Origin: Pseudomonas sp. PDNC002
Lineage (GTDB): Bacteria > Pseudomonadota > Gammaproteobacteria > Pseudomonadales > Pseudomonadaceae
Direction: 5' to 3'
DNA: 64,000 bases
Assembly: GCF_016919445.1 (NCBI RefSeq)
Contig: NZ_CP070356.1
Coordinates: forward strand, 4,157,502 to 4,221,501
Positions 1-64,000 of the stretch are shown piece after piece. The notes beneath the pieces are model-generated. The model made no database searches, was not told where the DNA came from, and saw only the letters and a list, made by a program, of their open reading frames with translations. Each line of letters opens with the position of its first letter. Position 1 is the stretch's first letter. A program made the position numbers and the translations under genes.

Positions 1-1
1 C

Positions 2-598
2 GCCGAACTCGCCGCGCTTGGCGCCTGGATGGCCTTGCAGGCGGGCGACCGCGTCGGCGGCATCGTCTTTGGTGACAGGCACCTCGAATACATCCGTCCG
101 TTGCGCAGCCGTGCGCGGGTGGAAGCGCTGTGCGCCGCCGTCGTCCGGCAGAACCACGCGCTGCATGCGACAGCCACCGAAGAGGACTCGCCGGGGCAGC
201 TCGACCGCGCGCTGCGGGAGTGTCTGGGCGTCGCTGGGCACGACAGCCTGGTGGTGATCATCAGCGACTTCGCCGGGGTGACGCCGCAGACGCTGCAGCT
301 GTTGCGCCAGTTGAGCGCGCATAACGACGTGCTGGCCTCGCTGGTATTCGATCCCATCGCGGTGAAGCTGCCCGACCGTGGTCGGGTCACCGTCAGCCAG
401 GGCGAGCTGCAGGTGGAGCTGGAAGTCGGACGGAAACAGGTGCACCGGCCTTTGGGCGAGTTCCTCTCGGGGCGCCTGCAGGAGGTGGCGCTGCTGCTGC
501 GCCGCAGCCAGGTGCCATTGATGATGTTCAGCAGCGGACGGGACAGCCTGGAGCAACTGCGCGGCGAGTTGGGCCGGCTGGCGGTGGCGCCGCGATGA
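2..598 (+). CDS. DUF58 domain protein, 5' truncated by window edge
   Basis: The frame is open to the left edge, so the ATG at 29 is internal and about the first third of the protein is missing; 198 residues are visible. The sequence AELAALGAWMALQAGDRVGG followed by a central SLVVIISDF strand is typical of the C-terminal half of DUF58 proteins, which carry a von Willebrand-like fold and accompany MoxR ATPases. The stop overlaps the next start (ATGA at 595-598), so it is translationally coupled to the DUF4381 gene. Membership in a MoxR/Bat operon is inferred from the neighbours; a MoxR ATPase would be expected just upstream, outside the window. The biochemical role of the family is poorly defined, possibly metal or chaperone assembly at the membrane. 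Confidence 0.8.
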   Translation, partial: AELAALGAWMALQAGDRVGGIVFGDRHLEYIRPLRSRARVEALCAAVVRQNHALHATATEEDSPGQLDRALRECLGVAGHDSLVVIISDFAGVTPQTLQLLRQLSAHNDVLASLVFDPIAVKLPDRGRVTVSQGELQVELEVGRKQVHRPLGEFLSGRLQEVALLLRRSQVPLMMFSSGRDSLEQLRGELGRLAVAPR

Positions 599-1092
599 GC
601 GTGCCGGGCATCGACCAGCTCAAGGAGCTGCAACCACCGCCGCCGCTGGTGAGCTACTGGCCGCAGACCTGGGGCTGGCTGGTACTGGCCGTGTTGCTGG
701 TGGTGGCGCTCTGTGCCTGGGCGTTCTGGCGGTACCGGCGCTGGCGGCGCGATCGCTATCGGCGCGAAGCCCTGGCGCAGCTGGACGAGCTGAGCCGGTC
801 GCTGGATGACCCTCGCCAGCGCCTGCCCGCCCTGCGCCAGTTGCCTGCGCTGATGAAACGGGTGGCCTTGTCGATGCAGGCGGGCGAGGGCGCGGCACCG
901 CTCGCTGGCGATGACTGGCAGGCCTACCTGCAACGCCACAGCGCTGCAGCCTTGCCGGCGGGGCTCGGTCGCCACCTCGCACTGCTGGCCTATGCGCCGG
1001 ATGAACGCATCGAGAAACTGGAGCAGAGCGAGGCGCGCGCATGGCTGGCCGCTTGCCGGAAGTGGGTCGAGGTGCACCGTGTGGCAGCTTGA
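595..1092 (+). CDS. DUF4381 domain membrane protein
   Basis: A 165-aa protein with one strong membrane segment at about residues 26-46 (WGWLVLAVLLVVALCAWAFW) followed by a basic stretch (RYRRWRRDRYRR), then a soluble helical domain. This layout and the N-terminal IDQLKELQPPPP-like segment match DUF4381 proteins, which sit between DUF58 and BatA-like VWA genes in Pseudomonas Bat operons. Its 3' end overlaps the GTG start of the next gene by 14 bases. Function is unknown; probable inner-membrane partner of the two VWA proteins downstream. Confidence 0.8.
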   Translation: MSVPGIDQLKELQPPPPLVSYWPQTWGWLVLAVLLVVALCAWAFWRYRRWRRDRYRREALAQLDELSRSLDDPRQRLPALRQLPALMKRVALSMQAGEGAAPLAGDDWQAYLQRHSAAALPAGLGRHLALLAYAPDERIEKLEQSEARAWLAACRKWVEVHRVAA

Positions 1093-2086
1093 TTACCCCT
1101 GGGTGCTGGGCCTGCTGCCACTGCCATGGCTGGCCTGGCGCTACCTGCCGGCCTATCGCGAGTCGCGCAGCGCGTTGCGCGTGCCGTTCTTTGCCGCCAT
1201 GAGCCGGGCGGTCGGCCAGGTTCCCGGAGACGGCAATGCCGCGGGCGGCCGCTGGCAAGTGGCGCTGAACCTGGTGGTCTGGTTGCTGTTGCTGGTCGCC
1301 TGCGCGCGACCGGTACTGGTCGAGAAGCCCATCGAGCTCCAGCAGCCGGTGCGCGACCTGATGCTCGCCATCGACATCTCCCAGTCCATGGAAACCCGCG
1401 ACTACAACGCGCCGGGTGGCGGCCGGGTCGACCGCCTGAGCGCAGTGAAGGGCGTGGTCCGCGACTTCATCGCCCAGCGCAAGGATGATCGCATCGGCCT
1501 GATCGTCTTCGGCACCGGCGCCTTCGCGCAGTCACCGCCAACCCGTGATCACGCCAGCCTGCTGACCCTGCTCGACGAGGTGGGCATCGGCATGGCCGGG
1601 CCGAACACCGCCCTGGGCGACGCCATCGGCCTGACCATCAAGTTGCTCAAGGACACGCCCGAGCAGGAGAAGGTCTTGATCCTGCTCACCGACGGCAACG
1701 ACACCGGCAGCGCCATCACTCCCCAGCACGCCGCCGCCATGGCCCACGACCGGGGCATCGTCGTGCACACCATCGGCATCGGCGATCCGCAGGCCAGCGG
1801 CGAAGCCAAGGTGGATCTCGAAACCCTCCAGGGCATCGCCCGGACCACCGGCGGCCGCTACTTCACGGCGGGCGACAGCGGCGCATTGCAGGCGGTCTAC
1901 GCAACCCTGGACAGGATCACTCCGCACAAGGTGAAGACACTCAGCCATCAACCCAAGAAGGATCTGTTCTGGCTGCCGCTGGGTGCGGCGCTGCTGGCCT
2001 TGCTGCTTGCCCATGGCCTGGCGGCCCTGGCCGGGCGCTTCGCCGTGCCCGCCGAGCGGCGCGAGCCGGGGGAGGCGAAGGGCTGA
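1079..2086 (+). CDS. BatA-like VWA domain membrane protein
   Basis: The GTG at 1079 is preferred (335 aa) because the protein then begins WQLDYPWVLGLLPLPWLAWRY-type, the usual N-terminal membrane hairpin of BatA proteins; the frame is open upstream but those residues look like antisense or overlap sequence. A second membrane segment lies near residues 60-80, a VWA domain with MIDAS motif DISQS at about residue 97, and a C-terminal membrane helix near residues 300-320. It overlaps DUF4381 upstream and touches the next gene (TGATGG at 2084-2089). VWA proteins of this family are membrane-anchored adaptors working with MoxR AAA ATPases. The substrate is unknown. Confidence 0.85.
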   Translation: MWQLDYPWVLGLLPLPWLAWRYLPAYRESRSALRVPFFAAMSRAVGQVPGDGNAAGGRWQVALNLVVWLLLLVACARPVLVEKPIELQQPVRDLMLAIDISQSMETRDYNAPGGGRVDRLSAVKGVVRDFIAQRKDDRIGLIVFGTGAFAQSPPTRDHASLLTLLDEVGIGMAGPNTALGDAIGLTIKLLKDTPEQEKVLILLTDGNDTGSAITPQHAAAMAHDRGIVVHTIGIGDPQASGEAKVDLETLQGIARTTGGRYFTAGDSGALQAVYATLDRITPHKVKTLSHQPKKDLFWLPLGAALLALLLAHGLAALAGRFAVPAERREPGEAKG

Positions 2087-3660
2087 TGGATATCGACCTG
2101 TCCGCCTTCCACTTCCTGCGGCCGCTATGGCTTCTGCTGGTGCCGCCAGCCGTGCTGCTGGCCTGGCTCTGGGGGCGACGGCACGACCTGGCGCGGCGGC
2201 TGGACGGGATCATCGCGCCGCACCTGCTGGAGCACCTGGTGGTCACGCCCCAGGACGGCCAGCGTGTCCGCCCCGTGCATCTGCTCTGCGCGTCGTTGGT
2301 GGTCGGCGGCGTAGCCGCGGCCGGGCCGACCTGGCAGCAGGACCGTCCGGATTTCCTGGAGAACCGTGCGCCGCTGATCCTCGCCCTGGACCTGTCGCCC
2401 TCGATGGCCGCCGACGATGTCCCGCCGTCGCGCCTGGAAGCGGCCAAGCACAAGGTCCACGACCTGATAGCGCGGCGCGCGGGCAGTCCCGTTGCGCTGG
2501 TCGCCTATGCCGGCAGCGCCCACCTGGTGCTGCCGGCGACCCAGGACCCGGCGCTGCTGGACAGCTTCCTGCAGGCGTTGACGCCGGGCCTGATCCAGCG
2601 CGAGGGCAAGGATGCGCTGGGCGCCATCGGCGTCGCCAGGCGCCTGCTGGCGGCCGAGCATTCGCCTGGCACCCTGGTACTGCTGACCGATGGCGCCGAT
2701 GCGGGGCAGTTCGAGGGCATCGACAAGGCGCTGTCGGGTAGCGATCTGCAGGTGCTGGTCCTGGCGGTGGGGAGCCAGGACGGTGGTTTGTTGCGCGGCG
2801 GCCAGCGCGACGCCGAGGGTCGGCCGCTGCTGGCCGGCTTCGATGCGCAGGCGATCCGCAGGCTCGCCGATGCCGCCGATGCGCCGTTGGGCAGCCTGAC
2901 GCTGAACGACGATGACCTGGACTGGATCGAGCTGCATGCACAGCAGCACTTCCAGACCGCCCAGGAGGACGAGCAGCAACTGAACTGGAAGGATGCCGGC
3001 TACTGGCTGTGCTGGCCGCTGCTGGCCCTGGTGCTGGTGAGCATCCGCAAGGGCTGGAAAGTCCATTGGCTGGGTGCCTGGTTACTGGCGGTCGGCATGG
3101 GTTGGCCGGGACAGCCCGCCCATGCCGGGACCCTCGCCGATGCCTTCTTCACGCCGGACCAGCAGGGACGCTGGGCCTACGAGCACGGCCACTATCCCCA
3201 GGCCGCGGCGCATTTCCACGATCCATTCTGGAAGGGCCTGGCCGCTTACCAGGCGGCGGAGTACGACGTCGCACTGGCCAGCTTTGCCCGCCTGGATACC
3301 GCACCCGCGTACTTCTACCTGGGCAATGCGTATGTGAGGCTGACGAAGTTCGAACAGGCCATCGATGCCTACCGGCAGGCCCTCACGCGCCAGCCGGACT
3401 TCCCGGAGGCGAAGGCGAACCTGGTCCTGGCCGAGGCCTTGAAGAAAGACCGCGAGGCGCAGCAGGAGGCAGGGCCGCCGGCGGAAAAGCCGGACCAGGA
3501 GGTCTTCGACAACACCGCCGACCAGGGCAAGACGGTCAAGCTGGCCGCCGGCAAGGCCGCTTCCGACGAGCAATGGCTGGACAACCTGAGCACCTCGCCG
3601 ACCCAGTTCCTCAGGCGCAAGTTCCTGCTCCAGGACGCCGCACCAAAGGAGGCGCCATGA
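2086..3660 (+). CDS. BatB-like VWA and TPR membrane protein
   Basis: A 524-aa protein with paired N-terminal membrane segments, a VWA domain with MIDAS motif DLSPS near residue 104 and a LLTDGAD strand near residue 203, further membrane segments near residues 305-345, and a C-terminal TPR pair (AYFYLGNAYVRL, then AIDAYRQALTRQPDFPEA) around residues 405-450. The VWA-plus-TPR fusion equals BatB joined to BatC, a common Pseudomonas arrangement. The start overlaps the preceding stop by one base, and its stop overlaps the BatD-like start. Periplasmic or membrane scaffold role is inferred from family and operon. Confidence 0.85.
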   Translation: MDIDLSAFHFLRPLWLLLVPPAVLLAWLWGRRHDLARRLDGIIAPHLLEHLVVTPQDGQRVRPVHLLCASLVVGGVAAAGPTWQQDRPDFLENRAPLILALDLSPSMAADDVPPSRLEAAKHKVHDLIARRAGSPVALVAYAGSAHLVLPATQDPALLDSFLQALTPGLIQREGKDALGAIGVARRLLAAEHSPGTLVLLTDGADAGQFEGIDKALSGSDLQVLVLAVGSQDGGLLRGGQRDAEGRPLLAGFDAQAIRRLADAADAPLGSLTLNDDDLDWIELHAQQHFQTAQEDEQQLNWKDAGYWLCWPLLALVLVSIRKGWKVHWLGAWLLAVGMGWPGQPAHAGTLADAFFTPDQQGRWAYEHGHYPQAAAHFHDPFWKGLAAYQAAEYDVALASFARLDTAPAYFYLGNAYVRLTKFEQAIDAYRQALTRQPDFPEAKANLVLAEALKKDREAQQEAGPPAEKPDQEVFDNTADQGKTVKLAAGKAASDEQWLDNLSTSPTQFLRRKFLLQDAAPKEAP

Positions 3661-4973
3661 AACGGCTGGCCCTGATTCTGCTGCTGGTGCCGCTCCTGGC
3701 CATCGCCGCCGAGCCCGAGGTGAAGGTCCGCAGCCGGCTGCTCCCGGCGGACTCCGTGCTGGTGGGCGGTACCCTGACGTTGCAGATCGACCTGCTGGTG
3801 GATACCTGGTTCAGCCAGCCGCCGGAATTGCCCAGGCTGACGCTGGACGGCGCGGTGGTTTTCGCACCCAGCGGCGAGGCCAGCCATCTAAACGAGAAGA
3901 TCGATGGCAAGGCGTTCTTCGGCCTGCGCTTCGCTTACCAGATAACCCCGCAACGGGCGCAGGACTTCGCGATACCGGCGCTGGACATCCGCTTGCAGCC
4001 GGGGCAAGCCAGTGGGCCGCTGATCGTGCAGAGTCCGCCCCTGCGTTTTGTCGCCCGACCGCCGGCAGGCGCCACCGCCGATGACCAACGCCTGGTGGCC
4101 ACCTCGGTCACCTTCACCCAGGCATTGCAGGCATCGCACGAACCTTTGCGCGTGGGCGACAGCGTCACCCGCCGCCTGCATGTACAGGCGGACGGCGCGC
4201 AAGCGATGCTGATTCCTCCGCCTGCCTTCGCCGACGTGGACGGGCTCAAGCGCTACGTGCAATCGCCCACGGTGAAACCGGTCAGCGATGGCCGGGGCGG
4301 CGTGACGGGCGGCATGCGGGACGACGCCGTGACCTACGTCGTTACCCGCGAGGGCGACTTCCAGTTGCCAGCCATCGAGTTGTCGTGGTGGGAAGCCGGC
4401 ACGGGCGCGGCGCACAAGGCAACGCTGCCCGCGCTGGAGGTCAGTGCCAGCGGCGTCGCGACGTATCAGGCGCCATTTTCCATCAGCGAGGATTTGCGCG
4501 AACTGGGCCGCCGGGCACAGGTTCGCGTCGCCGGCCACTGGCTGCTGCTTGGCGCGGCGCTGCTGGTCCTGGCGGGCGTCGCCGTTGCGGTTCGCCTGTG
4601 GGGGGCTCCCGTGCGCATGGCATTGGCGCGTTGGCGCGAGCGGCGCCGCAGCGCCTGGCTGGCATCGCCCGAATACGCCTGGCGCCAGGTCGGCCCGCAG
4701 CTCCGTGGCCGGCCGGCGCAGCTGGGTGCCCTGTATCTGTGGCTTCGCCGGTCGACCGGCCATCGTGAAATGCGTACAGGTCTGGAACAAACATCCGTCG
4801 ACCTGCAGGAACCTTTGCTAGTTTTTCTCAGGACTCGCTACGGGCGTGGGCAAGCCGGAAAGGACAGTGCGCCCGCAGAGCTCGTCGCGGCACTGCCGGC
4901 GTTGCGGCGGAATCTGCGCGGCGCCCGGCGAAGCTCCACCGATGGGCACAGCCTCAGGCCATTGAATCCGTGA
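3657..4973 (+). CDS. BatD-like protein
   Basis: A 438-aa protein starting at the ATG that overlaps the preceding stop (ATGA, 3657-3660). It has a cleavable signal peptide (LALILLLVPLLAIAAEP), a long beta-rich periplasmic region, a membrane helix at about residues 290-312 (WLLLGAALLVLAGVAVAVRL) and a cytoplasmic tail with basic residues. This is the standard BatD architecture (oxygen-tolerance protein family), and its position after two VWA proteins supports the call. It closes the DUF58-DUF4381-BatA-BatB-BatD run, all five genes overlapping or touching. No catalytic motif is visible. Confidence 0.82.
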   Translation: MKRLALILLLVPLLAIAAEPEVKVRSRLLPADSVLVGGTLTLQIDLLVDTWFSQPPELPRLTLDGAVVFAPSGEASHLNEKIDGKAFFGLRFAYQITPQRAQDFAIPALDIRLQPGQASGPLIVQSPPLRFVARPPAGATADDQRLVATSVTFTQALQASHEPLRVGDSVTRRLHVQADGAQAMLIPPPAFADVDGLKRYVQSPTVKPVSDGRGGVTGGMRDDAVTYVVTREGDFQLPAIELSWWEAGTGAAHKATLPALEVSASGVATYQAPFSISEDLRELGRRAQVRVAGHWLLLGAALLVLAGVAVAVRLWGAPVRMALARWRERRRSAWLASPEYAWRQVGPQLRGRPAQLGALYLWLRRSTGHREMRTGLEQTSVDLQEPLLVFLRTRYGRGQAGKDSAPAELVAALPALRRNLRGARRSSTDGHSLRPLNP

Positions 4974-4987
4974 ACCAGGGACGTCAC

Positions 4988-6001
<1,014 letters not shown>

Positions 6002-6099
6002 ACACCGCAGGAGCACAGGGGATTTCCAGCCGTGCAGTCGGCATCTCCAGTGAACGTAGTCGTGGCATTACGACGAGTAACTGGAATGGAGAAATACCA

Positions 6100-7674
6100 A
6101 TGAAGCGTACGGGAAGATGGTTATCGCGGTTCGCCCTGGCGGCGACCGCGATAGTGGGGTGTTCGGTTGCCAGCGCCGCTGACAAGCCGAACATCCTGGT
6201 GATCTTCGGCGACGATATCGGGCAGACCAATATCAGCGCCTATGCCTTCGGCGTGGTGGGTTACCAGACGCCGAACATCGATCGCATCGCCAAGGAAGGC
6301 ATGATGTTCACCGACTACTATGCGGAGAACAGCTGTACCGCGGGTCGATCCACCTTCATCACCGGCCAGACGATTCTGCGCACCGGCCTCTCCAAGGTGG
6401 GGATGCCCGGCGTGCCAGTCGGCCTGCAGGACCGCGACGTTACCATCGCGCAGGCGCTGAAATCGCACGGCTACGCCACCGGCCAGTTCGGCAAGAACCA
6501 CCTGGGCGACCGGGATGAATACCTGCCCACCAAGCATGGTTTCGACGAGTTCTTCGGCAACCTCTACCACCTCAATGCCGAGGAAGAGCCGGAGCGCCCG
6601 TACTGGCCGAAAGACGACGAGGCCTTCACCAAGGCCGCTTCGCCCCGTGGCGTGCTGAAGGCCACCGCCGACGGCAAGATCGAGGATACCGGCGCGCTGA
6701 ACAGCAAGCGCATGGAAACCATCGATGACGACACCACCCAGGCCGCCATCAACTTCATCGACAAGCAGGTCAAGGCGGACAAGCCGTTCTTCGTCTGGAT
6801 GAACACCACGCGCATGCACGCCTTCACCCACGTGCGCGAATCCATGCAGGGGCAGAGCGGCATGCCAGGCAACGAGTACGCCGACGGCATGCTCGAGCAC
6901 GATGGCGACGTCGGCAAGCTGCTCAAGGCCGTGGATGACCTGAAGATCGCCGACAACACCATCGTCATCTACACCACCGACAACGGGCCGAACCAGTGGT
7001 CCTGGCCGGATGCGGCGACGACTCCGTTCCGTAACGAGAAGAACTCCAACTGGGAGGGTGCCTACCGGGTGCCTGCGATGATCCGCTGGCCGAACCACAT
7101 CAAGCCGGGCAGCGTCTCCACCCAGATGTTCTCCGGGCTGGACTGGTTCCCGACCCTGCTGGCCGCCATCGGCGACACCGACATCAAGGAGCGTCTGCTC
7201 AAGGGCGCCGACGTCGGCGGGAAGAACTTCAAGGTGCACCTGGACGGCTTCAACCAGCTGGATTACCTGACCGGCAAGACCGACAAGGGGGCGCGCAGCG
7301 AGTTCTACTACTTCAACGACGACGCGGAGCTGGTGGGCATGCGCTTCAATGACTGGAAGATCGTCTGGTGCGAACAGCGCGCGCCAGGTGGCCTCCAGGT
7401 CTGGAGCGAACCGTTCACCTGCCTGCGGGTGCCCAAGCTGTTCAACTTGCGCATGGACCCCTACGAGCGGGCGGACGTGGTCTCCGACCAGTACTACGAC
7501 TGGCTGACCAAGAACGACTACCTGCTGTTCCAGGGGACGCAGAAGGCGGCGAAGTTCCTCCAGACCTTCGTCGACTACCCGCCGAGCCAACGTCCGGCGA
7601 GCTTCAGCATCGATCAGATCCGCAAGGATGTGGACGCGAAGATCGAAGCGAAGATGAAGCAGGGCGCCAAATAG
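6100..7674 (+). CDS. Exported arylsulfatase-like protein
   Basis: ATG 6100 (TGGAGAAATACCA upstream) gives 524 aa with a signal peptide ending in VASAAD. The alkaline-phosphatase/sulfatase fold is shown by PNILVIFGDDIG at the N-terminus (metal Asp pair), the active-site segment NSCTAGRSTFITG near residue 82, GKNHLGD, and TTDNGPN (metal site). The nucleophile Cys would need conversion to formylglycine; the site reads C-T-A-G-R, so Ala stands where the classical CxPxR motif has Pro. Probable periplasmic hydrolysis of a sulfate ester or related ester. Closest neighbours are an exported HAD phosphatase and a spermidine-synthase fusion. No formylglycine-generating enzyme gene is visible in the window. 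Confidence 0.85.
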   Translation: MKRTGRWLSRFALAATAIVGCSVASAADKPNILVIFGDDIGQTNISAYAFGVVGYQTPNIDRIAKEGMMFTDYYAENSCTAGRSTFITGQTILRTGLSKVGMPGVPVGLQDRDVTIAQALKSHGYATGQFGKNHLGDRDEYLPTKHGFDEFFGNLYHLNAEEEPERPYWPKDDEAFTKAASPRGVLKATADGKIEDTGALNSKRMETIDDDTTQAAINFIDKQVKADKPFFVWMNTTRMHAFTHVRESMQGQSGMPGNEYADGMLEHDGDVGKLLKAVDDLKIADNTIVIYTTDNGPNQWSWPDAATTPFRNEKNSNWEGAYRVPAMIRWPNHIKPGSVSTQMFSGLDWFPTLLAAIGDTDIKERLLKGADVGGKNFKVHLDGFNQLDYLTGKTDKGARSEFYYFNDDAELVGMRFNDWKIVWCEQRAPGGLQVWSEPFTCLRVPKLFNLRMDPYERADVVSDQYYDWLTKNDYLLFQGTQKAAKFLQTFVDYPPSQRPASFSIDQIRKDVDAKIEAKMKQGAK

Positions 7675-7716
7675 TGGTTGTCACACCGGACGCCAGCTCT
7701 CTGGCGTCCACTTCCG

Positions 7717-7751
7717 AGCCTGCGGTGGTGCTGCCGCCGCAGGCTTTCCTT
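7717..7751 (+). terminator. Hairpin terminator after sulfatase gene
   Basis: AGCCTGCGG at 7717-7725 pairs with CCGCAGGCT at 7737-7745 and is followed by TTCCTT. A second perfect hairpin (GGACGCCAG/CTGGCGTCC, about 7688-7709) lies just before it. Together they probably end the sulfatase transcript, although the T-run is short. Confidence 0.5.
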
Positions 7752-7771
7752 GGCAAGACAAGGCTGTCCCG

Positions 7772-10309
7772 ATGCCACCAGCTGTCACGACTTCGCGTAT
7801 GAGCCGTCGCCAGGCGCTAGCCGAATCGGTTTCCCCCCACACCCGACTCTCGATGCTGATACCCGCTTTGCTGCTGTTCGCCTCTGGCGGCGCGGCGCTG
7901 GTGTTCCAGGTCCTCTGGGTCAAGCAGCTTTCCCTGGTGGTCGGCGTCGAGGTCTATGCCGTCACCACCGCCATCAGCGCCTTCTTCGCCGGCCTGGCCC
8001 TGGGCGGGCTGGCGTTTGGCCGCTGGGCAGACCGTCTGGCGCGCCCCGTCCGTCTGTACGCCGGGCTGGAGGTATTGGTGGGCGTGCTGAGCGTCGCCGC
8101 CACCTTCCTGCTGGCACATGCCGCCGGCCCCTTTGCGCGCCTGGAAGACAGCCTCGGCTGGCTCGCCTGGGCGCTGCCATTCGTGCTGGTCGGGCTGCCG
8201 GCATTCTTCATGGGCGGCACATTGCCGGTGCTGGTCCGCGCACTGGGGCCGACAGAGGGCGAAACGGCCCGCGCCGGCGGTGGCCTGTACGCGGCGAACA
8301 CTGGCGGGGCGATCTGCGGGACCTTGCTCGCGGCGTTCGTCCTGTTGCCGGCCTTCGGCGTCCAGGGCAGCGCCTGGGTGGCCGCCGGACTGAACCTGCT
8401 GGCTGCCCTGGGAGCGCTGGCGGTACGGCGCGAACTTGCACCGCGGACGGCGGCGGTAGCGCCGGACGCCGCGCCGCGAAGCCCCGCCAGCCGCCTGGCG
8501 ATTGCCTTGTACTGCCTCGCGGGCGGCGTGGCGCTGGGATACGAAGTGGTCTGGACGCAGTCGATCGTGCAGTTCATGAGCACCCGCACCTTCGCCTTCG
8601 CCGTGGTCCTGGCAACCTACCTGTGCGGATTGGTCCTGGGCAGCGCGCTTCATGCCCGGCGGGCGGACCGGATCCGTGATCCCTGGGGATTGTTCGGCCT
8701 GCTGATCGCCGCTGCCGGCCTGCTGGCCATCCTGCAGATCGCCGGCATCGGCCCCTGGCTGGTCGGCCTGCAATCGCGTGCCGAATGGCTGGTACTGGGC
8801 TGGGGCGGCGGCGAGCTGGCCGGCATGTGCGCACGCTTCCTGATCGCCGCGCTGTGCGTGGTGTTCCTGCCCACGACGCTGCTGGGCGCGGCATTCCCGC
8901 TCGCGCTGCGGCTGGCCGTGGATAGCCGCCACGTGGGGCGCGACGTTGGCGTCGTCGTGGCGCTCAATACCCTGGGCGGCATCGTTGGCGTGATGCTGAC
9001 CGGTTTCGTACTGGTCCCCATGCTCGGTCTGGTGCGCACCCTGGCGGTACTTGCCGCGCTTGCCGCTTTCATCGGTGTTCTGGCCGCGTGGCGCGGCGAG
9101 CGGGTCGGCAAGGGGATGCGCCTGGGCATACTGGCCATTGCCGGCCTGACGATCACCTGCGGTGCGCTGACCTCGCCGCGGCACCTGGCCCAACTGATGC
9201 CGGGGGCGCGCAATGGCGAGATCACCTTCTACCAGGAAGGGCGTGGCGGCACCGTGGCGGTCGTGGAACAGGGCAGGGGACAGAACCGCTTCAGCCGCCT
9301 CTATATCCAGGGCGTCTCCAACACCGGAGACGCGATGCCTTCGCTGCGCTACATGCGTTTGCAGGCACTGTTGCCGCTGCTGATCCACAATGGCGAGCCG
9401 CGTTCGGCGCTGGTGATCGGCTTCGGCACCGGTATCACCGCCGGAGCCATGCTGCGCGTTGGCGCACTGGAGCGCCCCGTGGTCGCCGAACTGTTGCCCG
9501 AAGTGCTGGCCGCCGCGCCGCGCTTCAAGGGCACCTTCGACGCGATCCATGATCCGCGCCTGGATATCCGCCTGCGCGATGGCCGCCGCGAGCTGCTGCG
9601 CAGCGATGCGCGCTACGACATGATCACCCTGGAGCCGCCGCCCCCGTCCGCGGCCGGCGTGGTCAACCTCTACTCCCGCGAGTTCTACCAATTGGCCGCG
9701 AGCCGGCTGGAAGACCGCGGCATCGTCGCGCAATGGCTGCCGCTGCCGACGCAGAACGAGGAGGACAGCCGGGCCCTGGTGCGCAGCTTCATCGACGTAT
9801 TCCCGCATGCCTCGCTGTGGACGACCGAGTTCCACGAAATGCTGCTGGTGGGATCGTTGCAACCGATCCAGCTGGACGTGCCGCGCATCCGTGAGCGCCT
9901 GGCGCAGCCGCAGGTCGGCGCGGCGCTGGCGGAAGTGGGCATCGACTCGACACAAGCGCTGCTGGCCACCTGGGTCACCGACCGGCAGGGCCTGGAGCGT
10001 TTCGCCGGTGACGTCGCGCCAGTGACCGATGATCAGCCACGCATCGAATACGCGCCCTGGGTGCGCAGCAAGGAAATCATTCGCGTATTGCCCACGCTGC
10101 TGGCACTGCGCAGCGAGCCCCCGCTGGTGAACGCGGAAGCGTCGATGCGTGGCGCGGTACACGATGAGTGGCTGCACCTGCGCCGCTTCTACGAACTGAG
10201 CCTGTCGGCCTACCGTGGCGACCGCGACGCCTGGGCGCGCAACGCCCGCGAAGTGGCCCGCGAAGACGGTGAAAATCCCTACTACCGCTGGTTCCTCGGC
10301 GAGCGCTGA
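7772..10309 (+). CDS. Membrane transporter-like / spermidine synthase-like fusion
   Basis: An 845-aa protein. Residues about 25-480 hold roughly a dozen hydrophobic segments resembling the MFS-like or SpeE-associated membrane domain (LALGGLAFGRWADR, GGTLPVLVRAL, YAANTGGAICG). Residues about 490-790 form a Rossmann methyltransferase fold of the spermidine-synthase type (ALVIGFGTGITAG as the nucleotide loop, RLDIRLRDGRREL, then NLYSREFY). The segment where aminopropyltransferases have a catalytic Asp reads YDMITLEPPPPSAAGV, so the canonical acid is not obvious and polyamine synthesis is doubtful. The start could also be ATG 7799. It lies downstream of the sulfatase gene but behind likely terminators. 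Confidence 0.75.
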   Translation: MPPAVTTSRMSRRQALAESVSPHTRLSMLIPALLLFASGGAALVFQVLWVKQLSLVVGVEVYAVTTAISAFFAGLALGGLAFGRWADRLARPVRLYAGLEVLVGVLSVAATFLLAHAAGPFARLEDSLGWLAWALPFVLVGLPAFFMGGTLPVLVRALGPTEGETARAGGGLYAANTGGAICGTLLAAFVLLPAFGVQGSAWVAAGLNLLAALGALAVRRELAPRTAAVAPDAAPRSPASRLAIALYCLAGGVALGYEVVWTQSIVQFMSTRTFAFAVVLATYLCGLVLGSALHARRADRIRDPWGLFGLLIAAAGLLAILQIAGIGPWLVGLQSRAEWLVLGWGGGELAGMCARFLIAALCVVFLPTTLLGAAFPLALRLAVDSRHVGRDVGVVVALNTLGGIVGVMLTGFVLVPMLGLVRTLAVLAALAAFIGVLAAWRGERVGKGMRLGILAIAGLTITCGALTSPRHLAQLMPGARNGEITFYQEGRGGTVAVVEQGRGQNRFSRLYIQGVSNTGDAMPSLRYMRLQALLPLLIHNGEPRSALVIGFGTGITAGAMLRVGALERPVVAELLPEVLAAAPRFKGTFDAIHDPRLDIRLRDGRRELLRSDARYDMITLEPPPPSAAGVVNLYSREFYQLAASRLEDRGIVAQWLPLPTQNEEDSRALVRSFIDVFPHASLWTTEFHEMLLVGSLQPIQLDVPRIRERLAQPQVGAALAEVGIDSTQALLATWVTDRQGLERFAGDVAPVTDDQPRIEYAPWVRSKEIIRVLPTLLALRSEPPLVNAEASMRGAVHDEWLHLRRFYELSLSAYRGDRDAWARNAREVAREDGENPYYRWFLGER

Positions 10310-10546
10310 GATCGCTGGGCAGGCCGGCTTTCTGCCTCGGCTCAGACGCTTGGCACCCCTGCTGGCAGGATGCGTCATGCCGGGGGCCGGATCGCCTGCG
10401 GGACAAGCAGGGATCGGTGCGGCCCCCGGCGACGGTGAATCGCGGGTCGACTGGCACGGTCGGGGCAGGCGGGCCTATCCTCATTCGTCGACTTCCGCTG
10501 CGGCACCCCGTCGCGCGCGCCCTTCGCCATTTCCCTGGAGACACGC

Positions 10547-11335
10547 ATGAACCTGCATCTTTCCGACAAGCTCGCCCTGGTCAGCGGTTCGACCAAGGGC
10601 ATCGGTTTCGCCATCGCCCAAGGCCTGGCCCGCGAAGGGGCAAACGTCATCATCAATGGCCGCAGCCAGGGCTCGGTGGACGAAGCACTGAACCGGCTGC
10701 GCGCGGGACAGGCGGACGCCAAGGTGGAAGGCTTCGCCGGTGACCTGTCGGACCCGCAGCAGATCGCCGCGCTGGTACAGCGTTTCCCGGCGGTGGACGT
10801 GCTGGTGAACAACCTGGGCATCTTCGATCCCAAGCCCTTCGAGGACATCCCAGATGAAGACTGGGTGCGTTTCCTCGACGTCAACCTGCTTTCCGGAGTA
10901 CGCCTGTCCCGCGCCTACCTGCCGGGCATGAAGCAGAAGAACTGGGGGCGCGTCGTGTTCATCAGCAGCGAAAGCGGCTTGGTGATCCCCGTGGAAATGA
11001 TCCATTACGGCGTCACCAAGACGGCCCAGCTCAGCCTGTCCCGCGGGCTGGCGGAAACCTGCGTCGGCACCGGGGTGACGGTGAACGCGGTACTGCCGGG
11101 GCCGACCGCGTCCGAAGGCGTCAGTGAGTTCGTCGACAAGCTGTCCGGCGGCCAGCCGTTCGAGGAGTTCGAGGCGGAGTTCTTCCGCAGCGCACGGCCC
11201 AGTTCACTGCTGCAGCGCTTCGCGCGCCCGGAGGAGGTGGCCAACCTGGTGGTCTACGTCTGTTCCGAAGCGTCCTCCGCCACCAATGGCGCGGCGCTGC
11301 GGGTGGACGGCGGCGTGGTGCGCTCGCCGTTCTGA
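10547..11335 (+). CDS. SDR-family oxidoreductase
   Basis: A 262-aa classical short-chain dehydrogenase/reductase: cofactor loop GSTKGIG at residues 14-20, NNLG near residue 88, catalytic Ser in ISSES near residue 142 and YGVTK (Tyr/Lys) near residue 153, with the usual C-terminal RVDGG. NRS-type residues after strand 2 (INGRSQ) suggest NADP(H), an inference. A GGAGACACGC sequence precedes the ATG. The 237 bases upstream (10310-10546) contain no convincing gene or motif. Substrate unknown; the gene converges with the ABM-domain gene. Confidence 0.88.
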   Translation: MNLHLSDKLALVSGSTKGIGFAIAQGLAREGANVIINGRSQGSVDEALNRLRAGQADAKVEGFAGDLSDPQQIAALVQRFPAVDVLVNNLGIFDPKPFEDIPDEDWVRFLDVNLLSGVRLSRAYLPGMKQKNWGRVVFISSESGLVIPVEMIHYGVTKTAQLSLSRGLAETCVGTGVTVNAVLPGPTASEGVSEFVDKLSGGQPFEEFEAEFFRSARPSSLLQRFARPEEVANLVVYVCSEASSATNGAALRVDGGVVRSPF

Positions 11336-11336
11336 T

Positions 11337-11627
11337 TCAGTCGGCGCTGCGGCTCTCGAACTCCAGCCCCAGCGCCAGCTCCCCACATCCGAGCTGGCTC
11401 AGCCACTGTTGTGCCTTGGCGCCGGATAGATGCGCCTCCAGCTCGGCCTCGCTGGCCCAGCGGGTCGATACCTGCCAGCGGTCGGCGGCCAGCGCCCGCA
11501 GCTCGCCGGACTGGCAGCCGGGCTGCCGACGTACCTGTTCCAGCAGCTCACCCAGATAGGAACCCAGCGCGGTAGCCTGGCCGGGGAATGCCTGGACGCG
11601 GACGATGGCAATGGCGGACGGGGACAT
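11337..11627 (-). CDS. Antibiotic biosynthesis monooxygenase (ABM) domain protein
   Basis: A 96-aa ferredoxin-like fold protein: AIAIVRVQAFPGQATAL at the N-terminus, a helix with LLEQVRRQPGC and then WQVSTRWASEAELEAHL. The pattern matches small ABM/YgiN-like dimeric proteins, whose members are quinol monooxygenases, heme-degrading enzymes or uncharacterised. Its end is one base from the SDR stop in convergent orientation. A good AAGGAG ribosome site lies upstream of the start. Activity cannot be assigned. Confidence 0.75.
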   Translation of the reverse strand: MSPSAIAIVRVQAFPGQATALGSYLGELLEQVRRQPGCQSGELRALAADRWQVSTRWASEAELEAHLSGAKAQQWLSQLGCGELALGLEFESRSAD

Positions 11628-11823
11628 GGCGAGGCTCCTTTCTGCTGGCCGGATGAGGGGCCATTGGGCGCTGACGGTGCAATCCGGTAAAGGCCGGAAC
11701 CAGCTTTCAAAACCGATGCTGAAAGGTTAAGGGCGCACCGCCTGCGCTTGAACCGCCAATTCCGGGGAAAACTCGCTGGCCAATTCCTACCCACTCCTGC
11801 CTGATCGGTCCGTGCTTGGGTCA

Positions 11824-11998
11824 GCCCTCCCCCTAACCCTGGCTGCGCGCCCCGCTCAGAGAGAGAGGGGACCGTACGGTGCAGGATGACACTCCAGCGT
11901 CAACCGGCACGATCAGCTCCCTCTCCCTGGGGAGAGGGCTGGGGTGAGGGGAAAGCATCGGCACGGGCTTCCCGAGAAAGACGGTTGCTCCTACGCCC
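11824..11998. repeat. Composite palindromic repeat, copy 1
   Basis: This occupies the gene-free stretch 11628-12019. Two GC-rich arms of the CCCTCTCCC/GGGAGAGGG type (about 11824-11872 and 11915-11951) flank a spacer containing TGCAGGATGA and CAGCGTCA, followed by an outer arm ending in GTTGCTCCTAC. The same order of blocks recurs at 17318-17472, 52622-52770 and 54564-54716, so it is one dispersed element. Copies 1 and 6 are in the opposite orientation to copies 2 and 5. No coding potential. Confidence 0.7.
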
Positions 11999-12019
11999 CC
12001 TGGTGCTGCGCAGCGGTGC

Positions 12020-13453
12020 TCAGCCCAACTGCTGCAGCAGGTCGCGCACCTTGTCCAGCGCCGGGTCGATGTCCAGCGTGTCGATGGCGCCGAAGCCCAG
12101 GATCAGGCCTTCGCGCGGCGGCACGTGGTCATAGAAGGAGGCAAGCCCGTAGAGGCCGACGTCGACCTTGCGCGCCAGCTCCGCGAGCAGCGGCACCCTG
12201 ACCGGCGTGCGGCACAGCGCGGTGAGGTGAAACCCGGCCACCGAGGGCACGGTCTCCAGCCAGGGCGCGAGATCGCCCTCCAGGCGCGCCAGGATTCGTT
12301 CGCGGCGCCCGGCATAGATGCCGTGGCAGCGGCGGATATGCTTGAGCAGGTAGCCTTCGGCGATGAACTTGGAAAGCGCCCATTGCGGCAGAGTCGAGCT
12401 GTGCCAGTCGGAAATCTGCCTGGCGCGTACCAGCGCCGGGAGCAGGTTCGGTGGAGGGATCAGATAACCCAGGCGCAGCTCCGGCAGCAGCACCTTGGAG
12501 AAGGTGCCGATGTAGGCCACCACGCCGTGGCGGTCCAGGCTCTGCAGGGCATCGGTGGGCCGGCCTTCGTAGCGGAACTCGCTGTCGTAGTCGTCCTCGA
12601 TCACCAGCGCTCCCAGCTCCAGCGCTCGCGCCAGCAGCGCCTCGCGGCGTGCCGCACTCATCGGCATGCCCAGCGGGAACTGGTGCGAGGGCGTGGTGTA
12701 GATCATCCGCGTACCGTCGGGAATCAGGTCGACGCGGATGCCCTCGGCGTCCACCGGCACGCTGGCCACTTCCGCGCCCAAGGTCTGGAACAGCAGGCGC
12801 GCGGGGGTATAGCCGGGGTCCTCCATGGCCACCCGGTCGCCGGGGCGGAGCATCACCCGGGCGAGCAGGTCGAGCGCCTGTTGCGCGCCATTGCAGACGA
12901 GTACGTCGTCCAGCGTGCAGTTGACCCCACGCGCGTAGGCGATATGCCGGGCGATGCCATCGCGCAGCGGCGTGATGCCTTCGGGGCGGCTGTAATGCCC
13001 GCGGTGGCCGCTCATCTGACGCATCGCGTGGTTCACGCAGCGGCGCCATTCCTCCTGGGGAAATTGCAGCTGGGTGGAGGCACCGCCAATGAAGTCGGCG
13101 CGGGCCGTGCCCTCGTTGCCGGGATGGCTCAGGCGGGTATTGAGGTTGGCCCAGCGCTCGATGTTGTCCTGGCTGGCGAACCGTACGCCCTCGCGGCGAC
13201 GGTCCGGGCGCGCGGCGCGGGTGTTGACGAAGGTGCCGCTGCCGATCTTGCCGACCAGCACGCCTTCATAGGTGAGCTGCGCGTAGGTGTCGGAAATGGT
13301 CTTGCGCGAGATGCCCAGTTGCTCGGCCAGCAGTCGGCTGGGCGGCAGGCGCGTGCCGGGGGCGAGCCGACCGGTGTCGATGGCTTCGCGCAACTGGCGA
13401 TAGAGTTGACCGGCCAGGTCCTTCTGGCCATGGATGATCAGGTGCAGCTCCAA
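12020..13453 (-). CDS. MocR/PdxR-type GntR regulator with aminotransferase-like domain
   Basis: A TTG start at 13453 with GGAG seven bases upstream is chosen (477 aa), because upstream residues in this frame do not look like protein and would overlap the divergent gene. It has an N-terminal GntR winged helix (LPPSRLLAEQLGISRKTISD) at about residues 30-85, then a fold-type I PLP domain with VIEDDYDSEF and the PLP-lysine segment GTFSKVLLPELRLGYL. MocR proteins sense amino-acid or vitamin B6-related ligands. It is divergent from an AhpD-like gene, a common regulator-target arrangement, so control of that gene is likely. Confidence 0.88.
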   Translation of the reverse strand: MELHLIIHGQKDLAGQLYRQLREAIDTGRLAPGTRLPPSRLLAEQLGISRKTISDTYAQLTYEGVLVGKIGSGTFVNTRAARPDRRREGVRFASQDNIERWANLNTRLSHPGNEGTARADFIGGASTQLQFPQEEWRRCVNHAMRQMSGHRGHYSRPEGITPLRDGIARHIAYARGVNCTLDDVLVCNGAQQALDLLARVMLRPGDRVAMEDPGYTPARLLFQTLGAEVASVPVDAEGIRVDLIPDGTRMIYTTPSHQFPLGMPMSAARREALLARALELGALVIEDDYDSEFRYEGRPTDALQSLDRHGVVAYIGTFSKVLLPELRLGYLIPPPNLLPALVRARQISDWHSSTLPQWALSKFIAEGYLLKHIRRCHGIYAGRRERILARLEGDLAPWLETVPSVAGFHLTALCRTPVRVPLLAELARKVDVGLYGLASFYDHVPPREGLILGFGAIDTLDIDPALDKVRDLLQQLG

Positions 13454-13604
13454 GGAAAGGCTCCGGCGGCTCGGGACTGATGGGCAAGCGTAGCGCCAGG
13501 GCGAAGGGACGGTGAAGCTGCGTGGTGGAAAAATTCCGAATTGGTCACCCGGCGGCGCAATCCCGGCGCGCACAATGGCGCGAAGCCTTTGCAGGAGCGT
13601 CGCC

Positions 13605-14045
13605 ATGGAGCCTCGCCTGGATTACTACACCGCCTCGCCGGAAGCGCTGAAAGCGGTGTTGGCGCTGGAAGCCGCCATCTTCGAACTGTCCATCGAGAAG
13701 CCGCTGCTGGAACTGGTGCGCTTGCGTGTTTCCCAGGTGAACCACTGCGCCTTCTGCGCGGACATGCATGCGATGGAGGCGCGCCGCAATGGCGAGACCG
13801 AGCGGCGGTTGTTCGCCGTCAGTGTGTGGCGCGAGTCGCCATTCTTCAGCGAGCGTGAGCGCGCGGCGCTGGCCTGGTGCGAGGCGGTGACGCTGTTGTC
13901 CGAGTCCAAGGTGCCGCTGAACGTCTTCCAGTTCGCCCGCGAGCAGTTCAGCGAGCGCGAGCTGGTGGACCTGACCGTCGCCATTGGCGCGATCAATGTC
14001 TGGAACCGTTTGGGCGTTTCCTTCCGCCAGCAGCCGCCGGCGTAA
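13605..14045 (+). CDS. Carboxymuconolactone decarboxylase/AhpD-like protein
   Basis: ATG 13605 after CAGGAGCGTCGCC gives 146 aa. The key segment is VNHCAFCADMH near residues 45-55, the CxxC...H redox site of AhpD-like proteins, preceded by the conserved LLELVRLRVSQ helix. C-terminal helices (FSERELVDLTVAIGAINVWNRL) also fit this family. Such proteins are alkylhydroperoxidase-like or of unknown activity; MocR-linked members are common in Pseudomonas. The divergent neighbour is the MocR regulator. Confidence 0.87.
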   Translation: MEPRLDYYTASPEALKAVLALEAAIFELSIEKPLLELVRLRVSQVNHCAFCADMHAMEARRNGETERRLFAVSVWRESPFFSERERAALAWCEAVTLLSESKVPLNVFQFAREQFSERELVDLTVAIGAINVWNRLGVSFRQQPPA

Positions 14046-14063
14046 CTGGTTCGGTCATCTTTT

Positions 14064-14141
14064 GTAGGAGCGAGCTTGCTCGCGAACGGATTTACCGGCA
14101 GCCACTATGTTGATGCTGTTCGCGAGCAAGCTCGCTCCTAC
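14064..14141. repeat. REP doublet (inverted pair)
   Basis: GTAGGAGCGAGCTTGCTCGC at 14064-14083 is mirrored by GCGAGCAAGCTCGCTCCTAC at 14122-14141. This is the classic Pseudomonas REP pair (BIME). It lies between the convergent AhpD-like and MFS genes, and the 3' end of the MFS coding frame runs through it. Confidence 0.85.
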
Positions 14142-15279
14142 AGGAACCACGACGTAGTGGCAGGCAGAACAGTGCGCCCATCAGCAGCGCGCTGGCTGCG
14201 GCGGCGAGGGCAGGTATGAAGCTGCCGGTCATGCCGCGCAGGGCACTGGCGGCCAGAGGGCCGACGATCTGCCCGACACCGTAGAGCGCCGTCATGGCCG
14301 CGAGGATGTTGAAACGGACCTGACTGGCCACTGCGCGAGCGGCGGGCATGGCGATAGTCACCGTGCCCATGAAGCTGCCGCCGACGAGCACCGCGCTGCC
14401 CAGATAGAGGAAAGCGGAGTCGCCCAGCGCCGGCAGCATCACGCCCACCGCCTGGACGAAGAGGTTGAGGGCCAGCGCCACGCGGCTGCCCAGGCGCAGG
14501 TGCAGTCGGTGCCAGAGGAAGCACGAGGGCGCCGCGCCCAGACCGAACGCGGCCCAGACCTGGAGCGGATCGATGGCGCCCAGGCCGCTCTTCATCAGCA
14601 GCGGCAGGTAGGTGGCGGTGATGATGTAGCCGAACCCGGCCAGACCGTAGACCAGCAGGATGATCTGCGCGGACAGCGCCGGTGCCTGTGCTGGATTGTG
14701 CTCCGTCGAGGGTGTGGTTTTGCCTTCCGGCCGGCGCAATGCCGGAGCGGCCAGCAGCGACAGCACCAGTCCGGCCAGCGCCAGCACGCACCAGATCGCG
14801 GCGCTGCCCAGGCCGAACGTGTTGCCGGCGGCGATCAGCTCGGCGGAGAGCAGGATGCCCACGCCAACGCCGGCGAACATCATCGGCGCACCGTGGGTTT
14901 CCCCCATGCTCTGCAACAGCCATTGTGCGGCGCCGACCAGGGCCATGGCGCTGAGGACGCCGGCGAGCAGGCGCACGCCGATGGCGAACCCGGCGGGTGC
15001 CGGAATCGCCATGGCGGCCAAGGTGACCAGCGTTCCGACGAGCGCCACTATGCAGATGCGCGCGGCATGTCGCTCATGACTGCGGGCCAATAGCAGGGCG
15101 CCGAGCAGGTAGCCGGCGTAGTTCGCCGATGCAGCCAGGGAGCCGCCTGCAATGCTGAGCACGCCATCGCGCACCATCAGCGGATAGAGCCCGGTGAAGG
15201 CGAAGCGGCCGAAGCCCATGCCTACCGCCAGGATAAGGGCCGCCGAGAAGGCGGCAGGCAGACGGCGCGTGTGGTTCAT
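14092..15279 (-). CDS. YbfB/YjiJ-like MFS transporter
   Basis: ATG 15279 overlaps the stop of the LysR gene (ATGA, 15279-15276), giving 395 aa. About 12 hydrophobic segments are seen, beginning [20 protein letters not shown], with the GFGR...YPLM signature of YbfB/YjiJ-family MFS proteins, putative exporters. The last ~18 residues (from [10 protein letters not shown]) are encoded by the REP palindrome at 14064-14141, so the natural C-terminus has apparently been replaced or extended by repeat sequence. Probably cotranscribed with the LysR gene. Substrate unknown. Confidence 0.82.
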
Positions 15280-16148
15280 GGGCGGGCCTCCAGGGTTTCC
15301 CGCCAGCGCTGGAAGGCGCCGGTGGCGTAGCCTTCGCGCCAGATCAGCAGGGTATCCACTTCCACCAGCGGCACCACTTGCAGGTCCGGCATTTCCCGCT
15401 GCAGTTCCAGCACCGAGCGCGGCAGCACGCCGATGCACGATCCGGCGTTCACGCACGCGAGGATGCCGTGGTAGGAGCCCACTTCCTGCACTGCCAGCGG
15501 GGCGCCTTTCAACCAGTTTTCGGCCAACTGGCGGTAGGTACAGCCACGGCTGAAGCAGGCCAGGGTGCGGATCGTCACCTCCTCAGGCTTGTTCACCGGC
15601 GCGTGATTGCCCGGCAGCACCAGCAGCAGTTCTTCTCGGAATACCGGTTCGGCGCGCAGGCCGCGTTCCAGCCTGGATTCGAAGCCGGGCTCGGTGTGGA
15701 GGATGTCCGGATGGGCGATCAGCGCGCAGTCCAACTGGCGGTTCAGCACTTCGCCCAGCAGCCTCTGGCTGTGTCCGGTGCTCACATGCAGTTCCACCTC
15801 CGGGTAGGCGCGGTGGAAGCGCGCCAGCGGTTCGGGCAGGCGGCTGGCGGCGCTGGCTTCCATGCTGCCCAGGCGCAGGCTGCCGGTGGCGCTGTCCGGG
15901 TGCAGCGACTGCCGTGCCTCGCCGGCCAGGGCCAGCAATTGCTCGGCGTAGCGGAGGAATTCCCGGCCCTGGTCAGTCAGCGTCATGCGCTTGCCGTCGC
16001 GCAGGAAAAGCGCCGCGCCAAGATCGTCTTCGAGCTGGCGGATGCGTGTAGTGACGTTGGATTGCACGCGTTGCAGACGGGCGGCGGCACGGGTGACGCT
16101 TTGTTCCTCGGCCACGCAGCGGAAGATTTCCAGGCTGGAGAGGTCCAT
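15276..16148 (-). CDS. LysR-family transcriptional regulator
   Basis: A 290-aa LysR protein: N-terminal winged helix ([21 protein letters not shown], residues about 5-25, with [21 protein letters not shown] following) and a periplasmic-binding-like effector domain. It is divergent from a nitronate monooxygenase gene across a 113-bp spacer that contains a strong dyad (16163-16190) and is followed by an overlapping MFS gene. Autoregulation and control of both flanking genes is inferred from this layout. Confidence 0.9.
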
Positions 16149-16162
16149 AAAGTATCTTCAAG

Positions 16163-16190
16163 AGAGAATATGTTGCGATGAATATTCTCT
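16163..16190. promoter_or_regulatory. Dyad operator in LysR / nitronate monooxygenase intergene
   Basis: AGAGAATAT (16163-16171) and its exact inverse ATATTCTCT (16182-16190) are separated by 10 bases. The site lies between the divergent LysR and nitronate monooxygenase starts, as expected for a LysR-type operator (dyad of the T-N(11-12)-A kind). It is AT-rich against a very GC-rich background. Confidence 0.65.
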
Positions 16191-16261
16191 TTATGAGATT
16201 TTAAGTCAAGCAATAGCGGCCAAGCGGCGATTTCGCCGGCCCAGACGACGAGGACCCCGTC

Positions 16262-17320
16262 ATGCGCATCACCGAACTGCTCGGCATCCAGCACCCCATC
16301 ATCCAGGCGCCTATGGTTGGCGTGTCCACCCCGGCGCTGGCCGCGGCGGTGTCCAATGCCGGTGGCCTGGGGTCCATTGGCCTGGGCGCAAGTAACGTGA
16401 CACAGGCCAGGGCGCTGCTGGAGCAGACCCGCGCACTGACCGACAAGCCGCTCAACCTCAACCTGTTCTGCCACCGCCCGGCCATCGCCGATCCAGCGCG
16501 CGAAGCCGCCTGGTTGGAGCACCTGCGCCCACTGTTCGCCGAGTTCGATGCGCAGCCGCCACAGCAGATCACCGAGATCTACCGCAGCTTCCTGGCCGAT
16601 CCGGACATGCTGGAGTTCCTCATCGAGGCGCGCCCAGCTGTGGTCAGCTTCCACTTCGGCTTGCCGCCGCAGAGCTGGATCGACCGCCTGAAAGCCGCCG
16701 GCATCCGTCTGCTGGCCACCGCCACCTGCCTGGAGGAAGGCCGTGCCATCGAGGCGGCGGGCATCGACGCGATCGTCGCTCAGGGCTATGAAGCCGGTGG
16801 TCACCGGGGCGTGTTCGAGCCGGAGAAGGACGCGCGTATCGGCACCTTCGCGCTGGTCCGCACGCTGGTGAAAGGCACCGGCCTGCCGGTGATTGCGGCC
16901 GGCGGAGTCATGGATGGGCAGGGCATGCGTGCGGTGTTCGAACTGGGCGCGCAAGCCGTGCAGATGGGCACGGCGTTCATCTCTGCCGACGAATCCTCGG
17001 CCAACGCCGCATTCAAGGCGGCGCTGCGCGGTGAGCGAGGAGAGCGTACCGAGGTGACGGCGGCGATTTCCGGCCGCGCGGCTCGCGGGATGGTGAATCG
17101 GCTGTTCAGCGATGTCGGCAGTGCCGATGCGCCGGCGCTGCCGGACTATCCGATCACCTATGACGCGGCGAAAGCGCTGACTGCGGCAGCGACCGCCAAG
17201 GGCAACACGGACTTCGCCGTGCAATGGGCCGGGCAGGGCGCGCCGTTGTCGCGGGAGATGCCGGCGGCGGAGCTGGTGGCGACCCTCATGGCCGAGTTCC
17301 GCACCGGCGCAGACCTGTAG
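16262..17320 (+). CDS. Nitronate monooxygenase-family flavoprotein
   Basis: A 352-aa TIM-barrel FMN enzyme. Motifs: [16 protein letters not shown] at residues 10-25, [12 protein letters not shown], the phosphate-binding GYEAGGHRG near residue 175, and [11 protein letters not shown] near residue 213, all typical of class I nitronate monooxygenases (2-nitropropane dioxygenase family), which oxidise toxic propionate 3-nitronate. It is divergent from a LysR regulator with a dyad operator between, so inducible expression is likely. Exact substrate not provable from sequence. Confidence 0.87.
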
Positions 17321-17472
17321 GAGCAACTGCCTTCTCGGAAGGCCGTACCAACCCATGCCCTCACCCCAACCCTCTCCCGAAGGGAGAGGGGGCAGTCCTA
17401 GCCTACTGACGCCAAGGTTTCATCCTGCGCCTAACGGTCCCCTCTCCCCTGGGAGAGGGCTAGGGTGAGGGC
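17318..17472. repeat. Composite palindromic repeat, copy 2
   Basis: An outer arm GTAGGAGCAACTGCCTTC is followed by CCCTCACCCCAACCC and a CTCTCCC/GGGAGAGG hairpin, a spacer GACGCCAAGGTTTCATCC, and a second CCCTCTCCC/GGGAGAGGG arm ending in GTGAGGG. Block order and spacer match copies 5 (52622-52770) and, inverted, 1 and 6. It overlaps the nitronate monooxygenase stop. Further on, a degenerate REP (about 17490-17515) and a single arm of the GGATAACGCTGGCGCGTTA repeat (17559-17586) fill the rest of this gap. Confidence 0.7.
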
Positions 17473-17600
17473 AGGCCGAGCGCAGGGCTATCTCGTAGAG
17501 GCGGACCTTGTCCGCGAATCTCTCTTGTGAATCGCCCGTCTGTTGGCCAACTCGCGGTGGATAACGCTGGCGCGTTACGCACCCTACAAGAGCACCGGCC

Positions 17601-18494
17601 TCAACGGGCACTGATGGCGGTGGCGGGCTTCTCCCGCGGACGCCACAGCTCGGCGAGCAGCACGCCGCCCAGGATCAGCGCGCCGCCGATCAGGTGGTAG
17701 CTGGTCAACTGCTCGCCCAGCACCACGGCGGCGATGGCGGCGGTGATCACCGGCAGCAGGTTGAAGAACAGTGCCATGCGGCTCGGGCCCATGCGCGCCA
17801 CGCCCTGCATCCAGGCCAGCGCGCCGACGATGGACGCCAGCAGCCCGGCGTAGAGCACCAGCGGCAGGTTGGCAGCGCTCAGGCCGTAATGCGGCGAGGC
17901 GATATAGAGCGGCGCCAGCGCGAGGATGGCCACCAGCACTTGCAGGTAGAGCATCAGCAGCGGCGGCAGTGGCAGGTTCCACTTCTTCAGCAGTACGCCA
18001 TACACGCCGTAGGCCAGCGTGGCGACGATCATCATGCCGTCGCCCAGGTTCACACCGTGGCTGATCAGTTGCTGCGGATTGCCCTGGGTGATCACCAGCA
18101 GCACACCGCCCAGTGAGACCAGCGCCCCCAGCAGCGCAGCGAGGCTCAGCTTGTGGCGCAGCAGTACCGACGCCAGCGCGAGGGACATCAGCGGCATCAG
18201 CGACAGGATGATGCCCATGTTGGTCGCCGAGGTCAGCGCGGCGGCGTAGTAAGCCAGGCATTGATAGACGGCCATGCCGAGCAGGCCGAGGGTGACGATC
18301 TTGCCCAGGTTGGCGCGGATCACCGGCCAATGGGCGAGGGTGGCGCGCAGCAGGAAAGGAGTCAGCAACGCACCGGCCAGCAGCCAGCGGTAGAAGCCGA
18401 TCTCCGCCGGGGCGATCTGCCCTACGGCGAGCTTGTTGACGACGGTGTTGCCGGACCAGATGACCACGGCCAGCAGGGGGAACAGGTAATTCAT
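17601..18494 (-). CDS. EamA/DMT-family transporter
   Basis: A 297-aa membrane protein with about ten hydrophobic helices in two internally similar EamA halves (start NYLFPLLAVVIWSGNTVVNK; second half with VLYAGLLASIVGALAWMQGV and PVITAAIAAVVLGEQL). It is a member of the drug/metabolite transporter superfamily (YdcZ/RhaT-like exporters). The gene is divergent from an AraC-type regulator that may control it. Substrate unknown, likely an amino acid or metabolite. Confidence 0.87.
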   Translation of the reverse strand: MNYLFPLLAVVIWSGNTVVNKLAVGQIAPAEIGFYRWLLAGALLTPFLLRATLAHWPVIRANLGKIVTLGLLGMAVYQCLAYYAAALTSATNMGIILSLMPLMSLALASVLLRHKLSLAALLGALVSLGGVLLVITQGNPQQLISHGVNLGDGMMIVATLAYGVYGVLLKKWNLPLPPLLMLYLQVLVAILALAPLYIASPHYGLSAANLPLVLYAGLLASIVGALAWMQGVARMGPSRMALFFNLLPVITAAIAAVVLGEQLTSYHLIGGALILGGVLLAELWRPREKPATAISAR

Positions 18495-18538
18495 GGGATT
18501 CTTGCGGGTCTCAAAGTGACGTCGGAGTGGTTGCTTTG

Positions 18539-18683
18539 CCCCTCTCCCCAGCCCTCTCCCTGAAGGGAGAGGGAGCCGTTCGGCGCTCAGCTATTTTGCG
18601 GAGCCAGCTGGCTGGGTATATAGCCACTCGACCACTCGGGACTTCCTTTGGAGCGGGGCGCGTAGCCAGGGCTGGGGAGAGGG
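18539..18683. repeat. Composite palindromic repeat, divergent copy 3
   Basis: CCTCTCCCCAGCCCTCTCCC with its GGGAGAGGGA partner (18539-18575) and an inverted arm GCCAGGGCTGGGGAGAGGG (18665-18683) flank about 90 bases unlike the spacer of copies 1, 2, 5 and 6. It lies between the divergent EamA and AraC genes. Confidence 0.55.
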
Positions 18684-18728
18684 TGCTCCACAGATGGCAC
18701 CCATTTTCGCCTCGTCCGAATCCAGACG

Positions 18729-18734
18729 TATAAT
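18729..18734 (+). promoter_or_regulatory. Candidate -10 element for AraC gene
   Basis: TATAAT lies 33 bases before the AraC-type start codon in an otherwise GC-rich region. No clear -35 hexamer was found at the normal spacing, so activator dependence is possible. Confidence 0.4.
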
Positions 18735-18766
18735 GAAAAACGGACAATCCACCCCGGCTTTCGGAC

Positions 18767-19567
18767 ATGACCCGCGTACTGCCGCTCCCGCTTCCCGACA
18801 CTGACCGGCTGCCCGCCGACCTCTACTTCCGCTACGACGAATTCGACGCTGGCACCCATTCGCCCAGCCATCGCCACGCCTGGGGCCAGCTCAACTATGC
18901 GTCCCACGGTGTGATGGAGCTGGAGGTGGACGGCCAGCGCTTCCTCTCGCCGCCGCAGTACGCCGTGTGGGTGCCGCCGGGGCGCGAGCACAGTTGCTAT
19001 AACCGCCAGGCCATCGTCTACCGCTCGCTGTACGTGTCCGCCGAACTGGCGCGCAAGCTGCCGCAGAACCCCTGCACCCTGGCGATCAGCGACATCCTCA
19101 AGGCGATCCTTTCCGACTTCGCCGCACGAGAGGTGAACATCCCGCAGAGCGCGGCGGATCAGCGCCTGGCCGAAGTGGTGATGGACCAGTTGCAGGCCGC
19201 GCAGCCCCACGACGATTACCTGCCTTACGCCAGAGGCGGCGCGCTGGGTGAAGTGCTGGCCACGCTGCAGGCCGAGCCCGGCGACAACCGCACGCTCGCG
19301 CAATGGGCCGAACGCGTGCATAGCACCGAGCGCACCCTGGCGCGGGCCTGCCAGCGGGAGTTGGGAATGTCATTCGGCGAGTGGCGCCAGCGCCTGCGGT
19401 TTCTTGCCGCCATCGAGGCACTGGCATCGGGGGAAGGGGTACAGCAGATCGCCTTTAACCTGGGCTACAGCAGCCCTTCGGCGTTCATCGCGATGTTCCG
19501 GCGGCTGTCAGGTACTACGCCGGAGCAGTATCGCTCGACCTTCCGCGCCCTGGCGGCGGAAGGTTGA
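18767..19567 (+). CDS. AraC-family transcriptional regulator
   Basis: A 266-aa protein with an N-terminal cupin (HSPSHRHAWGQLNYASHGVM and WVPPGREHS) and C-terminal paired AraC HTHs (TLAQWAERVHSTERTLARAC and the conserved IAFNLGYSSPSAFIAMFRR...TPEQYR) at about residues 165-262. It is divergent from the EamA exporter gene, a typical regulator-exporter pair. It converges with the sigma-factor gene, 21 bases apart, and is unlikely to belong to the siderophore locus. Confidence 0.9.
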   Translation: MTRVLPLPLPDTDRLPADLYFRYDEFDAGTHSPSHRHAWGQLNYASHGVMELEVDGQRFLSPPQYAVWVPPGREHSCYNRQAIVYRSLYVSAELARKLPQNPCTLAISDILKAILSDFAAREVNIPQSAADQRLAEVVMDQLQAAQPHDDYLPYARGGALGEVLATLQAEPGDNRTLAQWAERVHSTERTLARACQRELGMSFGEWRQRLRFLAAIEALASGEGVQQIAFNLGYSSPSAFIAMFRRLSGTTPEQYRSTFRALAAEG

Positions 19568-19588
19568 GGCGGCTTTCCAGGAAACTGC

Positions 19589-20125
19589 TCAGCGGCGGCC
19601 TTCTTCCAGGCCCTTGAGGGTCTTGCGGCAGTGGATCAGCGCGTCGCGCACCATGAAGTTCACCAGCGTCGGGGAGACGCCCAGTTCCTCGGCGATCTCC
19701 TTCTGCGTGCGGCCGTGCAGGCGGTACATCTCGAAGGCATAACGGGTGCGCTCGGGCAGCGTCTGCAGGGCGCTGGAGATGGCCTCCAGGGTCTGCCGGT
19801 CCTCGTGCTCCATTTCCGGTGACGCGGACGCCGTCGCGACGTGCATGCCTTCTTCCTCGCTACCGGAGTAGCGCTTCTCCAGCGCCTGGCGGCGATAGAG
19901 ATCGATGGCCAGGTTGCGCACCACGCGCATCAGGTAGCCGCTCTGCGACTGGATGCCGGGGGTGAGGTCGCTCGCATTGAGCTTGATGTACGCATCGTGC
20001 ACCACGTCTTCGGCATGGCTGCGGCAGCCGAGGATGCGTGCGGCCGCATTGATGAAGGTCTGCCGGTGGGTGGCGAACAGCTCGTGGAGAGCAGGGCGCG
20101 ACTCGGCGGGCATTAGCTTGGACAT
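19589..20125 (-). CDS. pvdS: PvdS-like ECF iron-starvation sigma factor
   Basis: A 178-aa ECF sigma factor. Region 2 contains AARILGCRSHAEDVVHDAYIKL and RNLAIDLYRRQALEKRYSG; region 4 contains LPERTRYAFEMYRLHG and then EIAEELGVSPTLVNFMVRD. The YSG-EEEG segment between regions 2 and 4 and the region 4 wording closely match PvdS of pyoverdine producers and OrbS of ornibactin producers as I recall them. The gene is preceded by a sigma-70 promoter overlapped by a Fur box, and it is divergent from the biosynthetic operon. IS-box promoters upstream of mbtH, pvdA and the acyltransferase gene are its likely targets. It lacks a neighbouring anti-sigma gene; FecI/FecR farther along are a separate pair. 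Confidence 0.88.
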   Translation of the reverse strand: MSKLMPAESRPALHELFATHRQTFINAAARILGCRSHAEDVVHDAYIKLNASDLTPGIQSQSGYLMRVVRNLAIDLYRRQALEKRYSGSEEEGMHVATASASPEMEHEDRQTLEAISSALQTLPERTRYAFEMYRLHGRTQKEIAEELGVSPTLVNFMVRDALIHCRKTLKGLEEGRR

Positions 20126-20182
20126 GCAAGGTGTTCCTATGCGGCGGCGGAGGCGGGGACGTCCACATGGGTTGAGGCGGTC

Positions 20183-20211
20183 AATCTAGATCAAATGATA
20201 ATTATTATCAA
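20183..20211 (-). promoter_or_regulatory. Sigma-70 promoter with Fur box for sigma gene
   Basis: On the minus strand TTGATA (plus 20206-20211) and TAGATT (plus 20183-20188) are 17 bases apart. The spacer and -35 are covered by an AT-rich Fur-like box at 20192-20210 (TGATAATTATTATCA core). The Fur-box match is nearly perfect to the 7-1-7 pattern. This places the PvdS-like sigma under direct iron repression. Confidence 0.8.
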
Positions 20212-20376
20212 TTTATTCGGAAGACTCCGACTATCGCTCTGGAACAGGGTTCCCACACAAGTGTGAAGTTTTTTCATTCGCATCCATTCGTCAGAACTCT
20301 CGACTTACAGGTGAAGGACAAGCCACGAAATTTCGCCGGCACATATCTTATGAGAATTAATCGCATCCGAGAACAC

Positions 20377-20400
20377 TAACTATTTCATTGCCTCCCTCGT
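20377..20400 (+). promoter_or_regulatory. PvdS-type (IS box) promoter upstream of mbtH
   Basis: TAACT at 20377-20381, 16 bases, then CGT at 20398-20400. The consensus for PvdS promoters is TAAAT-N16/17-CGT, so there is one mismatch. It sits about 73 bases before the chosen mbtH start and would drive the biosynthetic operon. A weaker Fur-like half site (TGAGAAT near 20351) is just upstream. Confidence 0.65.
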
Positions 20401-20473
20401 CTTCATGGCAGAGCTGGAAAAACTGGGTAATGGCCCAGCGCCGGCATCGCCATTTGGAGAGAGGAGAAGAGCA

Positions 20474-20692
20474 ATGGCTTTCGATCGCGAAGACGCGGTT
20501 TACAAGGTGCTGGTCAACGGCGAAGAGCAGTACTCGCTGTGGCCTGACTACAAGGAAGTCCCGGCCGGCTGGCGCGAAGCCGGTCAACGCGGGAGCAAGG
20601 CCGAATGCCTGGCTTTCGTCGAGGCCAACTGGACCGACATGCGCCCGCTGAGCCTGCGGCAGAAGATGGACGGCCAGGCGGCGGGGCACTGA
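20474..20692 (+). CDS. MbtH-like protein
   Basis: ATG 20474 after GAGAGGAGAAGA gives 72 aa; the longer frame from 20405 would begin on the promoter's predicted transcript start and is rejected. The signature is [21 protein letters not shown] with the invariant Trp residues and the closing WTDMRPLSL. MbtH-like proteins bind and activate adenylation domains of partner NRPSs. It heads the operon mbtH-thioesterase-hydroxylase-NRPS1-NRPS2-hydrolase, three bases before the thioesterase start. Confidence 0.93.
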
Positions 20693-20695
20693 CCC

Positions 20696-21418
20696 ATGCT
20701 GCGTCTGTTCTGCCTGCCGTACTCCGGAGCCAGCGCCATGATCTATGCGCGCTGGAAGCGCCAATTGCCGGAATGGATCGAGGTCTGCCCGGTGGAGTTG
20801 CCCGGCCGTGGCCGGCGTTTCGCTGAAAGCCTGCAGACCGACCTGCGGGCCTTGGCCGGCCAGTTGGCCGACGAGATCGCCGGACGCCTGGATCAGCCCT
20901 ACGCGCTGTTCGGCCACAGCCTTGGCGGCCTGCTGATCTTCGAGCTGGCCCATGCCCTGCGCGAACGTGGCCTGCCCATGCCCAAGGCGCTGTTCGCCTC
21001 GGCGGCCTCCGCGCCGTCGCGCCGCGACAGCCACCGCGAGCTGGCGGAAGAGCAGAGCGACGCGCAACTGATCGAGCGCATGCAGCGCCTGGGTGGCACC
21101 TCCGCGGCCGTCTTCGCCGATGCCGAGATGCTCGCCCTGACCCTCCCGGTGATGCGTGCCGACTTCCTGCTCTGCGGCCTCTACGACTATCGCCGCCGTC
21201 CGCAGTTATCGTGCCCGATCCATGTGTTCGGCGGCAAGGGTGACCGGCTGTCCGTCGAGTCGCTGTCGACCTGGCAGGACGAAACCTGCGCCGGCTTCTC
21301 CCTGGAGATGCTCGAAGGCGGCCACTTCTTCATCAACACCGACGAGGCGCGCCTGCTCGAGCTGATGCTCGGCCGCCTGCAGCAACCGGGGCAGCCGTCC
21401 AGCGCAGCGCTGGCCTGA
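20696..21418 (+). CDS. Type II thioesterase
   Basis: A 240-aa alpha/beta hydrolase of the NRPS type II thioesterase family: LFCLPYSGASAMIYARWK at the start, nucleophile elbow FGHSLGGLL (Ser near residue 80), acid GDRLS near residue 182 and His GGHFF near residue 210. These enzymes clear misloaded or stalled carrier proteins. Here it may also matter for product release, because neither NRPS ends in a thioesterase domain. Immediately downstream of mbtH, 22 bases before the hydroxylase start. Confidence 0.92.
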   Translation: MLRLFCLPYSGASAMIYARWKRQLPEWIEVCPVELPGRGRRFAESLQTDLRALAGQLADEIAGRLDQPYALFGHSLGGLLIFELAHALRERGLPMPKALFASAASAPSRRDSHRELAEEQSDAQLIERMQRLGGTSAAVFADAEMLALTLPVMRADFLLCGLYDYRRRPQLSCPIHVFGGKGDRLSVESLSTWQDETCAGFSLEMLEGGHFFINTDEARLLELMLGRLQQPGQPSSAALA

Positions 21419-21440
21419 GCGCCCCACGCGGAGAATCCAG

Positions 21441-22421
21441 ATGCCCACGTCCACTCTGTTCGATATCGCTCCCCTGGCTGAAGCGCGTGGCGGCCTGCCG
21501 TTGCTGGTGCAGGCGCGCGGCGAGGGTATCGACCTGCTCGATGCCCTGGCCGAACTGCGCCCGCTGGTTGAAGAGCGTCTGCCGGTGTGCGCCGGCATCC
21601 TCTTCCGTGGTTTCCAGGCCGGCGCGGCGGAACGCTTCCGCGAGTTCGCCGCCGGCTTCGGCCATCCGCTGCTCAACTACGAGTTCGGTTCCACCCCGCG
21701 CAGCAACGTCACCAGCGGCGTGTACACCTCCACCGAATACCCGCCGCACCAGCACATCCCGCTGCACAACGAGCAGGCCTACACCCGCGAGTGGCCGATG
21801 AAGATCTGGTTCTACTGCGTGCAGGCCGCGCAGAGCGGCGGCGAGACCCCCATCGCCGACAGCCGTGAAATTTACCGCCGGGTGGACGAAGGCATCCGCC
21901 GCCGTTTTACCGAACGCGGGCTGATGTACACGCGCAACTTCGGCAACGGCCTGGACGTGGCCTGGGAGCAGGTGTTCAACAGCGACGACCCGGCCGTGGT
22001 CGAGGCCTACTGCAAGACCCACAAGATCGGCTGGGAGTGGAAGGAAGACGGCGAGCTGCGCACCCGCCAGGTCTGCCAGGCCGTCGCGCAACACCCGGTC
22101 ACCCGCGACTGGGTCTGGTTCAACCAGGCACACCTGTTCCACGTCTCCAACCTGCCGCCGGAAGTACGCGAGAGCCTGCTGGAAATCGTCGACGAGGAAG
22201 ACCTGCCGCGCAACGTCTACTACGGCGATGGCAGCCCCATCGAGCCCTCGGTACTCGACGAAGTGCGCGGCGTGCTGGAGGAGGCCAAGGTGAGTTTCCC
22301 CTGGTACAGCGGCGACGTGCTGATGCTCGACAACATGCTGGCGGCGCATGCGCGCTCGCCGTTCAGCGGGCCGCGCAAGGTAGTGGTGGCGATGGCGGAA
22401 GGGCATGGCGCGGATGCCTGA
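21441..22421 (+). CDS. SyrP-like TauD-family beta-hydroxylase
   Basis: A 326-aa Fe(II)/2-oxoglutarate dioxygenase. The iron facial triad can be read as LHNEQ (His and Glu, about residues 110-112) and the distal His in DNMLAAHARSPF near residue 304. Homologues (SyrP, and OrbG of the ornibactin cluster) hydroxylate NRPS-bound aspartate at the beta carbon. That fits module 2 of NRPS1, whose code predicts Asp. beta-Hydroxyaspartate then chelates iron. In operon with the thioesterase upstream; a 226-base gap with repeats separates it from NRPS1. Confidence 0.9.
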   Translation: MPTSTLFDIAPLAEARGGLPLLVQARGEGIDLLDALAELRPLVEERLPVCAGILFRGFQAGAAERFREFAAGFGHPLLNYEFGSTPRSNVTSGVYTSTEYPPHQHIPLHNEQAYTREWPMKIWFYCVQAAQSGGETPIADSREIYRRVDEGIRRRFTERGLMYTRNFGNGLDVAWEQVFNSDDPAVVEAYCKTHKIGWEWKEDGELRTRQVCQAVAQHPVTRDWVWFNQAHLFHVSNLPPEVRESLLEIVDEEDLPRNVYYGDGSPIEPSVLDEVRGVLEEAKVSFPWYSGDVLMLDNMLAAHARSPFSGPRKVVVAMAEGHGADA

Positions 22422-22442
22422 GTTTTCGGATGGCACGAACTA

Positions 22443-22542
22443 CTCCCTCTCCCTCTGGGAGAGGGCGGGGGTGAGGGAAATGGCCGGGCACCGAAGTCGC
22501 CGGTAATCCCCTCACCCTAACCCTCTCCCAGGGGGAGAGGGG
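22443..22542. repeat. Composite palindromic repeat, short copy 4
   Basis: Two inverted CCCTCTCCC/GGGAGAGGG arms (22443-22478 and 22508-22542) lie closer together than in the other copies and lack the conserved spacer. The element fills the gap between the hydroxylase and NRPS1; no promoter for NRPS1 could be recognised here, so read-through from the mbtH promoter is assumed. Confidence 0.6.
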
Positions 22543-22647
22543 ACTGATCGGAGCGAGTGATTGGTCACGGCACTCCGAACAACCAGCTGAACCCAACGAA
22601 TTCCCTCCGGCGAGCACCCACCGCCCGCCGACAGCACAGGTGATGTC

Positions 22648-43312
<20,665 letters not shown>

Positions 43313-43316
<4 letters not shown>

Positions 43317-44275
43317 ATGCATTTCTGAAAGAGGTCGGCATGCTGCACCCGGAGATTTCCGCGTTTCTCGATATGGTCGACGAGGGCCGCCGCGGTGGCC
43401 GGCCGGCGTTGCACGAACTGCCAGTGGAGCAGGCGCGGCTGGATTTCGAGTCTGCCTCGGAATCGCTCAGGGCCGGAGCGCCGTCGATGCCGGTGGAGGA
43501 GTTGCTCATTCCCGCGCGGGAGGGCCGGCAGCTGCCGGTTCGTCTGTACCGGCCGGCAGGAGCCGGCGAGGGGGCGATTCTGTATTTCCACGGCGGCGGA
43601 TACACGGTTGGCAGCCTGGATTCCCATGACGGCCTGTGCCGATTGCTGGCGAAGCACTGCGATTGCGCGGTGATTTCGGTGGGTTACCGGTTGGCTCCGC
43701 AAGCGCCGTTTCCGGCCGCGACCTTCGATGCGCGCGATGCCTGGAGCTGGCTGCTGAACTCGGCTGCCAGCCTCGGCCTGAACACTCGCCGTCTGGCAGT
43801 GGGCGGCGATAGCGCCGGCGCTACCCTGGCCACGGTGCTGTGCGCCGAACTGGCCGGCGAGGGCGCCGAGCAACCCTGCGCCCAACTGCTGTTCTACCCG
43901 GCGGCGGATGCCAGTCGGCGCAGCGAATCCCAGGAGCTGTTCGCCGAGGGCTATCTGCTGGAAACGGCCAGTCTGGACTGGTTCTACGACCAGTACCTGC
44001 CCGAGGTTGCACAGCGCAGCGATTGGCGTTGCTCACCGGTCCGGGCGGGTGTGGCTCTGCAGGGCAGCGCCCCGGCACTGCTGTTCGCGGCGGAGTTCGA
44101 TCCGCTGCTGGACGAGGGCCTGGGCTACGCGAAGGCGCTGGTGGAACAGGGTGTGGAAGTCGAGGCTGAACGCTGCTGCGGCATGACCCACGACTTTCTG
44201 CGCATGGGCAACCTGGTGCCGGAAGTCGAAGGGTACTACCGGCGGGTAGCGGAGTTCCTCGCGGCTCGGTGGTAG
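43313..44275 (+). CDS. HSL-type alpha/beta hydrolase, coupled to NRPS2
   Basis: ATG 43313 overlaps the NRPS2 stop (ATGA), giving 320 aa; the frame is open further upstream but that part overlaps NRPS2. Hormone-sensitive-lipase family features: oxyanion motif YFHGGGYTVG near residue 92, nucleophile GGDSAG near residue 164, acid EFDPLLDEG near residue 263 and His in MTHDF near residue 293. Strict coupling to an NRPS that lacks a thioesterase suggests it releases the peptide or trims the product (deacylation or ester cleavage), but this is inference; HSL members are ordinarily carboxylesterases. It is the last gene before the tandem-repeat region. Confidence 0.85.
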
Positions 44276-45160
44276 CCAAGTTCATGCTCCAACGGGCGTG
44301 GCAATCCTGTAGGAGCGGATCTTATCCGCGATCCGGCCGGCAGGCCGACAGCGGAAGAATTGCATCGCTGTCGCGATGATCGCGGAGAAGCTCCGCTCCT
44401 ACGAAAGCGTAGGCTCCTTCGCGCTGCGGATCGGCCTCGGCGTTCGCGGCGCGCTAGTAGCCGTGAACATGCCCCTGCGGGCGTTGCAGCCCTGTAGGAG
44501 CGGATCTTATCCGCGATCCGGCCGGCAGGCCGTCAGCGGAAGAATTGCATCGCTGCCGCGATGGTCGCGGAGAAGCTCCGCTCCTACAAAAGCGTAGGTT
44601 CCCTCGGGCTGCGGATTAGCCTCGGCGTTCGCGGCGCGCTAGTAGCCGTGAACATGCTCCCGCGGGCGTGGCAAACCCGTAGGAGCGGATCTTATCCGCG
44701 ACCCGGCCGGCAGGCCGTCAGCGGAAGAATTGCATCGCTGTCGCGATGATCGCGGAGAAGCTCCGCTCCTACGAAAGCGTAGGCTCCTTCGCGCTGCGGA
44801 TCGGCCTTGTCGCTCGCAGTGCGCTAGTCGCCGTGAACATGCTCCCGCGGGCGTGGCAAACCTGTAGGAGCGGATCTTATCCGCGATCCGGCCGGCAGGC
44901 CGTCAGTAGAAGAACTGCATCGCTGTCGCGATGGTCGCGGAGAAGCTCCGCTCCTACGAGAGCGTAGGGTCCCTCGGGCTGCGGATTAGCCTTGGCATTC
45001 GCGGTGCGCTAGTCGCCGTGAACATGCTCACGCGGGCGTGGCAAACCTGTAGGAGCGGATCTTATCCGCGATCCGGCCGGCAGGCCGTCAGCGGAAGAAC
45101 TGCATCGCTGTCGCGATGGTCGCGGAGAAGCTCCGCTCCTACGAGAGCGTAGGTTACCTC
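44276..45160. repeat. Five-copy 185-bp tandem array of REP doublets
   Basis: This fills the gene-free stretch between two convergent genes. The motif TAGGAGCGGATCTTATCCGC begins at 44310, 44495, 44680, 44865 and 45050, exactly 185 bases apart each time. Each unit has an inverted arm ending GCTCCGCTCCTAC (44402, 44587, 44772, 44957, 45142), so it is a 93-bp REP doublet plus a 92-bp spacer. The spacer resembles the 3' end of the permease gene just beyond the array (45170-45195). Units differ by a few substitutions. The 73-codon frames that recur within units shift frame at each unit and are not genes. Confidence 0.92.
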
Positions 45161-45170
45161 GCTATTTGGA

Positions 45171-47180
45171 TCAGCCTTGGCGCTCGCGGTGCATCAGCCA
45201 GAGGAAGTACGGGCAACCGATGAACGCCGCCAGCAGCCCCGCGGACACCGGCCACGGGTAGGCGATATTTCGGCCCAGCCAGTCCGCCACCACCATGATC
45301 AGGGCGCCGGCCAGGGCGCTCAGCAGCAATTGCGGAGCGGCGCGGCGCACGCCCAGGTGGCGGGCGATATGCGGACCGATCAGGCCGACGAAGCTCAGTG
45401 GGCCGACGATGATAGTGGCGGTGGCAGTCAACACCGCAGCGGTCAGCAGGATTGCCAGGTGACTCCCCCGCAATCGCAAGCCCAGCGCGGTGGCGGTGCC
45501 GTTGCCCAGCGTCAGCAGGTCCAGCGGGCGAGCCAGCAGCAGGCTGACGCCGATCATCAGCGCTCCGACGACCAGGCCGGTGCTCGCGGACGTCATATCC
45601 ACCTGATAGGTCGATCCGGTCATCCAGCTCATCATCGCGGTCATGCGCGGGTCGCCGCTGGCCAGCAGCAAGGTGCTGAACGAATGCAGCAGGGTCGTCA
45701 GGCAGACGCCGGTGAGCAGCAGGCGCTCGGCGTTGAAGGTCTTGCGCCAGGCAAACCACAGCAGCAGGCCGAGCGTCAGCAGGGCGCCGATGCTGGCTGC
45801 CGGGACCATGTAGGCCTGCGGCTGCGGCATCACCAGGAACAGCACCAGTACGGCGATGGCCGCGCCGGACGTGGCGCCAAGGACTTCCGGGCTGGCCATG
45901 GGGTTGCCGGTCAGGCGCTGCACCAGCAGGCCGGCCACGGCCAACATCGCGCCGGCTGCCAGCGAGCCGAGCACGCGTGGCAGGCGCCACTGCGCGATGG
46001 CATCGGCAAGGCCGGCGTCGCCCCAGTGCCAGCCGTTGGCGTCCACCGCGAAGTAAATGGCCGGCAGCGTCAGCAAGGCCAGCAGGATGGCGATTGCGAT
46101 GATCAGTCGCCACGGGTGTTCGCGTTGCGGTTTGGCGGGCGCCGGTCGGGGAATGATCCCGCCACTGCGCTGGCGGCTGAGCAGCCACAGCAGCAGCGGC
46201 ACGCTGAAGATGCCGGTGAGGATGCCGGCCGGGATTTCGCCGGCGAAGCGCGACAGTTCGCGGGCTATCTGGTCCACCACGCACAGCAGCGCGGCGCCCA
46301 GCAGGGGTGCCCAGATCAACCGCTGCTTCAGCGTGCGGGCCCCGCACAGCCGGGCAATGGCCGGCGCGGCGAGGCCGACGAAGGCGAGCATGCCCACCGC
46401 GCTGGTGACGAAGGCGCTGAGCGCCACGGCCACCGCGAGGCCGAGCACGCGGGTGCGGCGCAGGTTGACACCCACCGCCGCCGCGCCTTCGTCTTCCAGC
46501 CCCAGGGCAGCCAGCGGCCGCACCATCAACAGCGCGAGGACCATGGCCACCGCCAGGCGCGGCGCGAGATAGAGCACGCCGTCCCAGCCACTCTGGTTGA
46601 GTGAGCCGGCCTGCCAGAGCAGCAGGTCGATCAGGTAGTCATGGTTGAACAGCACCAGCAGCGCATTGAGCGACACGCAGTAGAGGCTGATGACCATGCC
46701 GGCGAGGATGAAGCGCAGCGGCGACAGCGTGCGGCCCCAGGCAAAGGCGAACAGCAGGCCGGTAGCGATCGCTGCGCCGGTCAATGTGACGGCTTCCAGG
46801 CCGTGGACCAGCAAGGTCGGGGCGAAGATGGTGGCGGCCGAGAGTGCCAGGTTGGCACCGGCGGATACACCCAGCGTCACCGGCTCCGCCAGCGGGTTGC
46901 GCAGGATCTGCTGGAACAGCGTGCCGGCCAGGGCCAGCGCGGCACCGGCCATCAAGCTCACCGCCAGGCGCGGGAAGAAGCTGAAGTGCATGAGGACCTG
47001 ACGCACATCGTCCAGGTCCGGCGACCACAAGGCTTGCCACCAGAGTTCGCGGGGCAGGGCGTCTTGCAGGCCGTGGAATACCAGCAGTGCCGCGAGGATC
47101 GCCAGAACCAGCGTGCAGAGCGCCGGGCCGACCGGCAGGCCGCCGCGAGGCGCGCTGAATCCGAGGGTCGATTCAGACAT
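45171..47180 (-). CDS. Fused FecCD-type (FhuB-like) siderophore permease
   Basis: A 669-aa inner-membrane protein made of two tandem FecCD permease halves. Each half carries about ten helices and the ATPase-coupling segment after GAxLAxAGxxxQ (GAALALAGTLFQQILRNPLAEP near residue 80 and GAMLAVAGLLVQRLTGNPMASPEV near residue 410). The fused form is that of FhuB, which handles hydroxamate siderophores. Its start overlaps the end of the binding-protein gene by 8 bases, so they are cotranscribed. The matching ATPase is encoded separately at 58651-59418. Its 3' end borders the 185-bp tandem array. Confidence 0.92.
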   Translation of the reverse strand: MSESTLGFSAPRGGLPVGPALCTLVLAILAALLVFHGLQDALPRELWWQALWSPDLDDVRQVLMHFSFFPRLAVSLMAGAALALAGTLFQQILRNPLAEPVTLGVSAGANLALSAATIFAPTLLVHGLEAVTLTGAAIATGLLFAFAWGRTLSPLRFILAGMVISLYCVSLNALLVLFNHDYLIDLLLWQAGSLNQSGWDGVLYLAPRLAVAMVLALLMVRPLAALGLEDEGAAAVGVNLRRTRVLGLAVAVALSAFVTSAVGMLAFVGLAAPAIARLCGARTLKQRLIWAPLLGAALLCVVDQIARELSRFAGEIPAGILTGIFSVPLLLWLLSRQRSGGIIPRPAPAKPQREHPWRLIIAIAILLALLTLPAIYFAVDANGWHWGDAGLADAIAQWRLPRVLGSLAAGAMLAVAGLLVQRLTGNPMASPEVLGATSGAAIAVLVLFLVMPQPQAYMVPAASIGALLTLGLLLWFAWRKTFNAERLLLTGVCLTTLLHSFSTLLLASGDPRMTAMMSWMTGSTYQVDMTSASTGLVVGALMIGVSLLLARPLDLLTLGNGTATALGLRLRGSHLAILLTAAVLTATATIIVGPLSFVGLIGPHIARHLGVRRAAPQLLLSALAGALIMVVADWLGRNIAYPWPVSAGLLAAFIGCPYFLWLMHRERQG

Positions 47181-48087
47181 GGGCGGCCTCCGTGGCGCTG
47201 TCCAGATAGGCGGCGATGCGTTCGGCCAGGTCCAGCACCGAGGCGGCGCCGGCGTAGGGATAGAAGCGCTGCAGGGTCAGTGTGTGGCCCTGGCGCACGG
47301 CGGGCAGGTTGGCCCAGAGGTCGTTGGGCTGCCGCAGGCTCTGCAGGCGCGCCGAGGTGGTGGGAATGTCGACGTAGACCAGGTGCGCATCCGGGCGCTC
47401 GGCCAGGCGTTCGATGCTGACCATCGCCAGCCCGACCGGTCCGACCGGGCCTTGCCAGGCATTCACCAGGCCGAGGCGATCGAGCACGTCCTGCACCATG
47501 CTGTTCTTGCCGTAGACCGCCGCGTGGCGGCCGTCCTGGTTGAGCACCGCGACGCACACCGGTGGCTGCGGGCGTCTCGCCAGCTTCGCGCGCAGTTCGG
47601 CCAGGCGCTGCTCACCGGCGCCAATGTAGTCGGCGGCGACCTGCTCGACGCCCAGGCGGCGGGCCAGGTCGCTCATGAAGTCGGTAGTGGCCTTCCAGGC
47701 GCCCTCGGGAGCCGGGTAGATGGCCACCTTTTCGGTCGGCGCAATGCCGTTGAGCCGACGCTGCAAGGTCGGCGTCATCGGGTCGCTGAGGATCAGTTGC
47801 GGTTGCAGCTGCTGGATCAGTTCGAGGTTCGGTTCCCAATACGGGCCCACGTCACGCACGCTGTCCGGCAGCGCCATCGTGGGCATGCGCACCCGGTAAT
47901 AGCGGTCGTCGGAGATCGCCAGGGGCGCGACGCCCAGGGTCAGCAGCGTCTCGGCGGCGACCCAGTTGAGGGCAACGATGCGCGTCAGGGCTTCTCCAGC
48001 GAGGACGACTCGGGCCGGTAGCCCGGCGGCGCAGGCCAGTCCACCGATGGCGAGACTGTGCAGCAGATGACGGCGGGTGAGGGACAT
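47173..48087 (-). CDS. FhuD-like siderophore-binding periplasmic protein
   Basis: ATG 48087 gives 304 aa; the longer frame to 48117 is not needed. The N-terminus has a twin-arginine signal (SLTRRHLLHSLAIGGLACAAG), as in FhuD. The mature part is a PeripBP_2 fold: RIVALNWVAAETLLTLGVAP, then PNLELIQQLQPQLILSD. It should carry the ferric siderophore from the outer-membrane receptor to the fused permease. It is separated from the receptor gene by 100 bases containing a hairpin (48118-48143). Confidence 0.9.
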   Translation of the reverse strand: MSLTRRHLLHSLAIGGLACAAGLPARVVLAGEALTRIVALNWVAAETLLTLGVAPLAISDDRYYRVRMPTMALPDSVRDVGPYWEPNLELIQQLQPQLILSDPMTPTLQRRLNGIAPTEKVAIYPAPEGAWKATTDFMSDLARRLGVEQVAADYIGAGEQRLAELRAKLARRPQPPVCVAVLNQDGRHAAVYGKNSMVQDVLDRLGLVNAWQGPVGPVGLAMVSIERLAERPDAHLVYVDIPTTSARLQSLRQPNDLWANLPAVRQGHTLTLQRFYPYAGAASVLDLAERIAAYLDSATEAAHV

Positions 48088-48117
48088 CGAACTTCTCCGC
48101 TTGCATTGAAACGACAA

Positions 48118-48143
48118 CGGGCTCCCTGCGAACAGGGAGCCCG
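48118..48143 (-). terminator. Hairpin between receptor and binding-protein genes
   Basis: CGGGCTCCCTG (48118-48128) and its exact inverse CAGGGAGCCCG (48133-48143) enclose a 4-base loop. On the minus strand it is followed by TTGTCGTTTC. It lies downstream of the receptor stop and before the binding-protein gene, so it probably attenuates transcription from receptor into transport genes. Confidence 0.6.
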
Positions 48144-48186
48144 ATGGAGCGGCTGGAAGTGGCCGAAGCCACCCCCAGCGCGGGGG

Positions 48187-50583
48187 TTACCAGCTGTACT
48201 TCACACTGGTCATGACGGTGCGGCGCAGGCCCGGGTAGCAGGAGATGGGGCTGTCGCAGGTGGCTGCGTATTCCTCGTCCAGCAGGTTCTGCGCGTTCAC
48301 CGAGAGGGTCACGTTCTTGTTCAGCGGGTAGCTCACGCCGGCGTCGAACAGGGTGTAGTTGTCGACGTGGTAGGTATTGGCGTTGTTGCCGTACAGCGAG
48401 CCGGTGTAGCGCACGCCGCCGCCGATGGAGAGGCCGTCGGCCGCGCCTTCGTGGAAGGTGTAGTTCAGCCAGCCGTTGGCCATGTGCTCGGGCACGTTGG
48501 CCGGGCGGTTGCCCTGGTTGCCGTCGTTGCTGTCGGTGATCTTGGCCTTGGTGTAGGTGTAGGAGGCCAGCAGGTCCCAGTTCTGGTCCAGCTTGGCTTT
48601 CAACTCGGCCTCGATGCCGCGGGAACGCTGCTCGCCGGTCGGCTCGTTGAAGCCGGTGGGAACGCCGTTGGCGTTCAGCTGCGGGGTCAGGATGTTCTCT
48701 TTGGTCAGCTCGTAGGCGGCCAGGGTGATCAGCAGGGTTTCGTCCGGCTGGAACTTCACGCCCGCTTCGTACTGGTGGGCTTCGCTGGCCTTGAAGGCGC
48801 CGCCGTCCGGGCCGATTCCCGAGTTGGGCACGAAGGACTCGGAGTAGCTGATGTAGGGGGCCAGGCCGAAGTCGGTCAGATAGGTCAGGCCGACGCGACC
48901 GGTGAAGGCGTTGTCCTTCTGCATGGTGTGCGCGGAGGTATGGCTGTCGAGGTCGTTGCGCACGTAGTCGTAGCGGCCGCCGGCGGTGAGGATCCAGTGG
49001 TCGTCGAACTTGACCTGGTCCTGGATGTAGCCGCCCACCTGCTGGATGGTCTGGTCGTAGTTGATCGCCTGGCCGGGGAGGGTGGTGTCCTTGGTCGGGC
49101 GCTGGACGCTCTGGCCGTACTGCGGGTTGTCCAGGTTCAGCGACGGGCCGAGGGTGCGCCAGCGGGCGACGTCGGCGTCCTGCCAGCTATAGTCGGCGCC
49201 CATCAGCAGGGTGTGCTTGAGCGGGCCGGTGTCGAAGTTGGCCTGCAGTTGGTTGTCCAGGTTGAAGGTATTCAGGTGCTGGTCGAAGCGGTCCGCGGTG
49301 CGGATGATGTTGCGCCCGACCTTGGCCTGCGGCAGCAGGTTGTTGAAGATCAGGTCGACCTGGCCGTAGCGCGCGTTCTGGCGAAATTCCCAGACGTCGT
49401 CGAAGCGATGGCGGAACTCGTAGCCCAGGGTGTACTGGTCCTGGCTGAAGTGGTTGTAGCTGTGGTCGCCCAGCAGAGTGCCGGTGGTGTGGCCGTTGAC
49501 GCTGTAGTCGAAGATCGAGCCGGAGTTGCGGTCACGCAGGAAGTCGGTGAGCACGGTCAGGCTGGTGTCGTCGTCCGGCGCCCAGGTGAAGGACGGGGCG
49601 ATGTAGAGGCGGTCGTCCTCGACCTCGTGGCCGTCGTCGTATTCGGCCTGGGTGTTGGCGTCGCGGGCGAGGCCGACGACGCGGTAGAGGAACTGGTTCT
49701 GATCGTCCAGCGCGCCGCCCAGGTCGAACTGGCCCTGCTTGCGGTCATGGTTGCCGCCGGTCAGTTCCACTTCGTTGATGTGGTTGGCGGTGGGCTTCTT
49801 GCTCACGCGGTTGACGATGCCGCCGGCGTCGCCCATGCCGAACAGGCTGGAAGACGGGCCACGGACCACGTCGATGCGCTCGAAGGCATAGGGCTCGCTG
49901 CGAAAGAAGGCGTAGTTATTGTTCTGCTGACGCAGGCCGTTGAGGTAGTCGCTGGTGGCCTGGGCGTTGAAGCCGCGGATGTACAGCCAGTCGAAGCCCT
50001 TGGGGTCGAGGCCGTAGGCTTCCACTTTCACGCCGGGCACATAGCGCAGCGCCTCGGTCACGGTCTGGGCGCCCTGGGCGTCCATCTGCTTGCGGGTGAT
50101 CACGGAGATCGACTGCGGGATTTCCAGCAGCGGGGTGTCGGTCTTGCTGCCGCTGTTGGAGGTGCGCGGCACGTAGCTGTCTTCACCTTCGATGGCGCCG
50201 GTGATGACCTGGGCGGACATGTTCAGGGTGTCGCCGCTGGCGGCGTCGGCGCCCAGCAGGGTCACGCGGCTGCCTTCGACCTGGTACTTGATGCCGGTGC
50301 CCTGCAGCAGGCGTTCCAGCGCCTGGGTGGGCTCCATCTGGCCGCGTACGGTCGGCGCGCGCAGGTTCTGCACCTGGGTCTGGTTGAAGACGATCTGCAG
50401 GTTCGACTGGGTGCCGAGGCTGGTCAGGGCGGAGGCCAGCGACTGGGCCGGAATGTCGATGCGGACCGGAGCTGCCTCGACGGCGGAGGCGGCCAGGACC
50501 ATCCCCAGGGCGGTGGCGCGGACCAGGCGGGCGAGGGGCTTCACCGGGTGCTGGGATTGCAGCGCAGAACGGGTGCGACTCAC
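48187..50583 (-). CDS. TonB-dependent siderophore receptor with signalling domain
   Basis: A 798-aa outer-membrane receptor with a GTG start preceded by AGGAG. The signal peptide ends in EAAPVRI. Residues about 40-110 are a STN (secretin/TonB N-terminal) domain (IPAQSLASALTSLGTQSNLQ, then LERLLQGTGIKYQVEG), which in FpvA/FoxA/FecA-type transducers contacts FecR. Plug domain from about 130 (EIPQSISVITRKQMDAQG, RGFNAQATSDYLNGL, RGPSSSLFGMGDAGGIVN) and a beta barrel ending in VKYSW. It should import the cluster's ferric siderophore; specificity cannot be read from sequence. Followed by binding protein and permease; preceded by exporter, FecR and FecI. Confidence 0.93.
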   Translation of the reverse strand: MSRTRSALQSQHPVKPLARLVRATALGMVLAASAVEAAPVRIDIPAQSLASALTSLGTQSNLQIVFNQTQVQNLRAPTVRGQMEPTQALERLLQGTGIKYQVEGSRVTLLGADAASGDTLNMSAQVITGAIEGEDSYVPRTSNSGSKTDTPLLEIPQSISVITRKQMDAQGAQTVTEALRYVPGVKVEAYGLDPKGFDWLYIRGFNAQATSDYLNGLRQQNNNYAFFRSEPYAFERIDVVRGPSSSLFGMGDAGGIVNRVSKKPTANHINEVELTGGNHDRKQGQFDLGGALDDQNQFLYRVVGLARDANTQAEYDDGHEVEDDRLYIAPSFTWAPDDDTSLTVLTDFLRDRNSGSIFDYSVNGHTTGTLLGDHSYNHFSQDQYTLGYEFRHRFDDVWEFRQNARYGQVDLIFNNLLPQAKVGRNIIRTADRFDQHLNTFNLDNQLQANFDTGPLKHTLLMGADYSWQDADVARWRTLGPSLNLDNPQYGQSVQRPTKDTTLPGQAINYDQTIQQVGGYIQDQVKFDDHWILTAGGRYDYVRNDLDSHTSAHTMQKDNAFTGRVGLTYLTDFGLAPYISYSESFVPNSGIGPDGGAFKASEAHQYEAGVKFQPDETLLITLAAYELTKENILTPQLNANGVPTGFNEPTGEQRSRGIEAELKAKLDQNWDLLASYTYTKAKITDSNDGNQGNRPANVPEHMANGWLNYTFHEGAADGLSIGGGVRYTGSLYGNNANTYHVDNYTLFDAGVSYPLNKNVTLSVNAQNLLDEEYAATCDSPISCYPGLRRTVMTSVKYSW

Positions 50584-50634
50584 GTGACGACTCCTATGAT
50601 CTTGTAAGTGGGATTTTCTAAATGCAGTTTCTAA

Positions 50635-50649
50635 TAAGAATGATTCAGC
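50635..50649 (-). promoter_or_regulatory. Fur-like box upstream of receptor gene
   Basis: TAAGAAT-G-ATTCAGC fits the 7-1-7 Fur pattern only moderately (TGATAAT-n-ATTATCA). It lies about 50 bases upstream of the receptor GTG. A short CCGGTT/AACCGG hairpin (50663-50680) after the exporter gene may separate the two transcripts. Confidence 0.4.
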
Positions 50650-50755
50650 TTTATGTGACGCACCGGTTGGAAAAAACCGGAAAACTTCTTTCGATTATTT
50701 TTTGCTGAGTGCTTTTCGGTGCGAGGCGGGCGGGCTCTCCGTGGCCGTGCCGCTG

Positions 50756-52444
50756 TCAATGCATCGCCACGCCGGGACTGCCCTTGGCTTGCCTCGCGCG
50801 GTGGTCTTCGATCTCCACGATCTGCCCGGCGCGCATGCGCAGTAGGCGGTCGGCGACGTCGAAATAGCGGTCGTCGTGGGAAATCACGATCAGCGTCTTG
50901 CCCTGTGCCCGCAGCTCGGGCAGCAGTTCGGTGTAGAAGATGCGGCGGAATTCCGGGTCCTGATCCGCTGCCCATTCGTCGAACACCAGCACCGGGCGTT
51001 TCTCCAGCCAGGCCTGCACCAGCGCCAGGCGCTTGCGCTGGCCGGTGGAGAGGTCGGTGGTCGAGAACTCCTGGCCCTGCAGGCTGACCTTGTGGGCGAT
51101 CTCCAGGCGTTCCAGGTAGCGCGCGGCTTCCGCGGGGATGTCCTGGCTGCCCTTGAGCAGGTCTTCGAAGAGGAAGTAGTCGGCGAAAATGGTGGTGAAC
51201 AGCTGGCGGTAGTCGTCGCGATTGAGGTCGGTCACCGGCTCGCCGTTGAGCAGCAGCTCGCCGCCGCGCGGGGCGTAGAGCCCGAGCAGCAGCTTGATCA
51301 TGGTCGTCTTGCCGCAGCCGTTCTCACCGGCAATGAAGAGGATTTCCCCGCGACTCACCGTCAGGTTCAGTGGGCCGACGGCAAAGCCGCGGGTGCCGTC
51401 GTCGGTGGGGTAGTGGTAGGCCAGCTCGCGCAATTCGATGGACTGGAAGTCCAGCGGCCTCCGACCGTCATCGGCCAGTAGCAGGTTCGGCTCTGGCGAG
51501 GAGAAGCGCACCGACAGCTCGGCGATCCGGCGGAACGCGACCTGGGCGCGGGTCACCACCGGCAACTGGCCGATCAGTCCTTCCAGTGGGCCCTTCATGT
51601 ACAGCAGGACGAGGATGAAGCCGGACAGCGTCGCCTGGTCGGTGCTCGGCCACAGCGACTGGTAGGCCAGCGCCACGCCGATGACGATGAAGAACAGCGT
51701 GGAACCAAAGCCCTTGGCGACGTTGAACAGGTTGATCGAGCGCAGCTGGATGTCACAGATTTCGTCCGCGGTGCCCTGCAGGCGCTCGCTGTAGTGCTGG
51801 AAGCGGCGCGGTCGGCTGATGCGCAGCTCCTTGGCGCCCTCGGCGATGGCGCGGTAGTGCTTCTGCAGCTCGTCTTCCTTGTCCCTGGCCTCGAAGAAAC
51901 CCTTGATTCCCTTTGCCCGCGCGACGTACTGCACGGCGCTGCCGACGACGATGGCGATAGCGGTGGCGAGGAACATCGGCGGCGACAGCCAGGCCAGGTA
52001 GCCCAGGCAGCCGAGGGTGGTGGTCAGGGCGACGGCCAGCGGCGCGAAAGCGAAGGCGAAGTCGCTGATGGTGTCGATGTCGTGGGTCAGCACCGGAATC
52101 AGCCGGTGGCTGCGGTAGCGCTCGATCTGCTCGATGGGAGCGGAAATGATCTTGCTGCCCAGGTCCTTGCGCAGACGTGCGATCACGTGCTGGCCAACGT
52201 AGTTGGTGCCCATGTCGGAAATGATCGAGCCCAGCAGCGCCAGTACGCACAGCCCGGCGAAACCCAACAGCAGGCCGGCGGGCATGCCGCCCTGCGAGTG
52301 CAGGCTGTAGTTGATGGTGGCGAGCAGTGCGGTGATGGCCGAGCCGCCCAGAATCCCCAGCAGGGTGGCCGCAGTCAGCGGCAGCCAGTGCGGCCGCAGC
52401 AGTTTGAGCATTTCGCGCAAGGCGCTTGGAGCGGGAGTTGGCAT
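50756..52444 (-). CDS. PvdE/SyrD-like cyclic-peptide-type ABC exporter
   Basis: A 562-aa fused membrane-ATPase protein. About six helices occupy residues 15-300, followed by an ABC domain with Walker A GENGCGKTTM near residue 377, the unusual signature LSTGQRKRLALV near residue 468 and Walker B VLVFDEWAADQDP near residue 483. These signature and Walker B forms are those of the PvdE/SyrD 'cyclic peptide export' family, which moves siderophore or lipopeptide precursors across the inner membrane. It probably exports this lipopeptide siderophore. Its upstream region contains a perfect dyad at 52577-52597 and repeat copy 5. Confidence 0.9.
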   Translation of the reverse strand: MPTPAPSALREMLKLLRPHWLPLTAATLLGILGGSAITALLATINYSLHSQGGMPAGLLLGFAGLCVLALLGSIISDMGTNYVGQHVIARLRKDLGSKIISAPIEQIERYRSHRLIPVLTHDIDTISDFAFAFAPLAVALTTTLGCLGYLAWLSPPMFLATAIAIVVGSAVQYVARAKGIKGFFEARDKEDELQKHYRAIAEGAKELRISRPRRFQHYSERLQGTADEICDIQLRSINLFNVAKGFGSTLFFIVIGVALAYQSLWPSTDQATLSGFILVLLYMKGPLEGLIGQLPVVTRAQVAFRRIAELSVRFSSPEPNLLLADDGRRPLDFQSIELRELAYHYPTDDGTRGFAVGPLNLTVSRGEILFIAGENGCGKTTMIKLLLGLYAPRGGELLLNGEPVTDLNRDDYRQLFTTIFADYFLFEDLLKGSQDIPAEAARYLERLEIAHKVSLQGQEFSTTDLSTGQRKRLALVQAWLEKRPVLVFDEWAADQDPEFRRIFYTELLPELRAQGKTLIVISHDDRYFDVADRLLRMRAGQIVEIEDHRARQAKGSPGVAMH

Positions 52445-52576
52445 CGTCTTTTCCTGGCCCCGGCCTACCAGAGAGCAGGCCGCACAACGGGACGAGACGG
52501 CGCGCGAATCAGGAGATCATCGGCAAATCCGAATCGTTCCTATCAAGACGAATGAGCCAGGAGAAAACTGAAGAGA

Positions 52577-52597
52577 ATTTGCGAATTTATCGCAAAT
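52577..52597. promoter_or_regulatory. AT-rich dyad upstream of exporter gene
   Basis: ATTTGCGA (52577-52584) and its inverse TCGCAAAT (52590-52597) flank a 5-base ATTTA centre. It lies 133 bases upstream of the exporter start in an AT-rich island within GC-rich sequence. It could be an operator or an RNA hairpin in a leader. No known consensus matched. Confidence 0.35.
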
Positions 52598-52621
52598 GAG
52601 TCGGCACAGATGCTGAGGTTT

Positions 52622-52770
52622 CTGTAGGGGCAACTGTCTTCTGGAAATTCGTGCTGATGCATCTCCCTCACCCCAACCCTCTCCCAGGGGAGAGGGGCAG
52701 TTCGAGCCGTCTGACGCCAAGGTTTCATCCTGCACCAAACGGTCCCCTCTCCCCTGGGAGAGGGTGAGGG
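52622..52770. repeat. Composite palindromic repeat, copy 5
   Basis: This fills much of the 343-base gap between the exporter and FecR genes. It has an outer arm GTAGGGGCAACTGTCTTCTG, CCCTCACCCCAACCC with a hairpin arm, the spacer GACGCCAAGGTTTCATCC followed by TGCACC, and a second hairpin ending GTGAGGG. Same orientation as copy 2 at 17318-17472 and very similar in the spacer. Confidence 0.75.
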
Positions 52771-52787
52771 TCGACCCGTGCGCAGAA

Positions 52788-53807
52788 TTAGAGCTGAACG
52801 TAGCGGCTGGCAAGAACCGTACGGCCCTGGTTGTCCTTGCGCAGCTCCACCGGCAGCACCTTGGGTAGCGAATCCACCAGGGCCTGCAGGTCGTCGGTGC
52901 GGTAGATGCCACCGATGCGCATGGCGGCCGCGGTGGCGTCGTCGAGGAACACCGGTTGCTTGAGGTATCGGTTGATCAGCGGGATGGCGGCCTGCAGGGT
53001 CAGGTCGTCGATCACCAGCTTGCCTTCGGTCCAGGCGATAGCGCCGGCCGGCGCGACCTGAGCCAGTTCGATGCGTTCGCTGCCCTTGATGTAGCGCGCC
53101 TGCATGCCGGGGGTGAGCTGCGCGCTGTTGCCGTCGATGCTGTCCGGCGGGCTGACCACCACCGAGCCCTCGAGCAGGGTGACGAGCATCTGGTTGGCGT
53201 CGGTCCAGACGTTGAAGCGTGTGCCGGTCACCCGCACGCTGCCGTTGTCGGTGAAGACCGAGAAAGGTTGCAGTGTGTCGTGGGCGACCTGGAAGTAGGC
53301 CTCGCCGCCGGTTTTCAACCAGGCGCTGCGGCGCTCGCGGAAGTTGGCGAAGACGAGCTGCGAGTTGCTGTTGAGCTCCACCTTCGAGCCGTCGGCCAGT
53401 TGCACTTCGCGCGGAGTCGGCTGCGCGGCGTAATAGCCGACCCGCGACGGCAGCAAGCCTGCGGACCAGCCCGCCGACCACACGGCGCCCAGTGCCATCA
53501 GGACTCCGGCGGCCACGGCGGCGAGGCGCTTGATGCTGCGGGGACGGCGCTGGTGTCGCCCGCGGATCGGTACGGGGTCGATGATCAGTCCAGGCTCGAT
53601 GTGCGGCGTGGGCGGCAGGAGTTCCGAGAGTTGCCAGATCTCCAGCATCGCCTGGTACTCCTCCTCGTGCCGCGGGTCGGCTGCGCGCCACTGTGCGAAA
53701 GCGGCGCGCTCGGCGTCGCTGCATTCGGCATCGTGCAGACGCGCGCACCAGTGCGCGGCTTCGGCGCAGATGCGGTCATCGTCGAGCGGAGCGGGGGAGG
53801 TTGTCAT
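52788..53807 (-). CDS. FecR-like transmembrane anti-sigma/signal regulator
   Basis: A 339-aa protein. Residues about 10-60 contain the DUF4880 segment (AAHWCARLHDAECSDAERAAF, then EEYQAMLEIW) that binds FecI-type sigma factors; a membrane helix lies near residues 92-115; and the periplasmic FecR domain starts with REVQLADGSKVELNSNSQL near 132. A DUF4974 segment (LPLINRYLKQPVFLDD) closes it. It relays the signal from the receptor's STN domain. It is divergent from the fecI gene at 53935, an unusual orientation because fecI and fecR normally form one operon in that order. Cotranscription with the exporter is unlikely because of the repeat-filled gap. Confidence 0.92.
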   Translation of the reverse strand: MTTSPAPLDDDRICAEAAHWCARLHDAECSDAERAAFAQWRAADPRHEEEYQAMLEIWQLSELLPPTPHIEPGLIIDPVPIRGRHQRRPRSIKRLAAVAAGVLMALGAVWSAGWSAGLLPSRVGYYAAQPTPREVQLADGSKVELNSNSQLVFANFRERRSAWLKTGGEAYFQVAHDTLQPFSVFTDNGSVRVTGTRFNVWTDANQMLVTLLEGSVVVSPPDSIDGNSAQLTPGMQARYIKGSERIELAQVAPAGAIAWTEGKLVIDDLTLQAAIPLINRYLKQPVFLDDATAAAMRIGGIYRTDDLQALVDSLPKVLPVELRKDNQGRTVLASRYVQL

Positions 53808-53863
53808 CAGGGATCTCGGTTAGGCCCGGTTGCGGCCAATATCACACTTTCTTTTCGCGTTGA

Positions 53864-53878
53864 TGCGAGTGATTATAA
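53864..53878. promoter_or_regulatory. Fur-like box in FecR/FecI intergene
   Basis: TGCGAGT-G-ATTATAA: the right half fits the 7-1-7 Fur pattern well and the left half only partly. It lies between the divergent fecR and fecI starts, where a Fur site would be expected for iron-controlled surface signalling. Confidence 0.4.
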
Positions 53879-53934
53879 ATAAGCCTGACTCGGACTGTCA
53901 GCAGGCGCCTACAGCCTCGACTGTTTTTCATAGG

Positions 53935-54441
53935 ATGCCCGACGGGGTGGAAAGCGCGTTCATCCGTTATTACAAGGAACTGGTCCTGTACCTGAATCGT
54001 AGCCTTGGCGACCGCCAGGCGGCTGCCGATGTCACCCAGGAGGCTTTCCTGCGCCTGCTCGACCGCAAGGGCGACGAGCATATCGAACAACCGCGCGCGT
54101 TTCTCTACCGCACGGCGGTGAACCTCAGTATCGACCTGCACCGGCGCGGACGCGTGCGCCGCACCGAAGAGCTGGAAAGCCTCGACCGTGAAGGCGTGCT
54201 GGACGAGCGCTGCCCCCAGGAAGAAGCCAGCCAGCAACAACAGTTGCAGATGCTCCAGCGCGCCCTCGCGGAGCTGCCCGACGCCTGTCGCCGCGCGTTC
54301 GTGCTGCGCAAGGTCGACGGCTGCAGCCATGTCGAGATCGCCGAACGAATGGGGATTTCCCGCGACATGGTGGAAAAACACATCGTCAATGCGATGAAGC
54401 ATTGCCGGCTGCGTCTCAAGGCTTGGGGCGGGCAGGGCTAG
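53935..54441 (+). CDS. FecI-like ECF sigma factor
   Basis: ATG 53935 (AGG four bases upstream) gives 168 aa, the usual size for FecI proteins; an upstream in-frame ATG at 53830 would overlap the Fur-like site. Region 2: YYKELVLYLNRSLGDRQAAAD and then VTQEAFLRLL; region 4: LPDACRRAFVLRKVDGCSHV and then EIAERMGISRDMVEKHIVNA. The sigma activates its receptor gene when FecR is signalled. With the PvdS-like sigma at 19589 it gives the locus two ECF sigmas. It is divergent from fecR and is followed by 600 bases of repeats and the pvdA promoter. Confidence 0.92.
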   Translation: MPDGVESAFIRYYKELVLYLNRSLGDRQAAADVTQEAFLRLLDRKGDEHIEQPRAFLYRTAVNLSIDLHRRGRVRRTEELESLDREGVLDERCPQEEASQQQQLQMLQRALAELPDACRRAFVLRKVDGCSHVEIAERMGISRDMVEKHIVNAMKHCRLRLKAWGGQG

Positions 54442-54563
54442 GCGCTATTCCGCAGACGCCCCCCGTGGGAGCGGAATTACCTTCGCTCCGATCGACCAGG
54501 GAGCAGGGCCAACACATTGCGGACAGAGTCCGTTCCTAAGAAATGCCTCAGTGCTTGGGGCGA

Positions 54564-54716
54564 CCCTCACCCTAACCCTCTCCCAGGGGGAGAGGAGACC
54601 GTCCAGTGCAGGATGAAACCATCGCGTCAGTTGGCTCGGACTACCCCCTCTCCCTGAGGGAGAGGGCTGGGGTGAGGGGGATGCATCGCGTTGAAGAAGA
54701 CAGTTGCCCCTACGCT
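54564..54716. repeat. Composite palindromic repeat, copy 6
   Basis: This lies in the 600-base gene-free stretch 54442-55041. CCCTCACCCTAACCCTCTCC with its hairpin arm, the spacer TGCAGGATGAAACC and GCGTCAGTTGG, a second arm ending GTGAGGGGG, then an outer arm ending in CAGTTGCCCCTAC. Orientation is inverted relative to copies 2 and 5. A degenerate REP pair is also seen at about 54464-54536. The rest of the gap is the pvdA promoter and leader. Confidence 0.75.
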
Positions 54717-54842
54717 GATGCATCGCGCCCTGATTTACATAGACAGACGCGCCAGGTCACCGGGGATTTAGTCCCCCGCGGCCCGCGCGTGATTTCCTGC
54801 ACGTGATTGCCTGCTCGTCATTCTGAAATTTTCATGACTTAG

Positions 54843-54878
54843 TGAGAATCATTCTAAATTTCCCCAGGCCTGTCTCGT
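54843..54878 (+). promoter_or_regulatory. Overlapping Fur box and exact IS-box promoter for pvdA
   Basis: A strong Fur box TGAGAAT-C-ATTCTAA (54843-54857) overlaps TAAAT at 54855-54859, which is followed by exactly 16 bases and CGT at 54876-54878. TAAAT-N16-CGT is the published consensus for PvdS-dependent promoters. The pvdA start lies 164 bases downstream, leaving a long leader that contains no obvious riboswitch. Both signals together imply iron repression plus PvdS activation. Confidence 0.85.
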
Positions 54879-55041
54879 CTCTCCAGAGAACGCGCTCAGA
54901 TAGCGCAACTCACGGGCGACACGCAGGAAAGGGTGCCCACCGCCACGCAGGCGGGGTGCCAGGGCAGCAGTGCGGCGCAGTATGCCGCCGGCCCCCGCGT
55001 CGTCATGCCCCACGGCCATCGCGACACAGGACATTGGCACC

Positions 55042-56382
55042 ATGACTCAGATGATCACCCCGACCTACGACGTGCTCGGCATCGGTTTCGGCCCCTCCAA
55101 CCTGGCGCTGGCGATCGCCCTGCAGGAGCAGGCGCGACGCGAGGGCCGCCATTACCACGCACTGTTCCTCGATAAGCAGGCGGACTATCGCTGGCACGGC
55201 AATACCCTGGTCGCCCAGAGCGAACTGCAGATTTCCTTCCTCAAGGACCTGGTGACCCTGCGCAATCCCACCAGCCCTTACAGCTTCGTCAACTACCTGC
55301 ACGCCATGGGGCGGCTGATCGACTTCACCAACCTGGGCACCTTCTACCCGTGCCGCATGGAGTACAACGACTACCTGCGCTGGGTCAGCGACCAGTTCGC
55401 CGAGCAGCGCGCCAGTGGCGAGACGGTCAGCCGTGTCGAGCCGGTGCAGGGGCCGGACGGCATCGAGTTGCTCAAGGTGTTGTCCACCGATGCGCGCGGT
55501 CACGAGCGCTTCCGCCTGGCGCGTAGCGTGGTGGTGAGCACCGGCGGCACGCCGCGCTTCCCGTCCGCCTTCAGTCACCTGCGCGATGACCCGCGCGTGT
55601 TCCACCATGCCCGCTACCTGGAATGCATGGCCAAGCAGCGCTGCAACCAGAACGAGCCGATGCGCATCGCGGTGATTGGCGGCGGCCAGAGCGCGGCGGA
55701 AGCCTTCATCGACCTGAACGACAGCTTCCCATCGGTGCAGGTCGACATGGTCCTGCGCGCCGCCGTGCTCAAGCCGGCCGACGACAGCCCCTTCGTCAAC
55801 GAAATCTTCGCCCCGCGCTACACCGACCTGGTGTTCAACGAACCCAAGGCCGAGCGCGAGAAACTGATCCAGGAGTTCCACAACACCAACTACTCGGTGG
55901 TGGACCTGGACCTGATCGAGCGCATCTACGGCATCTTCTATCGCCAGAAAGTGGCGGGCGTGGACCGTCACGCATTCCTCTGCCGCCGCAATGTGGAGGC
56001 CGCCAAGGCCGATGCCGATGCCGAGGGCATCGAGTTGACCCTGCGCGACAGCGCCACCGGCGCGGTGGAGACCCACCGCTACGACGCGGTGATCCTCGCC
56101 ACCGGCTACGAGCGCAAATCCCACCGCGAACTGCTCGCGCCGCTGCAGGACTACCTGGGCGACTTCGACGTGGGTCGCGATTACCGCCTGCAAACCGACG
56201 CGCGCCTACACGCCGGCATCTACCTGCAGGGCTTCACCCAGGACAGCCACGGCCTGAGCGACACCCTGCTGTCGGTGCTGCCGATGCGCGCCCAGGAAAT
56301 CGCCGCGTCGATGTTCGAGCACCTGCCGCCGCAGGAGTCGGCGCACAAACCCTCGCGTCCGCTGACGGCCGAAAGCGCCTGA
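55042..56382 (+). CDS. pvdA: L-ornithine N5-monooxygenase
   Basis: ATG 55042 gives 446 aa, near the 443 aa of P. aeruginosa PvdA. FAD-binding GIGFGPSNLALA at residues 13-24, NADPH-binding VIGGGQSAAEAF near residue 211, and the conserved DFTNLGTFYPCR and ATGYERK late motifs mark the class B N-hydroxylating monooxygenase family. It makes N5-hydroxyornithine, the hydroxamate precursor for modules 1 and 5. Its promoter has an exact IS box and Fur box. A hairpin follows the stop, after which the acyltransferase has its own promoter. Confidence 0.94.
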   Translation: MTQMITPTYDVLGIGFGPSNLALAIALQEQARREGRHYHALFLDKQADYRWHGNTLVAQSELQISFLKDLVTLRNPTSPYSFVNYLHAMGRLIDFTNLGTFYPCRMEYNDYLRWVSDQFAEQRASGETVSRVEPVQGPDGIELLKVLSTDARGHERFRLARSVVVSTGGTPRFPSAFSHLRDDPRVFHHARYLECMAKQRCNQNEPMRIAVIGGGQSAAEAFIDLNDSFPSVQVDMVLRAAVLKPADDSPFVNEIFAPRYTDLVFNEPKAEREKLIQEFHNTNYSVVDLDLIERIYGIFYRQKVAGVDRHAFLCRRNVEAAKADADAEGIELTLRDSATGAVETHRYDAVILATGYERKSHRELLAPLQDYLGDFDVGRDYRLQTDARLHAGIYLQGFTQDSHGLSDTLLSVLPMRAQEIAASMFEHLPPQESAHKPSRPLTAESA

Positions 56383-56388
56383 AGCCAA

Positions 56389-56413
56389 CGGCCCGGAGAT
56401 TTCTTCCGGGCCG
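56389..56413 (+). terminator. Hairpin after pvdA
   Basis: CGGCCCGGA (56389-56397) pairs with TCCGGGCCG (56405-56413) around a 7-base loop. It starts 6 bases after the pvdA stop and immediately precedes an IS-box promoter. The T-tract is poor (ACTAAATTCC), so it may only attenuate. Confidence 0.5.
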
Positions 56414-56415
56414 AC

Positions 56416-56439
56416 TAAATTCCTGCCGACCCTGCTCGT
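56416..56439 (+). promoter_or_regulatory. Exact IS-box promoter for acyltransferase gene
   Basis: TAAAT at 56416-56420, 16 bases, CGT at 56437-56439. This matches the PvdS consensus exactly and is 41 bases before the acyltransferase ATG. Placed right after the pvdA hairpin, it implies separate control of the acyltransferase and fhuF-like genes. Confidence 0.8.
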
Positions 56440-56480
56440 CATACGGGCGGGGTCGTTGCATTCACGAAAGGTTATCCATC

Positions 56481-57467
56481 ATGACGCCCAATTTTTCCCT
56501 GCCGCTGCCCGATGGTCGCCAACTGTCCGCCGACAGCGGCGCCGCTGGCCTGACCTTGCTGCTCGACGGCGAGCCGCTGCTGGCTGCGCAACGCGAAGGC
56601 GAGTGCTGGCAGCTCAGTGGTGCAGTCACCCGCGAAGCCCTCTGGGCGCTGGCCTACTGGAGCTTTGCCGTCGACGCGCGGAGCGAGCGTGTGCAGTTCG
56701 CTGCCGCCAGCGTGCCCGCCGAGGCCTTCGAGCAAGGTCTGGTGAGCCGCGATGAAGTCGGTGGCCGCCTGCAGATCGAGCGCGCGGCGTTCTGGCAACT
56801 GCCTGCTGCCTGGCACAAGGGCGTGGCCAGCGCGGACTACCCGCAGGTCTATCGCATGAGCAGCGGCCGCCGTCATCCGCTGCGCGCGCCCAAGCCGCAG
56901 GGTGAGGTCTATCGCCGCTTCGATGCGAAGTTGGGCCAATGGATTTCCCTGCGCACCCTCGACATCGACCTGGACCTGGAGCGCTTCAACCGCTGGCAGA
57001 ACAGCCCGCGCGTGCTGGAGTTCTGGCAGGAAGGCGGCACCCTGGAGCAGCACCGTACTTATCTGGAAAAAGCCGCGGCCGACCCGCACACCACCACCCT
57101 GATCGGCTGCATCGACGACGAGCCCTTCGCCTACTACGAAGCCTACTGGGCCAAGGAAGACCGCATCGCGCCGTTCTACGAAGTGGGCGACTACGACCGC
57201 GGCATCCACATGCTGGTGGGCGAGGAATCCCATCGCGGCCCGCACAAGGTGGAAAGCTGGATGACCGCCCTGGTGCATTACCTGCTGCTGGACGACCCGC
57301 GCACCCAGCGCATCGTCGCCGAGCCGCGCGCCGACAACGCGAAGATGATCGGCCACATGCAGCGCCTGGGCTTCTGGCGCGAGAAGGAATTCAACTTCCC
57401 GCACAAGCGCGCCGCGCTGATGGTGCAGAGCCGGGAAACCTTCTTCGAGCGTTGCGGCCTGTGCTGA
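56481..57467 (+). CDS. GNAT N-hydroxyornithine acyltransferase (IucB/RhbD type)
   Basis: ATG 56481 (AAAGGTT upstream) gives 328 aa. The C-terminal half is a GNAT fold of the AlcB/IucB siderophore acyltransferase family: FNRWQNSPRVLEFWQEGG, TLIGCIDDEPFAYYEAYWAK, DYDRGIHMLVGEE, HRGPHKVESWMTALVHYLL, and the closing GHMQRLGFWREKEF. It acylates N5-hydroxyornithine, most likely with acetyl, giving the hydroxamate. No PvdF-type formyltransferase is present in the locus, so both hydroxamates may carry the same acyl group. Followed 31 bases later by the fhuF-like gene. Confidence 0.9.
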   Translation: MTPNFSLPLPDGRQLSADSGAAGLTLLLDGEPLLAAQREGECWQLSGAVTREALWALAYWSFAVDARSERVQFAAASVPAEAFEQGLVSRDEVGGRLQIERAAFWQLPAAWHKGVASADYPQVYRMSSGRRHPLRAPKPQGEVYRRFDAKLGQWISLRTLDIDLDLERFNRWQNSPRVLEFWQEGGTLEQHRTYLEKAAADPHTTTLIGCIDDEPFAYYEAYWAKEDRIAPFYEVGDYDRGIHMLVGEESHRGPHKVESWMTALVHYLLLDDPRTQRIVAEPRADNAKMIGHMQRLGFWREKEFNFPHKRAALMVQSRETFFERCGLC

Positions 57468-57498
57468 CAGGTTGGTGCTCCGACGCTGAGGGCTGCGT

Positions 57499-58254
57499 GT
57501 GATCGCAGCCCTCGCACCGTTGTACTTCGGCGAGTTCGCCAGCTACCGCGAGGTGCTGGTGACGCGCGACGATCCCCGGCCTTCGATCCCCGTCCGCGCG
57601 TTGCTGGAGCGGGAGATGCTCGACAGCGTGCTGCGCCGCTTCGACCCGCCCCACGCCGATGGCGACCGGCGCGCGCTGGCCTCGCAGTGGTCCAAGTGGT
57701 ACCTGGTGCGGATCGTCCCGCCGGTCGTGGCCGCCGCGCTGGTGCTCGGTCGCACGTTGCCGCTGGACTTCGACGACGTGGACGTGGTGCTGGATGCCCA
57801 GGGCATTCCCGAGGCATTCAAGCTGCCAGGGGAGGGTGGGCCGTTCGCTGCGCCGCCGGGTGATCCGTTCCAGCGCTTCGCCCATCTGCTGGAAGGTCAC
57901 CTGCAACCCTTCGTGCAACGGCTCGCCGCCGAGGTGCGCCTGTCGCCCAAGGTGCTCTGGAGCAACGCCGGGAATTACTTCGAATGGTTCATCGGCGAGA
58001 TGGGCAAGTTGCCGCCGTTGGCGCCGCTGCTGGGACAGGGGCGGGAGCTGCTGGAAACCGAGCGCCGGCCGGATGGCACGCGCAATCCGCTGTACAAGCC
58101 GATCCAGTACGTCGAGGTGCCCTGCGCGCAGCGCCCGGACGGGCTATGGCGGCAGCGGCGTACCTGCTGCATTCGCTATCGGCTGGGGGAGATCGGCAAT
58201 TGCGACAACTGCCCGCTGATCGATGAGCCACCCGCCGAAGCGAGCGATCTGTAG
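57499..58254 (+). CDS. FhuF-like ferric-siderophore reductase
   Basis: A 251-aa protein with a GTG start preceded by GAGGG. The C-terminal [2Fe-2S] ligands appear as RTCCIRYRLGEIGNCDNC (residues about 224-241), the C-C-x10-C-x2-C pattern of FhuF. FhuF reduces Fe(III) in hydroxamate complexes in the cytoplasm to free the iron. It is cotranscribed with the acyltransferase, as in ornibactin (OrbF) clusters. The stop TAG is part of the palindromic repeat that starts at 58251. Confidence 0.88.
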   Translation: MIAALAPLYFGEFASYREVLVTRDDPRPSIPVRALLEREMLDSVLRRFDPPHADGDRRALASQWSKWYLVRIVPPVVAAALVLGRTLPLDFDDVDVVLDAQGIPEAFKLPGEGGPFAAPPGDPFQRFAHLLEGHLQPFVQRLAAEVRLSPKVLWSNAGNYFEWFIGEMGKLPPLAPLLGQGRELLETERRPDGTRNPLYKPIQYVEVPCAQRPDGLWRQRRTCCIRYRLGEIGNCDNCPLIDEPPAEASDL

Positions 58255-58325
58255 GGCACATAACGCGTCAGCGTTATCCGCCATCGAGGATTCTGCGCAT
58301 AACCTGTTCCAGGTTATGCGCCCTA
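58251..58325. repeat. GTAGGGC inverted repeat (same family as in NRPS2)
   Basis: GTAGGGCACATAACGCGTCA opens the element and an arm ending GTTATGCGCCCTAC closes it. It belongs to the family inserted in NRPS2 at 35782-35865. Its first bases supply the stop codon of the fhuF-like gene. It begins the roughly 400-base repeat-filled gap before the convergent ATPase gene. Confidence 0.75.
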
Positions 58326-58357
58326 CGGTGCTTTGTCATGCGTCCTACGGTGCTTTT

Positions 58358-58603
58358 GTAGGAGCGGAGCTTCTCCGCGATCGCGGGCAAAGCCCGCGCC
58401 CATGCACGCGCAATATGCCTCCGCTCGCCGGTTGGCAAGGATTCATCCGCGCAGGATATCGCGGACAAGGTCCGCTCCTACGAGATGCCACCAATGCAAT
58501 ACCCCGTCGCTCACCAGACGGAGTGGAAGCTCTAGCACAGGAACTGTCTCGCCACTGATCGCCGAAGCTTGCATCTCCGTAGGAGCGGACTCTGTCCGCG
58601 ATC
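58358..58603. repeat. REP cluster before the ATPase gene
   Basis: REP arms GTAGGAGCGGAGCTTCTCCG (58358) and GCGGACAAGGTCCGCTCCTA (up to 58480) form one doublet, and a further single arm GTAGGAGCGGACTCTGTCCG lies at 58579. No gene is seen in 58326-58650. It is a likely bidirectional terminator between convergent genes. Confidence 0.75.
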
Positions 58604-58650
58604 GGTCAGGCGTCGCTGTGGATTCGCAGGTTGATTCCGCGTTCAGTAAC

Positions 58651-59418
58651 TCAGCGCAGATAACTGATCGGCGACCCATCCACCGGGTTGTTCAGCACGC
58701 CCATGGGAATCCCGTAGATATCTTCCAGCGTTTCCCCGCGCATCAGCTCCGCCGGCGAGCCCTGGGCCAGCAGGCGGCCTCCATGCAGGGCGATCAGGTG
58801 ATCGCAGTAACGCGCCGCCATGTTGATGTCGTGCAGCACCACCAGCACGCCCAGGCCCAGTTCGCGGCTGAGTTCGTGGACACGGGAGAGCACTTCCACC
58901 TGATGGGCGATATCCAGCGCCGAGGTGGGTTCGTCCAGCAGCAGGTAGCGGCTGTTCTGCGCCAGCAGCATGGCCAGCCAGACGCGCTGGCGTTCACCAC
59001 CGGAAAGCAGGTCTACCGGGCGATCGGCGAAGGCCTGGGTATCGGTCAGCTCCAGCGCTCGGTCGATCTGCTTGCGGTCTTCGCCGGTGACGCGGCCCAG
59101 CGCGCCGTGCCACGGGTAGCGACCGAACGCGACCAGCTCGCGCACGGTCAGGCCGTCGGTCTGCGGCAGTTGCTGCGGCAGGTAGGCCACCTGGCGTGCG
59201 AAGTCGCGGTTGCCCCAGTCCTGCAACGGTTTGCCGTCCAGGCGGATACTGCCGCCGCTGGCCTGCTGCTGGCGGGCCAGCAGCTTGAGCAGGGTGGACT
59301 TGCCCGAACCGTTGTGGCCGATCAGGCCGATCATGTTGCCGTCGGCCAGTTGCAGGCTCAGCGGTTGCAGAAGGGTGCGACCGGGGACGCTGAAACTGAC
59401 ATTTTCCAGTTCGAACAT
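58651..59418 (-). CDS. FhuC/FecE-like siderophore ABC ATPase
   Basis: A 255-aa ABC ATPase: Walker A GHNGSGKST (residues about 34-42), signature LLSGGERQRVW near 137, Walker B YLLLDEPTSALD near 158 and H-loop VVLHD near 192. The VAYLPQQLP Q-loop and QVEVLSRVHEL spacing fit iron-siderophore importers of the FhuC/FepC type. It supplies the ATPase for the fused permease at 45171-47180, from which it is separated by about 11 kb. A Fur-like box lies upstream. Confidence 0.92.
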   Translation of the reverse strand: MFELENVSFSVPGRTLLQPLSLQLADGNMIGLIGHNGSGKSTLLKLLARQQQASGGSIRLDGKPLQDWGNRDFARQVAYLPQQLPQTDGLTVRELVAFGRYPWHGALGRVTGEDRKQIDRALELTDTQAFADRPVDLLSGGERQRVWLAMLLAQNSRYLLLDEPTSALDIAHQVEVLSRVHELSRELGLGVLVVLHDINMAARYCDHLIALHGGRLLAQGSPAELMRGETLEDIYGIPMGVLNNPVDGSPISYLR

Positions 59419-59476
59419 GGGGTCATCCGTATGGGCGGCGTGGCCGGAAAAAGCGGGAGCCCGACTCTAATCCAAT

Positions 59477-59491
59477 CGCTAATGGTTATCA
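59477..59491 (-). promoter_or_regulatory. Fur-like box upstream of ATPase gene
   Basis: On the minus strand TGATAAC-C-ATTAGCG fits the left half of the 7-1-7 Fur pattern almost perfectly and the right half partly. It lies about 60 bases before the ATPase start and also sits in the divergent spacer to the helicase gene. Confidence 0.55.
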
Positions 59492-59584
59492 ATTTTCCAA
59501 GGCCTTGCGGAACCGCCCGATCGCTTACCTGTCACTGTCCGAAAGCGCTTATGATTCAACGCTGTAATTGATCGGGTAGGGCCC

Positions 59585-61540
59585 ATGGAGTCTGCTGTCG
59601 AACGCTACAAACGCCTGCTCGCCGAGGCCCTGGCGCGTTATTTCCCCCGTACCACCGAATACCTGCGCGCCGAACGCGAAGCGGCGCAGCCTCGTGGACG
59701 CGGCAAGACAAAGGGCAATGCCAAGGCGCCGGCCAAGCGCACGGCGAAAGCGAAGAACGGCGAAGGGCCTGCGCCCAGGCGCCCGCGAGCTCCAGCCGCA
59801 GCGGGTATCTATGGCACCGCCAAGGCCCCCGATGAACAGCACGCCCTCGACATGCGCCAGCGAGTGGCCCAGGCCGCCGCCCACGGGGTGATCAGCCTGC
59901 CGTCGGACGAACAGTGGGCGATGATCCTCGCGCCCGATCCGCTGACCCGTATCTTCGCCGGCGCCGGTTCCGGCAAGTCGACGACGCTGGTCCTGCGTGT
60001 CGTCTACATGCTCTGCCATCTGGGCATCCAGGCCGAGCGGGTGACGGTGATTTCCTTCACCAATGCCTCCTGCGCGCAACTGCGCGAGCAACTGGTGAAA
60101 GTGCTCGGCTACTGGGGCCATCCCTTCGACGCGGCGCAGGCGCGCCAGTGCGTGCGGACCTTCCATTCGGCCATGGGCACCCTGGCGAAAGTGGCACTGA
60201 AGAATCCGCGCTGGTTCGAGCAGCTGGACGAACGCACCCCGGCAGACGAGCTGGACAACCCCTTGCTCGCCGGCCGCCTGCGCCCGGCGCAGCAGCGGCT
60301 GCTCAAGCAGGTCTACCAGCAGTGCTATGCCGACCAGCACGAATTCCGCGTCCTGGTGCACCAGTTGCTGGAGCTTCCGCCACCTCCCGAAGCCGGGGAC
60401 GACGGCAAGCCGCCACGCATCGGCAAGGCGCCACTGGATGCCTTCAAGCTCGGCGGCGAGTTCACGGCACTCCCGCTGTTCGAAGCCTTCTACGCCCAGG
60501 CCGGATTCATCGAGAGCATCGGCCTGCGCATCGCCCAGTTGCAGCCGAAGAAGCTCGGCTGTCCGGCGCGCGAACGGCAGTTCGTCGAAGCGCTGCAACT
60601 GTTCTGGGCCGCTTTCGACAATGCGCTGCAGGAGCAGGGCCTGCTGACCTTCAACCTGGCCTTCCAGCGCCTCACCGACCAGCTCGGCGACGGCAAGTTG
60701 CCGGCCGCAGCCCTGGCACCGTTCCAGCATCTGCTGATCGATGAGTTCCAGGATGTCTCTCCGCAGATCGTCCAGTGGTTGCAGGCGTTGCACCGAGACC
60801 TGGCCAAGCGTGGCGAGGCGGTCAGCCTGATGGCCATCGGTGATGACTGGCAGTCCATCTACGCCTGGCGCGGCAGCTCGCCGGAGCTGTTCATGGACTT
60901 CGATCGCCACTTCCCCAGCAAGGGCCGGCGCAAGAGCCGCGTGCTGCTGCTGGAAACCAACTACCGCAGCATTGACCCGGTGATCCGCGACGGCGAGCGG
61001 GTGCTGGTGGGCGTGGCGAACAAGCAGGCCAAGACCTGTCGAGCCTTCAAGTCGACAGAAGCGGGCGACCATGGCGTGAAGCTGGTGCAGCGCTTCGATG
61101 CGCGGAACAACCTGCCAATCCTGTTGGAAGAAATCCGCAAGCAGTGCGAGCACGTGGCCGCGCGTGGCTCGCGGGAGAAGACCGCCGTGCTGCTGCTCAG
61201 CCGGCGCAACGAGACCCTGCAGACCATTCTCGGCGCACTGGATCGCAAGCTGCCGGTGAAGGGCATGACCATCCACCGCGCCAAGGGCCTGCAGGCGGAG
61301 GTGGCGATCATCGTCGACGACTGCGCACCGCCGGAAAAGCATCCGCTGCGTAGCGCCGTGTACGCAGCCTCGGGCTTCTTCACCAGCAGCTATGACCAGG
61401 CCCAGCAGGATGAGCAACTGCGCCTGGCCTACGTGGCGATCACCCGTGGCGTGAGCCGGGTGTTCTGGTTCACCCGCAAGGCCCAGGGGCCGACGGCGAT
61501 CCTGGCCATGCGGCGCAACGTGGAAGCTGCGCCCGCCTGA
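59585..61540 (+). CDS. UvrD/Rep-family superfamily 1 helicase
   Basis: A 651-aa SF1 helicase: Walker A FAGAGSGKST near residue 127, motif Ia VISFTNASCAQLREQL, Walker B LLIDEFQDVSP near residue 384, motif III AIGDDWQSIYAWRGS near 416, motif IV LLLETNYRS and motif V/VI TIHRAKGLQAEV with YVAITRG. The N-terminal ~75 residues carry a Lys/Arg/Ala/Pro-rich low-complexity stretch (residues about 35-75) before the core. It resembles helicase IV or Rep-like DNA helicases; its exact role is uncertain. Unrelated to the siderophore genes. Confidence 0.88.
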   Translation: MESAVERYKRLLAEALARYFPRTTEYLRAEREAAQPRGRGKTKGNAKAPAKRTAKAKNGEGPAPRRPRAPAAAGIYGTAKAPDEQHALDMRQRVAQAAAHGVISLPSDEQWAMILAPDPLTRIFAGAGSGKSTTLVLRVVYMLCHLGIQAERVTVISFTNASCAQLREQLVKVLGYWGHPFDAAQARQCVRTFHSAMGTLAKVALKNPRWFEQLDERTPADELDNPLLAGRLRPAQQRLLKQVYQQCYADQHEFRVLVHQLLELPPPPEAGDDGKPPRIGKAPLDAFKLGGEFTALPLFEAFYAQAGFIESIGLRIAQLQPKKLGCPARERQFVEALQLFWAAFDNALQEQGLLTFNLAFQRLTDQLGDGKLPAAALAPFQHLLIDEFQDVSPQIVQWLQALHRDLAKRGEAVSLMAIGDDWQSIYAWRGSSPELFMDFDRHFPSKGRRKSRVLLLETNYRSIDPVIRDGERVLVGVANKQAKTCRAFKSTEAGDHGVKLVQRFDARNNLPILLEEIRKQCEHVAARGSREKTAVLLLSRRNETLQTILGALDRKLPVKGMTIHRAKGLQAEVAIIVDDCAPPEKHPLRSAVYAASGFFTSSYDQAQQDEQLRLAYVAITRGVSRVFWFTRKAQGPTAILAMRRNVEAAPA

Positions 61541-61543
61541 CGA

Positions 61544-61885
61544 TCAATCGTCGCGGGTGAGGACTTCCAGCAGTTCGATCTCGAACAGCAGGTTGGAGTT
61601 GGGCTGGATATGCGCGCCGACCTGGCGCTCGCCGTAGGCCAGGTGCGCCGGGACGAAGAGCTTGCGCTTGCCGCCGACCTTCATGCCCATCAGGCCCTGG
61701 TCCCAGCCCTTGATCACCCGGCCGGTGCCGATCACGCACTGGAACGGACGGCCCTTGTCGTAGGACGAATCGAAGACGGTGCCGTCCTCCAGGGTGCCCT
61801 TGTACTGGGTGGTGATCAGGGCGCCCTTGACCACGGCCTTGCCGTCGCCGACGACGATATCTTCGATCTGCAGTTCGTTGCTCAT
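61544..61885 (-). CDS. FKBP-type peptidyl-prolyl cis-trans isomerase
   Basis: ATG 61885 gives 113 aa, a single FKBP domain: VVKGALITTQYKGTLEDGTV, FDSSYDKGRPFQCVIGTG, RVIKGWDQGLMGMKVGGKRK, then LAYGERQVGAHIQPNSNLLF near the end. No signal peptide, so it should be cytoplasmic. It catalyses proline isomerisation in protein folding. The stop is three bases from the convergent helicase stop. Confidence 0.92.
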   Translation of the reverse strand: MSNELQIEDIVVGDGKAVVKGALITTQYKGTLEDGTVFDSSYDKGRPFQCVIGTGRVIKGWDQGLMGMKVGGKRKLFVPAHLAYGERQVGAHIQPNSNLLFEIELLEVLTRDD

Positions 61886-61952
61886 GGGGTGTTCTCGTGT
61901 TGCGGTGGCGAAGGGCGTGCGTTTTCGCAGGAAAGTCCGGCGCTGGCAAGCC

Positions 61953-62357
61953 TCATTCGGGCTTGGCGTAGAGGCTCGCCTGCTGGCCGCTGCGGGCGCG
62001 CCCCCAGATTTCCTCATCGCTCAGGCCGGTCTGGATCAGCTCCACTGGAACGCCGCCGTCGATGATCACCGCGACGCGGTAGTCGTCGATAGGCTCGTAA
62101 GGGCCGAGGATCACTTCCTTGCCTCGCACCGCGCGCTCCAGGTCGGAGACCTTGAAGGCGGGATGCGGTTGGGTACGCATGAGTACGTGCAAGGTGCTGC
62201 CAGGGCCGAATCGGTGGTACTGCACGTGCAGCAACTCGGTGCTCGCATCGCTGGTGTACATGTCGTACAGCGCGCTGTAGCGCTCGCCCTCGCGCGGCTC
62301 ATCGCTGGGAATGCCCATGTGGTGGAACTCGTAGGTGACGCCGTCGCGCTCGAACAT
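61953..62357 (-). CDS. VOC-like hypothetical protein
   Basis: ATG 62357 gives 134 aa. FHHMGIPSDEP at the start and HPAFKVSDLERAV with VELIQTG toward the end have the pattern of vicinal-oxygen-chelate proteins (glyoxalase/bleomycin-resistance fold), with candidate metal residues His 12 and Glu near 111. The family is broad and no substrate can be assigned. Located between an FKBP gene and a lipoprotein gene; a longer upstream frame is not supported. Confidence 0.65.
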   Translation of the reverse strand: MFERDGVTYEFHHMGIPSDEPREGERYSALYDMYTSDASTELLHVQYHRFGPGSTLHVLMRTQPHPAFKVSDLERAVRGKEVILGPYEPIDDYRVAVIIDGGVPVELIQTGLSDEEIWGRARSGQQASLYAKPE

Positions 62358-62536
62358 GTGCCGTTTCCTCGCTGAAACAGGCGAGCAGTCTGCTCCGGTC
62401 ACGGATGGCCGTCGAGCCTGACCGTCCGTCGCAAAACGCCGTGGCGACGGGAAATCCGTGGAATCCGGGCAATGCTCAGCAAGCTGGATGGCACGCGCCA
62501 TCGGGGTCGGCAATCGAACCTCACAAGGAGACCTAC

Positions 62537-63007
62537 ATGAAGCACCTCAAGCATGGATTCCTCGCCTGGCTCTGCGCTTTCCTGGTCGGCTGCGCCGCTA
62601 TGGATACGGGCGGGGGTGGCAGCGGTAACGCCGGGCCGGGAGAGATGGAGATCCGTACGGGTGTGGTCGAGCAGGTGACCGATACTCAGGTGAAGACCAA
62701 CCATGACACCGGCGTTGGCGCCATTCTGGGCGGACTCGGGGGCGTGGCGCTGGGTAGCCTGATCGGTCGGGGTACCGGGCGCGACGTGGCGATGATCGCC
62801 GGTGCGCTGGCCGGTGGCGTGGGCGGCAACTACGCCGAGCAGCGCCAGTACGACAAGCCGCAGGAAGCGCAGCAGATCATCGTGCGGATGAAGAACGGCG
62901 TGCTGGTCTCGGTGACCCAGCCGGTGAATGCCGAGCTCAAGCCCGGCAGCAAGGTCTACATCGAAGGGCAGGGCGCCGGCGCCCGCGTGGTGCCGCAGAA
63001 CGACTGA
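62537..63007 (+). CDS. Glycine-zipper outer-membrane lipoprotein
   Basis: ATG 62537 after AAGGAG gives 156 aa. The signal peptide ends in a lipobox (FLVGC, cleavage before the Cys). The mature part has a glycine-rich stretch (GAILGGLGGVALGSLIGRGT and GALAGGVGGNYAEQ, residues about 56-95), the glycine-zipper pair of SlyB/Pcp-type 17-kDa surface lipoproteins. Role is probably envelope stability; not tied to its neighbours. Confidence 0.85.
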   Translation: MKHLKHGFLAWLCAFLVGCAAMDTGGGGSGNAGPGEMEIRTGVVEQVTDTQVKTNHDTGVGAILGGLGGVALGSLIGRGTGRDVAMIAGALAGGVGGNYAEQRQYDKPQEAQQIIVRMKNGVLVSVTQPVNAELKPGSKVYIEGQGAGARVVPQND

Positions 63008-63009
63008 GG

Positions 63010-63921
63010 TCAGTCGACCAGCTCGGCCAGTGCCCAGTCGCGGAAGGCCCTTACCCGTGGGTCTTCCGCACTGGCCTGCGGGTAGACCAGGTTATAGGCA
63101 TAGTCCTGGGCGACGCGCACGCCCAGCTCGAACGGCTGCACCAGCAGGCCCTGTTCCAGTTCGCGGGCAACCATGGCCTGGTCGGCCAGCCCGACCGCGC
63201 CACCTTCCAGCACGGCCTGCACCACATGGCTGGTGTCCTCGAAGATCACGCAGCTGCTGGCGTCGAAGTCTTCCACGCCAGCGGCTGCCATCCAGCGCGA
63301 CCAGTCCGGCCAGGCGGCGCCTTCGGTCTCGCACACCACATGGCACAAGGTATGCGCCTGCAGATCGCGCGGCTCGCGCAAGGGCGGGCCTTCGCTGAGC
63401 AGGCTCGGGCAGCACACCGGCACTATCTGGGTATCGAACAGGCGCTCCGCGACCAGGCCGGGGTAGTGTCCGCTGCCGAAGCGGATGGCCAGGTCGATGT
63501 CGTCGACGGCGAAATCCCGCAGCTCGTCGCTGATATCGAAACTGAGCTTCAGCCCCGGATGCAGTGCGCGGAACTTTGGCAGGCGCGGTAGCAGCCAGTG
63601 CGTGGCGAACCGGGCTGTCAGCGAGACCCGTAGCTGCTCGGACGTTCGCGCCAGCCGCCGGGCGCGGACGGTGGCGCGGTGCAGCAGACCGAGGGATTCG
63701 ACCGCCGCTTCCAGCAGCAACGCGCCCGCCGGGGTCAGTTGGATGCTGCGACTGGTGCGCACGAACAAACCGAGGCCGAGCTGGTCTTCCAGCTCCTTGA
63801 TCTGGTGGCTGACCGCGGCGGGCGTCAGGCCGACTTCTTCCGCCGCACGGGTGAAATTGAGGTGACGGCCAGCCGCCTCGAAGGTGCGCAGGGCACGGAT
63901 GCCGGGAAAGGAGCGACTCAT
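63010..63921 (-). CDS. GcvA-like LysR-family regulator
   Basis: A 303-aa LysR regulator: FPGIRALRTFEAAGRHLNFT and RAAEEVGLTPAAVSHQIKEL mark the DNA-binding domain, followed by LGLGLFVRTSR and an effector domain with the GcvA-like LRVSLTARFATHWLLPRL and DLAIRFGSGHYPGL. The stop lies two bases from the convergent lipoprotein stop. The target is probably the divergent gene beyond the window edge; nothing else is seen in 63922-64000. Confidence 0.9.
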   Translation of the reverse strand: MSRSFPGIRALRTFEAAGRHLNFTRAAEEVGLTPAAVSHQIKELEDQLGLGLFVRTSRSIQLTPAGALLLEAAVESLGLLHRATVRARRLARTSEQLRVSLTARFATHWLLPRLPKFRALHPGLKLSFDISDELRDFAVDDIDLAIRFGSGHYPGLVAERLFDTQIVPVCCPSLLSEGPPLREPRDLQAHTLCHVVCETEGAAWPDWSRWMAAAGVEDFDASSCVIFEDTSHVVQAVLEGGAVGLADQAMVARELEQGLLVQPFELGVRVAQDYAYNLVYPQASAEDPRVRAFRDWALAELVD

Positions 63922-64000
63922 CGATCTTCAAATCCTGCTTGATAATCCGTCGAGAAATACTCGTTTTTCCTGGCTTCGTCAAAGGCCGATAGTGGCTTCA

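Follow-up and report, generated by a model that had tools for sequence, protein, structure and literature searches.

What siderophore is made by a ~40 kb block of genes in Pseudomonas sp. PDNC002, and how does the finished peptide leave an assembly line that carries no thioesterase (TE) domain of its own? Within the 64,000-nucleotide stretch of DNA that was analyzed (hereafter the window), the original prediction placed a single block for an acylated mixed hydroxamate/β-hydroxyaspartate siderophore at positions 19589–59418. The locus is complete: every component that had been named is an open reading frame within this span, and the gene set and the domain and A-code readings bear out the class of product. 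Most probably, the locus is the bokeelamide (bka) siderophore system in the form carried by the Pseudomonas nitroreducens group, with the product predicted below.

A five-module assembly line and its tailoring enzymes

Two nonribosomal peptide synthetases (NRPSs), both on the forward strand, make up the line. NRPS1 (22648–35436) reads FAAL-T, C-A(N5-OH-Orn, DGEACGGVT)-T, C-A(Asp, DLTKVGHVG)-T-E, C-A(Ser, DVWHMSLID)-T and NRPS2 (35436–43316) reads C-A(Gly, DILQFGLIW)-T, C-A(N5-OH-Orn, DGEACGGVT)-T-E, where the domains come from Pfam, the module parse and A-domain codes were read from the sequence, and the codes cannot separate OH-Orn from acyl-OH-Orn. These codes agree with the order originally proposed: OH-Orn, Asp (E), Ser, Gly, OH-Orn (E). 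The first 590 amino acids of NRPS1 match 7r7g, deposited as a "polyketide synthase" (E 6.6e-146), and also a series of FadD32/FadD23/FadD28 fatty-acid-AMP ligases. In the domain parse, NRPS2 has no TE domain and its Gly module has no epimerization (E) domain; the protein ends in the E domain that follows OH-Orn, with no condensation domain beyond it.

Also on the forward strand are genes for an MbtH-like protein (20474–20692; PF03621), a type II thioesterase equivalent to bkaL (20696–21418; PF00975, E 7.2e-47; 69% identity to Ectopseudomonas khazarica) and a TauD-family aspartyl β-hydroxylase equivalent to bkaM (21441–22421; PF02668; 80% to khazarica), which, by the bokeelamide parallel, we take to be SyrP-like. 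The same strand encodes the L-ornithine N5-monooxygenase PvdA (bkaW equivalent; 55042–56382; 80% to khazarica) and an IucB/SidF-type GNAT, the N5-hydroxyornithine acyltransferase (bkaX equivalent; 56481–57467; PF13523; 69% to khazarica), which matches SidF 7qf6 (E 3e-51). Because the best solved match of PvdA, L-ornithine 5-monooxygenase 3s5w (E 3.6e-196), is far stronger than the matches to lysine hydroxylases (E 1.5e-82 or weaker), we assign its specificity to ornithine.

Likeness to the bokeelamide locus

The module order had been thought undescribed for a Pseudomonas siderophore, a claim that did not survive comparison. The bokeelamides of E. khazarica are described as acyl / Ac-N5-OH-Orn / β-OH-Asp / Ser / Ser / cyclic N5-OH-Orn (PMC11574851), the same order with Ser for Gly, which leaves the order in the window one residue away from a described one. 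The published account gives the bka line E domains in modules 2, 4 and 5 and names bkaL as thioesterase, bkaM as TauD enzyme, bkaP as esterase, bkaW as monooxygenase and bkaX as acetyltransferase (PMC11574851). Our comparison used E. khazarica strain TBZ2, whose gene layout agrees with that description; the bokeelamide producer is another strain, EM133 (JBHEGD010000000).

Fifteen accessory genes are collinear with TBZ2, sharing order and strand at 58–84% identity, and NRPS1 is 68% identical to its counterpart over an alignment of 4306 positions. The A-codes of modules 1, 2, 3 and 5 are identical, whereas module 4 reads Gly without an E domain in the window and Ser with an E domain in khazarica, lowering the predicted mass by CH2O. 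Both lines start with FAAL, follow the order OH-Orn, Asp (E), Ser, x, OH-Orn (E) and end in an NRPS without a TE domain, with a type II TE and an esterase separately encoded; both loci also hold a TauD hydroxylase, PvdA, an acetyltransferase, an esterase after NRPS2 and hydroxamate import. The gene set, module order, A-domain codes and collinearity are all legible in the DNA. With four of five modules matching and module 4 reading Gly without E, we rejected the possibility that this is the bokeelamide line itself in favor of a sister variant. Its chemistry would depart little from what has been described and looks like that of a close bokeelamide sister in which Gly takes the place of one Ser.

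Predicted product

How would these enzymes build the siderophore? PvdA would make N5-hydroxyornithine and the FAAL domain would load a fatty acid, after which the five modules would add N5-OH-Orn, Asp, Ser, Gly and N5-OH-Orn, the last being epimerized. The SyrP-like enzyme would hydroxylate Asp, and the GNAT would acylate the N-terminal N5-OH-Orn, most likely with acetyl. A separate enzyme would release the peptide from the TE-less line, and the terminal N5-OH-Orn would probably close to a cyclic hydroxamate. The best prediction from the sequence is a hexadentate acyl / N5-acetyl-N5-OH-Orn / β-OH-Asp / Ser / Gly / D-cyclo-N5-OH-Orn, with enough donors for six coordination sites, as had been proposed. 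Its C12:0 form has a calculated [M+H]+ of 760.409 (813.320 for the Fe form), and the C10:0, C12:1 and C14:0 forms have 732.377, 758.393 and 788.440, which takes the prediction for the P. nitroreducens group to the level of mass. A y1 ion at m/z 131.08, corresponding to cyclic OH-Orn, is reported for the bokeelamides (PMC11574851); the y2 ion calculated for the Gly variant is m/z 188.10, compared with 218.11 for the bokeelamides. We infer this structure, including acetyl as the acyl group and the cyclization, as we do the iron control considered below; the acyl chain and N5-acyl group would follow from orthology (69% for the acyltransferase).

The earlier reading was of a linear product with both ornithines N5-acylated and with D-OH-Asp. 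Modules 1 and 5 do share an A-code, a single acyltransferase could serve both OH-Orn residues, and the E domains of modules 2 and 5 have recognizable motifs. However, the orthologous bokeelamides are described as acetylated only at the N-terminal N5-OH-Orn, the C-terminal one being a cyclic, unacylated hydroxamate, and their OH-Asp is L-erythro although module 2 carries an E domain (PMC11574851). The motifs of the window E2 look largely intact and include an EGHGRD variant shared with khazarica E2. Epimerization of Asp is thus ambiguous, and D-OH-Asp is not safe to assume. A linear, doubly acylated product with D-OH-Asp therefore seems improbable to us; by analogy with the bokeelamides, we prefer a product whose second Orn is probably cyclic rather than acylated.

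Comparison with other siderophore systems

Ornibactin and malleobactin have an OH-Orn, OH-Asp, Ser core, as in the window, together with four residues, a putrescine end and no FAAL loader. A relationship was rejected on the FAAL domain and five modules of the window. The pyoverdine chromophore synthetase consists of Glu, D-Tyr and Dab modules, and none of the locus's six adenylating domains belongs to a module of this kind. A second NRPS locus was likewise not found in the window's genome, where all 36 candidates were scored and all NRPS2 matches at E 1e-40 or better lay within the locus; no pyoverdine synthetase was therefore found there. Among 13 same-type relatives, a second NRPS locus was seen only in genome G009 (23 of the 31–43 candidates per genome scored).

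Formomarinobactin/marinobactin shares with the window an amphiphilic suite, FAAL, an ornithine hydroxylase, a TauD hydroxylase, FhuF and an exporter, but is described with six residues (Asp-Dab-Ser-OHOrn-Ser-OHOrn), an integral TE and a Dab transaminase (PMC13037486). The window has neither Asp first and Dab second among its A-codes, nor six modules, nor an integral TE, and membership in this family was rejected. Pandorabactin shares FAAL, an acyl-OH-Orn in first position, OH-Asp and an acyltransferase, but is described as a TE-cyclized hexapeptide containing Thr, Ala and Asp, with a 3-hydroxybutyryl hydroxamate (PMC12144892). The lactuchelins of P. lactucae, a non-fluorescent Pseudomonas, are also acylated OH-Asp/hydroxamate lipopeptides with FhuBCD and FhuF, but are reported to have seven residues, five NRPS genes, two OH-Asp and one Orn (PMC12904278).

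In P. nitroreducens L4, an antiSMASH NRP-metallophore cluster, which we infer to be the cluster in the window, is listed with crochelin A as its nearest known cluster (PMC11252606 Table 2). This label favors a crochelin-type product, but it is a most-similar-known-cluster entry. Crochelin is said to end in putrescine, attached at the C-terminus by a VibH-like protein whose gene lies elsewhere (PMC10587159), whereas the line in the window finishes with the E domain of its last OH-Orn module; we consider a crochelin-type product very unlikely. L4 also has a "ranthipeptide" cluster, not of NRPS type, for which Pf-5 pyoverdine is the most similar entry (PMC11252606).

Distribution and a probable module loss

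Of 25 genomes from the same genus, 14 carry the cluster, and in at least five of these it lies in two widely separated blocks. The five-module layout could be read without interruption in 11 genomes of the genus, the window included. Six-module relatives in P. folii / P. viridiflava (the viridiflava line read in two pieces) and in P. citronellolis share the start and end of the line, its lack of a TE and an esterase adjoining the last NRPS. Where the window has a single Gly, folii/viridiflava have Ser(E)-Gly and citronellolis has Gly-Gly; we know of no product of these six-module lines.

The second condensation domain of NRPS2 is of the C5 type of the six-module relatives in its N-terminal part and of their C6 type in its C-terminal part, with a breakpoint at 39321–39456 (forward strand; alignment-derived coordinates) that is identical in the four genomes examined. 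From these alignments, the likeliest origin of the single Gly module is a recombination within the condensation domain that removed a module, an explanation that is new here. The locus would thus show how one siderophore line was probably edited, with a module lost and epimerization absent where Gly is used.

The first condensation domain of NRPS2 carries a length-variable insert (35763–35889, forward strand) around an in-frame REP/REPIN-type palindrome at about 35782–35865. A structure model of this domain (mean pLDDT 65.6), used solely for placing the insert, puts it with low confidence in a loop between two strands. An in-frame REP element in a condensation domain is likewise new here.

Release of the peptide

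Whether bkaL or bkaP releases the product was left open in the bokeelamide description (PMC11574851). The bkaP equivalent in the window, an HSL-family α/β hydrolase (43313–44275, forward strand; PF07859, E 7.6e-67), is a candidate release/cyclization enzyme. Its start overlaps the NRPS2 stop, and the adjacency is conserved in relatives: of the 59 loci checked, 58 have an HSL homologue immediately after an NRPS, a count that leaves out genomes G098 and G304 and a regularity that is new here.

These loci come from several sources. A search of 298 family genomes, drawn evenly from a larger group with at most seven candidates scored per genome, gave 61 matches at E 1e-70 or better. The neighborhood was read in 42 loci (40 newly taken, plus G003 and G004; G296, G093 and G082 were treated as duplicates of G029, G027 and G032 and not as new), and an NRPS directly precedes HSL in 41, G294 having none. 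In 14 nitroreducens-type genomes the start of HSL coincides with the end of the NRPS2 match, and HSL follows NRPS2 in G002 and the NRPS in G293 and G078, which appear to equal G026 and G034 (same contig number and position). Three loci only had no nearby HSL gene (G001, G018 and G014); the last module read is of Asp type in the first two, and the third ends in OH-Orn, E, TE. G014 does have an HSL homologue (45%), on a different contig.

What does the HSL protein do? After the last T domain, 13 of the 41 NRPSs end in E (called by motif in 11 and by length alone in G218 and G082) and 27 in TE (GWSLG; by motif alone in G145), with G210 unread. Since 27 of 41 HSL-followed NRPSs bear their own TE, HSL is not a plain substitute for a missing TE. 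We suggest tentatively that it is a dedicated trans release/cyclization enzyme for N5-OH-Orn-ended peptides, one that makes the cyclic C-terminal hydroxamate common in Pseudomonas siderophores, and the sole release enzyme in TE-less, E-ended lines. That G014 has no nearby HSL speaks against a need for it at every OH-Orn terminus. There is an even chance that release is instead by the type II thioesterase that the cluster also encodes, or by spontaneous cyclization, and that HSL does other work such as editing or intracellular hydrolysis. The many TE-bearing lines fit such other work, but the overlap with NRPS2 does not, nor does the OH-Orn-type last A domain before HSL in 38 of 41 lines (three unread, the domain having been missed by motif in G305, G284 and G004). 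If HSL is the releasing enzyme, the question of bkaL or bkaP would be settled.

Export, uptake and regulation

The import and reduction genes that had been predicted form a complete set. On the reverse strand lie a FhuB-type permease (45171–47180; NF007866, above cut-off), a FhuD-type binding protein (47173–48117; best family NF007864, below its cut-off), a TonB-dependent siderophore receptor with an STN signaling domain (48187–50583; family/Pfam matches), a PvdE-type ABC exporter (50756–52444; TIGR01194, above cut-off) and a FhuC-type ATPase (58651–59418; just below family cut-off); the FhuF siderophore-iron reductase (57499–58254; TIGR03951, above cut-off) is on the forward strand. FhuD likely starts at an ATG at 48087. 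The cycle would be completed by export through the PvdE-type transporter, uptake via the TonB receptor and FhuBDC, and reduction by FhuF, with the two ECF sigma factors and FecR in control, probably together with Fur.

The probable cluster regulator is an ECF sigma factor (19589–20125, reverse strand; NCBIfam PRK07037, above cut-off), whose khazarica orthologue (74% identity) occupies the corresponding position. A FecR-type anti-sigma regulator (52788–53807, reverse strand; NF007296, below cut-off; collinear in khazarica) has a FecI-like partner in a second ECF sigma factor (53947–54441, forward strand; Pfam match). Fur-box-like palindromes lie on the forward strand between the first sigma factor and MbtH (20196–20210; two mismatches to TGAGAATNATTCTCA) and upstream of pvdA (54843–54857; one mismatch). 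A search of the same DNA with the classical Fur 19-mer gave no match, and the 15-mer TGAGAATNATTCTCA gave three hits in the window against 0.47 expected, a number reached in one of 100 shuffles. The third 15-mer match is at 20351–20365.

Assembly line and predicted product

All components named in the original prediction of an acylated hydroxamate/beta-hydroxyaspartate siderophore (19589-59418) are present, as judged by ORF listing and family searches, which also revealed MbtH, a type II thioesterase, an HSL-family esterase, FecR and two ECF sigma factors. PvdA is far closer to ornithine hydroxylases of known structure than to lysine hydroxylases. Parsed by motifs and A-domain codes, NRPS1 (22648-35436, + strand) reads FAAL-T, C-A-T (DGEACGGVT), C-A-T-E (DLTKVGHVG), C-A-T (DVWHMSLID), and NRPS2 (35436-43316, + strand) reads C-A-T (DILQFGLIW), C-A-T-E (DGEACGGVT), with the usual motifs in its terminal E domain and no TE. 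Following standard code tables, we take DVWHMSLID to specify Ser and DILQFGLIW to specify Gly. PMC12283262 names DGEACGGVTK where it treats Orn-activating domains together with their N5-modified substrates, and assigns DLTKVGHVGK to Asp/Asn.

According to the accessible part of PMC11574851, the bokeelamides of Ectopseudomonas khazarica consist of lipid / AcN5OH-Orn / beta-OH-Asp / Ser / Ser / cyclic N5OH-Orn, modules 2, 4 and 5 of their assembly line carry E domains, and release is ascribed to bkaL (thioesterase) or else bkaP (esterase). Our comparison strain was P. khazarica TBZ2 (locus L021 of genome G025), which differs from the producer, EM133. All 15 accessory genes compared are conserved in order and strand between TBZ2 and the window, at 58-84% identity (FhuC over only part of its length, as the stretch ends there); NRPS1 is 68% identical, and four of the five A-domain codes are the same. 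The lines differ at module 4, which reads Gly without E in the window but Ser with E in TBZ2. Given this collinearity, the shared codes and the E-less Gly module, the product is best predicted to be a Gly variant of bokeelamide.

The residue order, originally thought undescribed, is thus already that of the bokeelamides save for the change of Ser to Gly, and the terminal OH-Orn, proposed to be acylated, is more likely cyclic, as in those compounds (PMC11574851, in part). Assignment of D-OH-Asp is also unsafe because bokeelamides contain L-erythro-OH-Asp despite the E domain (PMC11574851, same portion) and the epimerase domain of module 2 carries EGHGRD in both the window and khazarica. The module 2 domain also has EGHGRD in citronellolis and folii, whereas the motif is EGHGRE in all five of the other E domains that were checked. 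For P. nitroreducens L4, an antiSMASH table includes a crochelin A-like NRP-metallophore cluster (PMC11252606, seen in part). Our search of the open-licence literature, mostly by titles and abstract openings, found no published structure for this cluster.

Release and the HSL esterase

The esterase gene (43313-44275, + strand), equivalent to bkaP, starts within the NRPS2 stop. Among 61 matches to this protein, 59 loci were checked and 58 have an NRPS directly before the esterase homologue. Since the last A domain is of the OH-Orn type in 38 of the 41 HSL loci read in detail (it was not read in the other three), the esterase is associated with OH-Orn termini, although replacement of a TE is not thereby proven: the NRPS ends in E at 13 of the 41, in TE at 27 and was unread at one. 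Three HSL-free neighbourhoods were read; two have an Asp-type last module and one ends in OH-Orn, E and TE. This last locus, in genome G014, has no HSL gene nearby and shows that an OH-Orn terminus does not always require the esterase.

Origin of the Gly module

The window's Gly A domain is 83 and 82% identical to the Gly domains of citronellolis and 75% to folii module 5, but only 56% to the khazarica Ser domain. The T domain of this module most resembles the module 4 T domains of citronellolis (88%) and folii (81%), of which the folii one stands before an E. In the nitroreducens-type, citronellolis, folii and viridiflava lines, the Gly modules that were read all have such an E-type GGDS T domain without an accompanying E. 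The second condensation domain of NRPS2 is a chimera of the C5 and C6 condensation-domain types of six-module relatives. At 65 sites separating these types, 58 were scorable (7 matching neither were dropped); the first 18 favor C5 by 14:4 and the last 40 favor C6 by 37:3, a pattern as extreme in 0 of 20,000 permutations. Three further genomes were compared (G015, G022 and G024), and all show an almost identical pattern. Judged against a single genome each of citronellolis and folii, the simplest history would be a citronellolis-like Gly-Gly ancestor that lost one module by recombination within a condensation domain. The six-module relatives have a Ser-Gly-Gly core in P. citronellolis (L231-L232) and a Ser-Ser-Gly core in P. 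folii and P. viridiflava (L239-L242; the viridiflava line was read as two pieces); we know of no products of these lines.

Distribution and arrangement

The window spans positions 4157502-4221501 of a 6.39 Mb genome assembled as a single contig. Named species whose SyrP-like gene is closest to that of the window (96-98% identity) include P. nitroreducens, P. pseudonitroreducens and P. nicosulfuronedens, suggesting membership in the P. nitroreducens group. The same 14 of 25 same-genus genomes, window included, have the esterase (at least 85% identity), the SyrP-like gene (at least 91%) and the acyltransferase (at least 81%). The five-module layout was seen entire in 11 of the 14; contigs end inside the NRPS genes in G008 and G023. 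In G017, both NRPS2 (G017:C1:1480645-1488555) and the acyltransferase (G017:C1:1829575-1830557; two pieces, 94 and 82% identity) are broken over several frames, and the G024 SyrP-like match (G024:C1:2933041-2934015) has one in-frame TGA; either decay or assembly error may explain these interruptions. No NRPS match at or below 1e-40 lies outside the locus in the window's genome, where all candidates were scored. With 23 of 31-43 candidates scored per genome, 12 of 13 same-type relatives have no match at 1e-60 outside the cluster, and G009 has one.

The single block of roughly 40 kb originally described holds for the window but is not the rule for the group, since the NRPS block adjoins the transport/pvdA/acyltransferase block in only 3 of the 14 genomes (window, G022, G024), and in five (G006, G009, G015, G017, G020) the two share a contig at a distance of ~45-400 kb. 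In the remaining six they are on separate contigs and may or may not be adjacent. Second-block gene order is kept in the ten non-adjacent genomes where it was read (sigma2 went undetected in G008 and G009, as did FhuC in G013 and G015). The one-piece locus is collinear in khazarica and composti.

Regulation and repeats

Fur-like palindromes occur at 20196 and 54843 (three matches in the window versus 0.47 expected). Because the receptor has an STN domain and is accompanied by FecR and an ECF sigma factor, as in FecIRA-type surface signalling systems, the gene content suggests such signalling here.

A GTAG-type REP/REPIN palindrome (35763-35889) lies in frame within the first condensation domain of NRPS2; its tag half has 56 exact copies in the genome and none in a reversed-pattern control. 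The insert adds ~35 residues, which are modelled with low confidence as a loop joining two strands. The window, G006, G010 and G016 have a single copy and G013 has two; the halves are re-ordered in G007, G022 and G024, and G020 has only a half. G009 has a remnant at most, and no copy is present in G015, khazarica, citronellolis or folii. In-frame intragenic REPs are already known from other bacteria (PMC3733652, in the part available). A REP-like tandem array (44283-45192; 185-bp unit, 4.9 copies) separates the esterase from fhuB. It lies where the NRPS and transport blocks meet, which in at least five relatives are widely separated, and is possibly a rearrangement site. Near-copies of the REP family inserted in NRPS2 also occur between fhuF and fhuC (58251-58326).
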